Shown: positions 1 to 64,000 of the stretch, in pieces
Layout of the letters: each line of letters opens with the position of its first letter
Numbering within the stretch: position 1 is the first letter of the stretch
From: Aquilaria yunnanensis
Lineage: Eukaryota > Streptophyta > Magnoliopsida > Malvales > Thymelaeaceae
NCBI GenBank assembly: GCA_039654915.1
Contig: CM077598.1
Location: 75,978,041 to 76,042,040 of the forward strand
Direction: 5' to 3'
Length of the DNA: 64,000 nucleotides
Position numbers and translations under genes: made by a program
Notes under the pieces: model-generated
Told to the model about the DNA's origin: nothing
Seen by the model: the letters and a program-made list of their open reading frames with translations, nothing else
The model's database searches: none

Positions 1-1314
1 TTCCTGCCCCTCCAAGTCCCGCCACGTCGGCGGATTTGTTGGGATCTTTGGTGGATCTTTCTGCCGAAGATTTAGAAAAGGGCCGAAGGGCCAAGGGCAA
101 GCATATTCCTGCCGACATGGAGGAAGTCCGGGACTCTGATGACGATGTTGCTGAGGTCGCGCCAGGTTTGTCCCTTTTCTCCTGCAATCTTACATGTTTC
201 ATGATCAAGGAATTTTTACCTGACGAGATGTATGTTTCTTTTTCCAGAGGATCTGGTGCCCTAAGCTTGGATGGTTGAGCACACCCGAAGGTAGGCTCTT
301 TGGGATTCTCATGTTCCGAAGGACAAAGTTCCGAGGGAGCCGTTCTGGTCTTTCACGGAGTACATGAACCTGTTCTCCGAGGACTGCCAGGAGATGGCTC
401 CCCAAATGGCGAGGGGCGTGCTTGCTCAGGCATCCTTCAAGGCAGTCACCGAGGAGTGTGCCTCTGAGGATGCCCTTGCTGCAAAAGTTTTCCAGCATGC
501 TTCTCAGGTAATTCTTCAGGCTCTTCACTTTTCCTCCCACTTTTTGTCTAAGTGTTTTGGCTTTCCTCGTGCAAATTGCAGTAAGTACCTTCCTTTTTTG
601 CAGCTTTTGGGGTACAGTGGATACCTCCGAGCTTGGGCAGCAAAGCAGTCTTCGGCTCGAGCCTGGGCCGAAGACAAATTGGAGAAGGCCAAAGTTTTTT
701 GTGCCAACTCGGTGCTAACAAACACCAAGTTGAGCCAAATATGCAAGGAGAAGATTGCCAGTCTTCCGGAGGAGTTCTTGAAGGGCCAAGAGGGGCTCTT
801 CAAGGATTTTTCCAAGAAGATGTCGGACCTTGGCAACAAATTAATCAGACTGACTTCGGCCAACGAGACCCTTCAAAAGGAAAAGGAAGGGGAGTCTGCC
901 CTCCTGGTGAAGGCAATGGCTGAAAATGCCGAACTTCAGGCCAAGGTTGACTTGCTGAATGAGGGTTCGAAGAAGAAGAAGAAAACCGAGGAACTGGAGA
1001 AGGAGATTTCCGACCTTCGGCAAGAGGTTTCGGATCTTCAACAGGAGGCGGACGAGTTGGACGTTGAAAAAGACAAAGCCGTCCAGATGTCCAAGGTTGC
1101 TTTTTAGGACGGCTTTTGCCTAGCTCGTCATCAGTTTCTGAAGAAGTATCTGGACCTCGATCCTTCCTTTCTGGCTGCCCTGGATATTCCCGGGGGGCCT
1201 CGGTGGATGTGGTCAAGAGTCGAGTTCCTTAACCTGCCATTTCCTCCTCCTGCACCAAAGGTGGCGGTGAAAGATTCAGGAGCCGAAGCTTCCCACAACG
1301 CCGGGGTCCCTTAG
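1..1314 (+). pseudogene. Antisense accessory ORF of element E, 3' part, decayed
   Basis: This is the tail of the spliced accessory gene that Tat-type elements here carry opposite to pol. Aligning by eye with the copies at 18196, 46967 and 61075 gives exon 2 ending at 165, a GT-AG intron 166-247, exon 3 at 248-507 (260 bp, the same length as in the other copies), an intron 508-603 and exon 4 at 604-1314 (711 bp, the same as in the copy ending at 63549). The C-terminal part is a long charged coiled coil (about 750-1100). It is broken: exon 3 has stops near 263 and 292, and a CAG-to-TAG change at 1105-1107 interrupts exon 4. Lysine/arginine-rich residues in exon 2 hint at nuclear targeting. The 5' part lies outside the window. 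Function is unknown. Confidence 0.75.
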
Positions 1315-1749
1315 ATATTCTAGGACCTTTGCCTTCTTCTTTTTCTTTGTACTCTTCTTCTTGTAATCTTCTCCTTGTATCAAGACCTTCTTCAATGGAT
1401 TTTCCTTCATGATTTTGGCTAAGTCTTTTTGAGCAATTTTTGTTTCCCAATTGTCCCGACCATTTTCGATCAAGGGACTTTGGCACTTTCTTTGCTCGTT
1501 TCGTCGGCCATTCTTCGTGCGGTCTTTCGCAGTTGGTGAAGTTCCTTTTCATGCAAATTTTAGCCTGCCCTTTGTCGGCCGTGTTCGGTAGACTTGCCCT
1601 CTTTCGGGCATATAACCCAACCAAGTTCGGAAGGACTAGGAGACTTTCGGGAGTCCATACTTCAGCTTTGTTCGGTGAACATTCTTATATAGGGGAAAAC
1701 TTTCTATACTTAGACAAATTTCTCGCTTGCACTATTTCTTGTCTAAAAA
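1315..1749. other. Spacer between convergent accessory ORF and pol of element E
   Basis: No gene is visible. In intact relatives this interval holds the repeats with a CGAACATGTTCG-like palindrome. Here only one recognisable degenerate unit remains, near 1455-1490. The rest is T-rich unique sequence. Confidence 0.5.
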
Positions 1750-4710
1750 TTATGAGTATAGAATTTCTTTAAGGCGCCCGAGTGCCTTCTACCTTTCAGT
1801 TTTCCTTATTCCCTATTGCCAAGCTTGTGGATAGCCAAAGGCTATTGCCTCCTTGGTAGTAACTCCCTGCCAGAATATTGGCTGAGGAGTCTGACATCAC
1901 CCAAGAGAGGATCTTTTTACTGACCTCGGAAGGTGCGAAGTCAAACACTATGAGCTCAAGACTTCGGTTAGCTCGTCAAGAATTCCGAGGACAACACCGT
2001 CTCCATCGAGGGGCTAGACTGATCGTCTTCGGGTAAGAGAGCCATCTCTCTGAAGCAAGGAAGAATCTCCCCGAAGGCAGAGGCCCCGAAGAGGATATTC
2101 CCCGAACAAGAAACACCTGAACAAGGGAATCCCCTAACTATGGGTGTGAGTCCCGAAGAAGGTGTTCATCACGGGAGCTCCCAGAACTATGGGATAGATC
2201 TCGAAGGAGGTGCTCACACCGAAGGACGGATAGAATCCGAAGAGGTGCACGCACCGAAGGGCGACCTCGCCCAGGGGACCTCGGGAGTACGGTATGAGCA
2301 TTTAAGGAGCCTCTGACATGTCGCCCAGAAGCCCTACACGTCACATCTGAACGGTGAACTGACACGCCGCAACGCCCCCAGTCCTGACACAACTTGTCCA
2401 GGTCCAGGGCTAAAGGAGGCTGCAAACGGCTGCCTGTCCCCTAGGTCCAAAAGTACAGATCAAATTCGACCGAACACGTGTCATGATCTGAACGGACCAA
2501 CTACTCCTATAAGTACTAGGAAATGGGACTGGGCAAAGGATGGGGCATTTTCCTCCCTCTGAGAAAACACAAAACAGGCAAGACACTTGATCCCTTAGTG
2601 TTCTTCCTCCACTTTCGCTCAGAAAACTGACTTGGGCGTCGGAGGGTCCTCCCCAGAAAAGCAAACCGGGGACCTCCTAACCTCTTCTTTGAGCTTTCCA
2701 GGCACACTCAGCTGGGAAACCAGAGCTCCAGGCGCTCGCCTCCTCAGGAAGTCTCTCCACCTGTCAACATGACAGCAAACGAAGATGCTTTGGGGCATGA
2801 CTTGTATGCTCCCCTTCGGACATCGTCTAGGACCAAATAAGGCCCTTTCCCGTTTGGCCGAAGTACCTTATAGGATGGTTTTCGGGGTTCTAATTCGGCC
2901 TTTCGGGGGTGAAGTCTCCTTTTCCTTTTTCCTTTTGGCCTATCATGCGAGTTTTGCACTTATGGCCACCTTTTGCCGAAAAGGCCTACTTTCGAGCTTG
3001 GCCTTTTCTCAGTGTTTGACAACTAAGTTGAGGTTAGTTATCAACCCGAGGTCATTTCCTCTTTCGTCAAACATCTATATGATGGCCAAACTACTTCAAA
3101 TGGATAATGGCTTCTGCACTGGAGATAAGTGAGAAAGGTGTCTCTGCATTCGCCCCTCGGGGAGTTGTCCGATAACTCCTTAGTATAGTAGGAAGTTCTT
3201 CTGGCCACTTTCCCTTTGCATCTTTTATAGTCCCTCTATTGGCTACCTCTACTTGTCTGTTGCTCGGGGGATGAGCTAGTGGGCTGATGTGCCTTTTTAT
3301 TCCAAGGTTGGTGACGGATTCTTGAAATCCTCTATCCATAGACTGGAAATCATCAGTGCCTGGTGTCACCGTCGGTATACCAAATCAACAAACTATGTTC
3401 TTCCAGACGAACTTTTTGTGCACCTTTTGCCAGCATGGTTGCTAGGAGTTCTGCCTTACCCCACTCAGTGAAGTAGTCCTCTGCTATCACGCAGAATTTC
3501 ACATCTTTGCGTGCTGTCTGGAGTGGCTCGGTGCAATCTTTCCGAGATTATCCGCTCCAAAGGCAGTCTTCGGGTGCTGGCGTGTCTTTGTACATTTTCG
3601 CACCTCTTGGACGAATTGTCCTGCACCCTTTTTACCGATATATATACTTTTATAACGAAGTTGCATACCTTTTCTTGCATAGTTTTTCCTTAATCAGGAA
3701 ATATCGTCCGGAACGTCTTTGCACTTTCTGCCTCTTCATGAGGATTTTCGGGACTCTTTGGTTGCGAGATGCCTCTTTGTAGGATCTTTCTGCCTTTTGT
3801 GCGAGGTTATTATACCTAGCGTTGCCATGCTCGGATGGCCCAACACTTTTTGGTAATCAAATTTGATCCTTTTGGTGGCCTCATTGCCTTCGGGCCCCTG
3901 GGGGGCATCCCAGCGCCCTGATGTTCTACGCTTGGGGTTCCACTGACAAGGAGTTTCCACTCTGGACCTACCTTTGCTCTGTCTCCTTTGTTGGTTTTAG
4001 CCTTCCCTTCGTCTGGGACTTCGGCAATGCAGTCTGCCAGTACCTGGGCGTTCACTGCCCTTCTAGGCTTATACGTGATGTAGTACTCTCCGAGTTCGAT
4101 GCACCATTTCGATAGTCTTTTCTGAATGCTCTACTTTTTTTTCACGACGTCGCGTAGAAGTGGGTCACTTCAGACATCGATAGCATGTCCAGGGAAATAT
4201 AGTGGGCGCCTTCTGCCCACACGTTAACTCATACACAACCTTTCGGGGCAATGGGTTTTGACTTTGTTGCCGAGGAGATGGCGATTTTTTCCTCGGGTGC
4301 AGAACTCTTTCGGCGGGGAGGTCTGGGTCATCCCAACCCTACTTTTCCCGTAGGTCATACTCAGGGGAGCATGGTTCCTGCCGAGGACTCATCCCGTTGT
4401 TCTCCGTTTTCTCAATTCCTATGAATTGGCATGGGACTCTGCATCCCACAAGGTACTGATGAGGAGGGCCTTCGGCCCGAATTTTTGCTGCGGCCTTCTT
4501 CAGCTTGACTACTGCATCTTTTTGAGCACGCTAGGGCATGGGAATTCGCTTAGGAAGCCTATGGTAATAGTCAGAGGCCGTTCACACTCGGGCAGGGAAA
4601 TCCCTACTGCCATTATTCAATTGCCCGTTGAATCTCCGGCACGGACGGGGACCTTGGGAGTCCCTTCTCCTTAGAACGCCGAGCTTCAACTTCGGCAACC
4701 TGGGAGTAGG
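1750..4710 (-). pseudogene. Decayed, internally deleted gag-pol of element E (minus strand)
   Basis: Short minus-strand stretches match the intact gag-pol at 21268-26766 in order. They are the pol C-terminus near 1750-1825, integrase C-terminal sequence around 2801-3370, RNase H sequence around 3740-4055 and gag N-terminus near 4560-4710. About 2 kb remains of the usual 5.5 kb, so much of RT and protease is gone, and stops and frameshifts are frequent. A solo LTR is inserted at 1829-2800. The remnant abuts the PBS at 4711 and the LTR at 4731, which fixes the orientation. It is a dead copy. Confidence 0.7.
1829..2800 (+). mobile_element. Solo LTR (972 bp) inserted in element E pol
   Basis: The segment is flanked by CTTGT at 1824-1828 and 2801-2805. 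Removing it restores the pol sequence ...CCAAGCTTGTATGC.... It is a full-length relative of the LTR at 59367-60338 (also 972 bp, opposite orientation). The termini read GGATAGCC...GCATGA where the relative has TGATAGCC...GCATCA, so both terminal dinucleotides have mutated. A G-box (CACGTG) and a TATA-like CTATAAGTA lie near 2475-2515. Having one LTR with a target duplication and no internal region means LTR-LTR recombination removed the element body. Confidence 0.88.
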
Positions 4711-4728
4711 TTCCCACAGACGGCGCCA
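4711..4728 (-). other. Primer binding site of element E
   Basis: On the minus strand this reads TGGCGCCGTCTGTGGGAA, two bases from the LTR end. The same 18 bases follow the 5' LTRs of A, B and F. The leading TGG pairs with a tRNA CCA end. I do not assign the tRNA. Confidence 0.8.
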
Positions 4729-4730
4729 GA

Positions 4731-5755
4731 TGACACGGTCCGGGGGTGCGGAGCCAGCATCTGATGTGGTCCGGTTAGGCGGAGCCAGAATCTCCACTGT
4801 GTGCAGCGGTGTGGGCAACAGGGGGTCCTGGTGGTACAAGAAGGTACCCTGAGAGGGTCACCTTGAGTGATGGCCGGCAGCTTCCTAGTACCGTGGCTGG
4901 TGAGGATAGGAAAGATTTCCGGCATGGGAGAGAGCCCAGAGCGGAGATCCTTCAGGAAGACCTGGCTGAAACACTCAGAAAATAGGGCTTAGGAGGCCCT
5001 CGGGGTGGTTTTCCGGGGGGGAACCTCCGATGCCCATGTCAGTGCTTTGAGAGAGAGAAAGAGACGTAGTAATAAGGACAAGAGATGCTTGCCTGGCGTG
5101 TCTTTCTGAGGGCTGAAGGGAGAGTATTCAGGCGGAGAGAGGAGAGTGTCCTCTTGTCCTTTTGGTCTGCCTGTGACCATTTTCCAGGTCTACAAGGGAA
5201 GGGATGATCCCTTCAGATTGCGACACGTGTATGGTCGGATGGTATTTGTATTTTTGGGCGTGGGGGCCCTAGCCACCTGCTGGCTCCTTGGTCTGCGACC
5301 CGTAGTAGATGTAGCCCTGTGTGACAGGACCTATGCTCCGATGTTGTGTCAGAGCGGGTCTGGGGGTGGCATGTCGGAGACGTATATGAGCAGAGTGTCA
5401 GAGACTCCTTGATGGCTCTTGCCGTACAGCCGAGGTCCCTTTGGTTGATGTCTCACTTCGGGGTGAGGGACCCTTTCCCGAAGTCGGGCTGGAACTTCGA
5501 TGTCTACGTCTTCGAGTGGCTTTCTCCCGCAGGGGGTGGTTGGTCTTTCTCCCCCGAAGCTGGTTCGATCGCCCTCCCGAAGGAGGCGCTACGTTGGCTC
5601 CCGAAGTCAAAATTTGGTGAGCTACCTAGGTCGTACGGCTCAGGTGTATGACTTCCTTCACTCCAGAGTCCTTTCCAAGGTCGTATGCCTCAGGTGTCTG
5701 GCTCCCTCTTTCCCGTGGTCGGTAGGTGGTCAGGGCGATAGCACTTTGGCTATCA
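4731..5755 (-). repeat. 5' LTR of element E (1025 bp)
   Basis: It begins TGACACGG and ends GGCTATCA on the plus strand, giving TG...CA termini in either reading. It is next to the PBS at 4711-4728, so it is the 5' LTR of a minus-strand element. It is homologous along its length to the LTR at 57870-58898. Open reading frames seen here are LTR shadows. Confidence 0.85.
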
Positions 5756-6316
5756 AGGGGAAAGCCCTCCAAGGCTATCGCATACATGTCCATTACACAT
5801 ATGAATTACATTCTCTCACATCTAGCAACTTTATGTGGCCAAAACAGAATTTACAAGTAAGCAGCCTACCATTCACACATAGGCAGCTTTGCACCACATC
5901 ACGTACACAGCCAAAACATTACTCAAATGTTCACATACCTGTCTCATTTTACATACAATACATGTACAAGAATAAATGCACTGCAATATGGTCTTAACTC
6001 ATCTAAATACACACCATAGGTTATAAGAGGTCCTGAGACACAATGGACTGCAAAAATAAGATGAGGGACAGCTGCTGCACAACACAATAAGTACCACCAT
6101 TAAAAATACTTAATGTGCTCCTAAATTCACCAAACTTTCCAGATCATAACTAGATATATGGAAGTTCATGTACCTGAAATTTCAGATTAAAACTCTAATA
6201 AGAAAGGTTAGTTTTAAGGTGATCTTTCAGCTGGACTGAAATGACAGAATTGAGGGGAGTAAGTTTCATTGAGAAACTTAGTAAGGGTAGCACTTGGATT
6301 CAATAGGCAATGTAAC
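5756..6316. other. Unassigned 561-bp segment between elements E and F
   Basis: AT-rich sequence with no convincing ORF, repeat or RNA gene. It may be the sequence into which E and F inserted, or a remnant of an older element. The base run GTAAC precedes the F LTR, but no matching target duplication is available because F is truncated at its other end. Confidence 0.4.
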
Positions 6317-7067
6317 TGATAGCCGAAGGGCTATCGCCTCTATCTGACCCAAACTCGGAGCGTTAGGGAACGCAAGGAAGCTATTAGCCCCCCCGAGGTA
6401 CTAAACAGATCACCTTCAGAAATGGAGAATCAGCTATTGAAAGCCGAAGGGCATCTCCCCGAAGGCGGAACCCTGAATCAGGGAACTCCCCGAACTACGG
6501 GCATATTTCCCGAAGGGGCACCGTCCGCACCAGAGGACGACCTCATCCAGGGACTTCGGGAGTATGGTATGAGCATTTAAGGAGCCTCTAACATGCCGCC
6601 CACAGATGCTACATGTCACCTCAAACGGTGATTTGACACGCCGACGCCATCCAGGTCTTGTCACGACCTGTCTCAGTTCGAGACTCAAGGAGCCTGCCAC
6701 CGGCTACTTGTCCCCTACGCCCAGAAATTTAGAGAACATTCGACCGAACACGTCTCACGATCTAAATGGGCTGGACATTCCTATAAATACCAGGAAACAA
6801 ACCCTGGCAAAAGGTTGGACTCCTCTTCCTTGAGAAAACACAGGCAAGCCCACTAAAAAACTCTAGTGCTTCCCTCTTCCCTTCTCAGGAAACTGACTTG
6901 GGCGTCGGAGGCTCCTCCCCGGAAAAGCACCCCGGGGACCTCCTAACCCTCTTCTCGGAGCTTTTCAGGCACATTCCCCTGGGAAACCTCAATTCCAGAC
7001 GCCCTCCATCACAGGAAGTCCCCCTGGAAGTCACCATGCCTTCTAGTGATGATGTCCACGGACATCA
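6317..7067 (+). repeat. 5' LTR of element F (751 bp)
   Basis: It starts TGATAGCC and ends GGACATCA, and is followed directly by the PBS. The promoter layout is the family one: ACACGTCTCACGATCT, then CTATAAATACC near 6780. A start codon at 7036 lies inside the LTR and reads through the PBS into gag, as in A and B. Confidence 0.87.
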
Positions 7068-8070
7068 TTTGGCGCCGTCTGTGGGAATCCATCCTCGGGT
7101 CATCGTCGTTAAGACTCGGCGTTCTAAGGATAAGGGACTCCCGAGGTCCCCGTCCGCGCCTGTAGTCCAACTCTGAGCAAGCCCCCCCAAGGACTTCCAT
7201 GCCTGAGGAAGAGCGACCTCTGGTCATAACCATGAGCTTCCTGTGCGACTTTCAATGTTCTGTTGTGGCTGAAATGACACAACAGATAGACCAAAGGTGG
7301 CCGCAACAAGCTCAAGCCCAAAGGCCTCCTTCACCAGCACACCCTCGGGAAAAAAGCCCCAAACCAACTCATCGTAGTTCGGGATCCGGAGACCCACGAG
7401 AAGAGTCTTGAAGAGAAAACATGCCCCTCGGGGCACGGCTCACGGGACAAGCGGGGTCAAGGCGACCCAAAAGCACACACAAGAGGAGCCAGTCACCTGA
7501 GGCGAGGTCCCCATCCCCTCAACGCCAAACTCGCTCCCCGAAGAGGCACCAACAATCCCCCCTGCCAGAAAAAGAACCTAGTGCCCCAGCCCTTATGGAG
7601 AAAATATTGGTGAGGTTGGACAGAGTGCAGAAACAGGTGGCCCGCAAGCCCGTCTGGGCTAGGTTGTCTGGGACCTTTTGTGGGGACGAGTCCCCATTCA
7701 CCCAAGATGTAGTTGAGGCAGCCATGCCAGGTGATTTCAGAGTACCTCGCCTGGAAACTTACGATGGCCGTACTGATCCGCAGGCCCATCTGACCAAGTA
7801 CAGACGCAGCATGATGATGCACGGTGCCGACGATGCTACCTTGTGCAAATGCTTCGAGGTGACTCTCAGTGGGCCAGCAACAGCCTGGTATAATTCATTG
7901 TCCTTAAGAACCATCACGGAGTTTCAGGAGCTATCCACAGCCTTCACGCAGCAGTTTATCGGAAGTCGGCCAACGGCGAAGATGCCGGTTCAGATGTTAA
8001 ACATAGCGCAAAGGATTGGAGAGACCATCCGCGACTATGTCGAGAGATTTAACAGAGAGGCCTTGAGTGT
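7036..8070 (+). pseudogene. Element F gag, 5' part (interrupted by element G)
   Basis: It starts at the ATG inside the LTR (MPSSDDVHGHHLAPSVG...). The frame breaks at a stop near 7176 and resumes in shifted frames. The gag core is clear at about 7730-8065 (FRVPRLETYDGRTDPQAHL, then the WYNSL and FIGSRPTAKMPVQM blocks) and closely matches gag of A and B. The reading frame stops making sense at 8070 because element G is inserted there. Gag continues at 35473. F therefore cannot make a normal polyprotein. Confidence 0.85.
7070..7087 (+). other. Primer binding site of element F
   Basis: TGGCGCCGTCTGTGGGAA, two bases after the LTR end. Identical to the PBS of A, B and E. Confidence 0.85.
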
Positions 8071-8355
8071 TGTGGCAACGTCGGGTTTTCTGGAGTCGCC
8101 ACCAATCAGTTTTTTTCTTAGGTCGATTGGTCACCTTAAAATTGGTCTGCGAGAGTTCGGGGATCGGGAGTACGGTTACGCTAAAACAATATTGTTATAG
8201 CGCCCAAAATTGGCACCTTAGTTGATTTTAATTTTGTTTTACTTTGCTTTTAAATAATTTTCAGTTAATTTAGAGATTTTAACTGAATTAGTCGAAATGT
8301 GGATTTTTAAGTTAATTTGTATAAAATTTTATACTTCCGAACCATGGACTCCCGT

Positions 8356-8786
8356 GTGCCATTTAATAATTAATTAAATAGCTAATAATAAATTAAATTT
8401 AAATTAAATTCCATGACCAGATGATTCGGTTAGAATCTATGGCTTGGATATTAATTGAAATTATTTTAAAAAAATAATAATAAAATAAAATAAAAATTTA
8501 ATAATGAAATCCGTTCGCGAATCCTCAACTCGATTAAAAGTTGATTCAGAATCTCGGTACAATTCGGAAGTATGAAAGTGGAGGTTTTCTTCTTTTTTTT
8601 TTTTTTTGTTTTGAACATCCATTAAAAAAAAAGAGATGCATAAATTAAATAACACATGCAAATAGATAAAGGGAAAACACATAAAGTAAACAAAAGAATA
8701 TCAAAAGATGATATATAAATAAATAAAGTGGGGCTTTTCGGCCATCCACTTTTTTAAAATAATAAATAGGAGGCATAACCTTCCAT

Positions 8787-8826
<40 letters not shown>

Positions 8827-9451
8827 GTTAAAGTTAGCTATTAATAAAGTTAGTAAAGTTAGTTGTTAGTATAACAAATATTAAATGGTTAGTGACAACA
8901 ATAATAATAAAAGTTAGCGGTCAGTACAGTTAATTGTTAGTATAGCAAAAATTAAAGTTAGTGGTAACAATAATAATAAAAGTTAGTGGTTAGCACAATT
9001 AATTGCTAGTATAGCAAAAATTAAATGGTTAGTGATGTTAGTTGAGTTAGTAATTAGTTTATACAAAAATTAAATAGTTAGTAATCTGAATAGAATAATA
9101 ATAAAAACAACAATAATAATAATAATAATAATAAATAATAATAATAATAATAAACATATAAAGATTATTGTTAGTTCTGTAGAAATAAAAAAGGTTAGTG
9201 ACTTGTATAAATAAAAATAAAAAAAATGGAGAATAAGAGAAGAATTGTACCGAGATTCTGAATCGACTTTTAATCGAGTTGAGGATTCGCGAACGGATTT
9301 CATTATTAAATTTTTATTTTATTTTATTATTATTTTTTTAAAATAATTTCAATTAATATCCAAGCCATAGATTCTAACCGAATCATCTGGTCATGGAATT
9401 TAATTTAAATTTAATTTATTATTAGCTATTTAATTAATTATTAAATGGCAC
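8356..9451. repeat. Long inverted repeat: two 210-bp arms, 676-bp spacer
   Basis: Arm 8356-8565 is almost exactly the reverse complement of arm 9242-9451. The outer end is GTGCCATTTAAT and the inner end GTACAATTC, against GAATTGTAC. The spacer holds ATA/AAT microsatellites (about 8787-8826 and 9104-9151) and short tandem repeats. A transcript of this part would form a 210-bp hairpin. The corresponding part of the other G LTR lacks the second arm. Confidence 0.85.
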
Positions 9452-10479
9452 AGATAGACTGAATATTTCCTAGGTGTGATTTTTATTATGTCAAACTAAT
9501 TTTAGATTAATTAAAAAAAGTTTATCTAATCTAATCATATAATTATGCTTAACATTAATTCCTCAGTTAATTTACAAATTTAATTATTTGAGCAAACGAA
9601 AAGACAATAAAAGGAAATCAATGTGCGAATTGTAAATCAAAACAAACTCAAAGTTCAGATGAATAAATCAAATAAATCCAAGGAAAAATTATTTATTAAA
9701 ATTACCTATTTAACTTAATCATATAATTAAGCTTAATGTCAATCCCTAAGTTAATTTATGCTTTTAATTAGCTGAACAAACAAAAGTATAATAGAAAATA
9801 AGTGAATTAATGACTTAATTGCAAAAATTAAAACTAAGTTAAAGTATCAATTAGACAAATCCAATAAATTCATGAGCAAAAATTAAAATTATGTCAAAAT
9901 TATAGGCTTTCATAACAGATCCGGACTACGAGTCGGTTCGCCATCGGGATTTCGTTATTAAATTTTAATTTAAATAATTTCAGTTAATATCCAAGCCATG
10001 GATTCTAACCGAATCATCTGGACATGGATTTTGTGATTTACTATCATCCTAAATTCAGTTTTTTAGAATTTTATTAAAACCCGTTCAAAATTGAATCTCG
10101 TAAAGATGATCTTTCAAATATGTTATGTAAACATGTGTTTTAAACTTATGCTAACAATGAAAAGTTAAAATCAATATATAAGTAAATATCTGATCTAATT
10201 TAAACATACAATTTTATATTAACTTATCAGCAAATTCATGATCCAAAATAATAAGACGAGCAATTGAACAAAAATAAACAAAAATATAGATAAAAACAAT
10301 GCTGTCAATGATTGATCTGCAAAGAAAATAAGGTTAGTGACTTAAATGGATAAAACAAAGGAAACCAGGGGCTAAACCAGAATTTTTACCCAAAAACAAA
10401 GAGTTTTGACATAGTCAAAACGAAAAACGCGTCAGTTTTTTTTGTTTTTTTTTTTTGTCTTCGCTTTCTGTTTCATTCC

Positions 10480-11030
10480 GGCGTCGAGCCGGCAGCGGCT
10501 AGGGGGCACTGGGGGGTCGCGACGGCATGCTCAGCAGCTGGGGCGGCGAGCAGGCTGGGAGGCGGTGCGGCAAGCTGGGAGGCGGCGAGACAGTGAGGGG
10601 AGGCCGGAGAGCGTCGGACGGGGCAGCGCGACGCGAAGGAAGAGCAGCAGCGCGAGCAGGAGGCTGGGCTGGCGAGGAGTGAGCAGTGGAGGGAGATGAC
10701 AGCGGCAACGAGAGGGGGTCAACGGCTGGCGAAACGGGACGCAGACGGGTAGGAGACAGAGGAAGGAGGAGGGGAAGAGAAAGAAGGAGGCCGACCCGAG
10801 AGAAAAGGGGAAAGAAGGAGGCCGACGCGGGAGAGGAGGAGAGAGGGGGAGGCCGACGCGGGAGAGGGTATGTGACGGAGACTGGCGGCGGCAGAGGTGC
10901 AAGAGAGAAGGAAAGGAAGAGAGAAAGAGGTCTGGGCGAGAGACAGATCAGAGAGAAGAAGCTGGTGGAGGGAGACGAGAGAAAGAGAGAGGAGATTTTT
11001 TTTTTTTAAGGGAGGAGAGAGTGCTCCCCC
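10480..11030. repeat. GC-rich block passing into a purine-only-like tract inside G 3' LTR
   Basis: The first half is GGCGGCGAG-like. From about 10690 the plus strand is nearly all G and A (GGAAGGAGGAGGGGAAGAGA type). The surrounding DNA is AT-rich, so the composition shift is abrupt. Reading frames here encode Arg/Glu/Gly-rich low-complexity strings and I do not call a gene. The block is missing from the other G LTR. Confidence 0.6.
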
Positions 11031-11392
11031 CTCAAGATGAGATAAGGGAGCCAAATTTAAGGAGAGAGAGAACCCGAAGATAAGGTTCTCTAGAAGAGGG
11101 GAGAAGATAGTAGAAAAATCTAGAGCCCCCTTCTTTTTTATTTTTATTTTTATTTTTTTAATTTTTAATTAATTAATAGAAATTAATTTAATCAATTTTT
11201 TTTAATACACACACAGATACATATGTATAGATATATATATTTTAACTAACACTATAAAAAAAATGTCCCCTTAAACTAATAATATATATTTTTGTTAAAT
11301 TAATTAATTAATTTTTTTCTTTTTTTTAGTTAATAATTTTTAATTAATTAATTAATTTTTTTTTAATAGTCGGATGAAATTGGGTGTTAACA

Positions 11393-11408
11393 GCTGCCCC
11401 TCTTTGCG
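11393..11408 (-). other. Polypurine tract of element G
   Basis: On the minus strand this is ACGCAAAGAGGGGCAGC-like sequence ending exactly where the LTR (TGTTAACACCC on the minus strand) begins. This is the normal plus-strand priming site next to a 3' LTR, and it fixes G on the minus strand. Confidence 0.7.
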
Positions 11409-11499
11409 TGCTTCATGGGACATGATGTATGCAAAGTCGTTTACCAAATTTCGTCCGGCTCAGCTAGGCATTGAGAATCTTCTCGCCGCTTAAACTGTC

Positions 11500-12545
11500 C
11501 TTAGAACCTTTGCGATAGGAACTCTCCTATCGTTGAAAGAAAATTGAACAATTGATCGATTGAGTGAGGTTTAAAGAACTCTCCTTAGAGCCTCTGCGAT
11601 AGGAACTCTCCTATCGTTGAAAGAAAATTCAATAGTTGATTGATTGAGTTTGAGGTTTAAGGAACTCTCCTTAAAACCTCTACGATAGGAAAGCTCCTAT
11701 CGTTGTAAGATGGATTGATTGATTGATTGTTTGAGGTTAAGGAAAGTTCCTTAGAACCTCTACGATAGGAAAGCTCCTATCGTTGTAAGATGGACTGATT
11801 GATTGATTGTTTAAGGTTAAAGAAAGGTCCTTAGAACCTCTACGATAGGAAAGCTCCTATCGTTGTAAGATGGACTGATTGATTGATTGTTTGAGGTTAA
11901 GGAAAGGTCCTTAGAACCTCTACGATAGGAAAGCTCCTATCGTTGTAAGATGGACTGATTGATTGATTGTTTGAGGTTTAAGGAAAGGTCCTTAGAACCT
12001 CTACGATAGGAAAGCTCCTATCGTTGTAAGATGGATTGGTTGATTGATTGTTTGAGGTTAAGGGAAGGTCCTTAGCACCTCTACTATAGGAAAGCTCTTA
12101 TCGTTGTAAGATGGATTGATTGATTGATTGTTTGAGGTTTAAGGAAAGGTCCTTAGAACCTCTACGATAGGAAAGCTCCTATCGTTGTAAGATGGACTGG
12201 TTGATTGATTGTTTGAGGTTAAGGAAAGGTCCTTAGAACCTCTACGATAGGAAAGCTCCTATCGTTGTAAGATGGATTGATTGATTGATTGTTTGAGGTT
12301 AAGGAAAGGTCCTTAGAACCTCTACGATAGGAAAGCTCCTATCGTTGTAAGATCGACTGGTTGATTGATTGTTTGAGGTTAAGGAAAGGTCCTTAGAACC
12401 TCTACGATAGGAAAGCTCCTATCGTTGTAAGATGGACTGGTTGATTGAATGTTTGAGGTTTAAGGAACTCTCCTTAGAACCTCGATGATAGGAACTCTCC
12501 TATCATTAAAAGTTTGAGGTTAAGGGCCCTACCTTAGAACCTCTG
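11500..12545. repeat. Minisatellite array 1, unit 80-81 bp, about 12 copies
   Basis: The core TACGATAGGAAAGCTCCTAT recurs at about 11761, 11841, 11921, 12002, 12082, 12163, 12243, 12323 and 12403. Each unit holds the dyad GATAGGA...TCCTATC and a GATT(GATT)n run. The flanking units at both ends are more diverged. The array lies just upstream of the polypurine tract in element G, where plant LTR elements are known to grow tandem repeats. Confidence 0.9.
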
Positions 12546-12595
12546 CGATAAGAACTCTCTTATCGTTTAAGAAAAATTGATGATTGATTTCGAAG

Positions 12596-14345
12596 CTAAG
12601 GAGCTTTCCTTAGGACCTCGGTGATGAAAATTGATTGCTTTCGAGGCAAAGGTTTCATCCTTAAAACCCCGATAATGAAAATTGATTGTTTTCGAGGCAA
12701 AAGTTCCATCCTTAAAACCCCGATGATGAAAATTGATTGTTTTCGAGGCAAAGGTTTCATCCTTAAAACCCCGATGATGAAGATTGATTGTTTTCGAGGT
12801 AAAGGTTCCATCCTTAAAACCCCGATGATGAAAATTGATTGTTTTCGAGGCAAAGGTTCCATCCTTAAAACCCCGATGAAGATTGATTGTTTTCGAGGCA
12901 AAGGTTCCATCCTTAAAACCCCGATGATGAAAATTGATTGTTTTCGAGGCAAAGGTTCCATCCTTAAAACCCCGATGATGAAGATTGATTGTTTTCGAGG
13001 CAAAGGTTCCATCCTTAAAACCCCGATGATGAAAATTGATTGTTTTTTAGGCAAAGGTTCCATCCTTAAAACCCCGATGAAGATTGATTGTTTTCGAAGC
13101 AAGGGTTCCATCCTTAAAACCCCGATGATGAAAATTAGTTGTTTTCGAGGCAAAGGTTCCATCCTTAAAACCCCGATGAAAATTGATTGTTTTCGAGGCA
13201 AAGGTTCCATCCTTAAAACCCCGATGATGAAAATTGATTGTGAGGCTAAGGTTCCATCCTTAAAACCCTGATGATGAAAATTGATTGTTTTCGAAGCAAA
13301 GGTTCCATCCTTAAAACCCCGATGATGAAAATTGGTTATTTTCGAGGCAAAGGTTTCATCCTTAAAACCCCGATGATGAAAATTGGTTGTTTTCGAGGCA
13401 AAGGTTCCATCCTTAAAACCCCGATGATGAAAATTGGTTGTTTTCAAGGCAAAGGTTCCATCCTTAAAACCCCGATGAAAATTGATTGTTTTCGAGGCAA
13501 AGGTTCCATCCTTAAAACCCCGATGATGAAAATTGGTTGTTTTCGAGGTAAAGGTTCCATCCTTAAAACCCCGATGATGAAAATTGGTTGTTTTCGAGGC
13601 AAAGGTTCCATCCTTAAAACCCCGATGAAAATTGATTGTTTTCGAGGCAAAGGTTCCATCCTTAAAACCCCGATGATGAAAATTATTGTTTTTGAGGCAA
13701 AGGTTCCATCCTTAAAACCCCGATGATGAAAATTGATTGTTTTCGAGGCAAAGGTTCCATCCTTAAAACCCCGATGAAAATTGATTGTTTTCGAAGCAAA
13801 GGTTCCATCCTTAAAACCCCGATGATGAAAATTGGTTGTTTTCGAGGCAAAGGTTCCATCCTTAAAACCCCGATGAAAATTGATTGTTTTCGAGGCAAAG
13901 GTTCCATCCTTAAAACCCCGATGATGAAAATTGGTTGTTTTCGAGGCAAAGGTTCCATCCTTAAAACCCCGATAAAAATTGATTGTTTTCGAGGCAAAGC
14001 CGATGATGAAAATTGGTTGTTTTCGAGGCAAAGGTTCCATCCTTAAAACCCCGATGATGAAAATTGGTTGTTTTCGAGGCAAAGGTTCCATCCTTAAAAC
14101 CCCGATGAAAATTGATTGTTTTCGAGGCAAAGGTTCCATCCTTAAAACCCCGATGATGAAAATTGATTGTTTTCGAGGCAAATGTTCCATCCTTAAAACC
14201 CCGATGATAGGAGCAGTCCTACCGTTGATTGTTTTCGAGACAAAGGTTCCATCCTTAAAATCCCGACGATGAAAATTGATTATTTTCGAGGCAAAGGTTC
14301 CATCCTTAAAACCCCGATGATGAAAATTGATTTTGAGGCTAAGGA
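12596..14345. repeat. Minisatellite array 2, unit 48 or 51 bp, roughly 34 copies
   Basis: The unit is built on GAAAATTGATTGTTTTCGAG and GGTTCCATCCTTAAAACCCC. Copies differ by presence or absence of a 3-bp GAT, giving 51- or 48-bp units. Because both lengths are multiples of three, long reading frames with a 16-17 residue period stay open on both strands. I take these as by-products of the repeat. The unit is a shortened relative of array 1: it shares GAGG..AAAGG, the TCCTTA(A/G)AACC block and GATTG. A hybrid unit at about 14205-14225 still has the GATAGGA...TCCTA form. Confidence 0.92.
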
Positions 14346-14876
14346 GCTTTCCTTAAGACCTCGATCGAAATTTATATGAAAGCAATTGAAATTGGAATAA
14401 TTTTCTTCGAAAGTGTGAATTTTCATAATAGGCAAGCGCAAAGAATTAGGCTTCGATAAAACGAGTGAATCTTGATGATGACAATAACACTGACAAATTA
14501 TGTAAAGGGAACGGATGTTTGGAATCAATATTCAAGGTTCATCTAATATTTTCTTCAGTAAATATAGATTCCCTTGTGAGATATGTCATCCGAATAAGGT
14601 TAAAGCTTAACTACCCCAAAATGTTATGCCTAGTAGACCTAATAGGATGCGTCTCAAGAGTAACAAAAATTACTCTTGACTCAGCCATTCCAACCTAAAG
14701 GCATTGTCCTATGGTTTTAATATCAGCATGGACGAAACTATCTTATAAAAAAAAATTCCCTGAAAAGAAAAACTGAAACGCGAAAGAAAATGCTGATAAT
14801 AAAACTAAAGGACAAGAAAAACGGATTAGATCGCTTCTTTCTTCCATAATACTTCAACAGGGTGAGTAGAGGACCA
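14346..14876. other. Intergenic segment downstream of the LOG-like gene
   Basis: No gene seen. A perfect small stem-loop CAAGAGTAA / TTACTCTTG lies at 14655-14678. In the minus-strand reading this is the 3' flank of the LOG-like gene, so a transcript end could lie here, but no clear polyadenylation motif can be singled out. Confidence 0.4.
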
Positions 14877-15506
14877 TTATGGGAGTGAACTGGTCGGGAA
14901 AGACTGTCGTGTCCAGTCTATCTGAATCATTGCTGGATCTGGTTCAGGAACAAAAACTTGTATTTTATCTAGCAATTCTTCAGCAGTTGTTGCGGATATT
15001 ATGATTCCCCGTGCCACTCTTGATATGAAATTCTTCTGCATAGCATAATCCATAAAAGCTATCAGACCTGTAAAGAAATTGTTAATATTTAAAAGCCCAA
15101 TGGGTTTCTTATGCAAATTAAGTTGGGCCATGGAAGCAATTTGAAAGACTTCTCCCAATGTGCCAAAACCACCTGGTAGAGCGATAAAAGCATCAGCATT
15201 TAAAAGCATTTGTAACACACGCTCTTGCAAATTTTTAACCACTAATTCTTCTCCAATCGTGCCCCCAGAAACAAATTTCAAAGGTCCAGGGATGATGCCC
15301 AAAACTTGACTTCCTCCTAAAGATGCTGCTGATGCTACACCTCCCATTAATCCGACACTACCTCCTCCATAAACTAAATGTATTTTTCGCTCAGCTAATA
15401 CTCTACCCAAATGGTTGGCTGCCTTTAAATACTCTTCATCTTTTCCAGGAAAAGCCCCAGAAAATACACAAATACTTCGGGATTTACGAGTTGGGGTTTT
15501 CTCCAT
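14877..15506 (-). CDS. LOG-like cytokinin riboside 5'-monophosphate phosphoribohydrolase, intronless captured copy
   Basis: This is a 209-residue protein of the LOG family (TIGR00730 type, once annotated as lysine decarboxylase). LOG enzymes release active cytokinin base and ribose 5-phosphate from cytokinin nucleotides. Visible landmarks are [12 protein letters not shown] at residues 48-58 and the signature PGGFGTLGE at 111-119, which fits PGGxGTxxE. The length is typical of the family. I start at 15506 rather than at the in-frame ATG at 15593, because the longer form would translate across a TATA box at 15539-15546. Plant LOG genes usually have several introns. This frame has none, which suggests capture through RNA. 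It lies in element G's sense orientation. Phe replaces the usual Tyr in the signature, and the Arg-Lys pair expected before it is altered (LQERVLQM), so activity is uncertain. Confidence 0.85.
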   Translation of the reverse strand: MEKTPTRKSRSICVFSGAFPGKDEEYLKAANHLGRVLAERKIHLVYGGGSVGLMGGVASAASLGGSQVLGIIPGPLKFVSGGTIGEELVVKNLQERVLQMLLNADAFIALPGGFGTLGEVFQIASMAQLNLHKKPIGLLNINNFFTGLIAFMDYAMQKNFISRVARGIIISATTAEELLDKIQVFVPEPDPAMIQIDWTRQSFPTSSLP

Positions 15507-15538
15507 TCCTATCCTTACCCTTGTGAGAAAAGAGGATA

Positions 15539-15546
15539 TATTTATA
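15539..15546 (-). promoter_or_regulatory. TATA box of the LOG-like gene
   Basis: The minus strand reads CTCTATAAATATATCC, about 33 bases before the chosen ATG. A start about 30 bases downstream would give a very short leader. The same CTATAAATA element precedes two of the zinc-motif genes in G. Confidence 0.6.
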
Positions 15547-15603
15547 GAGATGAAGAGATAAGGCAATAATTTTATTTTCAAGAATGGATACATTATTGCC
15601 AGC

Positions 15604-15860
15604 TATTCACAGTAGTCACGAGTATGACTCTGGTCAGGTATGGGTACACTATCGTTAAAAGATGAGGAAAATTTTCAAAATAGCTGCTAGCATGTACAGT
15701 AGTCACTACTGTAGCTTATGTCAGGAGTAGGTACGTGATTGTTGGAAGAGAAGGAAAATTTTAAAAGCGGCAGCTATATACAGTAGTCATAACTGTATCT
15801 TATGTCAGGAGTGGGTACATTATTGGGAGGATAATTTCAAAAGTGACAGCTAGCATGTAC
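15604..15860. repeat. Tandem repeat, about 85 bp, three units plus a partial
   Basis: Units begin near 15608, 15695 and 15780, with a partial one near 15858. All share TACAGTAGTCA-like starts, then GTCAGGAGTGGGTAC and GCAGCTA at the end. They lie between the LOG-like gene's promoter side and the 3' end of the zinc-motif pseudogene. The zinc-motif 3' flanks at about 17500 and 28490 hold single related copies. Confidence 0.75.
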
Positions 15861-15924
15861 AGTAATCGTGACTTTGGTCCACGTCTTCCACTGATTTTGC
15901 ATCCAGTAACGGCTTCAATGCCTT

Positions 15925-16475
15925 CTATGAATCGGCGATTTGCATCCCATCCAGTTTTCTCACAAACTGGCAAATTGGGTAGTTTAAAGTCAGATTCCCA
16001 AGACTATAACGATCTCATTCTTTTTGGAGAATTATCCATAATCCAACAATCTCAAATTGCACTATTCCGCAAGAATGCGCTTCAAGAACCTCTCGAATAT
16101 CTTCTCGAGATTCCTTACGCAAGCCATTCTTAATGAATCTTATTCTATCATTACGATTTCTGGTGATCACTCCTGGAGAACGACATTTATTGCCGCAAAT
16201 CCACCATCCACAATTATGACAAACGCCTAGCCTCTTTGCTCTTTTTTTTTTTTGGCATAAGCGCTTTTACCAAAGCCGGGCATACGGGGAAAGAATGCTT
16301 CTGGAACTTCACCAGCTGAATGAACCTTAGCTTCAATTAGCCACCGCACATTATCAGGAATGCCTTTGTGCACAAATACTCTGAATCGTTCACATCTAGC
16401 TTGATAAATCTTTTTAAGAACATTTATTGGGAAGGAAGGAAAATACTTTCGTAGGGCGGAAAGAGAAGACTCCAT
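15925..16475 (-). pseudogene. Zinc-motif protein, unit 1, frameshifted
   Basis: This is the third member of the family at 27726-28274 and 28564-29112. The first 80 codons read well (MESSLSALRKYFPSFPINVL...). The frame is then lost in a run of twelve A on the minus strand (TATGCC then A12 near 16247-16258), just where the relatives have AAAAGGCGAAGA. After a frame change the motif CHNCGWWICGNKC is intact (Cx2Cx4Cx3C), but further stops follow. The homologous stop codon is at 15925. A TATA box lies at 16542-16549. It looks like a gene killed mainly by A-run slippage. Confidence 0.75.
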
Positions 16476-16541
16476 TGATGAAGGAGGTATTTAAGAGAAG
16501 AAAGAAATTAGTGATTGTAGGAAACGGAAATAACTAACACA

Positions 16542-16549
16542 TATTTATA
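16542..16549 (-). promoter_or_regulatory. TATA box of zinc-motif unit 1
   Basis: The minus strand reads TTATCACTATAAATATG, about 67 bases before the ATG. It matches the element before unit 2 (28395-28401) and resembles that before the LOG-like gene. Confidence 0.55.
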
Positions 16550-16580
16550 GTGATAAAAGGGATAATGCGTTAATTACACT

Positions 16581-17447
16581 TGATGGCCCAGGGCCTCATC
16601 GTTGTGAGTCATGATGACTGTTGAGGAGACTTCTAGGAGGAAGAACGCCTGGAAGGTGGATCGCCTCTAGGAGAGTACCTGGAAAACTGAGAAACAGGGT
16701 TAGGAGGCCCCCGGAGTGTTTTTCCGGGGGGGGAGCCTCCGACGCCCAAGTCAGTGGTGGCCGGAAGAAGGAGAAAGTCACTAGCTCAAAGAGAAAGGCA
16801 GAAAAGTCTCGCCTGGTCTTTTCTCAGAGTATGGGAGCTGTATCTCCGGCCTGCCAACCTCCTGTCAAGTATTTATTTCCTGTATATATAGGAATACCTA
16901 GCCCGTTCAGATCATGACACGTGTGCGGTCGGATGCTCCTGAACGTCTGGGCGTAGGGGACAGATAGTTGGTAGCTAGATGGCCTCGAGCCTTGTGCTGA
17001 GACGGGCCATGATATGATTCTGATGGCGTCTGCGCGTCAGGGCGACCTTTTACGTCTGTGGTGGGACGTGTCAGAGGCTTCCTTAAATGCTTCCTTAAAT
17101 GCGCCTGCCGTACTCCCGAGGTCCCTGGGCGAGGTCGTTCTCTAGTTCGGACAGAGCCTCTTCGGGAAGCCTACCCTCAGTTCGGGGGTTCCCAGTTCCA
17201 GGGGGTTCCGCCTTCGGGGATATCATGTTCGGGCAGCAATGTCTGGTGCCACTTTTCCGAAGGCGCGTTGTTCACAACCTTGGGGGGCGAATGGAGTCCT
17301 CAAGTTTTACTGGCGTGCCGAGGCTCGGAGCTCTCAGGCTATCTCCCGAGGTGCATGATTCCACCTATTCCCGGGAAGCGCCAGTTCTTCCGGCCGTTGT
17401 TGTGGCAGGGTATTCGGCCAGATTGAGGCGACAGCCTTTGGCTATCA
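16581..17447 (-). repeat. Left LTR of element A (867 bp)
   Basis: TGATGGCC...GGCTATCA, flanked by ACACT at 16576-16580 and at 17448-17452. By eye it appears identical to the LTR at 26735-27601, and what follows it (17453-18165) is also a copy of the flank beyond that LTR. On its own this piece looks like a solo LTR plus host flank. It is not preceded by a polypurine tract, unlike the 3' LTR of element B. Confidence 0.85.
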
Positions 17448-17571
17448 ACACTTACAGAAGCAAGTACATTATTGTCAAAAGAAAAGACAAATGACAGCTT
17501 ATATGTACAGGAATCATGACCGTGGCTCTCATCTTCCACTGATTTATGTCCAGTAATGGCTTCAATGCCTT

Positions 17572-18120
17572 CTATAAGTCGGGGATTTGCTTCCCATCCA
17601 GTTTTCTTACAAACTGGCAAACAGGGTCGTTTACAGTCACATTCCCAAGACTGTAACGGTCTCGTTCTTTATGGTAAGTCCTCCACAATTTGACAATTTG
17701 ACCTTGCACTTTTCCACAAGAATGCGTTTCAAGAGTCTCTCGGATATCTTCCAGAGATTCCTTACGCAGGCCATTCTTAATGAATTTTCTTTTATCTTCA
17801 CAATTTGTGGAGATGTATCCTAAAGAGTGACATTTAGTATTACAATTCCATCGCCCACATTTATAACACACGCCTAGTCTCTTTGCTCTTCGCCTTTTGG
17901 CATAACGGCTTTTACCTAAACCGGGCATGCGGGGCATAAATGCATCTGGAACTTCACCCGCCAAATGGACCTTAGCTTCAATTATCCACTGCACATTATC
18001 GGGAATGCCTTTGCGTGTAAAAACTCTAATTCTTTCACATCTAGCAAGGTAGATCTTTTTAAGGACTTTTATTGGAAGGGAATGAAAGTATTTTCGCAGT
18101 GCAGAAAGAGTAGAATCCAT
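17572..18120 (-). CDS. Zinc-motif protein, unit 2, duplicate copy
   Basis: This encodes the same 182 residues as the gene at 27726-28274; see there for motifs. It lies in the 1585-bp block 16581-18165 that duplicates 26735-28319, offset by 10154 bp. Its upstream region is cut 46 bp before the start codon, where a 39-bp piece of its own 5' end (18162-18200) is repeated and fused to the accessory ORF of element A. It therefore lacks the TATA box that the other copy keeps. Confidence 0.7.
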   Translation of the reverse strand: MDSTLSALRKYFHSLPIKVLKKIYLARCERIRVFTRKGIPDNVQWIIEAKVHLAGEVPDAFMPRMPGLGKSRYAKRRRAKRLGVCYKCGRWNCNTKCHSLGYISTNCEDKRKFIKNGLRKESLEDIRETLETHSCGKVQGQIVKLWRTYHKERDRYSLGNVTVNDPVCQFVRKLDGKQIPDL

Positions 18121-18161
18121 TGATGAGAGAAGAATTTGAGAGAAGAGGGAAATGAATCAGT

Positions 18162-18200
18162 TATTTTCGCAGTGCAGAAAGAGTAGAATCCATTGATGAG
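18162..18200. other. Rearrangement junction with 39-bp templated repeat
   Basis: After TTATT at 18161-18165, where the duplicate stops matching the right flank, the sequence jumps back and repeats 18088-18126 (TATTTTCGCAGTGCAG...GATGAG), then joins GGAACCTCTTCTT of the accessory ORF. TATT is shared at the first switch. Confidence 0.75.
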
Positions 18201-20520
18201 GGAACCTCTTCTTGCCCATCCTTGCTGTACCACCCCCGAAAAACTAGAGAGGTGGAAGAAAAAATTCTTTCTTCCGTCTTACGCTGTGACCAGACTGCCT
18301 CGTTCTAGCCATTTTGCTTTTTCAAACCGTGGCGACGAGGTTACCGTCTTCCGAGCCCAACTGAAGGCCGGTCTTCGGTATCCTCCCCCGAAGGTGGTTT
18401 GCGAGTTCTGCCAATTCCATGGCATTGCTGTGAACCAGCTTCCCCCGAACGCGTACTGCTATTTTAACGCCTACCTCTGCATGTGTGGCGTGTTCGGGAT
18501 AGAGCCGCACTTCATCATTTTCATGCAGTACTACAAGCTCTATGTGGTCCCGAAGGGTGGCTTCTATTTCCTGCTACCTCGGGGATCCGGGAGCAAAAAA
18601 TTCACCTTCACCTTCGACACGAAGGACAGCTGGCGGGGGTGGCAGCCTAAGTTCTTTTTCCTCAAGGTGGATAAGAACTGGTCTGATGTCCCGACCAGGT
18701 GGGCTCAGGGAGTGCTGAACGCAGACGTCGTCGATCCGAGGATGCTGCTGACCCCACCGTTGGCTTCCGTGTTCGCGGATTTCGACGCCCGCATTCGGGC
18801 AGTCGCTGACTGGGCTCCCGAGGTCTCTCCTCGTGCTCTTTACCCCTTTCCGATCAACTGGAGGTTGATGACCGAAGAAGTCCTTCGGGAGCTGAAAGTG
18901 GTTAAGGAGCACGTGACTGACCTCAATATGCCTGCTCCCGCCATCGCCGGGAAAGACTCCTGGCTGGTCAAGCTCCTTAAGGGGGAGACTTCTTTCGAAA
19001 CTTTTGCCGAAAGTGAGTAATCTTCCATCCCTTTATACTTTTTCCTCGGACTTACGCTGATATTTCTTCTCTTTTTCAGAGATGGGCGATGGGGCTGCCG
19101 CTTATTACAAGGCCCTCTTTTCTGGCCAGGTGGAGAAGGGGGAGCAAACAAAGAAGGCGGCTTCCCGAAGAAGGAAGACGACAGGGGCGGGACCCTCGGC
19201 GAAGCGAGTTAGGAAAACTCTCCAGTCTCCTCAGCCAGAGCTTTTGGAAGAAGAAGCTGGCGAAGACGCTGGTCTTGTTGAAATTCCACCGGCCGAGGTC
19301 CCTGCTACTTCCGCCGAGGTGCCTCTTCCCGACCTCGAGGCCCCCAGAAACACTGTAGTGGTAGAAGTACCCACCGCCGAGGAGCGCTACCGGCAGAAGG
19401 GTAAGGGTCTTTCTTCCGAGGGGCCCGAGGATTCCGAGGACACTGTCTCCGAGGTTCCTCCAGGTATGTCTTTAACCGAAGTTCAGCTCCTTTTCTTTTC
19501 GCGAATTTTTCTTTTGCTCCTAACTTCCTTCTCACTTTCAGGGGAATCTCTTACTGTTGGCTGGAGGGCCATTCATGAGAGGAAACGGGCCCTGCGTGAT
19601 GCCACAATCCCTGAGGGGAAGATCCCCTTGGAGCCCTTTTGGACAATTACGGAGGATATGAATCTGTTCTCCGACGATTGTCCGAAGATGACCAAAGAGA
19701 TTTGGAAGGGGATGACCACTGATGCCTCCTTCCGGGCCATTGCGGCGGCTCACCCGGGGGATAATACCCTCGCCGCAAAAGTCACCGAGCATGCTGCTCA
19801 GGTATAGTCTTTACACTTTTTTCCTCAATTTTCTAAGTGTTTAGACTTGTACTAACCTGGACTTTTGCCTTGCCGTAGCTGCTGGAGTACGCTGGTTATC
19901 TCCGAGTTCGGGTGGCCAGACAGGCTGCCTCCAAGGATGCGACTTCGCGGGAACTCACTGAAGCGAAGGCTTCTCTTGCGAAGGTGATCGCCAGCAACCA
20001 GCAGCTGACAGCGGATTGTTCTCAGCAACTTGCTGCCGTTCGGGAGGAGTTCTCGAAGAAAAGAGAAGAACTTGAAAAGGACTCCTCCCGGAAGATTTCC
20101 GACCTCGGCGACCAAGTAAAGGAGCTGCTTGCCGCCAATGAAGATCTTGTCAAGGACAAGGCTGTTTCCGACAGTCTTGCGTCGAGTTTGACGGACGAGA
20201 ACGCTGCTCTTCAAGCCGAGGTCGAGGCTCTGAAGAAGGAGTCCGGAGAGATGCTGGGGATAAGTGAGCTCGAGGAGGAGGTTGCTGAGCTGAGGGATGA
20301 GGTCAATGTCCTTGGCATTCAAAAACGTACTTCTGACGACATGGCCAAGGTCGCCTTTCAGGACGGCTTCTGCCTCGCTCGGCACCAGGTGCTGCAGAGG
20401 TTCCCAGATTTGGACCTCTCTTTTCTGGAGGGCCTAAATTTTCCTGAGGGACCTCGGTGGCAGTGGTCCAGGGTCGAGCATCTGAAGCTTCCTGGTCTTC
20501 GTCCACCCGGCTCTCCCTAG
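18196..20520 (+). CDS. Spliced antisense accessory ORF of element A (putative gypsy-type transposon protein)
   Basis: The proposed exons are 18196-19012, 19080-19463, 19542-19801 and 19879-20520, each bounded by GT-AG. Joined, they keep one frame of 700 codons. The N-terminal part (for example FRAQLKAGLRYPPP, GSGSKKFTFTFDTKDSWRGW, VLRELKVVKEHVTDL) resembles the plant 'putative gypsy type transposon' domain (Transposase_28, PF04195). Exon 2 opens with a Lys/Arg-rich run (KKAASRRRK... SAKRVRK) that could be a nuclear signal. The last exon is a long coiled coil ending in a conserved FQDGFCLARHQVLQRFPD block. It lies opposite to and converges on pol. The 5' end is damaged: compared with element B, the first few codons and the whole promoter were replaced by rearranged sequence, so this ATG is only the first available. 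Role unknown. Confidence 0.75.
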
Positions 20521-20639
20521 TTTGCTTTAGGGCTCCTCTTATTTTTCTCCTTCGTACTCCTTCTTTGGACACTTCTTTTGTAAGGCAGCTTTTGCTCTAA
20601 ATGAACAATCTTTTCGGCTAAGTCCTTTCTTGCAAGTTT

Positions 20640-21130
20640 CTTTATTTCCATTGTCCCGAACACGTTCGCTCCAAGAGACTTTCGGAAAACCTGCAACCAA
20701 AGAAACTTTTTACCTTCCTTTGTCCCGAGCATGCTCGCTCAAGAGACTTTGCAAAAATTTGGCCAAGTCTTTTGCAGGCTTTTTGTTTCCTTTTATCCCG
20801 AACATGTTCGCTCAAGGGCCTTCGGAAAATCTTTAGCCAAATTTTTCTGTCTTCCAATTGTCCCGAGCATATTTGCTCAGAAGGACTTAGGAAAATCTTC
20901 ACGAGATTGCTCATTCCCTTTTTCCCGAGCACGTTCGCTCAAGGGTGTTCGGAAATTACCTCTGCTTTTGTTTTGGCGTGTATTTTTGCGAGATTCTTGC
21001 TTTCCCTTTCTCCCGAGCATGTTCGCTCAAGGGTGTTCGGAAAATTTTCTCTGCACTGATTATGCTGAGTACCTTTGCAAGATTCTTGTTTCCCATTTTT
21101 CCCGAGCATAGTGGCTCAAGGGGCTTCGGG
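20640..21130. repeat. Palindrome-centred repeats between convergent genes of element A
   Basis: About seven spaced copies of TCCCGARCAYGTTCGCTCAAG followed by GGCTTCGGAAA-type sequence lie near 20655, 20728, 20800, 20862, 20925, 21010 and 21097. The core CGAACATGTTCG is a perfect palindrome. Spacing is about 60-85 bp and the spacers diverge. The array sits between the stop of the accessory ORF (20520) and the stop of pol (21268). Confidence 0.85.
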
Positions 21131-21267
21131 AAGTCACAACCGCTTTTTTCGTGGCGAGCACCTTCGCGGAAATCTGTCTTGGACAATTTTGGTATACTTG
21201 AAAATTTTTCTCAAGACCATTCTGTACTTAGAATATTTCTTGTACAACATACTTCTTCCGCTCAACC

Positions 21268-24200
21268 TTAGGCGTAGAATTTTTTCAAGGCATCTGAATG
21301 CCAAGTGTTTTTCAATTCTACGCCTTCGGCGTCGCCAAGCTTGTACACGCCTTTTCGTACTTCGGCGAGGACCAGATAAGGTCCTTCCCAATTTGCGCGA
21401 AGTACTCCGTGAGATGGCCTTCGGGGTGCGAAGTCGGCCTTTCGGAGAACGAGGTCTCCTTTTTTTATTTCTTTTGGCCTGGCTTTTAAGTTGATAGCCG
21501 CGGCCACTCTTTGCTGGAAAGCTTTTCTTCTCAGCTCGGCTATTTCTCTGTGTTCGGCCACAAGGTCGAGCTTAGTTCTCAGACCGAGGTCGTTTCCGCC
21601 TTCATCAAATACTTGCACCCGTATTGAAGGCTGAACTATCTCTATTGGGATAATGGCCTCTGTTCCGAAGACGAGTGAGAAGGGAGTTTCCCCTGTGGCT
21701 CTTCGTGGCGTCGTTCGGTAGCTCCACAATACACTTTGGAGTTCTCCTGGCCATTTCCCCTTGGCTTCCCCAAGTCTCTTTCTCAGGCCGTCTTTTATGG
21801 TCCTGTTTGATACTTCCACCTGCCCATTGCTTTGGGGGTGAGCTACTGGGGCGAAGTGCATCTTTATTCCGAGGTCGCTGATGAATTCCTGGAATCCTTT
21901 GTCTATGAACTGGGATCCATTATCAGCTACTAGCACCCTCGGTATGCCAAATCTGCATACGATGTTCTTCCATACGAACTTCTGCACTTCTTTTGCCGAG
22001 ATAGTTGCTAGTGGTTCTGCCTCTACCCACTTTGAGAAATAGTCCACTGCTACCACGCAGAATTTCACGCCTCCGGGCGCTGTGGGGAGTGGCCCAATAA
22101 GGTCTATACCCCAGACTGCGAAGGGCCAAGGATAGTCTGCCGACGTTACCATTTCCGAGGGTATCCTCTGGATTTTTGCATGTCTCTGGCAACTACCGCA
22201 CTTCTGGACGAACTGTCTTGCGTCCTTTCTCAGGGTAGGCCAGAAGTATCCTTGGCGGAGTATCACTGCTGCAAGGGCATCAGTTCCAACGTGCGAGCCG
22301 CACATGCCTTCGTGGACTTCTTCGAGGACTATCTCAGTATCCTCTTCGCCCACACATCTCTGCAGCGGATTTGCATATCCTTGCCGATATAACTCTTCAC
22401 CAATCAGGAAGAATCTTCCGGCACGTCTTCGCAGTCTTGCAGCACTGCCGGCGTCTTCGGGAAGCTCATTCTCTGCGAGGTATCTCTTTATGGGGTCTTT
22501 CCACCCCATTCCCGAGGTCGTTACGCTTAGCACGGAGATGCTTGGATGGTCTAGCACCTCGGTGTATGTTTTGGACTTTGCTAAGCAATCTGCCTCAGTG
22601 TTATTCCGCCGGGGTACATTTTCGACCCGTACGGCGTCAAACTCTTGGATGAGATTTCTTACCAGCTCATGGTATTTTGCCAAGATGGGGTCCTTCGCCC
22701 CGTAATCTCCTGCCGTCTGCCGAACTACCAGCTGGGAATCGCTGTGAGCCCTTAAGCTTCTCACGCCAATCTTTCTGGCCAAGCGTAATCCCGCTATGAG
22801 GGCTTCATACTCAGCCACATTATTGGTGACGTTGAAGCTGAACTTGATAGCCTTCATCACCTCTAGGCCTTCAGGTCCTCTGATAACTATTCCAGCTCCC
22901 TGGTGTTCGGACCCCGAGGCTCCGTCAACATGCAAGGTCCATTCTGGCTCCCCTTCTTTCGGATCTGAGTGGTTCTCCTCAGTGGTGGGTATTTCGGCGA
23001 TAAAATCTGCCAATGCTTGGGCTTTTATGGCCTTTCGAGGCTCATACGTGATTTCGTGTTCGCCAAGCTCTATGCACCACTTGGAGAGCCTTCCCGAATG
23101 ATCAACTCTCTTCATGACATCCCGTAGTGGTAGACTACTTCGGACGATGATGGGGTGAGCCTGGAAATATGGTCGCAGCCTTCTTCCTGCAAGCACCAAG
23201 GCGTATATAGCTTTTTGAAGCAAAGGGTACCTGACTTCGGCGCCATGCAGGGACTTGCTGACATAGTAGACCGGCCATTGTTTCGGCCCTTCTTCCTTTA
23301 TCAGGACCGAGCTCACGGCCTTTTCTGTGACGGCGAGGTATAGTACGAGGGGTTCTCCCTCCCGAGGTTGCCGCAGAGTCGGCAGGCTGGCCAGGTAGAC
23401 TTTGAGTTCCTCCCAGGCCTTTTGGCAATCTTCATCCCAAGGATGACTGTTTCTTCCGAGGTCGCCTTCCATCTTTGCTGCCTTTGTGAGGACTTTGAAG
23501 AAAGGTCTACACCTGTCTCCGTACCTGGAAATAAACCTGCTCAGAGAGGTTATTCTTCCGGTTAGTCTCTGCACGTCTTTCACTGTGGCAGGAGTTCGGA
23601 ACTCAAGCAGAGCCTTAATCTTCTCAGGATTGGCGTCGATGCCTCTTTCGGATACCATGTACCCAAGGAATTTTCCCGACGTCACCCCGAACATACACTT
23701 CTCGGGGTTAAGGCGAATCCCGAAGGCTCTGAGCTTTTGGAAGGTTTCCTCCAAATCTGCAACGTGGTAGCCGGGCAGCTTGCTTTTTACTATCATATCG
23801 TCAACATATACTTCCATGTTTCTCCCCATTTGGTCTTTAAAGACCTTGTTCATCAGTCTCTGGTAGGTGGCTCCTGCATTTTTCAGCCCGAAGGGCATTC
23901 TTATATAGCAGTACGTTCCTCCCTCGGTGATGAAGGCAGTTTTCTCTTCATCTTCCGGGTCCATCCTTATCTGATGGTAGCCGCTGAAGGCATCTAGGAA
24001 GCTCAGGAGCCCGTATTCGGCCGTTGAATCTACCAGTTGATCTATTGGCGGGAGGGGAAATGAGTCTTTCGGGCAAGCATCGTTCAAGTTTCTGAAATCA
24101 ATGCACATCCGGAGTTTGCTGCTACCTTCTTTTGTGGCGATGACCACGTTGCTTAACCATTCGGGGTATTTGACCTCCCTGATAACTTCAGCATCCAATA

Positions 24201-26766
24201 GGCGCTGGACTTCGGTTTTCACAAAGTTGCTTTTGTGGGCTGAGATGCTTCGTTTCTTTTGCCTGACAGGTTTTGCTTCCGGGCTTACTTTGAGGCTGTG
24301 CTGTATTATGCCAGGGTTCACTCCTGGCATGTCTTTCGGCGAGTAGGCAAACAGATCTTTATTTTTTAGCAGAAAGGATACAAGATTTTCCTTATCACCT
24401 TTGGCCAAGCTCTTCCCTATTCGGGTAGATTGTCCTGGGACAAGATCTACTGCTTCCGTTTCTGCTTCTGGGGGATCTCCTTCTTTGCCTTTCTCCTGCG
24501 CCTTTGCCTCCACCGTTTGTGTAGAGCTGTTTGCCGGAGCCTTTCGTGTTTTTACAAACACCTTTCTTACCTCGGCTTGGTCGATGAAGACCTCTGCATC
24601 TCCATCCTTGGTGGCGAATGTGACAGTCAAGTACTTCACATCGGGGCGAATGTGCAGGTTCCCCTGAGTCTGCCTTCCAAGGATGGCGTTGTACGAAGAC
24701 GGGACATCCATGACGATGAATCTTGTCATTGTGGACGCGTACAACTCAGCTGCTCCGCCTACCGAAGTGCCTTTCATCATCAAAGGGAGGTCGATCCATC
24801 CGAGGACGGGTAGTTCGGATGGCCCAACGCCGAAGGTGGGCGTGGTGACAGGTTTCAGCTCGCTGCTGGTGATGCCCAGGCTCGGCAGTAAGTGCGAGAA
24901 TAGGACGTCAGCATTTGAGCCATCATCAAGCAACACTCTCTTGACGTCCCAGTTCCCTATTCTCGCCATTATCAGCAGCGGGTCGTCGTGGGGGAAGACG
25001 ACAGTGGAGCCATCTTTGCGAGCCAATTTCTTTGATGGACTTTGATACTCCATAACAGCAATTTCTCTGGCCTTCCGCTTTCTTTCCGAGGATGGGAGCC
25101 CCGTGGTGATGGTTTGGATGACCCCTACTGGAGGTGGAAGGCGCCTTTTTGGACTTCTGTTTCTCCGCCTGTCGGAGTCATAGTCCTCGTTTTCGGCCCT
25201 CTCTTCCTCCTCTTTTCTGCCTTTAGGGGAGGGCATCCGCAGATACTTGCGAAGTTGGCCCTGTTTGATCAGCGACTCTATGTACTTCTTCAGCTGGAAG
25301 CAGTCTTCGGTGTCATGACCGTGGTCGCGATGAAACTGGCAGAACTTCTTGGCATTCTTCTTATTATCGGCGGCCATGGCCTTTGGCCGCCGAATCTGCG
25401 TCCCTTGCCTCTCCAGCGCCATGAGAATGTTGGTCCGTGTCGTGCTCAAGGGTGTGAAACTTTGAGGTTTCTTTCCTCGCATTCGCCGTGGTCGACCTGT
25501 GTGTTCAGAAAGATACCGAGCTTGCTGGCTGGACCCTTCGGCGCGGTGATGATCAGACTTCGGCCCTGCCATCCTCAATTCCTCGGCTGTCATGTGCTGC
25601 TCTGCCCTTCGGTAAAATTCTCCGAGGGTCTCCGGGGGGTCCTTTGAGAACTCGTAGAACAGCTGTGAGTCACGCCGAAGGCCCCGTGTCATAGCGAGGA
25701 TGCGGATTTCGGGCCGGAAGTCCGGGACGCTGAGTGCTTCCCTGTTGAATCGTTCGACATAGTCTCGGATCGTCTCTCCGTTTCTCTGCTCTATGTCGAA
25801 CATCTGTACAGGCATTTTGGCCGTCGGCCTGCTCCCAATGAACTGCTGGGTGAAGGCTGTGGACAACTCCTGAAACTCAGTTATAGTCCCTGGGGGCAAC
25901 GAATTGTACCATGCTGTTGCTGGGCCCGTGAGGGTGACTTCAAAGCATTTGCACATGGTAGCGTCATCAGCTCCGTGCATTATCATGCTCCGCCTGTACT
26001 TCGTCAGATGGGCCTGTGGATCAGTCCGGCCATCATAGATCTCCAGCCTAGGCACTCTGAAGTCGCCTGGCATAGCTGCCTCAACGACGGTGCGAATAAA
26101 CGGGGAGCCATCTTCGCATAACGCCCCCGACAGCCTGTCCCAAACGGGTTTTCTGGTCACTTGCTTTTCCACTCTGTCCAGCCGTGCCAATATCCTTTCC
26201 ATAAGCGCAGTGGCGCTAGGACCATTTTCGCGGGAGGGTAATCGACGGCGCCTTTTCGGGGAGCGAGCTCGGCGCGGAGGGGTCAGGGCCCTCACCTCAG
26301 GCGACGAACTGCTTCGCTGTGAGACTCTCGGTCGCTTGGACCCGGTTTGTCCCACAGGCCGTTTCCCGAGGGCTATATCTTCTGTGGATGATTCTCCGCG
26401 AGGATCTCCACTTTCTGAACTGCGGTGTGTAGACTTGGGGCTTCTCTCCCGAGGGCGTGTTGATGAGGAGGGTTTCTGGGCCTGCGACTGCTGTGGCCAT
26501 CTTCGGTCGATCTGCTGAGTCATTTCAGCAACGACCGAGCGCTGAAAGTCCCTCAAGAAGCTCATGGTGATTACCAGAGGGCGGTCCTCCTCGGGCGTAG
26601 AAGTCTCTGGGAGTGTCTGCTCAGCAGCCGGTTGTATCTCAGGCGCGGACGAGGACCTTGGGAGTCCCTTGTCCTTAGAACGCCGAGTCTCAACGACGGC
26701 AATCTGCGAGCGGGTTCCCACAGACGGCGCCAAATGATGGCCCAGGGCCTCATCGTTGTGAGTCAT
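21268..26766 (-). CDS. Intact gag-pol polyprotein of element A (Ty3/gypsy, Tat lineage)
   Basis: A single 1832-residue frame. In order: gag core about residues 239-340 (PGDFRVPRLEIYDGRTDPQ...), zinc knuckle variant CQFHRDHGHDTEDC near 472 (CX2HX4HX4C), aspartic protease LLDDGSNADVLF near 609, reverse transcriptase about 880-1050 with YVDD near 987, Ty3-type RNase H about 1140-1260, a second RNase H about 1274-1392 (LHVDGASGS, DSQLV), then integrase with HHCC finger 1483-1522 and D, D, E near 1552, 1613 and 1648 (GIDLIGP, ADNGSQF, NGQVEVSN). Two RNase H domains mark the Tat lineage. The ATG is inside the LTR and translation crosses the PBS (HHLAPSVGT). No stop or frameshift is present, so recent activity is likely. 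The polypurine side is rearranged, so this copy may not be mobile now. Confidence 0.95.
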   Translation of the reverse strand: MTHNDEALGHHLAPSVGTRSQIAVVETRRSKDKGLPRSSSAPEIQPAAEQTLPETSTPEEDRPLVITMSFLRDFQRSVVAEMTQQIDRRWPQQSQAQKPSSSTRPRERSPKSTHRSSESGDPRGESSTEDIALGKRPVGQTGSKRPRVSQRSSSSPEVRALTPPRRARSPKRRRRLPSRENGPSATALMERILARLDRVEKQVTRKPVWDRLSGALCEDGSPFIRTVVEAAMPGDFRVPRLEIYDGRTDPQAHLTKYRRSMIMHGADDATMCKCFEVTLTGPATAWYNSLPPGTITEFQELSTAFTQQFIGSRPTAKMPVQMFDIEQRNGETIRDYVERFNREALSVPDFRPEIRILAMTRGLRRDSQLFYEFSKDPPETLGEFYRRAEQHMTAEELRMAGPKSDHHRAEGSSQQARYLSEHTGRPRRMRGKKPQSFTPLSTTRTNILMALERQGTQIRRPKAMAADNKKNAKKFCQFHRDHGHDTEDCFQLKKYIESLIKQGQLRKYLRMPSPKGRKEEEERAENEDYDSDRRRNRSPKRRLPPPVGVIQTITTGLPSSERKRKAREIAVMEYQSPSKKLARKDGSTVVFPHDDPLLIMARIGNWDVKRVLLDDGSNADVLFSHLLPSLGITSSELKPVTTPTFGVGPSELPVLGWIDLPLMMKGTSVGGAAELYASTMTRFIVMDVPSSYNAILGRQTQGNLHIRPDVKYLTVTFATKDGDAEVFIDQAEVRKVFVKTRKAPANSSTQTVEAKAQEKGKEGDPPEAETEAVDLVPGQSTRIGKSLAKGDKENLVSFLLKNKDLFAYSPKDMPGVNPGIIQHSLKVSPEAKPVRQKKRSISAHKSNFVKTEVQRLLDAEVIREVKYPEWLSNVVIATKEGSSKLRMCIDFRNLNDACPKDSFPLPPIDQLVDSTAEYGLLSFLDAFSGYHQIRMDPEDEEKTAFITEGGTYCYIRMPFGLKNAGATYQRLMNKVFKDQMGRNMEVYVDDMIVKSKLPGYHVADLEETFQKLRAFGIRLNPEKCMFGVTSGKFLGYMVSERGIDANPEKIKALLEFRTPATVKDVQRLTGRITSLSRFISRYGDRCRPFFKVLTKAAKMEGDLGRNSHPWDEDCQKAWEELKVYLASLPTLRQPREGEPLVLYLAVTEKAVSSVLIKEEGPKQWPVYYVSKSLHGAEVRYPLLQKAIYALVLAGRRLRPYFQAHPIIVRSSLPLRDVMKRVDHSGRLSKWCIELGEHEITYEPRKAIKAQALADFIAEIPTTEENHSDPKEGEPEWTLHVDGASGSEHQGAGIVIRGPEGLEVMKAIKFSFNVTNNVAEYEALIAGLRLARKIGVRSLRAHSDSQLVVRQTAGDYGAKDPILAKYHELVRNLIQEFDAVRVENVPRRNNTEADCLAKSKTYTEVLDHPSISVLSVTTSGMGWKDPIKRYLAENELPEDAGSAARLRRRAGRFFLIGEELYRQGYANPLQRCVGEEDTEIVLEEVHEGMCGSHVGTDALAAVILRQGYFWPTLRKDARQFVQKCGSCQRHAKIQRIPSEMVTSADYPWPFAVWGIDLIGPLPTAPGGVKFCVVAVDYFSKWVEAEPLATISAKEVQKFVWKNIVCRFGIPRVLVADNGSQFIDKGFQEFISDLGIKMHFAPVAHPQSNGQVEVSNRTIKDGLRKRLGEAKGKWPGELQSVLWSYRTTPRRATGETPFSLVFGTEAIIPIEIVQPSIRVQVFDEGGNDLGLRTKLDLVAEHREIAELRRKAFQQRVAAAINLKARPKEIKKGDLVLRKADFAPRRPSHGVLRANWEGPYLVLAEVRKGVYKLGDAEGVELKNTWHSDALKKFYA
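26715..26732 (-). other. Primer binding site of element A
   Basis: TGGCGCCGTCTGTGGGAA on the minus strand, two bases from the LTR end. It is translated as part of gag. Confidence 0.85.
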
Positions 26767-27601
26767 GATGACTGTTGAGGAGACTTCTAGGAGGAAGAAC
26801 GCCTGGAAGGTGGATCGCCTCTAGGAGAGTACCTGGAAAACTGAGAAACAGGGTTAGGAGGCCCCCGGAGTGTTTTTCCGGGGGGGGAGCCTCCGACGCC
26901 CAAGTCAGTGGTGGCCGGAAGAAGGAGAAAGTCACTAGCTCAAAGAGAAAGGCAGAAAAGTCTCGCCTGGTCTTTTCTCAGAGTATGGGAGCTGTATCTC
27001 CGGCCTGCCAACCTCCTGTCAAGTATTTATTTCCTGTATATATAGGAATACCTAGCCCGTTCAGATCATGACACGTGTGCGGTCGGATGCTCCTGAACGT
27101 CTGGGCGTAGGGGACAGATAGTTGGTAGCTAGATGGCCTCGAGCCTTGTGCTGAGACGGGCCATGATATGATTCTGATGGCGTCTGCGCGTCAGGGCGAC
27201 CTTTTACGTCTGTGGTGGGACGTGTCAGAGGCTTCCTTAAATGCTTCCTTAAATGCGCCTGCCGTACTCCCGAGGTCCCTGGGCGAGGTCGTTCTCTAGT
27301 TCGGACAGAGCCTCTTCGGGAAGCCTACCCTCAGTTCGGGGGTTCCCAGTTCCAGGGGGTTCCGCCTTCGGGGATATCATGTTCGGGCAGCAATGTCTGG
27401 TGCCACTTTTCCGAAGGCGCGTTGTTCACAACCTTGGGGGGCGAATGGAGTCCTCAAGTTTTACTGGCGTGCCGAGGCTCGGAGCTCTCAGGCTATCTCC
27501 CGAGGTGCATGATTCCACCTATTCCCGGGAAGCGCCAGTTCTTCCGGCCGTTGTTGTGGCAGGGTATTCGGCCAGATTGAGGCGACAGCCTTTGGCTATC
27601 A
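26735..27601 (-). repeat. 5' LTR of element A (867 bp)
   Basis: TGATGGCC...GGCTATCA, with the PBS at its left and target duplication ACACT at 27602-27606 on its right. The U3 carries CACGTGTCATGATCTGAAC and CCTATATATACAGG near 27040-27085. The gag start codon (26764-26766) is 32 bases from its end. Same length as the LTRs of element B. Confidence 0.9.
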
Positions 27602-27725
27602 ACACTTACAGAAGCAAGTACATTATTGTCAAAAGAAAAGACAAATGACAGCTTATATGTACAGGAATCATGACCGTGGCTCTCATCTTCCACTGATTTA
27701 TGTCCAGTAATGGCTTCAATGCCTT

Positions 27726-28274
27726 CTATAAGTCGGGGATTTGCTTCCCATCCAGTTTTCTTACAAACTGGCAAACAGGGTCGTTTACAGTCACATTCCC
27801 AAGACTGTAACGGTCTCGTTCTTTATGGTAAGTCCTCCACAATTTGACAATTTGACCTTGCACTTTTCCACAAGAATGCGTTTCAAGAGTCTCTCGGATA
27901 TCTTCCAGAGATTCCTTACGCAGGCCATTCTTAATGAATTTTCTTTTATCTTCACAATTTGTGGAGATGTATCCTAAAGAGTGACATTTAGTATTACAAT
28001 TCCATCGCCCACATTTATAACACACGCCTAGTCTCTTTGCTCTTCGCCTTTTGGCATAACGGCTTTTACCTAAACCGGGCATGCGGGGCATAAATGCATC
28101 TGGAACTTCACCCGCCAAATGGACCTTAGCTTCAATTATCCACTGCACATTATCGGGAATGCCTTTGCGTGTAAAAACTCTAATTCTTTCACATCTAGCA
28201 AGGTAGATCTTTTTAAGGACTTTTATTGGAAGGGAATGAAAGTATTTTCGCAGTGCAGAAAGAGTAGAATCCAT
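27726..28274 (-). CDS. Small basic Cys-motif protein, unit 2 (virus NABP-like in outline)
   Basis: 182 residues. The N-terminal 65 residues are probably helical (LRKYFHSLPIKVLKKIYLAR). Then come an arginine-rich stretch GKSRYAKRRRAKRLG at 69-83, the cysteines C85, C88, C93 and C97 (Cx2Cx4Cx3C), and a conserved GYISTN block. A C-terminal extension of about 75 residues follows. The order basic stretch, then CxxC pair and second Cys pair, is what I associate with the cysteine-rich nucleic-acid-binding proteins of carlaviruses and relatives (PF01623). The spacing between Cys pairs is shorter here and the C-terminus is longer, so this is a resemblance and not an assignment. Unit 3 is about two-thirds identical with the frame intact, which suggests selection. 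It lies in the sense orientation of element G. A likely role is RNA or DNA binding. Confidence 0.75.
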   Translation of the reverse strand: MDSTLSALRKYFHSLPIKVLKKIYLARCERIRVFTRKGIPDNVQWIIEAKVHLAGEVPDAFMPRMPGLGKSRYAKRRRAKRLGVCYKCGRWNCNTKCHSLGYISTNCEDKRKFIKNGLRKESLEDIRETLETHSCGKVQGQIVKLWRTYHKERDRYSLGNVTVNDPVCQFVRKLDGKQIPDL

Positions 28275-28394
28275 TGATGAGAGAAGAATTTGAGAGAAGA
28301 GGGAAATGAATCAGTTATTGTAGGAGACTGGAAAAACCGAATTTAGAAGTCACGGGGTATCTTATCCGCTGCTTAATCAGAAGGAAGAACACGC

Positions 28395-28401
28395 ATTTAT
28401 A
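28395..28401 (-). promoter_or_regulatory. TATA box of zinc-motif unit 2
   Basis: The minus strand reads TTTTCATCACTATAAATGCG, about 121 bases before the ATG at 28274. It is conserved with unit 1. Unit 3 has only a degenerate equivalent (near 29245). Confidence 0.5.
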
Positions 28402-28563
28402 GTGATGAAAAGGGATAACGTGTCGATTACACTTAGGGGAGCATGTACATCTGTCAAAAGAAAATGCAAACTTTTCCAAATATAACAAACTGTATGTACA
28501 GTAATTGTGACTGTGACTCACATCTTCCACTGGCTTTACGTCTAGTAACGGCATTAACGGCTT

Positions 28564-29112
28564 CTATGAGTCGAGGATTTGCTTCCCATCCAGTTTTCTT
28601 ACAAGCTGGAAAACAGGGTCATTTACAGTCAGATTCCCGGGACTGTAACGGTTTCGTTCTTCATGAAAAATGCTCCATAAACCAAGAAGTTCACGTTGCA
28701 CAGATCCACAAGAATGTGTCTCAAGAGTCAATCGGATATCATCCAATGAGTCCTTACTCAGGCCATTCTTGATGAATCGTATTTTATCTTCTCGATTATC
28801 GGAGATCATTCCTAAAGAACGACATTTAGTATTACAAGTCCACTGTCTACATTTGTGGCAGACTCGTAACCTTTTCGCTCTTTGCTTTTTGGCATAAGAG
28901 CTTCTGCCTATACCAGGCATGTGAGACACAAATGCCTCTGGGATTTCGCCTGCCAGACGAACCTTGGCTTCGATTAACCACGGCACATCTTCAGGGATTC
29001 CTTTGTGCATCAGAACTCTTAATCGTTCACAGCGAACTTGGTAGATCTTTTTTAGAATGTTCATTGGGAGAGAAGGAAAATATTTTCGTAAGACAGAAAG
29101 AGTAGGATCCAT
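28564..29112 (-). CDS. Small basic Cys-motif protein, unit 3
   Basis: 182 residues, same length and stop position as unit 2, about 68% identical by hand count. The motif is kept: GRSSYAKKQRAKRLRVCHKCRQWTCNTKC holds the basic stretch and Cx2Cx4Cx3C (shown here only to locate it within residues 69-97). C-terminal block NDPVFQLVRKLDGKQ is also kept. Most differences from unit 2 are scattered and conservative. It is the first gene after the long leader of element G. No good TATA box is seen upstream. The family resemblance and caveats are those of unit 2. Confidence 0.72.
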   Translation of the reverse strand: MDPTLSVLRKYFPSLPMNILKKIYQVRCERLRVLMHKGIPEDVPWLIEAKVRLAGEIPEAFVSHMPGIGRSSYAKKQRAKRLRVCHKCRQWTCNTKCRSLGMISDNREDKIRFIKNGLSKDSLDDIRLTLETHSCGSVQRELLGLWSIFHEERNRYSPGNLTVNDPVFQLVRKLDGKQILDS

Positions 29113-30459
29113 TTTCTAGAGGGAAGTAAAAGAAAGAAGAGAGGAAAGAATTAGTTATTATGGGCAACTGAGAGAACCGACTTGAGAGTCACGGAGTACC
29201 GTATCCGCCGCTTAACCGGAAAAGTAGATCCTACTTCATTTTGATGTGATAGATATTGTTTTTATCTTGGATATTCCATCGAGCTAACGTCGATCCAGTC
29301 CTCGATTATTGAATCCATTGTCCGCTTTTGACAAATTTTCAACGACAATATTTCTTGATGTCTACCTTATCTTTGACCACAGCTATCTCTTATCTTTGAT
29401 ACTACTAGCTGACGTCAATCCTGTCCTTCCAGGTGTAGTCTCGATTATTAAATCGATTGCCAGGCTTTTGACATATTGTCTACCTTATCCTTGAATTCCT
29501 GATGCGGGTTGGTCCCGCATATTAGGTGTGTATCCAGTGATAGATTGGTAAGAGCTGATGACATTGAGATCTCAGCTTATACTGCTGTAACTGTGCTGTG
29601 AATGTGATTCCTGTTTGGTCCTTGTCATGTAAAAGCCATGCATGCATGATGTGAAATGCATGAATCCAAAGCATGCGTAACTGATATTTTTTTTTTTGTA
29701 TGGATCTAGTTCTTTATGTCTTTGTTTTACTGGATCCTCTTTGTGATGGCCTTCTTGGACTATCATTGAATCTCTTTATGCTTCCCAGCTCTTGTCCATT
29801 GCCTCAAAAGCCCGGCTCTTTTCAAAATTCCCTTTTCTTGACTTGTTCTTGAATTTTGGCTTCAATTTCTTTAATGTTTGCCCGCCTTATACTTTATGTC
29901 TCTTTGGGTACTCATCCCTTGTCATGGATTTCATAGCATCAAAGGCTTTACTTTCAATGTCTGTCCTTTTTCTTGTGTCCGGGCTGACACATACTTATCC
30001 CCATGTTATAATCTGAATGATTGCTCTTCCTTGAGCTCAAGTTTTGACCCATAAGACTTGCCCCCTTATCTATTGAACTTCTTTGTTGGCAGTACTCCTC
30101 TTACGCTTCGTAGAGACTACTTTGCCCCCCTGAATATGGTATTTATGTGGATAAAAGGTATCATCTCGCCTTTGATTTAACAGAAGGTCGAGCATTTCTA
30201 GACCTTTGTGCTGGCACTTGATCGTAAATTTCTCTTACAAGAACCACATCTTATTAAAGAAAGACTCAAGCTATCTCATCACTTTTAAGTCTACATACAT
30301 TAATGAATAATGGTTTGGCCTTAAAGAAAAACTTTCATCAATTTGCAAAGCTTGACAAAGTAATTTACGGTCTTTGTTTTTAATTAAAATATCCTATCAT
30401 TCTTCCCTTTCCAACTCGAAGACATAAACTGTGCAAGGCAATAAGGTAGAAACATGATT

Positions 30460-30912
30460 CACAATACCAGCCTTTTAACTGAATGAGGATGATATCGAGA
30501 GGTAAATGTTAGGTGTGAGGAAAGTTAAGTTTGAATGTTTTTTTTTTTTTGTGGCAGTCTTTTAGCTGAATGAGAATAATATTAAGAGGTAAATATTAGA
30601 TCTGAGTAAAGTTAAGTTTGAGTGGTGTGAAAGAAGGGTATTTTAATACTACTCGTGAGCAGTATTAAATAAGGTAGAAGCATGATTCACAATGATAGTC
30701 TTTTAACTGAATGAGGATGTTCAGTCTGAGGAAAGTTAAGTTTAAGTGGTGTGGGAGAAGGGTCTTTTAATACTACTCGTGAGCAGTATTAAATAAGGTA
30801 GAAGCATGATTCACAATGATAGTCTTTTAACTGAATGAGGATGTTCAGTCTGAGGAAAGTTAAGTTTAAGTGGTGTGGGAGAAGGGTCTTTTAATACTAC
30901 TCGTGAGCAAAT
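30460..30912. repeat. Tandem repeats with AATACT...AGTATT dyad, 124-bp unit
   Basis: The last two units are essentially identical and 124 bp apart (AAGGTAGAAGCATGATTCAC at 30671 and 30795). Two older, diverged units precede them. Each unit carries TTTTAATACTACTCGTGAGC followed by AGTATTAA, a six-base stem. Confidence 0.85.
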
Positions 30913-32684
30913 TTGATTATGGTGAAAAACTCAATAGTGATGACCTTAACTTGCCACTCTTTCCAGAAAGTTAGACCTCATCTATTGCCCCCCAACTATT
31001 GTGATCTTTATGCATGCTTGGTTTGAGGGTTGCTTTTGTGTTCTAAACCGCATTTGCAGGTTTTCAGTCTAGAATCCATAGCTCACTTTTTTTGTTTTCT
31101 TTCTTTTGCTCTAACTTGAGCCCTTTTTCCCTCTTTTTTTTTTTTGTTTTTTTTTGTTTCCCCTTTTTTTTTTTGTGAGCTATGGTGATGACATACTTGA
31201 TAACTCTCTTGAAGTGAGATGACTCAAGTGGCCTTGCTTGCTCGTGCTTGTTCTCAGTCCTTTTTGGTTTTGAATTTTCCCTTGTTGTCTTTTGATGGAA
31301 GGGATGAATTTCTCTTTTCGGAGTTTGTGTTGCAAAGAACTGAGATCATAGCCCTTTTGAAGTGAAATGATTCAAGTGGCCTTAGTTGCTTGTGTTTGCT
31401 CTCAGTCTCTTTTTTTTGTTTTGGATTTTCCCTTTAATGGCTTTTGATGGAAGGGATGAACTTCTTTCCTTTGTTGGAATTTGTGTTGCGGAAAACTGAG
31501 AATCTTTTTTTTTTTGTATTGAGCATTTGTGAGAATTGGGAGGTCACTGATGTCATTTAATATGAGAGCTACCTTGTTTGGAAGCTAACCCCAGACTTCT
31601 TGCAAGGATGTTGATAACCACTATGAATTCTTTTTTTGAGAGTTGGGGTGCAACATATGAAATCCTTCATACTAGATTTGACAGCACTTTCAAGATCGCC
31701 ACTATTAAATCTCCCTTAACTTTTTATTTTCACCCACGAGTAGTATCGTTTTCAAAGTAAAGTGTGATAGCAATAATGGATAGTATAATGGAAAGGAGTG
31801 AGAGATGGATATAAAAACGGAATTTTTGGTAAGGAGTGGTAGAATGTGTAGGTGTAATAATTGAATTTTTGGTAAAAATTGGTAGAATGTGTAGATGTAA
31901 TAATGGAATTAAAAAGTGGTAGAATGCACACATAACATCTTTTTGTTGGAGAACAAAAAGAATTACCAGTTGTCAAAAAGTAAAGTGTGATGGCAATAAT
32001 AGATAGTATAATGGCAAAGAGTGTAAAAATGGAAAGTAGTAGAATGCACGCATTACATCTTTTTGTTGTACCAGAAAAAGAATACCAGGTGTCCATCTAA
32101 CAAAGACTACACCCTAGATTCTGGACTAAATCTAGGAGATTTTTACTATTAGATTACTTTTGCAAGCTTTCAAAGATACAAGTTTATTCAAAGGATTCCC
32201 TGTCATTCAAAAGTGTGTGCGGACTATTAGGTCAAATCTGACTTGGAGCCCTTCCAAAATTAATGTAATTCCAGCTCAAAATCTTCACTTTCAATTACCA
32301 ATCACATCGGGCCTAGCAACTTGGACTCGACCAACTGTTGGACCTTGAATTTCAATATGACAGAATTTTCAGTTACATTTGGGATTTGGGTCACACCAAC
32401 TTGGAAGAGAAGGTCACTTGGTCTTTACTACTATTGATATAGATGATAGCAGAATGCCTTCTTCAGCAAAGACTGTGATTAACTTTCCTTCAAAAATGAA
32501 TTTCATTTTTTGGTGTAATGAGGAGGGAATTGCTCCGGCCATATTTTCTATCTTGGACTCTATATCTATGAGACGTCCTTCGGTTTGTTCTGTCATTAGT
32601 CTTGTTTGGAGCCGAGTTGGATATCGGTGTTGAGGTCCAATTTTACCTTTTTAAAGGAATATTTATTTTATTAGACTCTACATG

Positions 32685-32845
32685 TATGTAATTGATGCAA
32701 TGGATGCATGCAATACATAATGAGATTATGTTTTTTATCAAAATTTATATGCACGTGATTGATGTAATGGAATACATGCAATGAGATTATTTTTATCAGA
32801 TTTTATATGCATGTGATTGATGTAATGGATGTATGCAATGAGTGA
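32685..32845. repeat. Three tandem units, about 65-70 bp
   Basis: Units share TATATGCACGTGATTGATGT-type sequence followed by AATGGA, TGCAATGAGATTAT and TTTTATCA. They lie inside the leader of element G. Confidence 0.7.
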
Positions 32846-33562
32846 GCTTGATTATCAACTATTGTGAAACTTCAAGACTTCTAGTTATTATTATAAAGAC
32901 CAAAAAGTTAGCATAATTTGATGCGTGGTTTTGATGCATGAAGAATAATTGCACAGAACAGAAGTATAACAAAAGAAAAATAAGGTTATTAACAAGTTAA
33001 ATAGTAATTAACAACTCATGAAGTATTATGGATAAACAAGTTAAAACCATACGAAGAAAAGTGTAGAGTAACAACACAGCATAACAAGGATATGCTTATG
33101 GTGTTGGTAAAATGGTAGAAATTCTATGGTCAGTTCTATGGTTAAGTGGGGAGTTCTATATGCATAAGGTGGCTTATCAAAAAGGCAAGGGATAGTTCCC
33201 GAATCCCGTCACTAAATCATAGTGACGGCCCGATTCCTTACCCTCTAGGGTTAATGTAAGGAATGGATTAATTCGAGTCGTAGCTTTTCGTGGGCCCATG
33301 CAGAGACTAACCGTCTCAGGAGGCAATACACTACTTTGTTACTTTGAAACCGGTGAAGGCTTGGAGACCATGGCCTCACAAGGACAACAACACCAATTCC
33401 GCTTAGAAAGAATTGTGTTCGATTTGAGAAAGCTCGGGTATAGAGCTTCATATTGTGAATGCATTATGCATGTTTAGAATAAGTAAATATAACATATAAA
33501 TCCACATAATAAGCAAAGTAAATCAAAACAAATCAACTTTAGGCTCGACTCACTAACCAGAG

Positions 33563-33580
33563 TCCCCAGCGGAGTCGCCA
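33563..33580 (-). other. Primer binding site of element G
   Basis: The minus strand reads TGGCGACTCCGCTGGGGA, three bases from the LTR. Its complement, TCCCCAGCGGAGTCGCCA, fits the 3' end of a plant tRNA-Arg of the GACTCC... acceptor type with added CCA. The tRNA identity is from memory. Ogre elements are known to use tRNA-Arg. Confidence 0.7.
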
Positions 33581-33583
33581 AGC

Positions 33584-35467
33584 TGTGGCAACGTTGGGTT
33601 TTCTTGGAGTCGCCACCAATCTGTTTACCTAGGTCGATTGGACACCTTAAAATTGGTCTGCGAGAGTTCAGGGATCGGGAGTACGGTTACGCTAAAACAA
33701 CTTTGTTATAGCGCCCAAAATTGGCACCTTAGTTGATTTTAATTTTGTTTTGCTTTGCTTTTAGAAAATATTCAGTTAATTTTCAAACTAGAAATTTTAA
33801 CTGAATTAATCGGATGTGGATTTTTAAATTAATTTATATAAAATTTGATACTTCCGAACCATGGACTCTGCCGAGTCATTTGGACACGGAAGATTTAATT
33901 CCGAACCATGGACTCTGCCGAGTCACCCGGACACGGAATTTGATGAAATTTTAAATAAATTAATCCATATTGTAAATATGGATTTTTACCTTTTTATTTA
34001 TTTAATTTTTAAAAAGTTGATATTTTCCAAACCGTAGATCCTGCCGGATCATGCGGATATGGAAATTATTTATAGTTAATTATTATTTTATTATTTTATG
34101 GAATCAATTATTAGTTTAACTTATAAGCCTTTTTTATTAAATTTGTTAATGATTTTTAAAAAAATCTTTCTTTTTTATATCTTATTATTCTTTTCTTTCT
34201 TTTCTTTTCTTTTCTTTATCTTTTTGATTTTTATCTTTCTCTTATCTTTCTTTTCTTTTTCTTATCTGATTTTTCTTGTTTAATGAAGGATATTTATTAT
34301 TTAAAGAATTACTCAATTTATAAAAGAATTAAAAAAAATAATTAATTTTTTATTTAATAAGAAGTTAATTTAAAGGAATCAAAGAGTTTAAAAATAAAAA
34401 TCTTTGATCATGGTACGGGGCGTTGTTACTCAGCCAGACCCTCTTCACCAGGTGAAGCAGCTCAAAAGCGGGCACGAGACAGTTTCCGGCCAATATACCA
34501 TGAACTAAAAAAAATTTTTTTTTTGACTTAACAACATGGTTCAGATTTATTTTACATATATATTTTTTTATGGCTAATTTCTTTAAATGAAATGAGTTTA
34601 ACCATAAAATAAAGAAAAATTAAATAATAATAAATAAAGTGGAGGTTTTCTTCTTTTTTTTTTTAGTTAATTAATAGAAATTAATTTAATCAATTTTTTT
34701 TAATACACACACAGATACATATGTATAGATATATATATTTTAACTAACACTATAAAAAAAATGTCCCCTTAAACTAATAATATATATTTTTGTTAAATTA
34801 ATTAATTAATTTTTTTCTTTTTTTTAGTTAATAATTTTTAATTAATTAATTATTTTTTTTTTAATAGTCGGATGAAATTGGGTGTTAACAGCTTGGCAGT
34901 ATAAAATTAGTATAAAAGCACATTTCGGAAGTATAAAATTTTATGAAAACCCCAACTCGTAAATCCCGAAGTATTTGTGTATTTTCTGGGGCTTTTCCTG
35001 GAAAAGATGAAGAGTATTTAAAGGCAGCCAACCATCTGGGTAGAGTATTAGCTGAGCGAAAAATACATTTAGTTTATGGAGGAGGTAGTGTCGGATTAAT
35101 GGGAGGTGTAGCATCAGCAGCATCTCTAGGAGGCCAAAAACGTCGGTCGACCCAAAAATTCATGTGACAAACTACCAAATGCTCCTGGAACTTTCAGAAT
35201 TTGTCAATTTTTCCCGAAACTTCTTAATTTTGTCATTTTTACCTCAAACTTTTAAATTTTGCCATTTTTTGGAGTTTTCTTTTTTTCTTTCAAATACACA
35301 CATATATCATTTTAAATCAAATATTCACAAAACAAAAATGTATTTTAAGCTAATTAAAATTTTTAGTAATCATAATAATAATAAAAATAATAATTTTTTA
35401 TTTAATTTCTTTTATTTAATTTCTTTTAAAAAAATTTTTTATGGTCGGACGAAATTGGGTGTCAACA
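33584..35467 (-). repeat. 5' LTR of element G (1884 bp, rearranged)
   Basis: TGTGGCAACG...GGTGTCAACA, next to the PBS and bounded by AGTGT. Compared with the 3322-bp 3' LTR it lacks the inverted repeat and GC/purine block: sequence like 8575 is fused to sequence like 11165 near 34655. It also holds an internal copy of the LTR end (GGTGTTAACAGC at 34880-34892), which includes the first bases of the internal region, followed by a LOG fragment and a second LTR end. The segment 33850-34060 carries three related CCATGGACTCTGCCGAGTCA-type motifs. Confidence 0.75.
34944..35133 (+). pseudogene. 190-bp inverted fragment of the LOG-like gene inside G 5' LTR
   Basis: It matches codons 3-65 of the LOG-like gene (15500 down to about 15311) with two base differences that I can see (CATTTGGG to CATCTGGG, TCTTTAGG to TCTCTAGG). 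It is on the plus strand, opposite to the LOG-like gene and to element G. A chance ATG at 34943 opens it, and it ends abruptly at GGAGG|CCAAAA. It cannot encode an enzyme because the PGGxGTxxE region is missing. Confidence 0.9.
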
Positions 35468-35472
35468 AGTGT

Positions 35473-37119
35473 CCCAGACTTTTGGCCCGAAATACGCATC
35501 CTCGCGATGTCACCGGGCCTTCGGAGGGACTCACAGCTGTTTTACGACTTCTCTAAGGACCCCCCGGACACCCTCAGCGAATTTTACGAAAGGGCAGAAC
35601 AGCACATGACTGCCGAGGAGCTCAGAATGGGTAGGCTGAAGTCCGATCACGCCCGCGTCAAAGGCTCCAGCCAGCAAACTCGGCATCCGACTAAACAGAC
35701 AGGCCGAGGTTGGAGACTGAGGGGAAGGAAACTCCCAATTTTCACACCCCTGAATACCACACGGACAAACATCCTCATGACGATGGAAAGGCAGGGGACG
35801 CAGGTTCAGCGGCCACAGGCCATGACCGCCGACAACAGAAAGAATATGAAGAAGTTCTGCCAGTTTCACCGCGACCACGGTCACGACACCGAAGACTGCT
35901 TCGAATTGAAGAAGTATATAGAGTCGCTGATAAAACAGGGCCAACTTCGGCGTTATCTGCGCATGCCTTCCCCGAAAGGGAGAAAAGAGGAGGAAGGAAA
36001 GGCAAAAGATGAGGACTACGACTCCGATAAGCGGAGAAACCGAAGTCTGAAAAGGTGCCCCCCACCTCCTGTAGGAATCATACAGACAATAACGACGGGA
36101 CTGTTATCCTTGGAAAGAAAGAGGAAGGCCAGAGAAATAGCAGTCATGGAGTATCAAAGTCCAACAAAAGAGCTAGCCCGAAAGGATGGTTCCGCCGTCA
36201 TTTTTCCCCATGACGACCCATCGTTGATCATGGCGAGAATAGAAACTGGGACATCAAGAGAGTGCTGCTTGACGACGGATCAAATGCGGACGTCTTGTTT
36301 TCACACTTGCTGCCGAGGTTGGGTGTATCTGCCAGCGACCTCAAGCCCGTCACCTCGCCTACCTTCGGGGTAGGTCCAGCCGAGCTGCCCATCCTCGGTT
36401 GGATCGATCTCCCGTTGATGTTGAAAGGGACTTCGGTGATGGGGACAGAAGAGTTGTACGCCTCCACAATGGCAAGGTTCATCGTTATGGATGTCCCTTC
36501 ATCGTACAACACCATCCTTGGAAGACAGACATAGGGAAACCTGCCCATTCGCCCTGATGTCAAGTACTTAACCGTCACTTTCGCCGCCAAGGATGGACAT
36601 GCGGAAATCTTCATAGATCAAGGCGAAGTAAGGAACGTGTTCATCAAAACACGAAAGGCTCCAGCAAACAACTCCGCGCAAGCTGTGGAAGCAAAAGCAC
36701 CGAAAAAGGGCGAGGCAGAGAGTCCCGCGAAGGCGGAAACGGAAACAGTAGAACTTGTCCTAGGTCAATCTACCCGAATGGGGAAGAGCTTGGCCGAAGG
36801 TGGCAAGAAAAAACTTGTATCTTTTCTCCTGGAAAATAAAGATCTCTTCGCCTCAAAGTAAGTCCGGAAGCAAAGCCTGTCCGGCAAAAGAAACGAGGCA
36901 TCTCAGCCCATAAAAATAACTTCGTCAAAACCGAAGTCCAGTGCCTGTTAGACGCTGGTGTCATCAGGTAGGTCAAATACCCCGAATGGTTGAGCAACGT
37001 GGTTATCGCCACTAAAGAAGGAAGCAGCAAACTCCGGATGTGCATCGACTTCAGAAACTTGAACGATGCTTGCCCAAAAGACTCATACCCTCTCTCACCG
37101 ATAGACCAATTGGTAGACT
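35473..37119 (+). pseudogene. Element F gag-pol, second part, truncated in RT
   Basis: It continues gag from 8070 after removal of element G (PDFWPEIRILAM...). The zinc knuckle CQFHRDHGHDTEDC is at about 35856 and the protease LLDDGSNADVLF at about 36262, with a frameshift just before it. Near 36860 about 54 bp (the YSPKDMPGVN region) is deleted, a TAG interrupts at about 36969, and homology ends at 37119 after the RT block CIDFRNLNDACPKDSYPL. The rest of pol and the 3' LTR are missing. Confidence 0.85.
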
Positions 37120-37147
37120 AATTATCAAGTCTTGGCTGCCTCCCCCA

Positions 37148-37594
37148 TGTTGGGATAACCCCACAATTCAACCCTTAGACTTAAGTCAAAAGCTTGAACA
37201 CCTTAAGGTTTACCCTAGGACATTTAGGTCCTTATTGCCTTTAGTGTTTCCTTTGTCAAAACTTGTCTTCCATGAGTAATTTGGTCCTCCAATAGCACTT
37301 TCATACCATTTATATCCTTCCCATAACTCTCCAAGTCTCTTTTTTGAGAGTTTTGCAATTGAGTACCCAAATTTCCAAAACCTTACAAAAAAGTCCGTAG
37401 GCTACTTGACAAACAAGCAATCCTTTAGGCTTTTCTTGGGGCCAAGTTACCAACTTGGAACACTTTTAAGGAGGTGTTGCTCATGCCTTTTACCCCCCAC
37501 ACTTCAATCACTATGGTGAGAATTGCACAATATAATGGTTTTTAGCCATTATGACATGCTTGTAATTCTCCCATTTTGTGAGGTGGTAACAACA
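37148..37594. repeat. Possible copia-type solo LTR (447 bp)
   Basis: It begins TGTTGGGATAAC and ends GGTAACAACA, with TGTTG/CAACA inverted termini typical of Ty1/copia LTRs. It resembles nothing else in the window. The flanks (CCCCA, TGTGT) do not form a target duplication, so boundaries and class are tentative. It sits at the broken join between F and C. Confidence 0.35.
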
Positions 37595-37617
37595 TGTGTC
37601 ACGATTTGAACAAGCTG
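37595..37617 (+). repeat. Left piece of element C 5' LTR
   Basis: TGTGTCACGATTTGAACAAG matches the CACGTGTCATGATCTGAAC promoter block of the family. Joined to 48675 onward (TTTTGGCCTCCTATAAATAC) it restores the usual order promoter block, then TATA. Element B is inserted between them. Confidence 0.6.
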
Positions 37618-37619
37618 TG

Positions 37620-38473
37620 CTGTCGCCTCAATCTGGCCGAATACCCTGCCACAACAACGGCTAGAAGAACTGGCGCTTCCCGGGAATAGGTGGAATCATG
37701 CACCTCGGGAGATAGCCTGAGAGCTCCGAGCCTCGGCACGCCAGTAAAACTTGAGGACTCCATTCGCCCCCCAAGGTTGTGAACAACGCGCCTTCGGAAA
37801 AGTGGCACCAGACATTGCTGCCCGAATATGATATCCCCGAAGGCGGAACCCCCTGGAACTGGGAACCCCCGAACTGAGGGTAGGCTTCCCGAAGAGGCTC
37901 TGTCCGAACTAGAGGACGACCTCGCCCAGGGACCTCGGGAGTACGGCAGGCGCATTTAAGGAAGCATTTAAGGAAGCCTCTGACACGTCCCGCCACAGAC
38001 GTAAAAAGTCACCCTGACGCACAGACGCCATCAGAATCATATCATGGCCCGTCTCAGCACAAGGCTCGAGGCCATCTAGTTACCAACTATCTGTCCCCTA
38101 CGCCCAGACGTTCAGGAGCATCCGACCGCACACGTGTCATGATCTGAACGGGCTAGGTATTCCTATATATACAGGAAATAAATACTTGACAGGAGGTTGG
38201 CAGGCCGGATATACAGCTCCCACACTCTGAGAAAATACCAAGCGAGACTTTTCTGCCTTTCTCTTTGAGCTAGTGACTTTCTCCTTCTTCCGGCCACCAC
38301 TGACTTGGGCATCGGAGGCTCCCCCCCCGGAAAAACACTCCGGGGGCCTCCTAACCCTGTTTACCAGCTTTTCAGGTACTCTCCTTGGGGCGATCCACCT
38401 TCCAGGCGTTCTTCCTCCTACAAGTCTCCTCAACAGTCATCATGACTCACAACGATGAGGCCTTGGGCCATCA
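37620..38473 (+). repeat. 5' LTR of element B (854 of 867 bp)
   Basis: Aligns with the 3' LTR from its base 14 (CTGTCGCCTC) to the final CCATCA. The missing start is TGATAGCCAAAGG. The gag ATG at 38442 lies within it. Confidence 0.9.
38131..38171 (+). promoter_or_regulatory. LTR promoter: G-box block and TATA box
   Basis: CACGTGTCATGATCTGAACG is followed after about 13 bases by CTATATATACAGG. The same order occurs in the LTRs of A, D, F and the solo LTR at 1829, and in weaker form in E2. CACGTG is a G-box core, a known binding site of plant bZIP and bHLH factors. Transcription should start about 30 bp past the TATA box, leaving the gag ATG (38442) downstream. Confidence 0.65.
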
Positions 38474-41400
38474 TTTGGCGCCGTCTGTGGGAACCCGCTC
38501 GCAGATTGCCGTCGTTGAGACTCGGCGTTCTAAGGACAAGGGACTCCCAAGGTCCTCGTCCGCGCCTGAGATACAACCGGCTGCTGAGCAGACACTCCCA
38601 GAGACTTCTACGCCCGAGGAGGACCGCCCTCTGGTAATCACCATGAGCTTCTTGAGGGACTTTCAGCGCTCGGTCGTTGCTGAAATGACTCAGCAGATCG
38701 ACCGAAGATGGCCACAGCAGTCACAGGCCCAGAAACCCTCCTCATCAACACGCCCTCGGGAGAGAAGCCCCAAGTCTACACACCGCAGTTCAGAAAGTGG
38801 AGATCCTCGCGGAGAATCATCCACAGAAGATATAGCCCTTGGGAAACGGCCTGTGGGACAAACCGGGTCCAAGCGACCGAGAGTCTCACAGCGAAGCAGT
38901 TCGTCGCCCGAGGCGAGGGCCCTGACCCCTCCGCGCCGAACTCGCTCCCCGAAAAGGCACCGTCGATCTCCCTCCCGCGAAAATGGTCCTAGCGCCACTG
39001 CGCTTATGGAAAGGATATTGGCACGGCTGGACAGAGTGGAGAAGCAAGTGACCAGAAAACCCGTTTGGGACTGGCTGTCGGGGGCATTATGCGAAGATGG
39101 CCCCCCGTTTATTCACACCGTCGTTGAGGCAGCTATGCCAGGCGACTTCAGAGTGCCTAGGCTGGAGATCTATGATGGCCGGACTGATCCACAGGCCCAT
39201 CTGACGAAGTACAGGCGGAGCATGATAATGCACGGAGCTGATGACGCTACCATGTGCAAATGCTTTGAAGTCACCCTCACGGGCCCAGCAACAGCATGGT
39301 ACAATTCGTTGCCCCCAGGGACTATCACTGAGTTTCAGGAGTTGTCCACAGCCTTTACCCAGCAGTTCATTGGGAGCAGGCCGACGGCCAAAATGCCTGT
39401 ACAGATGTTCGACATAGAGCAGAGAAACGGAGAGACGATCCGAGACTATGTTGAACGATTCAACAGGGAAGCACTCAGCGTCCCGGACTTCTGGCCCGAA
39501 ATCCGCATCCTCGCTATGACACGGGGCCTTCGGCGTGACTCACAGCTGTTCTACGAGTTCTCAAAGGACCCCCCGGAGACCCTCGGAGAATTTTACCGAA
39601 GGGCAGAGCAGCACATGACAGCCGAGGAATTGAGGATGGCGGGGCCGAAGTCTGATCATCACCGCGCCGAAGGGTCCAGCCAGCAAGCTCGGCATCTTTC
39701 TGAACATACAGGTCGACCACGGCGAATGCGAGGAAAGAAACCTCAAAGTTTCACACCCTTGAGCACGACACGGACCAACATTCTCATGGCGCTGGAAAGG
39801 CAAGGGACGCAGATTCGGCGGCCAAAGGCCATGGCCGCCGATAATAAGAAGAATGCCAAGAAGTTCTGCCAGTTTCATCGCGACCACGGTCATGACACCG
39901 AAGACTGCTTCCAGCTGAAGAAGTACATAGAGTCGCTGATCAAACAGGGCCAACTTCGCAAGTACCTGCGGATGCCCTCCCCAAAGGGCAGAAAAGAGGA
40001 GGAAGAGAGGGCCGAAAATGAGGACTATGACTCCGACAGGCGGAGAAACAGAAGTCCAAAAAGGCGCCTTCCACCTCCAGTAGGGGTCATCCAAACCATC
40101 ACCACGGGGCTCCCATCCTCGGAAAGAAAGTGGAAGGCCAGAGAAATTGCGGTTATGGAGTATCAAAGTCCATCAAAGAAATTGGCTCGCAAAGATGGCT
40201 CCACTATCGTCTTCCCCCACGACGACCCGCTGCTGATAATGGCGAGAATAGGGAACTGGGACGTCAAGAGAGTGTTGCTTGATGATGGCTCAAATGCTGA
40301 CGTCCTATTCTCGCACTTACTGCCGAGCTTGGGCATCTCCAGCAGCGAGCTGAAACCTGTCACCACGCCCACCTTCGGCGTTGGGCCATCCGAACTACCC
40401 GTCCTCGGATGGATCGACCTCCCTTTGATGATGAAAGGCACTTCGGTAGACGGAGCAGCTGAGTTGTACGCGTCCACAATGGCAAGATTCATCGTCATGG
40501 ACGTCCCGTCTTCGTACAACGCCATCCTTGGAAGGCAGACTCAGGGGAACCTGCACATTCGCCCCGATGTGAAGTACTTGATTGTCACATTCGCCACCAA
40601 GGATGGAGATGCAGAGGTCTTCATCGACCAAGCCGAGGTAAGAAAGGTGTTTGTAAAAACACGAAAGGCTCCGGCAAACAGCTCTACACAAACGGTGGAG
40701 GCAAAGGCGCAGGAGAAAGGCAAAAAAGGAGATCCCGCAGAAGCAGAAACGGAAGCAGTAGATCTTGTCCCAGGACAATCTACCCGAATAGGGAAGAGCT
40801 TGGCCAAAGGTGATAAGGAAAATCTTGTATCCTTTCTGCTAAAAAATAAAGATCTGTTTGCCTACTCGCCGAAAGACATGCCAGGAGTGAACCCTGGCAT
40901 AATACAGCACAGCCTCAAAGTAAGCCCGGAAGCAAAACCTATCAGGCAAAAGAAACGAAGCATCTCAGCCCACAAAAGCAACTTCGTGAAAACCGAAGTC
41001 CAGCGCCTATTGGATGCTGAAGTTATCAGGGAGGTAAAATACCCCGAATGGTTAAGCAACGTGGTCATTGCCACAAAAGAAGGTAGCAGCAAACTCCGGA
41101 TGTGCATTGATTTCAGAAACTTGAACGATGCTTGCCCGAAAGACTCATTTCCCCTCCCGCCAATAGATCAACTGGTAGATTCAACGGCCGAATACGGGCT
41201 CCTGAGCTTCCTAGATGCCTTCAGCGGCTACCATCAGATAAGGATGGACCCCGAAGATGAAGAGAAAACTGCCTTCATCACCGAGGGAGGAACGTACTGC
41301 TATATCAGAATGCCCTTCGGGCTGAAAAATGCAGGAGCCACCTACCAGAGACTGATGAACAAGGTCTTTAAAGACCAAATGGGGAGAAACATGGAAGTAT

Positions 41401-43940
41401 ATGTTGATGATATGATAGTAAAAAGCAAGCTGCCCGGCTACCACGTTGCAGATTTGGAGGAAACCTTCCAAAAGCTCAGAGCCTTCGGGATTCGCCTTAA
41501 CCCCGAGAAGTGTATCTTCGGGGTGACGTCGGGAAAATTCCTTGGGTACATGGTATCTGAAAGAGGCATCGACGCCAATCCTGAGAAGATTAAGGCTCTG
41601 CTTGAGTTCCGAACTCCTGCCACAGTTAAAGACGTGCAGAGACTAACCGGAAGAATAACCTCTCTGAGCAGGTTTATTTCCAGGTACAGAGATAGGTGTA
41701 GACCTTTCTTCAAAGTCCTCACAAAGGCAGCAAAGATGGAAGGCGACCTCGGAAGAAACAATCATCCCTGGGATGAAGATTGCCAAAAGGCCTGGGAAGA
41801 ACTCAAAGTCTACCTGGCCAGCCTGCCGACTCTGCGACAACCTCGGGAGGGAGAACCCCTCGTACTGTACCTCGCCGTCACAGAAAAGGCCGTGAGCTCG
41901 GTCCTGATAAAAGAAGAAGGGCCGAAACAATGGCCGGTCTACTACGTCAGCAAGTCCCTGCATGGCGCCGAAGTCAGGTACCCTTTGCTTCAAGAAGCTA
42001 TATACGCCTTGGTGCTTGCAGGAAGAAGACTGCGACCATATTTCCAGGCTCACCCCATCATCGTCCGAAGTAGTCTACCACTACGGGATGTTATGAAGAG
42101 AGTTGATCATTTGGGAAGGCTCTCCAAGTGGTGCATAGAGCTTGGCGAACACGACATCACGTATGAGCCTCGGAAGGCCATAAAAGCCCAAGCATTGGCA
42201 GATTTTATCGCCGAAATACCCACCACTGAGGAGAACCACTCAGATCCGAAAGAAGGTGAGCCAGAATGGACCTTGCATGTTGACGGAGCCTCGGGGTCCG
42301 TACACCAGGGAGCTGGAATAGTTATCAGAGGACCCGAAGGCCTAGAGGTGATGAAGGCTATCAAGTTCAGGTTCAACGTCACCAATAATGTGGCTGAGTA
42401 TGAAGCCCTCATAGCGGGATTACGTTTGGCCAGAAAGATTGGCGTGAGAAACTTAAGGGCTCACAGCGATTCCCAGCTGGTAGTTCGGCAGACGGCAGGA
42501 GATTATGGGGCGAAGGACCCAATCTTGGCAAAATACCACGAGCTGGTAAGAAAACTCATCCAAGAGTTTGATGCCGTGCGGATCGAAAATGTACCCCGGC
42601 GGAATAACACTGAGGCAGATTGCTTAGCGAAGTCCAAAACATACACCGAGGTGCTAGACCATCCAAGCATCTCCGTGCTAAGCGTAACGACCTCGGGAAT
42701 GGGGTGGAAGGACCCCATAAAGAGATACCTCGCAGAGAATGAGCTTCCCGAAGACGCCGGCAATGCTGCAAGACTGCGAAGACGCGCCGGAAGATTCTTC
42801 CTGATTGGTGAAGAGTTATATCGGCAAGGATATGCAAATCCGCTGCAGAGATGTGTGGGCGAAGAGGATACTGAGATGGTCCTCGAAGAAGTCCACGAAG
42901 GCATGTGCGGCTCTCACATTGGAACTGATGCCCTTGCAGCAGTGATACTCCGCCAAGGATACTTCTGGCCTACCCTGAGAAAGGACGCAAGGCAGTTCAT
43001 CCAGAAGTGCGGTAGTTGCCAGAGACATGCAAAAATCCAGAGGATACCCTTGGAAATGGTAACGTCGGCAGACTATCCTTGGCCCTTCGCAGTCTGGGGT
43101 ATAGACCTCATTGGGCCACTCCCCACAGCGCCCGGAGGCGTGAAATTTTGCGTGGTAGCAGTGGACTATTTCTCAAAGTGGGTAGAGGCAGAACCACTAG
43201 CAACTATCTCGGCAAAAGAAGTGCAGAAGTTCGTATGGAAAAACATCGTATGCAGATTTGGCATACCGAGGGTACTAGTAGCTGATAATGGATCCCAGTT
43301 CATAGACAAAGGATTCCAGGAATTCATCAGCGACCTCGGAATAAAGATGCACTTCGCCCCAGTAGCTCACCCCCAAAGCAATGGGCAGGTGGAAGTATCA
43401 AACAGGACCATAAAAGATGGCCTGAAAAAGAGACTTGGGGAAGCCAAGGGGAAATGGCCAGGAGAACTCCAAAGTGTATTGTGGAGCTACCGAACGACGC
43501 CACGAAGAGCCACAGGGGAAACTCCCTTCTCACTCGTCTTCGGAACAGAGGCCATTATCCCAATAGAGATAGTTCAGCCTTCAATACGGGTGCAAGTATT
43601 TGATGAAGGCGGAAACGACCTCGGTCTGAGAACTAAGCTCGACCTTGTGGCCGAACACAGAGAAATAGCCGAGCTGAGAAGAAAAGCTTTCCAGCAAAGA
43701 GTGGCCGCGGCTATCAACTTAAAAGCCAAGCCAAAAGAAATCAAAAAAGGAGACCTTGTTCTCCGAAAGGCCGACTTTGCACCCCGAAGGCCATCTCACG
43801 GAGTACTTCGAGCAAATTGGGAAGGACCTTATCTGGTTCTCGCCGAAGTACGAAAAGGCGTGTACAAGCTTGGCGACGCCGAAGGCGTAGAATTGAAAAA
43901 CACTTGGCATTCAGACGCCCTGAAAAAATTCTACGCCTAA
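38442..43940 (+). CDS. Intact gag-pol polyprotein of element B
   Basis: 1832 residues from the ATG inside the LTR (MTHNDEALGHHLAPSVGTRS). An upstream in-frame ATG at 38385 is also in the LTR, and I prefer 38442 because element A starts there too. Domain order and motifs are those of element A: gag, CX2HX4HX4C knuckle (about 39859), DDGS protease (about 40270), RT with YVDD (about 41401), two RNase H domains (about 41860 and 42265-42618), integrase HHCC (about 42890-43010) and DDE residues (about 43099, 43280, 43385). Substitutions relative to A are few. The whole frame is open, which suggests competence. It could supply proteins for non-autonomous relatives sharing its ends. Confidence 0.95.
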   Translation: MTHNDEALGHHLAPSVGTRSQIAVVETRRSKDKGLPRSSSAPEIQPAAEQTLPETSTPEEDRPLVITMSFLRDFQRSVVAEMTQQIDRRWPQQSQAQKPSSSTRPRERSPKSTHRSSESGDPRGESSTEDIALGKRPVGQTGSKRPRVSQRSSSSPEARALTPPRRTRSPKRHRRSPSRENGPSATALMERILARLDRVEKQVTRKPVWDWLSGALCEDGPPFIHTVVEAAMPGDFRVPRLEIYDGRTDPQAHLTKYRRSMIMHGADDATMCKCFEVTLTGPATAWYNSLPPGTITEFQELSTAFTQQFIGSRPTAKMPVQMFDIEQRNGETIRDYVERFNREALSVPDFWPEIRILAMTRGLRRDSQLFYEFSKDPPETLGEFYRRAEQHMTAEELRMAGPKSDHHRAEGSSQQARHLSEHTGRPRRMRGKKPQSFTPLSTTRTNILMALERQGTQIRRPKAMAADNKKNAKKFCQFHRDHGHDTEDCFQLKKYIESLIKQGQLRKYLRMPSPKGRKEEEERAENEDYDSDRRRNRSPKRRLPPPVGVIQTITTGLPSSERKWKAREIAVMEYQSPSKKLARKDGSTIVFPHDDPLLIMARIGNWDVKRVLLDDGSNADVLFSHLLPSLGISSSELKPVTTPTFGVGPSELPVLGWIDLPLMMKGTSVDGAAELYASTMARFIVMDVPSSYNAILGRQTQGNLHIRPDVKYLIVTFATKDGDAEVFIDQAEVRKVFVKTRKAPANSSTQTVEAKAQEKGKKGDPAEAETEAVDLVPGQSTRIGKSLAKGDKENLVSFLLKNKDLFAYSPKDMPGVNPGIIQHSLKVSPEAKPIRQKKRSISAHKSNFVKTEVQRLLDAEVIREVKYPEWLSNVVIATKEGSSKLRMCIDFRNLNDACPKDSFPLPPIDQLVDSTAEYGLLSFLDAFSGYHQIRMDPEDEEKTAFITEGGTYCYIRMPFGLKNAGATYQRLMNKVFKDQMGRNMEVYVDDMIVKSKLPGYHVADLEETFQKLRAFGIRLNPEKCIFGVTSGKFLGYMVSERGIDANPEKIKALLEFRTPATVKDVQRLTGRITSLSRFISRYRDRCRPFFKVLTKAAKMEGDLGRNNHPWDEDCQKAWEELKVYLASLPTLRQPREGEPLVLYLAVTEKAVSSVLIKEEGPKQWPVYYVSKSLHGAEVRYPLLQEAIYALVLAGRRLRPYFQAHPIIVRSSLPLRDVMKRVDHLGRLSKWCIELGEHDITYEPRKAIKAQALADFIAEIPTTEENHSDPKEGEPEWTLHVDGASGSVHQGAGIVIRGPEGLEVMKAIKFRFNVTNNVAEYEALIAGLRLARKIGVRNLRAHSDSQLVVRQTAGDYGAKDPILAKYHELVRKLIQEFDAVRIENVPRRNNTEADCLAKSKTYTEVLDHPSISVLSVTTSGMGWKDPIKRYLAENELPEDAGNAARLRRRAGRFFLIGEELYRQGYANPLQRCVGEEDTEMVLEEVHEGMCGSHIGTDALAAVILRQGYFWPTLRKDARQFIQKCGSCQRHAKIQRIPLEMVTSADYPWPFAVWGIDLIGPLPTAPGGVKFCVVAVDYFSKWVEAEPLATISAKEVQKFVWKNIVCRFGIPRVLVADNGSQFIDKGFQEFISDLGIKMHFAPVAHPQSNGQVEVSNRTIKDGLKKRLGEAKGKWPGELQSVLWSYRTTPRRATGETPFSLVFGTEAIIPIEIVQPSIRVQVFDEGGNDLGLRTKLDLVAEHREIAELRRKAFQQRVAAAINLKAKPKEIKKGDLVLRKADFAPRRPSHGVLRANWEGPYLVLAEVRKGVYKLGDAEGVELKNTWHSDALKKFYA
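38476..38493 (+). other. Primer binding site of element B
   Basis: TGGCGCCGTCTGTGGGAA, two bases after the LTR, inside the gag frame (translated LAPSVG). Confidence 0.88.
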
Positions 43941-44089
43941 GGTTGAGCGGATGAAATATATTGTACAAAAAATATTCTAAGTACAGGATGGTCCGGAGAA
44001 GAATGGTCTTGAGAAAATTTTTAAGTATACCAAATTGTCCAGGACAAAATTCCGCGAAGGTGCTCGCCACGAAAAAAGCAGATATGACT

Positions 44090-44515
44090 TCCCGAAGTCC
44101 GTTGAGCCACTATGCTCGGGAAAAATGGGAAGCAAGAATCTCGTAAAAGTACACGCCAAAACAAAAGCAGAGGTAATTTCCGAACACCCTTGAGCGAACG
44201 TGCTCGGGAAAAAGGGAATGAGCAATCTCGTGAAAATTTTCCTAAGTCCCTTGAGCAAATATGCTCGGGACAATGGGAAGACAGAAAAATTTGCCTGAAG
44301 GTTTTCCGAAGGCCCTTGAGCGAACATGTTCGGGATAAAAGGAAACAAAAAGCCTGCAAAAGACTTAGCCAAATTTTTACAAACTTTCCAGAAAGTCTCT
44401 TGAGCGAGCACGCTCGGGACAAAGGAAGGTAAAAAGTTTCTTTGGTTGCAGGTTTTCCGAAAGTCTCTTGAAGCAAACGTGTTCGGGACAGTGGAAATGA
44501 AAAAACTTGCAAGAA
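44090..44515. repeat. Palindrome-centred repeats between convergent genes of element B
   Basis: Mirror of the array at 20640-21130. Units of the form TTGAGCGAACATGTTCGGGA recur near 44110, 44195, 44258, 44325, 44410 and 44475, each preceded by TTTCCGAAGGCCC-like sequence. They lie between the pol stop (43940) and the accessory ORF stop (44619). Confidence 0.85.
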
Positions 44516-44618
44516 AGGACTTAGCCAAAAGATTGTTCATTTAGAGCAAATCGCCTTACAAAAGAAGTGCCCAAAGAAGGAGCACAAAGGAGAAAAATAA
44601 GAGGAGCCCTAAAACAAA

Positions 44619-46967
44619 CTAGGGAGAGCCGTGCGGACGAAGACCAGGAAGCTTCAGATGCTCGACCTTGGACCACTGCCACCGAGGTCCCTCAGGAATA
44701 TTTAGGCCCTCCAGAAAAGAGAGGTCCAAATCTGGGAACCTCTGCAGCACCTGGTGCCGAGCGAGGCAGAAGCCGTCCTGAAAGGCGACCTTGGCCATGT
44801 CATCAGAAGTACGTTTTTGAACGCCAAGGACATTGACCTCATCCCTCAGCTCAGCAACCTCCTCTTCGAGCTCGCTTATCCCCAGCGTCTCTCCGGACTC
44901 CTTCTTCAGAGCCTCGACCTCGGCTTGAAGAGCATTGTTCTCGTCCGTCAACCTCGACGCAAGACTGTCGGAAACAGCCTTGTCCTTGACAAGATCTTCG
45001 TTGGCGGCGAGCAGCCCCTTTACTTGGTCGCCGAGGTCGGCAATCTTCCGGGAGGAGTCCTTTTCAAGTTCTTCTCTTTTCTTCGAGAACTCCTCCCGAA
45101 CGGCAGCAAGTTGCTGAGAACAATCCGCTGTCAGCTGCTGGTTGCTGGCGATCACCTTCGCAAGCGAAGCCTTCGCTTCACTGAGTTCCCGCGAAGTCGC
45201 ATCCTTGGAGGCAGCCTGTCTGGCCACCCGAACTCGGAGATAACCAGCGTACTCCAGCAGCTACGGCAAGGCAAAAGTCCAGGTTAGTACAAGTCTAAAC
45301 ACTTAGAAAATTGAGGAAAAAAGTGTAAAGACTATACCTGAGCAGCATGCTCGGTGACTTTTGCGGCGAGGGTATTATCCCCTGGGTGAGCCGCCGCAAT
45401 GGCCCGGAAGGAGGCGTCAGTGGTGATCCCCTTCCAAATCTCTTTTGTCATCTTCGGACAATCGTCGGAGAACAAATTCATATCCTCCGTGATTGTCCAA
45501 AAGGGCTCCAAGGGGATCTTCCCCTCAGGGATTGTGGCATCGCGCAGGGCCCGTTTCCTCTCATGAATGGCCCTCCAGCCAGCAGTAAGAGGCTCCCCTG
45601 AAAGTGAGAAGGAAGTTAGGAGCAGAAGAAAAATTCGCGAAAGGAAAAGGAGCTGAACTTCGCCTAAAGGCATACCTGGAGGAACCTCGGAGACAGTGTC
45701 CTCGGGATCCTCTGGCCCCTCGGAAGAAAGACCCTTACCCTTCTGTCGGTACCGCTCCTCGGCGGTGTGTACTTCTACCACTACAGTGTTTCTGGGGGCC
45801 TCGAGGTCGAGAGGAGGCACCTCGGCGGAAGTAGCGGGGACCTCGGCCGGTGGAATTTAAACAAGACCAGCGTCTTCGCCAGCTTCTTCTTCCAAAAGCT
45901 CTGGCTGAGAAGGCTGGAGAGCCTTCCTAGCTCGCTTCGCCGAGGGTCCCGCCCCTGTCGTCTTCCTTCTTCGGGAAGCCGCCTTCTTTGTCTGCTCCCC
46001 CTTCTCCACTTGGCCAGAAAAGAGGGCCTTGTAATAAGCGGCAGCCCCATCGCCCATCTCTGAAAAAGAGAAGAAATATCAGCGTAAGTCCGAGGAAAAA
46101 GTATAAAGGGATGGAAGATTACTCACTTTCGGCAAAAGTTTCGAAAGAAGTCTCCCCCTTAAGGAGCTTGACCAGCCAGGACTCCTTCCCGGCGATGGCG
46201 GGAGCGGGCATATTGAGGTCGGTCACGTGCTCCTTAACCACTTTCAGCTCCCGAAGGACTTCTTCGGTCATCAACCTCCAGTTGATAGGAAAGGGGTAAA
46301 GAGCACGAGCAGAGACCTCGGGAGCCCTGTCAGCGACTGCCCGAATGCGGGCGTCGAAATCCGCGAACACGGAAGCCAACGGTGGGGTCAGCAGCATCCT
46401 CGGATCAACGACGTCTGCGTTCAGCACTCCCTGAGCTCATCTGGTCGGGACACCAGACCAGTTCTTATCCACCTTCAGGAAAAAGAACTTAGGCTGCCAC
46501 CCCCGCCAGCTATCCTTCGTGTCGAAGGTGAAGGTGAATTTTTTGCTCCCGGATCCCCGAGGCAGCAGAAAATAGAAGCCACCCTTCGGGACCACATAGA
46601 GCTTGTAGTACTGCATGAAAATGATGAAGTGGGGCTCTATCCCGAACACGCCACACATGCAGAGGTAGGCGTTAAAATAGCAGTACGCGTTCGGGGGAAG
46701 CTGGTTCACAGCAATGCCATGGAATTGGCAGAACTCGTAAACCACCTTCGGGGGAGGATACCGAAGTCCGGCCTTCAGTTGGGCTCGGAAGACGGTAACC
46801 TCGTCGCCACGGTTTGAAAAAGCAAAATGGCTAGAACGAGGCAGTCTGGTCACAGCGTAAGACGGAAGAAAGAATTTTTTCTTCCACCTCTCTAGTTTTT
46901 CGGGGGTGGTACAGCAAGGATGGGCCAGAAGAGGTTTCCAGCTCTCGGGAACAGGCATCGCAGACAT
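44619..46967 (-). pseudogene. Spliced antisense accessory ORF of element B, one nonsense codon
   Basis: Exons on the minus strand are 46967-46127, 46059-45676, 45597-45338 and 45260-44619. The last three have the same lengths as in element A (384, 260 and 642 bp). The total is 709 codons with stop. This copy has the full N-terminus (MSAMPVPESWKPLLAHPCC...). A single GAA-to-TAA change at 45857-45859 stops the frame in exon 2. The rest is open. Its own TATA box is at 47256-47263. The domain picture is as for element A: PF04195-like N-terminus, basic patch, coiled coil. Confidence 0.8.
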
Positions 46968-47255
46968 GAAAAAGAGTTTGAGATGGAAAAGAAAATAGTT
47001 TCCAGAAAAAACTCAGAAGACGAGTTTGGAAAAAACAACAGTTTTCCAGAAAAACTCAGAAAAATAGAGGAATCAGAGTACTCTGAAAATCAAAACCCAC
47101 CAAAAGATTTGCCTGAGGACGCCGTCGTGAAAGTTGGTAGGAAAAAGCTCTGATTAAAGAAGCTCCGCCACAGAAAGCAAGATAAAACGCAAGAACAGAG
47201 GGCAGAGCAGAAAAAGAGCAGAAAAACAGTAAGTGGGACTTATGATGGAATGGGC

Positions 47256-47263
47256 TATTTATA
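47256..47263 (-). promoter_or_regulatory. TATA box of the antisense accessory ORF, element B
   Basis: The minus strand reads GGCCTATAAATAGCCC, about 290 bases before the ATG at 46967. Upstream, 47390-47540 is dense in ACGTG-type sites (CCACGTGTCA, GGACGTGCC, ACACGTCG). Element D has TATATATAT in the same place (60915). Confidence 0.65.
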
Positions 47264-47559
47264 GGCCAAAGGTGGGTAACCGAAAGAACATCATAAGTAC
47301 CCATTGGAGGCGAACCGTCGCCGTAACTGCCCGCTGCACCCGAAAAGGCGCGCCCTCTGTAAATGACGCGCCTCTCCTCCAATGGCAAGAAGCCACGTGT
47401 CAACCGCTGCGCAGAAATAGGGGACGTGCCTCCCCAAACGTGCCTGGAAAACCGGGACACGCCTCCTAATTGGGACACGTCGTTTGACATCCCTGAGAAA
47501 TGGAGACGCGCCGCTCAGTCTGACACGCTTGGCCATCAGACCTGCAGAAATAAAAAGCA

Positions 47560-47790
47560 GGCCACCTCGAGGACACCAAGAGACAGGCTATGGCTGAACA
47601 GCCCATGACTTTTGGGCAAGAGGTGTATCTTCGGTACAGGCTTTGCCTCGGAGACACCAAAGAATAGGCCAAGGCCGAACAGCCCAGACCCTCAGGCAAA
47701 AGGTGCGACCTCGGAACAGGTTATGCTTCCCAACAAGACTCCCAACGGCAACCTCGGAAAGAGATGCAAACCGAAGTCTTCACTTCGGCT
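47560..47790. repeat. Two-unit tandem duplication next to polypurine tract of B
   Basis: Two units of about 80-85 bp share ACACCAA(G/A)GA, GGCTATGGC/GGCCAAGGC CGAACAGCCCA, GGCAAAAGGTG and CTTCGGTACAGG/CTCGGAACAGG. Element D has a related pair at about 60470-60620. Confidence 0.6.
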
Positions 47791-47807
47791 TTCCAGAGGG
47801 GGGCATG
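47791..47807 (+). other. Polypurine tract of element B
   Basis: TTCCAGAGGGGGGCATG directly before the 3' LTR. Elements D and E2 show the same layout on the minus strand (60339-60353, 58899-58915). Confidence 0.75.
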
Positions 47808-48674
47808 TGATAGCCAAAGGCTGTCGCCTCAATCTGGCCGAATACCCTGCCACAACAACGGCCAGAAGAACTGGCGCTTCCCGGGAATAGGTGGAATCAT
47901 GCACCTCGGGAGATAGCCTGAGAGCTCCGAGCCTCGGCACGCCAGTAAAACTTGAGGACTCCATTCGCCCCCCAAGGTTGTGAACAACGCGCCTTCGGAA
48001 AAGTGGCACCAGACATTGCTGCCCGAATATGATATCCCCGAAGGCGGAACCCCCTGGAACTGGGAACCCCCGAACTGAGGGTAGGCTTCCCGAAGAGGCT
48101 CTGTCCGAACTAGAGGACGACCTCGCCCAGGGACCTCGGGAGTACGGCAGGCGCATTTAAGGAAGCATTTAAGGAAGCCTCTGACACGTCCCGCCACAGA
48201 CGTAAAAAGTCGCCCTGACGCGCAGACGCCATCAGAATCATATCATGGCCCATCTCAGCACAAGGCTCGAGGCCATCTAGTTACCAACTATCTGTCCCCT
48301 ACGCCCAGACGTTCAGGAGCATCCGACCGCACACGTGTCATGATCTGAACGGGCTAGGTATTCCTATATATACAGGAAATAAATACTTGACAGGAGGTTG
48401 GCAGGCCGGATATACAGCTCCCACACTCTGAGAAAATACCAGGCGAGACTTTTCTGCCTTTCTCTTTGAGCTAGTGACTTTCTCCTTCTTCCGGCCACCA
48501 CTGACTTGGGCATCGGAGGCTCCCCCCCCGGAAAAACACTCCGGGGGCCTCCTAACCCTGTTTACCAGCTTTTCAGGTACTCTCCTTGGGGCGATCCACC
48601 TTCCAGGCATTCTTCCTCCTAGAAGTCTCCTCAACAGTCATCATGACTCACAACGATGAGGCCTTGGGCCATCA
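47808..48674 (+). repeat. 3' LTR of element B (867 bp)
   Basis: TGATAGCC...GGCCATCA, full length. Followed by CTTTTGGCC of element C's LTR. Confidence 0.92.
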
Positions 48675-48903
48675 CTTTTGGCCTCCTATAAATACTTAGG
48701 AAGGACCTTGGTAAGATAGAACTATTCTGGCTATTCCGCCATTCTCTGTTCTTTACAACTGCTCTCATAAACATTGACTTGGCCGTCGGAGACATCTCCC
48801 TGGAAACACATTCCGGGGACTCTCTAACCCTTGTTCTTTTGAGCGTTTCAGGCACTCTCATTTAGGCCAGCTTGTCATTCGACAAGGATGCCACTAGGAA
48901 CCA
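48675..48903 (+). repeat. Right piece of element C 5' LTR
   Basis: It starts just after element B and has CCTATAAATAC at 48685-48700. It ends AACCA before a decayed PBS (TGGTGCCGTATGTTTGAA, 48906-48923). The left piece is at 37595-37617. Confidence 0.65.
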
Positions 48904-51900
48904 TTTGGTGCCGTATGTTTGAACTCACTCCTAGGTCACCGTCGTTGAGACTCGACGTTCTAAGGACAAAGGACTCTTGAAGTCACCGTCCGCCCTAGAA
49001 ACTCAACCGGCAACTGAACAACCTGCCATAAGGACTTATTTTCCTGAGTACAAATGTCCTCTAGTGGTCACGATGAACTTCTTGCGCAATTTCAGCACTC
49101 TATTGTGGCCGAGATGACACAATAGCTTGACCAAAGGTGGTCTCAACCACCTTCGGCCTGAAGGGCCTCTTCACCAGCTGCCCGCCAGGAGAGAAGTCCT
49201 GTTCAGGAAGTGGGGACTTCCACGATGACTCCTCAACAAAGGACGTACCCCCTAGAGGACATCGTGCTAGAAAAATGACTTCAAAAGGGCCCACAACTTC
49301 CCGCCGGCGGAGTTCATCACCAGATGGGAAGTCACAATGCCCCCGCCAACGAAGTTGCTCCTAACAAAGGAGGTGTCGCTCTCTGTTGCCGGAGGGCACC
49401 AGGCAATGAGAAGAGACCAGCACTACCACCCTCATGGAGAGGATCCTAGAGAGGCTGGAAAAACTTGGAAGGTAGATTTCCCTGAAGCTTGTCTGGTCAA
49501 GGCTGTCGGAGAGAGTCACCGGAGAAGAGTCACCCTTCATCCGTGCAATAATAGAGGTACCCATGCCAAGTGACTTTCGAGTACCACACTTGGAAACATA
49601 TTATGGGCGTAGCGACCCCCAAGCTCACCTAACGAAGTGTAGATGCAGCATGCTGTTGATGATGCCACCCTCTACAAGTGCTTTGAAGTTACTCTCTCCG
49701 AGGCAGTGACTGCGTGGTATAACTCCCTGGCCCCCGGAACGATAATGGGTTTCCGGGAGTCGTCCACCGCATTCACTCAACAGTTCATTGAAAGCAGACC
49801 GACGGTAAAGATGCCTATCTAGATGTTCAACATAGCGCAAAGAAATGGAAAGACCATTCGCAACTATGTCGAGAGGTTCAATAGGGAAGCCCTGAGTGTG
49901 ACCGACTTTCACCCTGAAATCTGCATCCTCACCATGATCAGGGGACTTCGAAGGGACTCACACTTCTTCTATGAGTTCTCCAAAGATCCCCCGGAGACCC
50001 TTGGCGAATTCTACCGGAGGGCGGAGCTACACATGACGGCTGAAGAACTGTGGATGGGAGGGCCAAAGCCTGACCACAATCATCCTGAGGGTCAGGCTCA
50101 CCAACTTAGGTATCCAACTGAGGGTAGGGGTAGACCTCAGAAACAAAGAGGGAAGAGGCAGGTGTCGTTCAATCCCTTAAACACCACAAGGACAAACATA
50201 CTGATGGCCTTGGAGAGGCAAGGGATTGCCATACAATGTTTGATGGGCATGACCTCGGAGAATAAGAAGAACATGAAGAAGTTTTTCCAGTTTAACCGAG
50301 ACCATGGGCACGACATTGAGGACTGCTTCCAGCTAAAAAAGTACATAGAATCTCTGATCAAACAAGGCCAACTGTGGTGATACCTGTGAATGCTGTCCCC
50401 TAAAAGAAGAAGGGAAGAAGAAGGGAAAGGAGAAGATGAGGACTATGATTTTGACCCATGTCGGAACCAAAGTCCCAGGAAGCATCCACCACCTCCGGTG
50501 GGAGTAATCCAGACAATCACCACTAGGATACCCTCATCCAAGAGGAAAAGGAAAGTCTGGGGAATCTCAATAATGGAGTTTGGAAACCTAGTGAACAAGG
50601 TTGTTCGGAAAAATGGGTCTACCGTGAAGTTCCCTCATGATGAGCCTCTCCTTATTATGGCAAGGATAGGGAGTTGGGACGTCAAAAGAGTGCTCATTGG
50701 TGATAGTTCCAATGACGACATTCTATTGTCCGACCTACTGTCAAACTTAGGCATTTCCAAGGGTGATCTCAAACCTGTTACTTCCCCTATGTTCGGTGTA
50801 GGTCCCTCCGAACTCCCTGTGCTCGGGTGGATTGATCTGCCCTTGATGTTAAGGGGAACTTTGGTTCAGAACAAGAAAGAGATCTTCGGCTCCATAATGA
50901 CAAGGTTCATCATCATAGATGTCCCATCTTCATACAATGCCATCCTCGGAAGGCAGACACAAGGGAATCTCTACATTCGCCTAGATGTTAAATTCTTAAT
51001 AGTCACATTCGGCACGAAGGAAAGGGACGCAGAGATATTTATTGATCAAGCTGAGGTCAGGAAAGTCTTTGTGAAGGCTAGACAAAGTCCAATGAATGTT
51101 CATGCACAGACTTTAGAAGAAAAGAGCATACTTACGGTACAGGCAATAGGAGAAGGAGTAGGTGACTTTGAAAAAATAGAAACAGAGGATGTAGAACTTG
51201 TCCTAGGCCGAAGTACCCGAATGGGGAAACAACTAGCCTAAGGTGACAAGCAAAAACTTGTATCTTTTCTTGTAATGAACAAAGATCTATTTGCCTACTC
51301 TCCGAAGGACATGCCTCGGGTAGACCCTCGGATAATTCAACATAGCCTTAAAGTGCGTCTAGAGGTGAAGCCTGTTCGGCAAAAAAAGCGCAGCCTCTCG
51401 GTGCATAAGAACAACTTCGTCAGAACCAAAGTCCAACGGCTAACGGAAGCAGGCATAATAAGAGAGGTCAAGTACCCCGAATGTCTTAGCAACATTGTCA
51501 TGGCTATGAAGGAAGGGAGTGATAAACTCTGAATGTGCATCACCTTCCGAAACATAAACAATGCCTATCCTAAGGATTCATATCCTTTGCCACCAATATA
51601 TCAATTGGTGGACTCCACCACTAGATACAGTCTACTCAGCTTCCTCGATGCCTTCAGTGGATACCACCAAATTCAGACGGATCCCGAAGACAAGGAGAAA
51701 ACCGCCTTCTCGGGACCTACTACTACATCAGAATGCCCTTCGATCTAAAGAATGCAGGGGCCACGTACCAAACGCTGATGAATAAGGTGTTTGACACCCA
51801 AATCGGGAGGAATATGGAAGTATATGTCAATGATATGATAGTTAAGAGCAAATTGCCTAGTAGTCATATCTTAGACTTAAAGGAAACATTCCACCAACTT

Positions 51901-52904
51901 CAGGAATTCAAAATTCATCTTAACTCGGAGAAGTACGTGTTCGGGGTGAATGTGGCAAGTTCCTTGGATCCATGGTATTGGAAAGAGGTATCGATGCCAA
52001 CCCAGAAAAAGTTAAGGCCCTGCTAGGATTCTGAACTCCCATAAAAACCAAGGACGTGCAAAGGCTAACTGGGAGAATCACTTCCTTTAGTAGATTCATC
52101 TCCAGATATGGTGATTGGCGCTGAACATTCTTCAAAGTGCTCACCAAAGTAGCAAAAAATGAAGGTACCTTCGGCTCTGAGGAACATCCTTGGAACGAAG
52201 ACTGCCAAAAGGCCTAGGATGAGCTCAAAAGCTACCTAACCCTTCTGCCGACACTTCGGCAGCCGAGGGAAAGAGAACCTCTCATCCTTTACCTCACCGT
52301 CAGTGAAAAAGCAGCGAGTTTGGTGCTTGTAAAGGAAGAGGGAGGAAGGCAGTGGCCGGCATACTATGTGAGTAAGTCCTTACACGGTGCTAAAGTTAGG
52401 TACCCTCTTCTACAGAAGGCCATTTATGCCTTAGTATTAGCAAATAGAAGGTTGCGACCTTCCTTCTAGGGACACCCTATTACTGTCCGAAGTAACCTAC
52501 CTCTTCAGGATGTCATGAGGAGGGTAGATAACTCAGGAAGACTATCAAAGTGATGTATTGAGCTCGGTGAGCACGACATCTCTTACGAGCCAAGAAGGCA
52601 ATAAAGGCCCAAGCGCTGGCAGACTTCATCGCCAAAGTGCCAAAAAGCCAAGGATACCCCTGAGGACCTCGAAAAGGATGAACTTGAGTGGACACTTTTC
52701 ATTGATGGAGCCTCTGGTTCTGAACATCGAGGAGCTGGAGTAATCCTCCGTGGTCCCGAAGGCATGGAAGCCATGAAGCCATTAAATTCAAATTCAATGT
52801 CACCAATAACATTGCTGAATATGAAGCCCTCATAGCAGGCTTATGATTAGCAAACAGAGTTGGTGTGAGAAATCTGAAGGCCCACAGTGATTCTCAGCTA
52901 GTAG
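48904..52904 (+). pseudogene. Element C gag-pol, first part, many stops
   Basis: Old relative of the A/B gag-pol. It shows gag around 49430-50090, a knuckle altered to FQFNRDHGHDIEDC (about 50286, first Cys lost), protease GDSSNDDILLSDLL (about 50700), RT from 51300 with YVND in place of YVDD (about 51825), and the start of the RNase H region. Many stops match C-to-T changes at CGG, CGA, CAG or CAA codons of the intact copies (for example at about 50380, 51530 and 52555). It ends at 52904, where a solo LTR is inserted, and resumes at 56410. Inactive. Confidence 0.85.
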
Positions 52905-55900
52905 TGTTAGGCACCTCCTAAGTGCTTGGCTTAGGCCAAGGAAAAACAAAGAAAGTGAGAGAAAACAAAAAGGGAAGAAAGAGGAGTCATGGAGACTGGC
53001 ACAGTGGCCTATGTGCAAAACAGGAGACTTTCAGGACTTAATTGCACATGGGAAATGTACATTTGGAAGACTGATAGAGAACTAAACAAAAAAAAAAGAA
53101 AAAAAAAGGGGGACTAAACTGTGCACCAATTTAAGTGGTACAAGTGAAACCACATGATTAAAGATGGCAATTGTGGCCATGCAAACTTTTGTGATGGCTA
53201 GTGCAAGACTAGACCATTTTTGGGAGACAATAATGATTACTAGTCATATCCTTGTCTTCCACTAAGTACACTATTCACTAGTTAGCTAAACAAACTAACT
53301 AGTTGATTATTAGTTCATGGCCGGTTATGCCATTGTTTTATATGGCCTTGGTACTTGTGTTGTTTAATTGCTTGGCAATTTGAGCCATGGGTGGACTTAA
53401 GTGTCCATTTGAGTACAAGATGGAGTGGCGGCTTTGTGCTCTAGTGGACTTAAGGGCTCTAATGCGCCATGCAAAGAAATGGAAGCCAAGTTAACATTTT
53501 GGCTAACTAAAAGCAATTGTGTTCGGCCGAAACAAGCTAAGTCTTTGTTCATTTCGGGCTTCCCTTGTCTTTGCAAAACCGAGAGCACCTTTGAGAGTTC
53601 CTTCACAAATTGATTTTGAATTCCAAAGAAAATTTGAAGGCTTTAGGAGATTCAAGCTTGAGAAGGAGTGTTTCGATTCTTGTTTGCTTGGAATCAAAGT
53701 TGGAACTTGGAGATTGAAGAAGAACCGAGCCAACCAAGCTAGGGTTCTTGAGGTAACTTCAATGTTTCCTTGAATTCATGGTAGCTCTTCCATGTACAAG
53801 CAACTTAAGTGTTTATTTGAAGCTATGTTAAGCTAAATGAGCAAAGTATGTCTCGGTTTGGAAGTGGATTGTTGACCGAATGCGTTCTTGGTGTTCTTCT
53901 TGGAGTTCATGGAAATTAATCCATGTATGATGCTTGTTGATGCTCGTTTAACCTTGTGATAGGTTGTTGTGGTGAAGGACACCAAATTTGTGGAAGTTAG
54001 CGTGTTGGCCGAAAGGTGGATTTGAGGTAATCCATGTTCTATCTTTAATCACATGGCATTGATGCCATGAACCATGCTTATTGATGCATTGGTGTATGTA
54101 TGTTGGCTTGGATTAAGTGAAGAACATGTGTATGTGAAGTGGGTATCGTGGCCGAAAGTATGGAATGGTATAATTAAATGTCCATTACTCGAATACATGG
54201 TTTGGATGCCATGAGTAATGCTATTGGATGACCTGATGGTCATATGTTGGTTTGAATGGATGAGGAACATTATAATGGGAAGTTTAGTGTAAAGGCCGAG
54301 AGCATAATTGGGTATAATACGATGTGTTACCATGGATTACATGGTAGTTATGCCATGAGCATTGTTATTGGATGGCCATAAGATCATGAAATGTGTTAGT
54401 GGATAAATGACATCAATGTGCATAGTTGGGCAATGTGGCCGAGAACTTGGGCTAAAATACTTGAGTATGCTTGCTTGGTTACATGGCATTTGTGCCATGA
54501 ATAAGTTTAGTGGAGGTTTACATGCTCATGTAGTAAACAAGAATGTTGGGTAATGTAACGATGTGAAAATGTGTATTTTGGCCGAGAGATTAATACATGG
54601 TAACATAGTGCATTTCACTTGATTGCTTGGTAATACTACCATGGATATGACTTATTGGTGACTTGAGTGTCATGTAATGTATTAGAATTATGGGCAGTAC
54701 ATGTATATGGAATAATGGCACTTTGGCCGAGAGCTTAAGTGTATATGTGGGTCATAGTGTTCTTCATATGGTCATGGTATTTTGGGTCCATGAGTTGTGT
54801 AATGATGCCTATGTGTTGTCATGCTAGGCATTGGAATTGAAGAGTACTTGGACATTTGAAACTTGGTTGAGACCGAGAGCTAATTGAGGTAGGGTTCACT
54901 GACACTTGTTCTGCTTGGTACTGTATACCATGATACAAGTGTCTAGAGTGGCTGAGTGATGGTTAATTGTGCCATATGACCTTAGCTACTTGATGGGCAT
55001 ATTGTGGTTACTTATTTGGTTGTTGATTAGCTAATTAACTATGGTACATGTGCTAGAAATGCAAGTAAATGTGGCCTATTTGCTTGGCATTTTGGGAGCT
55101 CCTAATGGAATTGGTATTTTGGTAAGTTTGTGTGCAAGAAATGCACATGAGTACATGTACGGATGGATATGGCCGAGAGCCACTTTGTGAAGTGTGTGTG
55201 TGTACTTGTGTGCTTTGGTGAATTTCTTGTGCACGTTGACCCTTAAGTGAGTTACTTCCTATAATTGTGTATTTTGGTATATGTCTATGCCTGTTTTCTT
55301 GTCTTTGTGTCTGTTTTGCAGGATGAGCTAATGAACTGGAGGTTAAGCTTGAGTGAACTCTCAGCTTAACTAAATAGACTCATTAGAGTTGTTTATATAT
55401 AGATGTGAATCCTACTGAGTTATATGCTCACTGCCCATTCTCTATTTTCAGGCAAAGATATTCGGCCTGAGTAGGACTAAGCTGCTTGTGTGTGTGCTTA
55501 GTGTTTATATTTGCTTGCTTTCCAAGGTATGTGCCAATGTGTGCTTGGCTTAGCAGTTGGTTTTCATTACAAGTCTTATTCTTTATTGGCCGAGACTTAT
55601 GGTTAGAGTTTGCAGGCAGTAGTGGAGACTTGTCTAGGGGGAGCTATGGATATGTGGACTATGGCCTTGATCATAGTGTTTGCCTTTATGACCATGAACC
55701 AAGCCATTGGGCTAGTTTTGCAGTGTGTGCTCCTGTATGGCATACTTAAGGTCTTGTTTGACCATTAGGAGACATGGCTTGTAGTAACTTGGCATATGTA
55801 CTTTTGGATTCTCTTGGCTCGTAGCCATGTTTTGGATTACTAGGTAGACTACTCTTTTGGTGTATATATGTGTAGTCATTTGTGCCTAGACTTATTATGT

Positions 55901-56409
55901 TTGGATGGGTTTTGTATGCCAAGTTATGTAAGGACTATGGATGGCTTAATGCTTGCTTATGTTTATGTGATTATGGGCCATTGTTTGGCATGTACATGTG
56001 ATGATGGGCTTTGTTTCATGAAGACTAATGGTATAAGCATATGTACAAGTGTTGACCGAATGCATCATGTATATCTTGCATATGGTTTTCAAACCTCTAA
56101 ACCAACCTTGTGGGCTTCTTGGCTGCCATATAGTTAGCACACATGATGCACACCATGTATGCACTAAAATTGTATTAGGTGAATCCTTGCTTGTAGGGCA
56201 AGTTAAGGGTTTGGGCCTTGCCCTTGCTGCGAGAGGTTATTGAAGTTTATTAAAGCCACCTGGGCCACCTCCCAGGCCTATTAACTTAAGAAAATAAGAC
56301 TTAAAAGTTGCCATTTCTTGCTTGGCCGAGAATTAGAAACCCAGGTTGAAGTTGGGCTGGTGGTTTTAAGTTAGTAACTTTTAGGCCAGGGCCTGAGTGA
56401 GGTGTGACA
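52905..56409 (+). mobile_element. Solo LTR of a large-LTR element, probably chromovirus (3505 bp)
   Basis: TGTTAGGC...GTGTGACA with the target duplication AGTAG at 52900-52904 and 56410-56414. Excision rejoins the element C RNase H sequence. No pol-like frame is present. The length and the GAGGTGTGACA end are typical of Tekay/Del-type chromoviruses; that class call is inference. Short ORFs inside (for example 55486-55749) look like chance frames. A GGCCGAGAG motif recurs throughout. Confidence 0.85.
54030..55190. repeat. Degenerate tandem repeats inside the 3.5-kb solo LTR
   Basis: Units of roughly 110-150 bp share ACATGG..TTGATGCCATGA, then ATTGGATG, then GTGGCCGAGAGC-like sequence. Examples start near 54048, 54195, 54335, 54478 and 54620. 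Copies are strongly diverged, so this is an old amplification within the LTR. Confidence 0.6.
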
Positions 56410-57869
56410 AGTAGTCCAGCAGATTGCAGAGGTCTATGGCACAAAAGACCCAACCTTGGCAAAGTACCATGATCTCATCAAAAAGCTCATCCAAGAGTTG
56501 GACACGGTACATATAGAAAATGTACCTCATCGAGAAATTGCAAAAGCAGACACTTTGGCCAAATCAAAGAAGTCCACCAAAGTACTATATCAGCCAAGCA
56601 TAGCGATATTGTGTGTAATGACCTCGGGCAGAAGGTGGAAAGGTCCCATCAAGAAATACCTCATAACTTTGAAACTTCTCGAAGATTCTCTTAAAACCAT
56701 GAGAGTGCAGAAATGCTTGGGAAGATACTTCCTGATTGGGGAAGAATTGTATCAACAAGGCTTTGCAAGCCCATTACGGAGGTGTGTCAGTGAAGAGGAT
56801 GTTGAAGTTGGCCTGAAAGAAGTCCCTGAGGGGGCTTACGGTTCTCACATAGGAACTAAGGCCCTAGCCGGAGTACTACTTTGCCAAGGATATTTTTGGC
56901 CCACCTTGAGGAAGGATGTGAGGCAGTTCATCCAGAAATGCGACAAATGCCAAAAACACGCACCTATCGAGAGACTACCCTAAAAAATGGTAACTACGGA
57001 AAATTACCTTTGTCTCTTCACCGTTTGGGGTATTGACCTTATTGGACCTCTCCTAACAGCTCTAGGAGGAGTGAAGTTCTGTGTAGTAGTAGTAGTAGAT
57101 TATTTCACCAAGTGGATCAAGGCAGACCCTTTAACGGCAATCTCAGCAAAGGACATACAGAGATTTTTTTGGAAGAACATCATATGCAGATTCGGCATAC
57201 CGAGGGTGATAGTAGCTGTTAATGGTTCCCAGTTTATCGATAAAGGTTTCTAGGAATTCATAGCCAACCTCAGGACAAAGCTGCACTTCGCCCTGGTGGC
57301 CCACCCCTAGAGCAATGGACAAGTTAAAGTGTCCAATAGAACAATAAAGGATGGCCTCAAGAAAATGTTAAAGGAAGAAAAAGGAATATGGCCAGGAGAG
57401 CTTCTGAGTGTCCTATGGAGCTATCGAACAACCCCTAGAAGAGCCACGGGTGAGACGCCCTTCTCACTCGTCTTTGGCGTAGAGGCCATTATCCTTGACG
57501 AGGTTCTACAACCATCGGTCAAGATACAAGTGTTCAATGAAGAAGGGAACAACCTCGGATTAAGAACCAAGTTGGACCTCATTGACGAGCAAAAAAAGAT
57601 GGCTAAGCTAAGAAGAAAAGCTTTCCAGTAGAGAGTAGCCGTCACTACCAACCTGCACGTCAAGTAGAAAGGAATCAAGAAGGGGGACCTCATCCTCTGA
57701 AAAGCTGAATTTGAAGCCCGAAGACCATTTCACTGAATACTTCGGGTGAACTACGATGGAGCTTATTTGGTCCTCGATGAAGTTCGGCTAGGAGTCTACA
57801 AGCTCGGTGACACTAAAAGTGGAGAATTGAAAAATACATAGCATTCAGATTCCTTGAAAAAATTCTATA
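56410..57869 (+). pseudogene. Element C pol, second part (RNase H end and integrase)
   Basis: It resumes just after the solo LTR with the target-site copy AGTAG and sequence matching the RNase H VVRQTAGDYGAKDP region. The integrase HHCC finger is at about 56820-56960 (CDKCQKH), first catalytic block GIDLIGPL at about 57033, a mutated second block AVNGSQF (about 57210, Asp changed to Val-Asn), and NRTIKDGLKK at about 57333. Several stops are C-to-T changes (57250, 57308, 57628, 57696). It ends at the pol C-terminus (57865), where an E-family LTR is inserted. Confidence 0.85.
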
Positions 57870-58898
57870 TGATGCGAGTCCGATTGGCGGAGCCAGCATC
57901 TCCACTGTGTGCTGTGGTGAGGGCAGCAGGGGGTCTTGGAGGTGCAGGCTAGTCCAGAAGGAAGACTGGTGTCCTGGGTGGATCACCTTAAGTGGTGCCC
58001 GGCAGCTTCTTGGCCCAATGACAGGGTGATGACGGGAAGGACCTCCGGTATGAGAGAGAGCCCGGAGGGGAGATTCTTCAGGGAGACCTGGCTGAAACAC
58101 TCAGAAAATAGGGGTTAGGAGGCCCCCGGGGTGGTTTTCTGGGGGGGAACCTTCGACGCCCAAGTCAGTGCTTTTAGAGAGAAGGGGACACAGTAATAAG
58201 CACCAAAAGCTCTTGCCTGGCGTGTCTTTCTAAGGGCTGAAGGGAGAGTATTCAGGCGGAGGGAGGAGAGCGTCCTCTGTTTTTCGGCCGCTCTGTCCTA
58301 TTTTTCTCTCTAGGGGAGCCCCCTGTCTGTGACCATTTCCCTGGTATATAAGGGAGGGGGTGATCCCTTCAGATTGTGGCACGTGTATGGACGGATGGTG
58401 TTTGTATTTTTGGGGCCGGGGGCCTCTAGTCGCCTGCTGGCTCCTCGAGCCGTGAGCCGTGGTAGGTGTAGCCCGACGTGACAGGACGTTAGACTGTGAC
58501 GGCGTGTGAGAGTGTGTCTGGAGGCGTATGCGAGTGGAGTGTCAGAGACTCCTTGATGGCTCTTGCCATACAACCGAGGTCCCTTTGGTTGATGTCTCAC
58601 TTCGGGGTGAGGGGCCTTTTCCTGGAGTCAGACTGAAATTTTGCCGTCCCCGTCTTCGGGGGCCTTTCTCCCTCAGAGGGTGGTTGGTCTTTCTCCCCCA
58701 AAGCTGGTTCGGTCGCCGTCCCCAACGAGGCGTTACGCTGGCTCCCAAAGTTGGAATTGGTGAACTACCGAGGTCGTGTGCCTCAGGTGTATGACTTCCT
58801 TCACTCTGGAGTCCTTTCCAAGGTCGTATGCCTCAAGTGTCTGCGCCCCTCCTTCCCGTGGTCGGTAGGTGGTCAGGGCGATAGCACTTCTGCTATCA
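57870..58898 (-). repeat. 3' LTR of element E2 (1029 bp)
   Basis: TGATGCGA...TGCTATCA, homologous to the LTR at 4731-5755. On its right is CATGCCCCCTTGGAAAG, which on the minus strand is a polypurine tract, so this is the 3' LTR of a minus-strand element extending to the right. The TATA is visible as CTTATATACC on the minus strand (about 58340-58350). Confidence 0.8.
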
Positions 58899-59366
58899 CA
58901 TGCCCCCTTGGAAAGGCCGAAGTGGAGACTTCAGCAAGTAGTACTTTTGGTGTCCGTCGATCGCCCAATTGGTAGTTTTGACAGGACGACCTCATGGACT
59001 GCCGAAGGCCCACGTGGTAGTATGTCCATTTTAATCGAACAGGGCGGCATGGAGCCTTGAACCCCGGACCCTATGGATTTACACTCGGAGTATTATGTCG
59101 GTTGGGGAGGCACCTCGTCACCTAGGTGATAAGCCATGTTCGAACAGATGCCATCTATCCATCCGTCGTGTCTTGAAACTAGTTGTGCCAGTCTCGAGTA
59201 GCGTGCCCGGGTTTTCTGGATCTCAGAAAATGCGTCCTACTTTCTCATGACGGGTGACACATGGAAGGCATTTGCTGGGATGGGCACGCCTTTTCACGTG
59301 CAAGGGGTAATTATGGTGACATTTCGCCGTCGCGCAGTAGTTATGACACCCTTTTGTCTGCCCTTC
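58899..59366 (-). other. Internal 3' region of element E2, cut by element D
   Basis: 468 bp of the polypurine-proximal region. No gene is visible. Short ACACGT-type and GGCACG-type motifs near 59240-59300 may belong to the promoter side of an accessory ORF lying beyond D. The remainder of E2 must be past the window end. Confidence 0.5.
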
Positions 59367-60338
59367 TGATGCCCCAAGGCATCTTCATTTGCTGTCATGT
59401 TGACAGGTGGAGAGACTTCCGTAGGAGGCGAGCGCCTGGAGCTCTGGTTTCCCAGCTGAGTGTGCCTGAAAAGCTCAAAGAAGAGGTTAGGAGGTCCCCG
59501 GTTTGCTTTTCTGCGGAGGACCCTCCGACGCCCAAGTCAGTTTTCTGAGTGAAAGTGGAGGAAGAACACTAAGGGATCAAGTGTCTTGCCTGTTTTGTGT
59601 TTTCTCAGAGGGAGGAAAATGCCCATCCTTTGCCCAGTCCCATTTCCTAGTATTTATAGGAGTAGCTGGTCCGTTCAGATCATGACACGTGTTCGGTCGG
59701 ATTTGATCTGTACTTTTGGACCTAAGGGACAGGCAGCCGTTTGCAGCCTCCTTTAGCCCCTGGACCCGGACAGGTTGTGTCAGGACTGGGGGGGCTGCGG
59801 CGTGTGGGTTCGCCGTTCAGATGTGACGTGTAGGGCTTGTGGGCGACATGTCAGAGGCTCCTTAAATGCTCATACCGTACTCCCGAGGTCCCCTGGACGA
59901 GGTCGCCCTTCGGTGCGTGCACCCTCTTCGGATTCTATCCATCCTTCGGTGTGAGCACCTCCTTCGGGATCTATCCCATAGTTCTGGGAGTTCCCTTGAT
60001 GAACACCTTCTTCGGGACTCACACCCATAGTTCGGGGATTCCCTTGTTCAGGTGTTTCTTGTTCGGGGAAGACCTCTTCGGGGCCTCTGCCTTCAGGAAG
60101 ATTTTCCCTTGCTTCAGAGAGATGGCTTTCTTACCCGAAGACGGTCAGTTTGGCCCCTCGATGGAGACGGTGTTGTCCTCGGAATTCCTGACGAGCTAAC
60201 CAAAGTCTCGAGCTCATAGTGTTTGACTTCGCACCTTCCGAGGTCAATGAAAAGATCCTCTCTTGGGTGACGTCAGACTCCTCGGCCAATATTCTGGCAG
60301 GGAGTTACTACGGAGGAGGCAATAGCCTTTGGCTATCA
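59367..60338 (-). repeat. 3' LTR of element D (972 bp)
   Basis: TGATGCCC...GGCTATCA, same family and length as the solo LTR at 1829-2800. The minus-strand polypurine tract TCAGAGGGGGGCCTG follows at 60339-60353. G-box CACGTGT and CTCCTATAAATACTAGG (minus) lie near 59645-59690. Confidence 0.88.
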
Positions 60339-60353
60339 CAGGCCCCCCTCTGA

Positions 60354-61074
60354 AAAGCCGAAGTGAGAAACTTCGGTTCATCGGTTTTCGGGTCCTGTGG
60401 TTGTGATATTTGTGCCGAGGACGCCTTCTTCTGCTTGTAGCTAAGGGCAGCATTTTTGCGTCCTCGAGGCGCGAGAAGATAGGCTATCCCTATGCCGAAG
60501 ATACACCCTCTGCCCGAAGTCACTGGCTGTTTCTTGGTATCCTCGTGGCGAGGGAAGATAGGATAACCTTGTACCGAAGATAGACCTTTTGCCCGAAGTC
60601 ACAGGCTGTCTTTTGGTGTCTTCGAGGTAACCTACTTTTTCGCCTTTATAGGTCTGCTCATGCGTCGCGTCCTGTGTCTAGCGGAGTCAGTTTAGGGCAG
60701 CGCCTCTAGACCAAACGATGTCAGAGGGCGGGCTCGACGTGATGGACGACACGTGGCACGTTTGCTGCACGATGGCTGACACATGGCGCACTTTTATTGG
60801 GTAAGAATGCACTGAGTACGGCAGGCGCGACTTTTCAGGCGCTCTTAGCAGTTATGGCGACGCTTCGCCTTCCGAGGGGTACTAATGACGACGGTTCTCC
60901 TGGCCTTCTCGGCCTATATATATCAGTCCTGTCATAACCCTCTTTCTGCTTCTGCTTTTGCTTTCTTTTGCCTTCTAATTCTCTCCCAATTTTCCGTGGC
61001 GGTTCTCCTTTTTCAGGCGTTTTTCCGACCACTTTTCACGACGGCTTCCAGAAATCCAAATTCCGGCAAGACCT
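60354..61074 (+). promoter_or_regulatory. Upstream region of the element D accessory ORF, with TATA at 60915-60923
   Basis: The plus strand reads GGCCTATATATATCAGTCC, about 250 bases before the conserved ATG at 61167. Upstream are ACACGTGGCACGTTT and GACACATGGCGCAC (60745-60795), like the ACGTG cluster in element B. Near the polypurine tract, 60470-60620 holds a two-unit duplication (CCGAAGATA, TTGCCCGAAGTCAC, GGCTGT). Confidence 0.6.
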
Positions 61075-63549
61075 TTGGTGGGTTTTAGTCCTTTTGCTTT
61101 TTTCAAAGCTTCTTCTTTGTTTTTCCCGAACTCGTTTTCCTTGTTTTTCCCGAACTCGTTTTCATCATGCCTGTTCCCGAGAGTTGGCAACCTCTTCTTT
61201 TCTCACCCTTGCTGCACTACTCCGGCAAAACTAGCGAAGTGGAAGAAAAAATTTCCTTTCTCCAACCGAAGTGATGAAATCACCGTTTTCCGAGCCCAAC
61301 TGAAGGCCGGACTTCGGTATCCCCCCCCGGAGATGGTTAGCGCGTTCTGCAACTTCCATGGCATTGCCGTTAACCAACTCCCACCGAACTCGTATTGCTA
61401 TTTCAACGCCTTCCTCTGTATGTGCGGCGTTTTCAAAATAAAGCCTCACTTTGTAGTTTTTCTTCAGTACTACCAGCTCTTCGTGGTCCCGAAGGGTGGC
61501 TTCTACTTTATGCTACCTCGGGGATCCGGGAGCAAAAAGTATACGTTCACCTTCGCCACCAAAGACAGCTGGCGAGGGTGGCAACAAAAATTCTTTTTCC
61601 TGAAGAAGTCGGACGCTTGGTCGCACGTCCCGACCAAGTGGGCTCAGGGGAGGCTCAAGATGGATGTTGTTGACCCGAAGATACTGCTAGACGCCGATGT
61701 AGCACCTATATTCGAGGACTTCGACAGGCGCATCCGGGCCGTCTCTGACTGGGCTGCCGAGGTCTCTCCTTGTGCCCTTTACCCCTTTCCGATCAACTGG
61801 AGGCTCATGACCGAAGAGGTCCTTCGGGAACTCAAGGTGGTAAAGGAGCATGTGACAGACCTCAACATGCCGAAACCGGCTTCTTCGGGGAAGGACTCCT
61901 GGCTTGTGAAACTCCTTCGGGGGAAAGAGACTTATGAGTCTTTTTACGAGAGTAAGTTACTTTCTCATTTTTTCCTTCATAACTTCATCTTGGACTTACA
62001 CTGATCTTCTTTTTCTTTTTTTAGAGATGGGCGACGACGCGGCTGCCTTCTACAAGGCTCTTTTTACCGGGCAGGCCGAGAGGGGCGAACAGACAAAGAA
62101 GGCCGCATCTCGGAGGCGGAAGCAGACTTCGGGCCGCCCTCCTTCCAAACGGGCAAAGAAAGCTGCTCCTTCCTCTCTTCCGCAAATTCCGGAGGAGGTA
62201 GGCGAGGAGCCCGAAGACCCTCATGCCTCTTTGCCCGAGGTTCCTTATTCCGACGTCCTTCCTCAAAGCCCCACGCCTTCGCATGCTCTTCTGGAGGGCG
62301 ATGGGGAGGAGACCCCTTCTGCCGAGGAACGGCGCCAAATAAGAGGCAAGGGGGTCTCTACTGAGGTGACGTCGATTCTTGACGACGACGTTACCGAGGT
62401 GCCAGCAGGTTTGTATTTTGTCGAAGAACCTTTTTTCTCTTGTAAATCCTTAAGAGTTTTCTGGCCTTAACCAATTTTTCTGCTTTGTTGTGCAGCGGAG
62501 GTGGCCGCTCCTGACTGGGTTGCCGAACACGCCCGCAAGAGGGCCCTTCGGGATGCCAAAGTCCCAGCAGGGAAAGTTCCGACGGAGCCCTTCTGGACGT
62601 TCACGGAGGACATGAATATGTACTCCGAGGACTTTCCCGAGATGGCCAGGCAGATGTGCAAAGGGGTTTTTACTGAGGCCTCTTACAAAGCCCTTACGGA
62701 GGCCTACCCAGGCGACATCTCTTTGGCCGCCAAACTCACTGAACATGCCGCCCAGGTACGCTTCACTGTTTCCTTAGTGCCAATTTTGCCTTTGCTTTTT
62801 ACTTAGCATCATTTTCCCTTCGTTTGCTTTTTTTGCAGCTGATGGAGTTTGCCGGGTTGCTCCGTGTTTGGGTGGCGCGAAAGTCAGAAAGGAGGGCGTC
62901 ACTCTGGGACCTTTACACCAAGTTGAAGGCCCAGTGTTCGGCGTTGGCTGCCGATAATGCTCAGCTGAAGCAGTCTTCGGAGAAGGAAATTGCTGAACTT
63001 TGGGAGGGGTTCATAAAAGAGAAAGAGGAACTTGAGAAAGGCACCTCCCAGAAACTTTCCAACATCGGCTCTCGGGTGGCGGAGCTGACTTCGACCGTAG
63101 AAGCGATTCAAAAGGATAAGTCAGAAAGTGATGCAATCCTTCCGAAGACGCTCGAGGAAAAGGCCCAGCTCGAAGCCGAGGTCGCATCTCTGAAGAAGCC
63201 TTCAGAAGAGAAGAAGAAGATGAAGGCATTGAAGAGAAAGCTTAAGGATCTGGAGAAGGATTACGCGGATCTGGAGAAGAACTATGCCGATTTGGCGGTC
63301 AAAAAGCGGGAGTCCGATGATATGACGAAGTTGGGCTTTCAAGACGGCTTCTGTCTTGCTCGGCACCAAATTCTGCAGAAGTTCCCAGATTTTGACATCT
63401 CCTTCCTGGAAGGCATGAACATCCCGAAGGAGCCTCGGTGGACTTGGTCCAAGATTGAGCACTTGAAACTGCCTCCTGCTTTCCCGGCGCCGAAGGCTGC
63501 TGACAAAAGCACAGAGGCTGGCAGTTCTCAAGACGCCGAGGTTCCTTAG
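61075..63549 (+). CDS. Spliced antisense accessory ORF of element D
   Basis: Exons are 61075-61951 (5' end uncertain), 62025-62408, 62496-62755 and 62839-63549, all with GT-AG borders. Exons 2 and 3 are exactly 384 and 260 bp, as in A and B. Exon 4 is 711 bp, as in E. The conserved start MPVPESWQPLL at 61167 is one frame off from the downstream HPCCTTPAKLAKWKKKF because of an extra base near 61190, and about 20 codons after it are missing relative to A. An in-frame ATG exists at 61075. The protein has the PF04195-like N-terminus, the basic patch (KKAASRRRKQ... SKRAKKA), a PEST-like acidic stretch and a long coiled coil. It faces the polypurine tract and reads toward pol, which lies outside the window. 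Confidence 0.78.
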
Positions 63550-63674
63550 TTTGTACTAGGGCCTTTTGTCTTCATTTTCTTCTTCTTTTTTGTAGTCTTT
63601 CAGCAACTTTCTTCTCTGTAAGCACTCTTTGGCTCAATAGATAAAAATTTGGCTAAGTATTTTTTGCCAGATCC

Positions 63675-63900
63675 CTTTGTTTCCCTTTGTCCCGAACATA
63701 ATTTGCTCGAGAGACTTCGGAAAACCATACTTTTGCTTTCCTTTGTCCCGAACATATTCGCTCAAGGGACTTCGGAGAACCATACTCTTGCTTTCCTTTG
63801 TCCCGAACATATTCACTCAAGAGACTTCGGAAAACTATACTTTTGCTTTCCTTTGTCCCGAACATATTCACTCAAGAGACTTCGGAAAACTTACTTTTGC
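63675..63900. repeat. Palindrome-centred repeats of element D, about 62-bp unit
   Basis: Four regular copies of TTTGTCCCGAACATATTCGC/TCA followed by CAAGRGACTTCGGAAAAC near 63687, 63748, 63808 and 63870. They are more regular than in A and B, suggesting recent expansion. The position after the accessory ORF stop is the same. Confidence 0.85.
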
Positions 63901-64000
63901 TTTCCTCGACGATTGCTTTCGTGAGACTCTTGTTTTGTACTTCTTTAGAACTTTTTACTTAGACAAATTTGTCCAACTTGTGCAATACAACCTTCCCACC

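Follow-up and report, generated by a model that had tools for sequence, protein, structure and literature searches.

In a 64,000-nucleotide stretch of Aquilaria yunnanensis DNA (hereafter the window), we analyzed G, a 27.4-kb LTR insertion at positions 8071–35467 whose sense strand is the minus strand. On balance, we favor an explanation in which G belongs to the plant gypsy-type LTR elements, is non-autonomous and bears an accessory module composed of tandem NABP (nucleic-acid-binding protein) cassettes followed by a LOG gene. We are highly confident of the structural and family-level part of this explanation, and the role predicted for the module is put forward tentatively.

The earlier note had described G as a retroelement, and the boundaries show an LTR insertion. 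As in LTR retrotransposons, a target site duplication, AGTGT, is present at both ends (8066–8070 and 35468–35472). When joined without G, the flanks form a gag sequence that aligns without gaps over 89 nt to a related copy at 39430–39530, providing an empty site and indicating that G is one clean insertion. On the sense strand (minus), the ends of G read TGTT(G/A)ACACCCAATTTC...GTTGCCACA; these TGTT..ACA ends, together with partial terminal direct repeats (8071–8351 and 33584–33868, 90% identity; 11148–11395 and 34646–34893, 98% identity), identify two LTRs, both of which are rearranged. The 3′ LTR (8071–11392, minus strand) is enlarged by inserted sequence and contains 211-bp inverted arms (8355–8565 and 9242–9452), and the 5′ LTR (33584–35467, minus strand) is composite, with two LTR-like starts at 35467 and 34890. 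The latter also holds a 189-bp LOG fragment (34945–35133, 187/189 identical), the LOG sense of which is plus, opposite in orientation to the LOG gene; being a fragment only, it was rejected as a second LOG gene. A purine-rich tract, AAAGAGGGGCAGC (11393–11405, minus strand), adjoins the left (3′) LTR, and a PBS-like site, TGGCGACTCCGCTGGGGAC (33562–33580, minus strand), starts with TGG 3 nt inside of the right (5′) LTR. tRNA-Arg is a candidate for the corresponding tRNA; this 19-mer had zero exact matches in viral contigs. Tandem repeats (about 80 and 51 bp) lie beside the 3′ LTR (11497–14213), and long ORFs in 12596–14190 were rejected as genes because they are tandem-repeat artefacts.

It had also been proposed that the cargo of G stands in place of gag-pol. 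Using tblastn with three retroelement protein queries, no gag-pol belonging to G was found in G minus its nested element, the sole match being a 22-residue stretch (E 0.51), and G thus lacks the gag-pol of its own that defines an autonomous gypsy element. The coordinates of G do enclose a gag-pol (21268–26766), yet this is not its own, because it is supplied by a nested Retand-type gypsy element (16581–27601, minus strand) that was not part of the original G and is bounded by an ACACT duplication (16576–16580 and 27602–27606). Hence, 11 kb of G represent a later insertion, in which an antisense Transposase_28 ORF is also located. Furthermore, an exact duplication of 1585 bp (16581–18165 = 26735–28319) was observed, and the NABP copy B1 (17572–18120), flanked by the nested element's LTRs, is identical to B2 (27726–28274). 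The claim of four cargo ORFs on the sense strand holds, as the LOG gene and three intact zinc-motif ORFs are all found on minus, but one of these, B1, is a duplicate inside the nested element. An odd joint is visible near B1 (18145–18204), and the B1 joint holds a partial second copy of the start of B.

The third intact zinc-motif ORF, copy C, lies at 28564–29112, and a fourth copy, A (about 15928–16475, minus strand), is broken by frame changes and stops. TATA boxes were detected at −75 for A and −128 for B2, and none within 220 nt for C. Profile matches identify the zinc-motif genes as homologous to the NABP of Betaflexiviridae (Pfam Viral_NABP/Carla_C4). This identity replaces the generic zinc-motif family originally noted, and a host zinc-finger family was rejected on the basis of the Pfam result. 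Copy B scores above both cut-offs (Viral_NABP 32.4 bits, cut-off 23; Carla_C4 25.8, cut-off 20.9), and copy C is below the first (21.4 bits) and above the second (23.8). Among NABP family members, Viral_NABP was recognized at E ≤ 0.01 in 39/39 and Carla_C4 in 38/39, and the CX2CX4CX3C cysteines and the basic stretch are conserved. Comparison of B and C yielded a dN/dS of 0.32 (bootstrap 0.20–0.49); their coding DNA (429/549 identical, 78%) is conserved no better than the flanks (77/107, 72%, and 96/122, 79%). The predicted NABP structure is weak (pLDDT 67.9, pTM 0.33), and a fold search with this model (best viral match E 0.098) is accordingly used as support only.

The LOG gene (minus strand) has an ORF open from 15593 and probably starts at M30, thus extending over 14877–15506, with a TATA box 41 nt upstream of M30. 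It belongs to the LOG family (Pfam PF03641, 8e-30; PDB 2a33, 4.5e-51) and possesses both the catalytic Arg and PGGxGTxxE, the catalytic motif being retained across the LOG matches. In the window LOG, the Lys following the catalytic Arg is replaced by Val, and this Lys is missing in 114 of the 120 LOG matches listed. An LxLxL C-terminal tail is present in 98 of the same 120 and absent from the window LOG, which has a counterpart outside G with 89% identity. A Populus entry named LOGL10 (P0144) likewise has the tail and no Lys. Since the window LOG clusters with the other retrieved LOG matches and separately from both Arabidopsis LOGs included in the comparison, it does not look like an ordinary host LOG captured recently, and it probably represents a distinct, element-borne type. 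What stands is that G carries LOG together with predicted small nucleic-acid-binding proteins, with LOG, B and C intact.

Both families are present in further plants; Xanthoceras, Populus, Citrus and Reevesia are among the sources of the NABP and LOG matches. A profile search with NABP retrieved 487 relatives, of which 120 were listed, and every organism-named row among those listed derives from a plant; NABP was found neither in plasmid records nor, with single-sequence and alignment queries, in viral contigs, in which LOG had one match (35%). Copy C has an outside counterpart at 94.5% and pieces of copy A have counterparts at 88, 79 and 90%, and for copy B none exceeded 78% (over 126 aa, P0047). 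At one outside locus (L001), a gypsy integrase (rve, H2C2) precedes NABP, and the element concerned may belong to the Athila lineage. Its NABP leader and 3′ UTR are shared with G, as identity amounts to 88/115 (leader), 63/77 (3′ UTR) and 28/46 (fourfold sites) relative to copy C, and to 82/110, 57/78 and 21/38, respectively, relative to copy B. Moreover, NABP and LOG matches occurred on equal-sized contigs >2 kb in three cases, compared with 0.16 expected (P about 0.0006); coincidences at smaller sizes (e.g. 1386, 1514, 1018 and 1161) were left out of this count because chance matches are expected there. These sequence comparisons support the view that the pairing of LOG and NABP is not private to this copy of G.

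Steinbauerova et al. reportedly described, in 2011, two Athila-like elements with LOGL4 similarity. Extra ORFs of the LOG type (YgdH domain) have been published for Citrus and Populus gypsy elements, with a 2011 report cited (PMC9289625, section 12), so that the LOG half of a pair earlier thought to be undescribed is not new. These elements share a LOG-type gene with G but were found via their reverse transcriptase, which G does not have of its own, and that section does not mention the NABP that lies beside LOG in G. For the NABP partner, no earlier description was found: among the titles listed from the open-licence literature, none describes NABP within a retroelement or the genome of a plant, and two papers use PF01623 for another domain. 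The closest likeness of the NABP is to Betaflexiviridae NABP/CRP such as chrysanthemum virus B p12, described as a silencing suppressor and transcriptional activator (PMC7588395), the common ground being a basic-cysteine core that matches both Viral_NABP and Carla_C4; the plant protein differs in its length of 182 aa, in having N- and C-terminal parts that are conserved and particular to it, in its location in plant DNA elements and in that its function is predicted. With Tat/Ogre and Retand elements, G has in common its large size, a 5-bp target site duplication and tandem repeats before the 3′ LTR; however, the extra ORFs usual in them encode Transposase_28 (in Retand, antisense) and the plant mobile domain (PMC11963269, PMC6317226), whereas the NABP and LOG of G are in sense orientation and a polyprotein is absent. 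Gypsy elements that captured an RNA demethylase (PMC9289625) likewise carry an additional gene that could plausibly act against host defence, but the gene is different, the element is autonomous and biochemical activity was demonstrated.

According to the explanation we favor, autonomous relatives would supply the gag-pol that copies G in trans. LOG and the NABP copies A and B would be transcribed from their own TATA-box promoters, and the NABP of L001 might be expressed by splicing. NABP might dampen small-RNA silencing and/or act as a nuclear regulator, and LOG might release active cytokinin and favor dividing cells; through these effects, the element family would be more often expressed and inherited. 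We thus read the cargo of G as a recurrent accessory module, the predicted role of which is to counter silencing and favor proliferation. Counting against it are the broken copy A, the tail-less LOG, the absent Lys, the B–C coding DNA that is no better conserved than its flanks, the lack of an outside counterpart above 78% for copy B and the weak NABP model with its best viral match at E 0.098.

The most serious competitor, which we consider possible though distinctly less probable, is that G acquired the module through template switching with an autonomous element and gains nothing from it, the module being relevant, if anywhere, in the autonomous family alone. The broken copy A and the missing LxLxL tail fit such a passenger, as do the partial copies and odd joints (34945–35133 and 18145–18204), which reveal sequence that is readily moved here. 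Nonetheless, LOG, B and C are intact, TATA boxes lie upstream of LOG, A and B, and the B–C dN/dS speaks for constraint, albeit possibly inherited from ancestors.

Alternatively, NABP could be an RNA-packaging or chaperone protein of the element, akin to a separately supplied gag nucleocapsid, with LOG incidental. The conserved cysteines and basic stretch and the failure to find gag in G outside the nested element agree with this; we regard it as unlikely, as it leaves LOG and the equal-sized NABP/LOG contigs unexplained, and the NABP of L001 stands beside a gypsy integrase, so that the element there is likely to possess its own gag. It is more improbable still that host genes or an endogenous RNA-virus fragment landed in an older LTR element without ever entering its life cycle. 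NABP does resemble an RNA-virus gene and LOG is a plant gene family, but Pfam recognized no other Betaflexiviridae genes (four G ORFs), the L001 NABP adjoins an integrase with conserved UTRs, and separate insertion scars around the cargo were not noticed in a non-systematic inspection. A small chance remains that part of the picture, namely the perfect 1585-bp duplication and the composite nature of the 5′ LTR, reflects assembly misjoins: identity is 100% across 1585 bp in a repeat-rich region, yet only B1 and part of the 5′ LTR would be affected, and the partial second B start looks like a real recombination joint.

Extending the favored explanation, it is conceivable, though rather doubtful, that a virus-like two-gene module, NABP and a modified LOG, is common to gypsy elements from several plant orders and would shift cells toward division and lowered silencing; the EAR-like LxLxL tail of the modified LOG could recruit a TOPLESS-type corepressor. 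By analogy, the module would be comparable to retroviral accessory genes, and G exemplifies how a non-autonomous element can carry it without gag-pol.

Most of the extra genes found in plant retroelements have no known function. A 2019 survey limited extra ORFs to at least 250 codons (PMC6317226), a minimum that would miss both NABP and LOG. Here, two families with tractable roles, one related to a viral suppressor of silencing and the other an enzyme that activates cytokinin, seem to move as a pair and to be conserved, and the role of such genes for the element is therefore directly testable. The presence of NABP in plant elements is also relevant to the exchange of genes between retroelements and RNA viruses, which may have moved NABP in either direction, and some plant genes currently named LOG, such as P0144, may be element genes.

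The element G (8071–35467) is a single LTR insertion of 27.4 kb that carries a LOG gene and NABP ("zinc-motif") genes; both cargo families are conserved, and NABP is encoded beside an integrase elsewhere. Gypsy elements crowd the window, whose content reads as plant nuclear DNA, judging by its best-named protein matches. The borders of G are firm, as the AGTGT duplication claimed in the earlier note is present at both ends and the flanks, when joined, restore gag sequence that aligns without gaps over 89 nt to a related copy (39430–39530). The end repeats share 90% identity between 8071–8351 and 33584–33868 and 98% between 11148–11395 and 34646–34893. The proposed primer-binding site and polypurine tract were recovered on the minus strand: a PBS-like site (TGGCGACTCCGCTGGGGAC) starts 3 nt inward from the right LTR, whereas AAAGAGGGGCAGC abuts the left LTR; therefore, the right LTR is the 5′ LTR and the sense strand is the minus strand, on which the LOG and zinc-motif ORFs all lie, as previously described. 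The 5′ LTR is composite, with LTR-like starts at 35467 (TGTTGACACC) and 34890 (TGTTAACACC), and between them a 189-bp LOG fragment (34945–35133, 187/189 identical) lies opposite to the LOG gene; transcribed together, fragment and gene could form dsRNA.

Using the L001 integrase (see next paragraph but one for this contig), residues 1–120 of the retrieved protein P0062 and the Retand polyprotein as tblastn queries, we obtained from G outside its nested element a single 22-residue match (E 0.51), which was taken as chance. Accordingly, the idea of cargo instead of gag-pol holds for G's own part, but gag-pol is found inside 8071–35467 in the nested element (16581–27601), which is younger than G. 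Its target site duplication, ACACT, adjoins the LTR ends, whereas two further 5-mers shared near these ends do not abut them. Gag-to-integrase domains together with an antisense Transposase_28 ORF liken it to the Retand type, as set out in PMC11963269. The 3′ part of the nested element has been replaced, 16581–18165 and 26735–28319 being an exact repeat of 1585 bp; therefore, the ORF at 17572–18120 (copy B1) is a second copy of 27726–28274 (copy B2), and the zinc-motif family seen earlier retains several sense-strand ORFs but includes this duplicate within the nested element. Where B1 meets the nested element (18145–18204), an extra, partial second copy of the copy B start is present, and the joint looks like a product of template switching. 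The duplications of G (8066–8070) and of the nested element (16576–16580) are one 5-mer on opposite strands (AGTGT/ACACT), probably by coincidence. A second Retand-type element in opposite orientation (37619–48677) is ∼96–98% identical to the nested one and lacks the NABP duplication. Within the 3′ LTR of G, 8355–9452 holds 211-bp inverted arms (99.5–100% identical, 676 nt apart), which may be a foldback-like insertion or have arisen by inverted duplication, and non-coding G between the PBS and NABP copy C contains three 124-bp direct repeats (30601–30972; copies 96% and 64% alike).

The products described earlier as small nucleic-acid-binding proteins can be assigned to the NABP family by Pfam: copy B scores above the curated cut-offs of Viral_NABP and Carla_C4, whereas copy C (28564–29112) exceeds that of Carla_C4 but falls slightly below that of Viral_NABP. 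At E ≤ 0.01, Viral_NABP was found in 39/39 family members and Carla_C4 in 38/39. A one-sequence search returned 67 proteins from 100 candidates and a profile search 487 matches from 4700 candidates; among the best 120 of these 487, the organism-named rows all come from plants, namely Xanthoceras, Acer, Rhamnella, Orobanche and Populus. Invariant columns number 24 in the 39-row alignment and 5 in the 82-row alignment; in the larger one, the cysteine motif CX2CX4CX3C (four Cys) and the basic stretch KKRRAK are invariant or nearly so. For copy B, AlphaFold gave a weak model (pLDDT 67.9, pTM 0.33), and a viral fold search with it gave nothing below E 0.001, the top row being the chrysanthemum virus B silencing suppressor (E 0.098). 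Nine of the ten top rows are, we take it, Betaflexiviridae proteins, the tenth having no name. According to PMC7588395, the chrysanthemum virus B protein activates transcription in the nucleus and suppresses silencing in the cytoplasm.

L001 (DAIEQH010000041.1, 1–3330), a contig of 3.3 kb, is assigned to a bacterial MAG (Candidatus Nomurabacteria); its content is plant-type (gypsy integrase and NABP), and it looks like plant contamination of that MAG. Its gypsy integrase ORF (194–1594; rve, H2C2) is followed on the same strand by NABP (1787–2347). In P0054 and P0062, NABP is fused to other stretches; Pfam named the NABP part only, and the extra stretches look like integrase C-terminus and protease. 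Judged by alignment, the NABP cassette is conserved outside the reading frame too: L001 matches copy C at 88/115 leader and 63/77 3′ UTR positions vs 28/46 fourfold sites, and copy B at 82/110 and 57/78 vs 21/38, respectively, in UTR alignments that are favoured by allowed gaps and free ends but still lie far above shuffles. The L001 homology begins at a splice-acceptor-like CTTTCTCTGCAG. In G, a TATA box lies 41 nt above the ATG of LOG, 75 nt above that of copy A (15928–16475, broken) and 128 nt above that of B2; none was found within 220 nt for C, B1 or L001. Expression would thus rely on splicing in the autonomous element and on separate promoters in G.

The LOG protein of G (14877–15506 from its likely start, minus strand) matches plant LOG structures (At2g37210, 4.5e-51) and has the catalytic Arg and PGGxGTxxE, with Val after this Arg vs Lys in the three solved LOGs compared. 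Among the best 120 of 4118 matches, Arg is present in 115, the motif by pattern in 108, Lys in 6 and LxLxL within the last 14 residues in 98; this conserved C-terminal tail (LOG matches P0073–P0187), which we presume to resemble the EAR repression motif, is absent from the window LOG and P0068. In a 28-row tree, with 24 rows picked from these best 120, the window LOG pairs with P0068 (100/100), and 25 rows (window plus 24) split from two Arabidopsis LOGs (98/95). This LOG type is probably element-borne, because Reevesia genes make up 43 of the best 120 matches, on 16 chromosome labels, and because PMC9289625 reports a LOG-type domain in consensus LTR elements from Citrus as well as from Populus, the latter under a looser filter. 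LOG in plant gypsy elements is already known; the pair, for which the earlier note knew of no described element, was not found, nor was a viral-type NABP in a retroelement, among the open-licence papers listed, without their supplements.

Among contigs >2 kb, the listed NABP and LOG matches have 43 and 18 distinct lengths, of which three (8723, 4511, 2425) are shared vs 0.16 expected (P about 0.0006). The best outside counterparts among the proteins retrieved are P0068 for LOG (89%), P0002 for C (94.5%) and P0001 for pieces of A (88, 79, 90%), so that the separation of LOG and of the A and C lineages probably predates the insertion of G; for copy B, none exceeds 78% (P0047, 126 aa).

The main rival readings are that the cargo is passenger sequence and that NABP has a packaging role. 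The dN/dS of B vs C is 0.32 (bootstrap 0.20–0.49), and those of B and C against L001 are 0.23 and 0.22, with dS near saturation; between B and C, coding DNA is 78% identical vs 72% and 79% in the flanks and is thus no better conserved. Under the favoured reading, G would be copied in trans by gag-pol, NABP would counter silencing by small RNAs and may have a nuclear role, and LOG would provide active cytokinin, favouring dividing cells.
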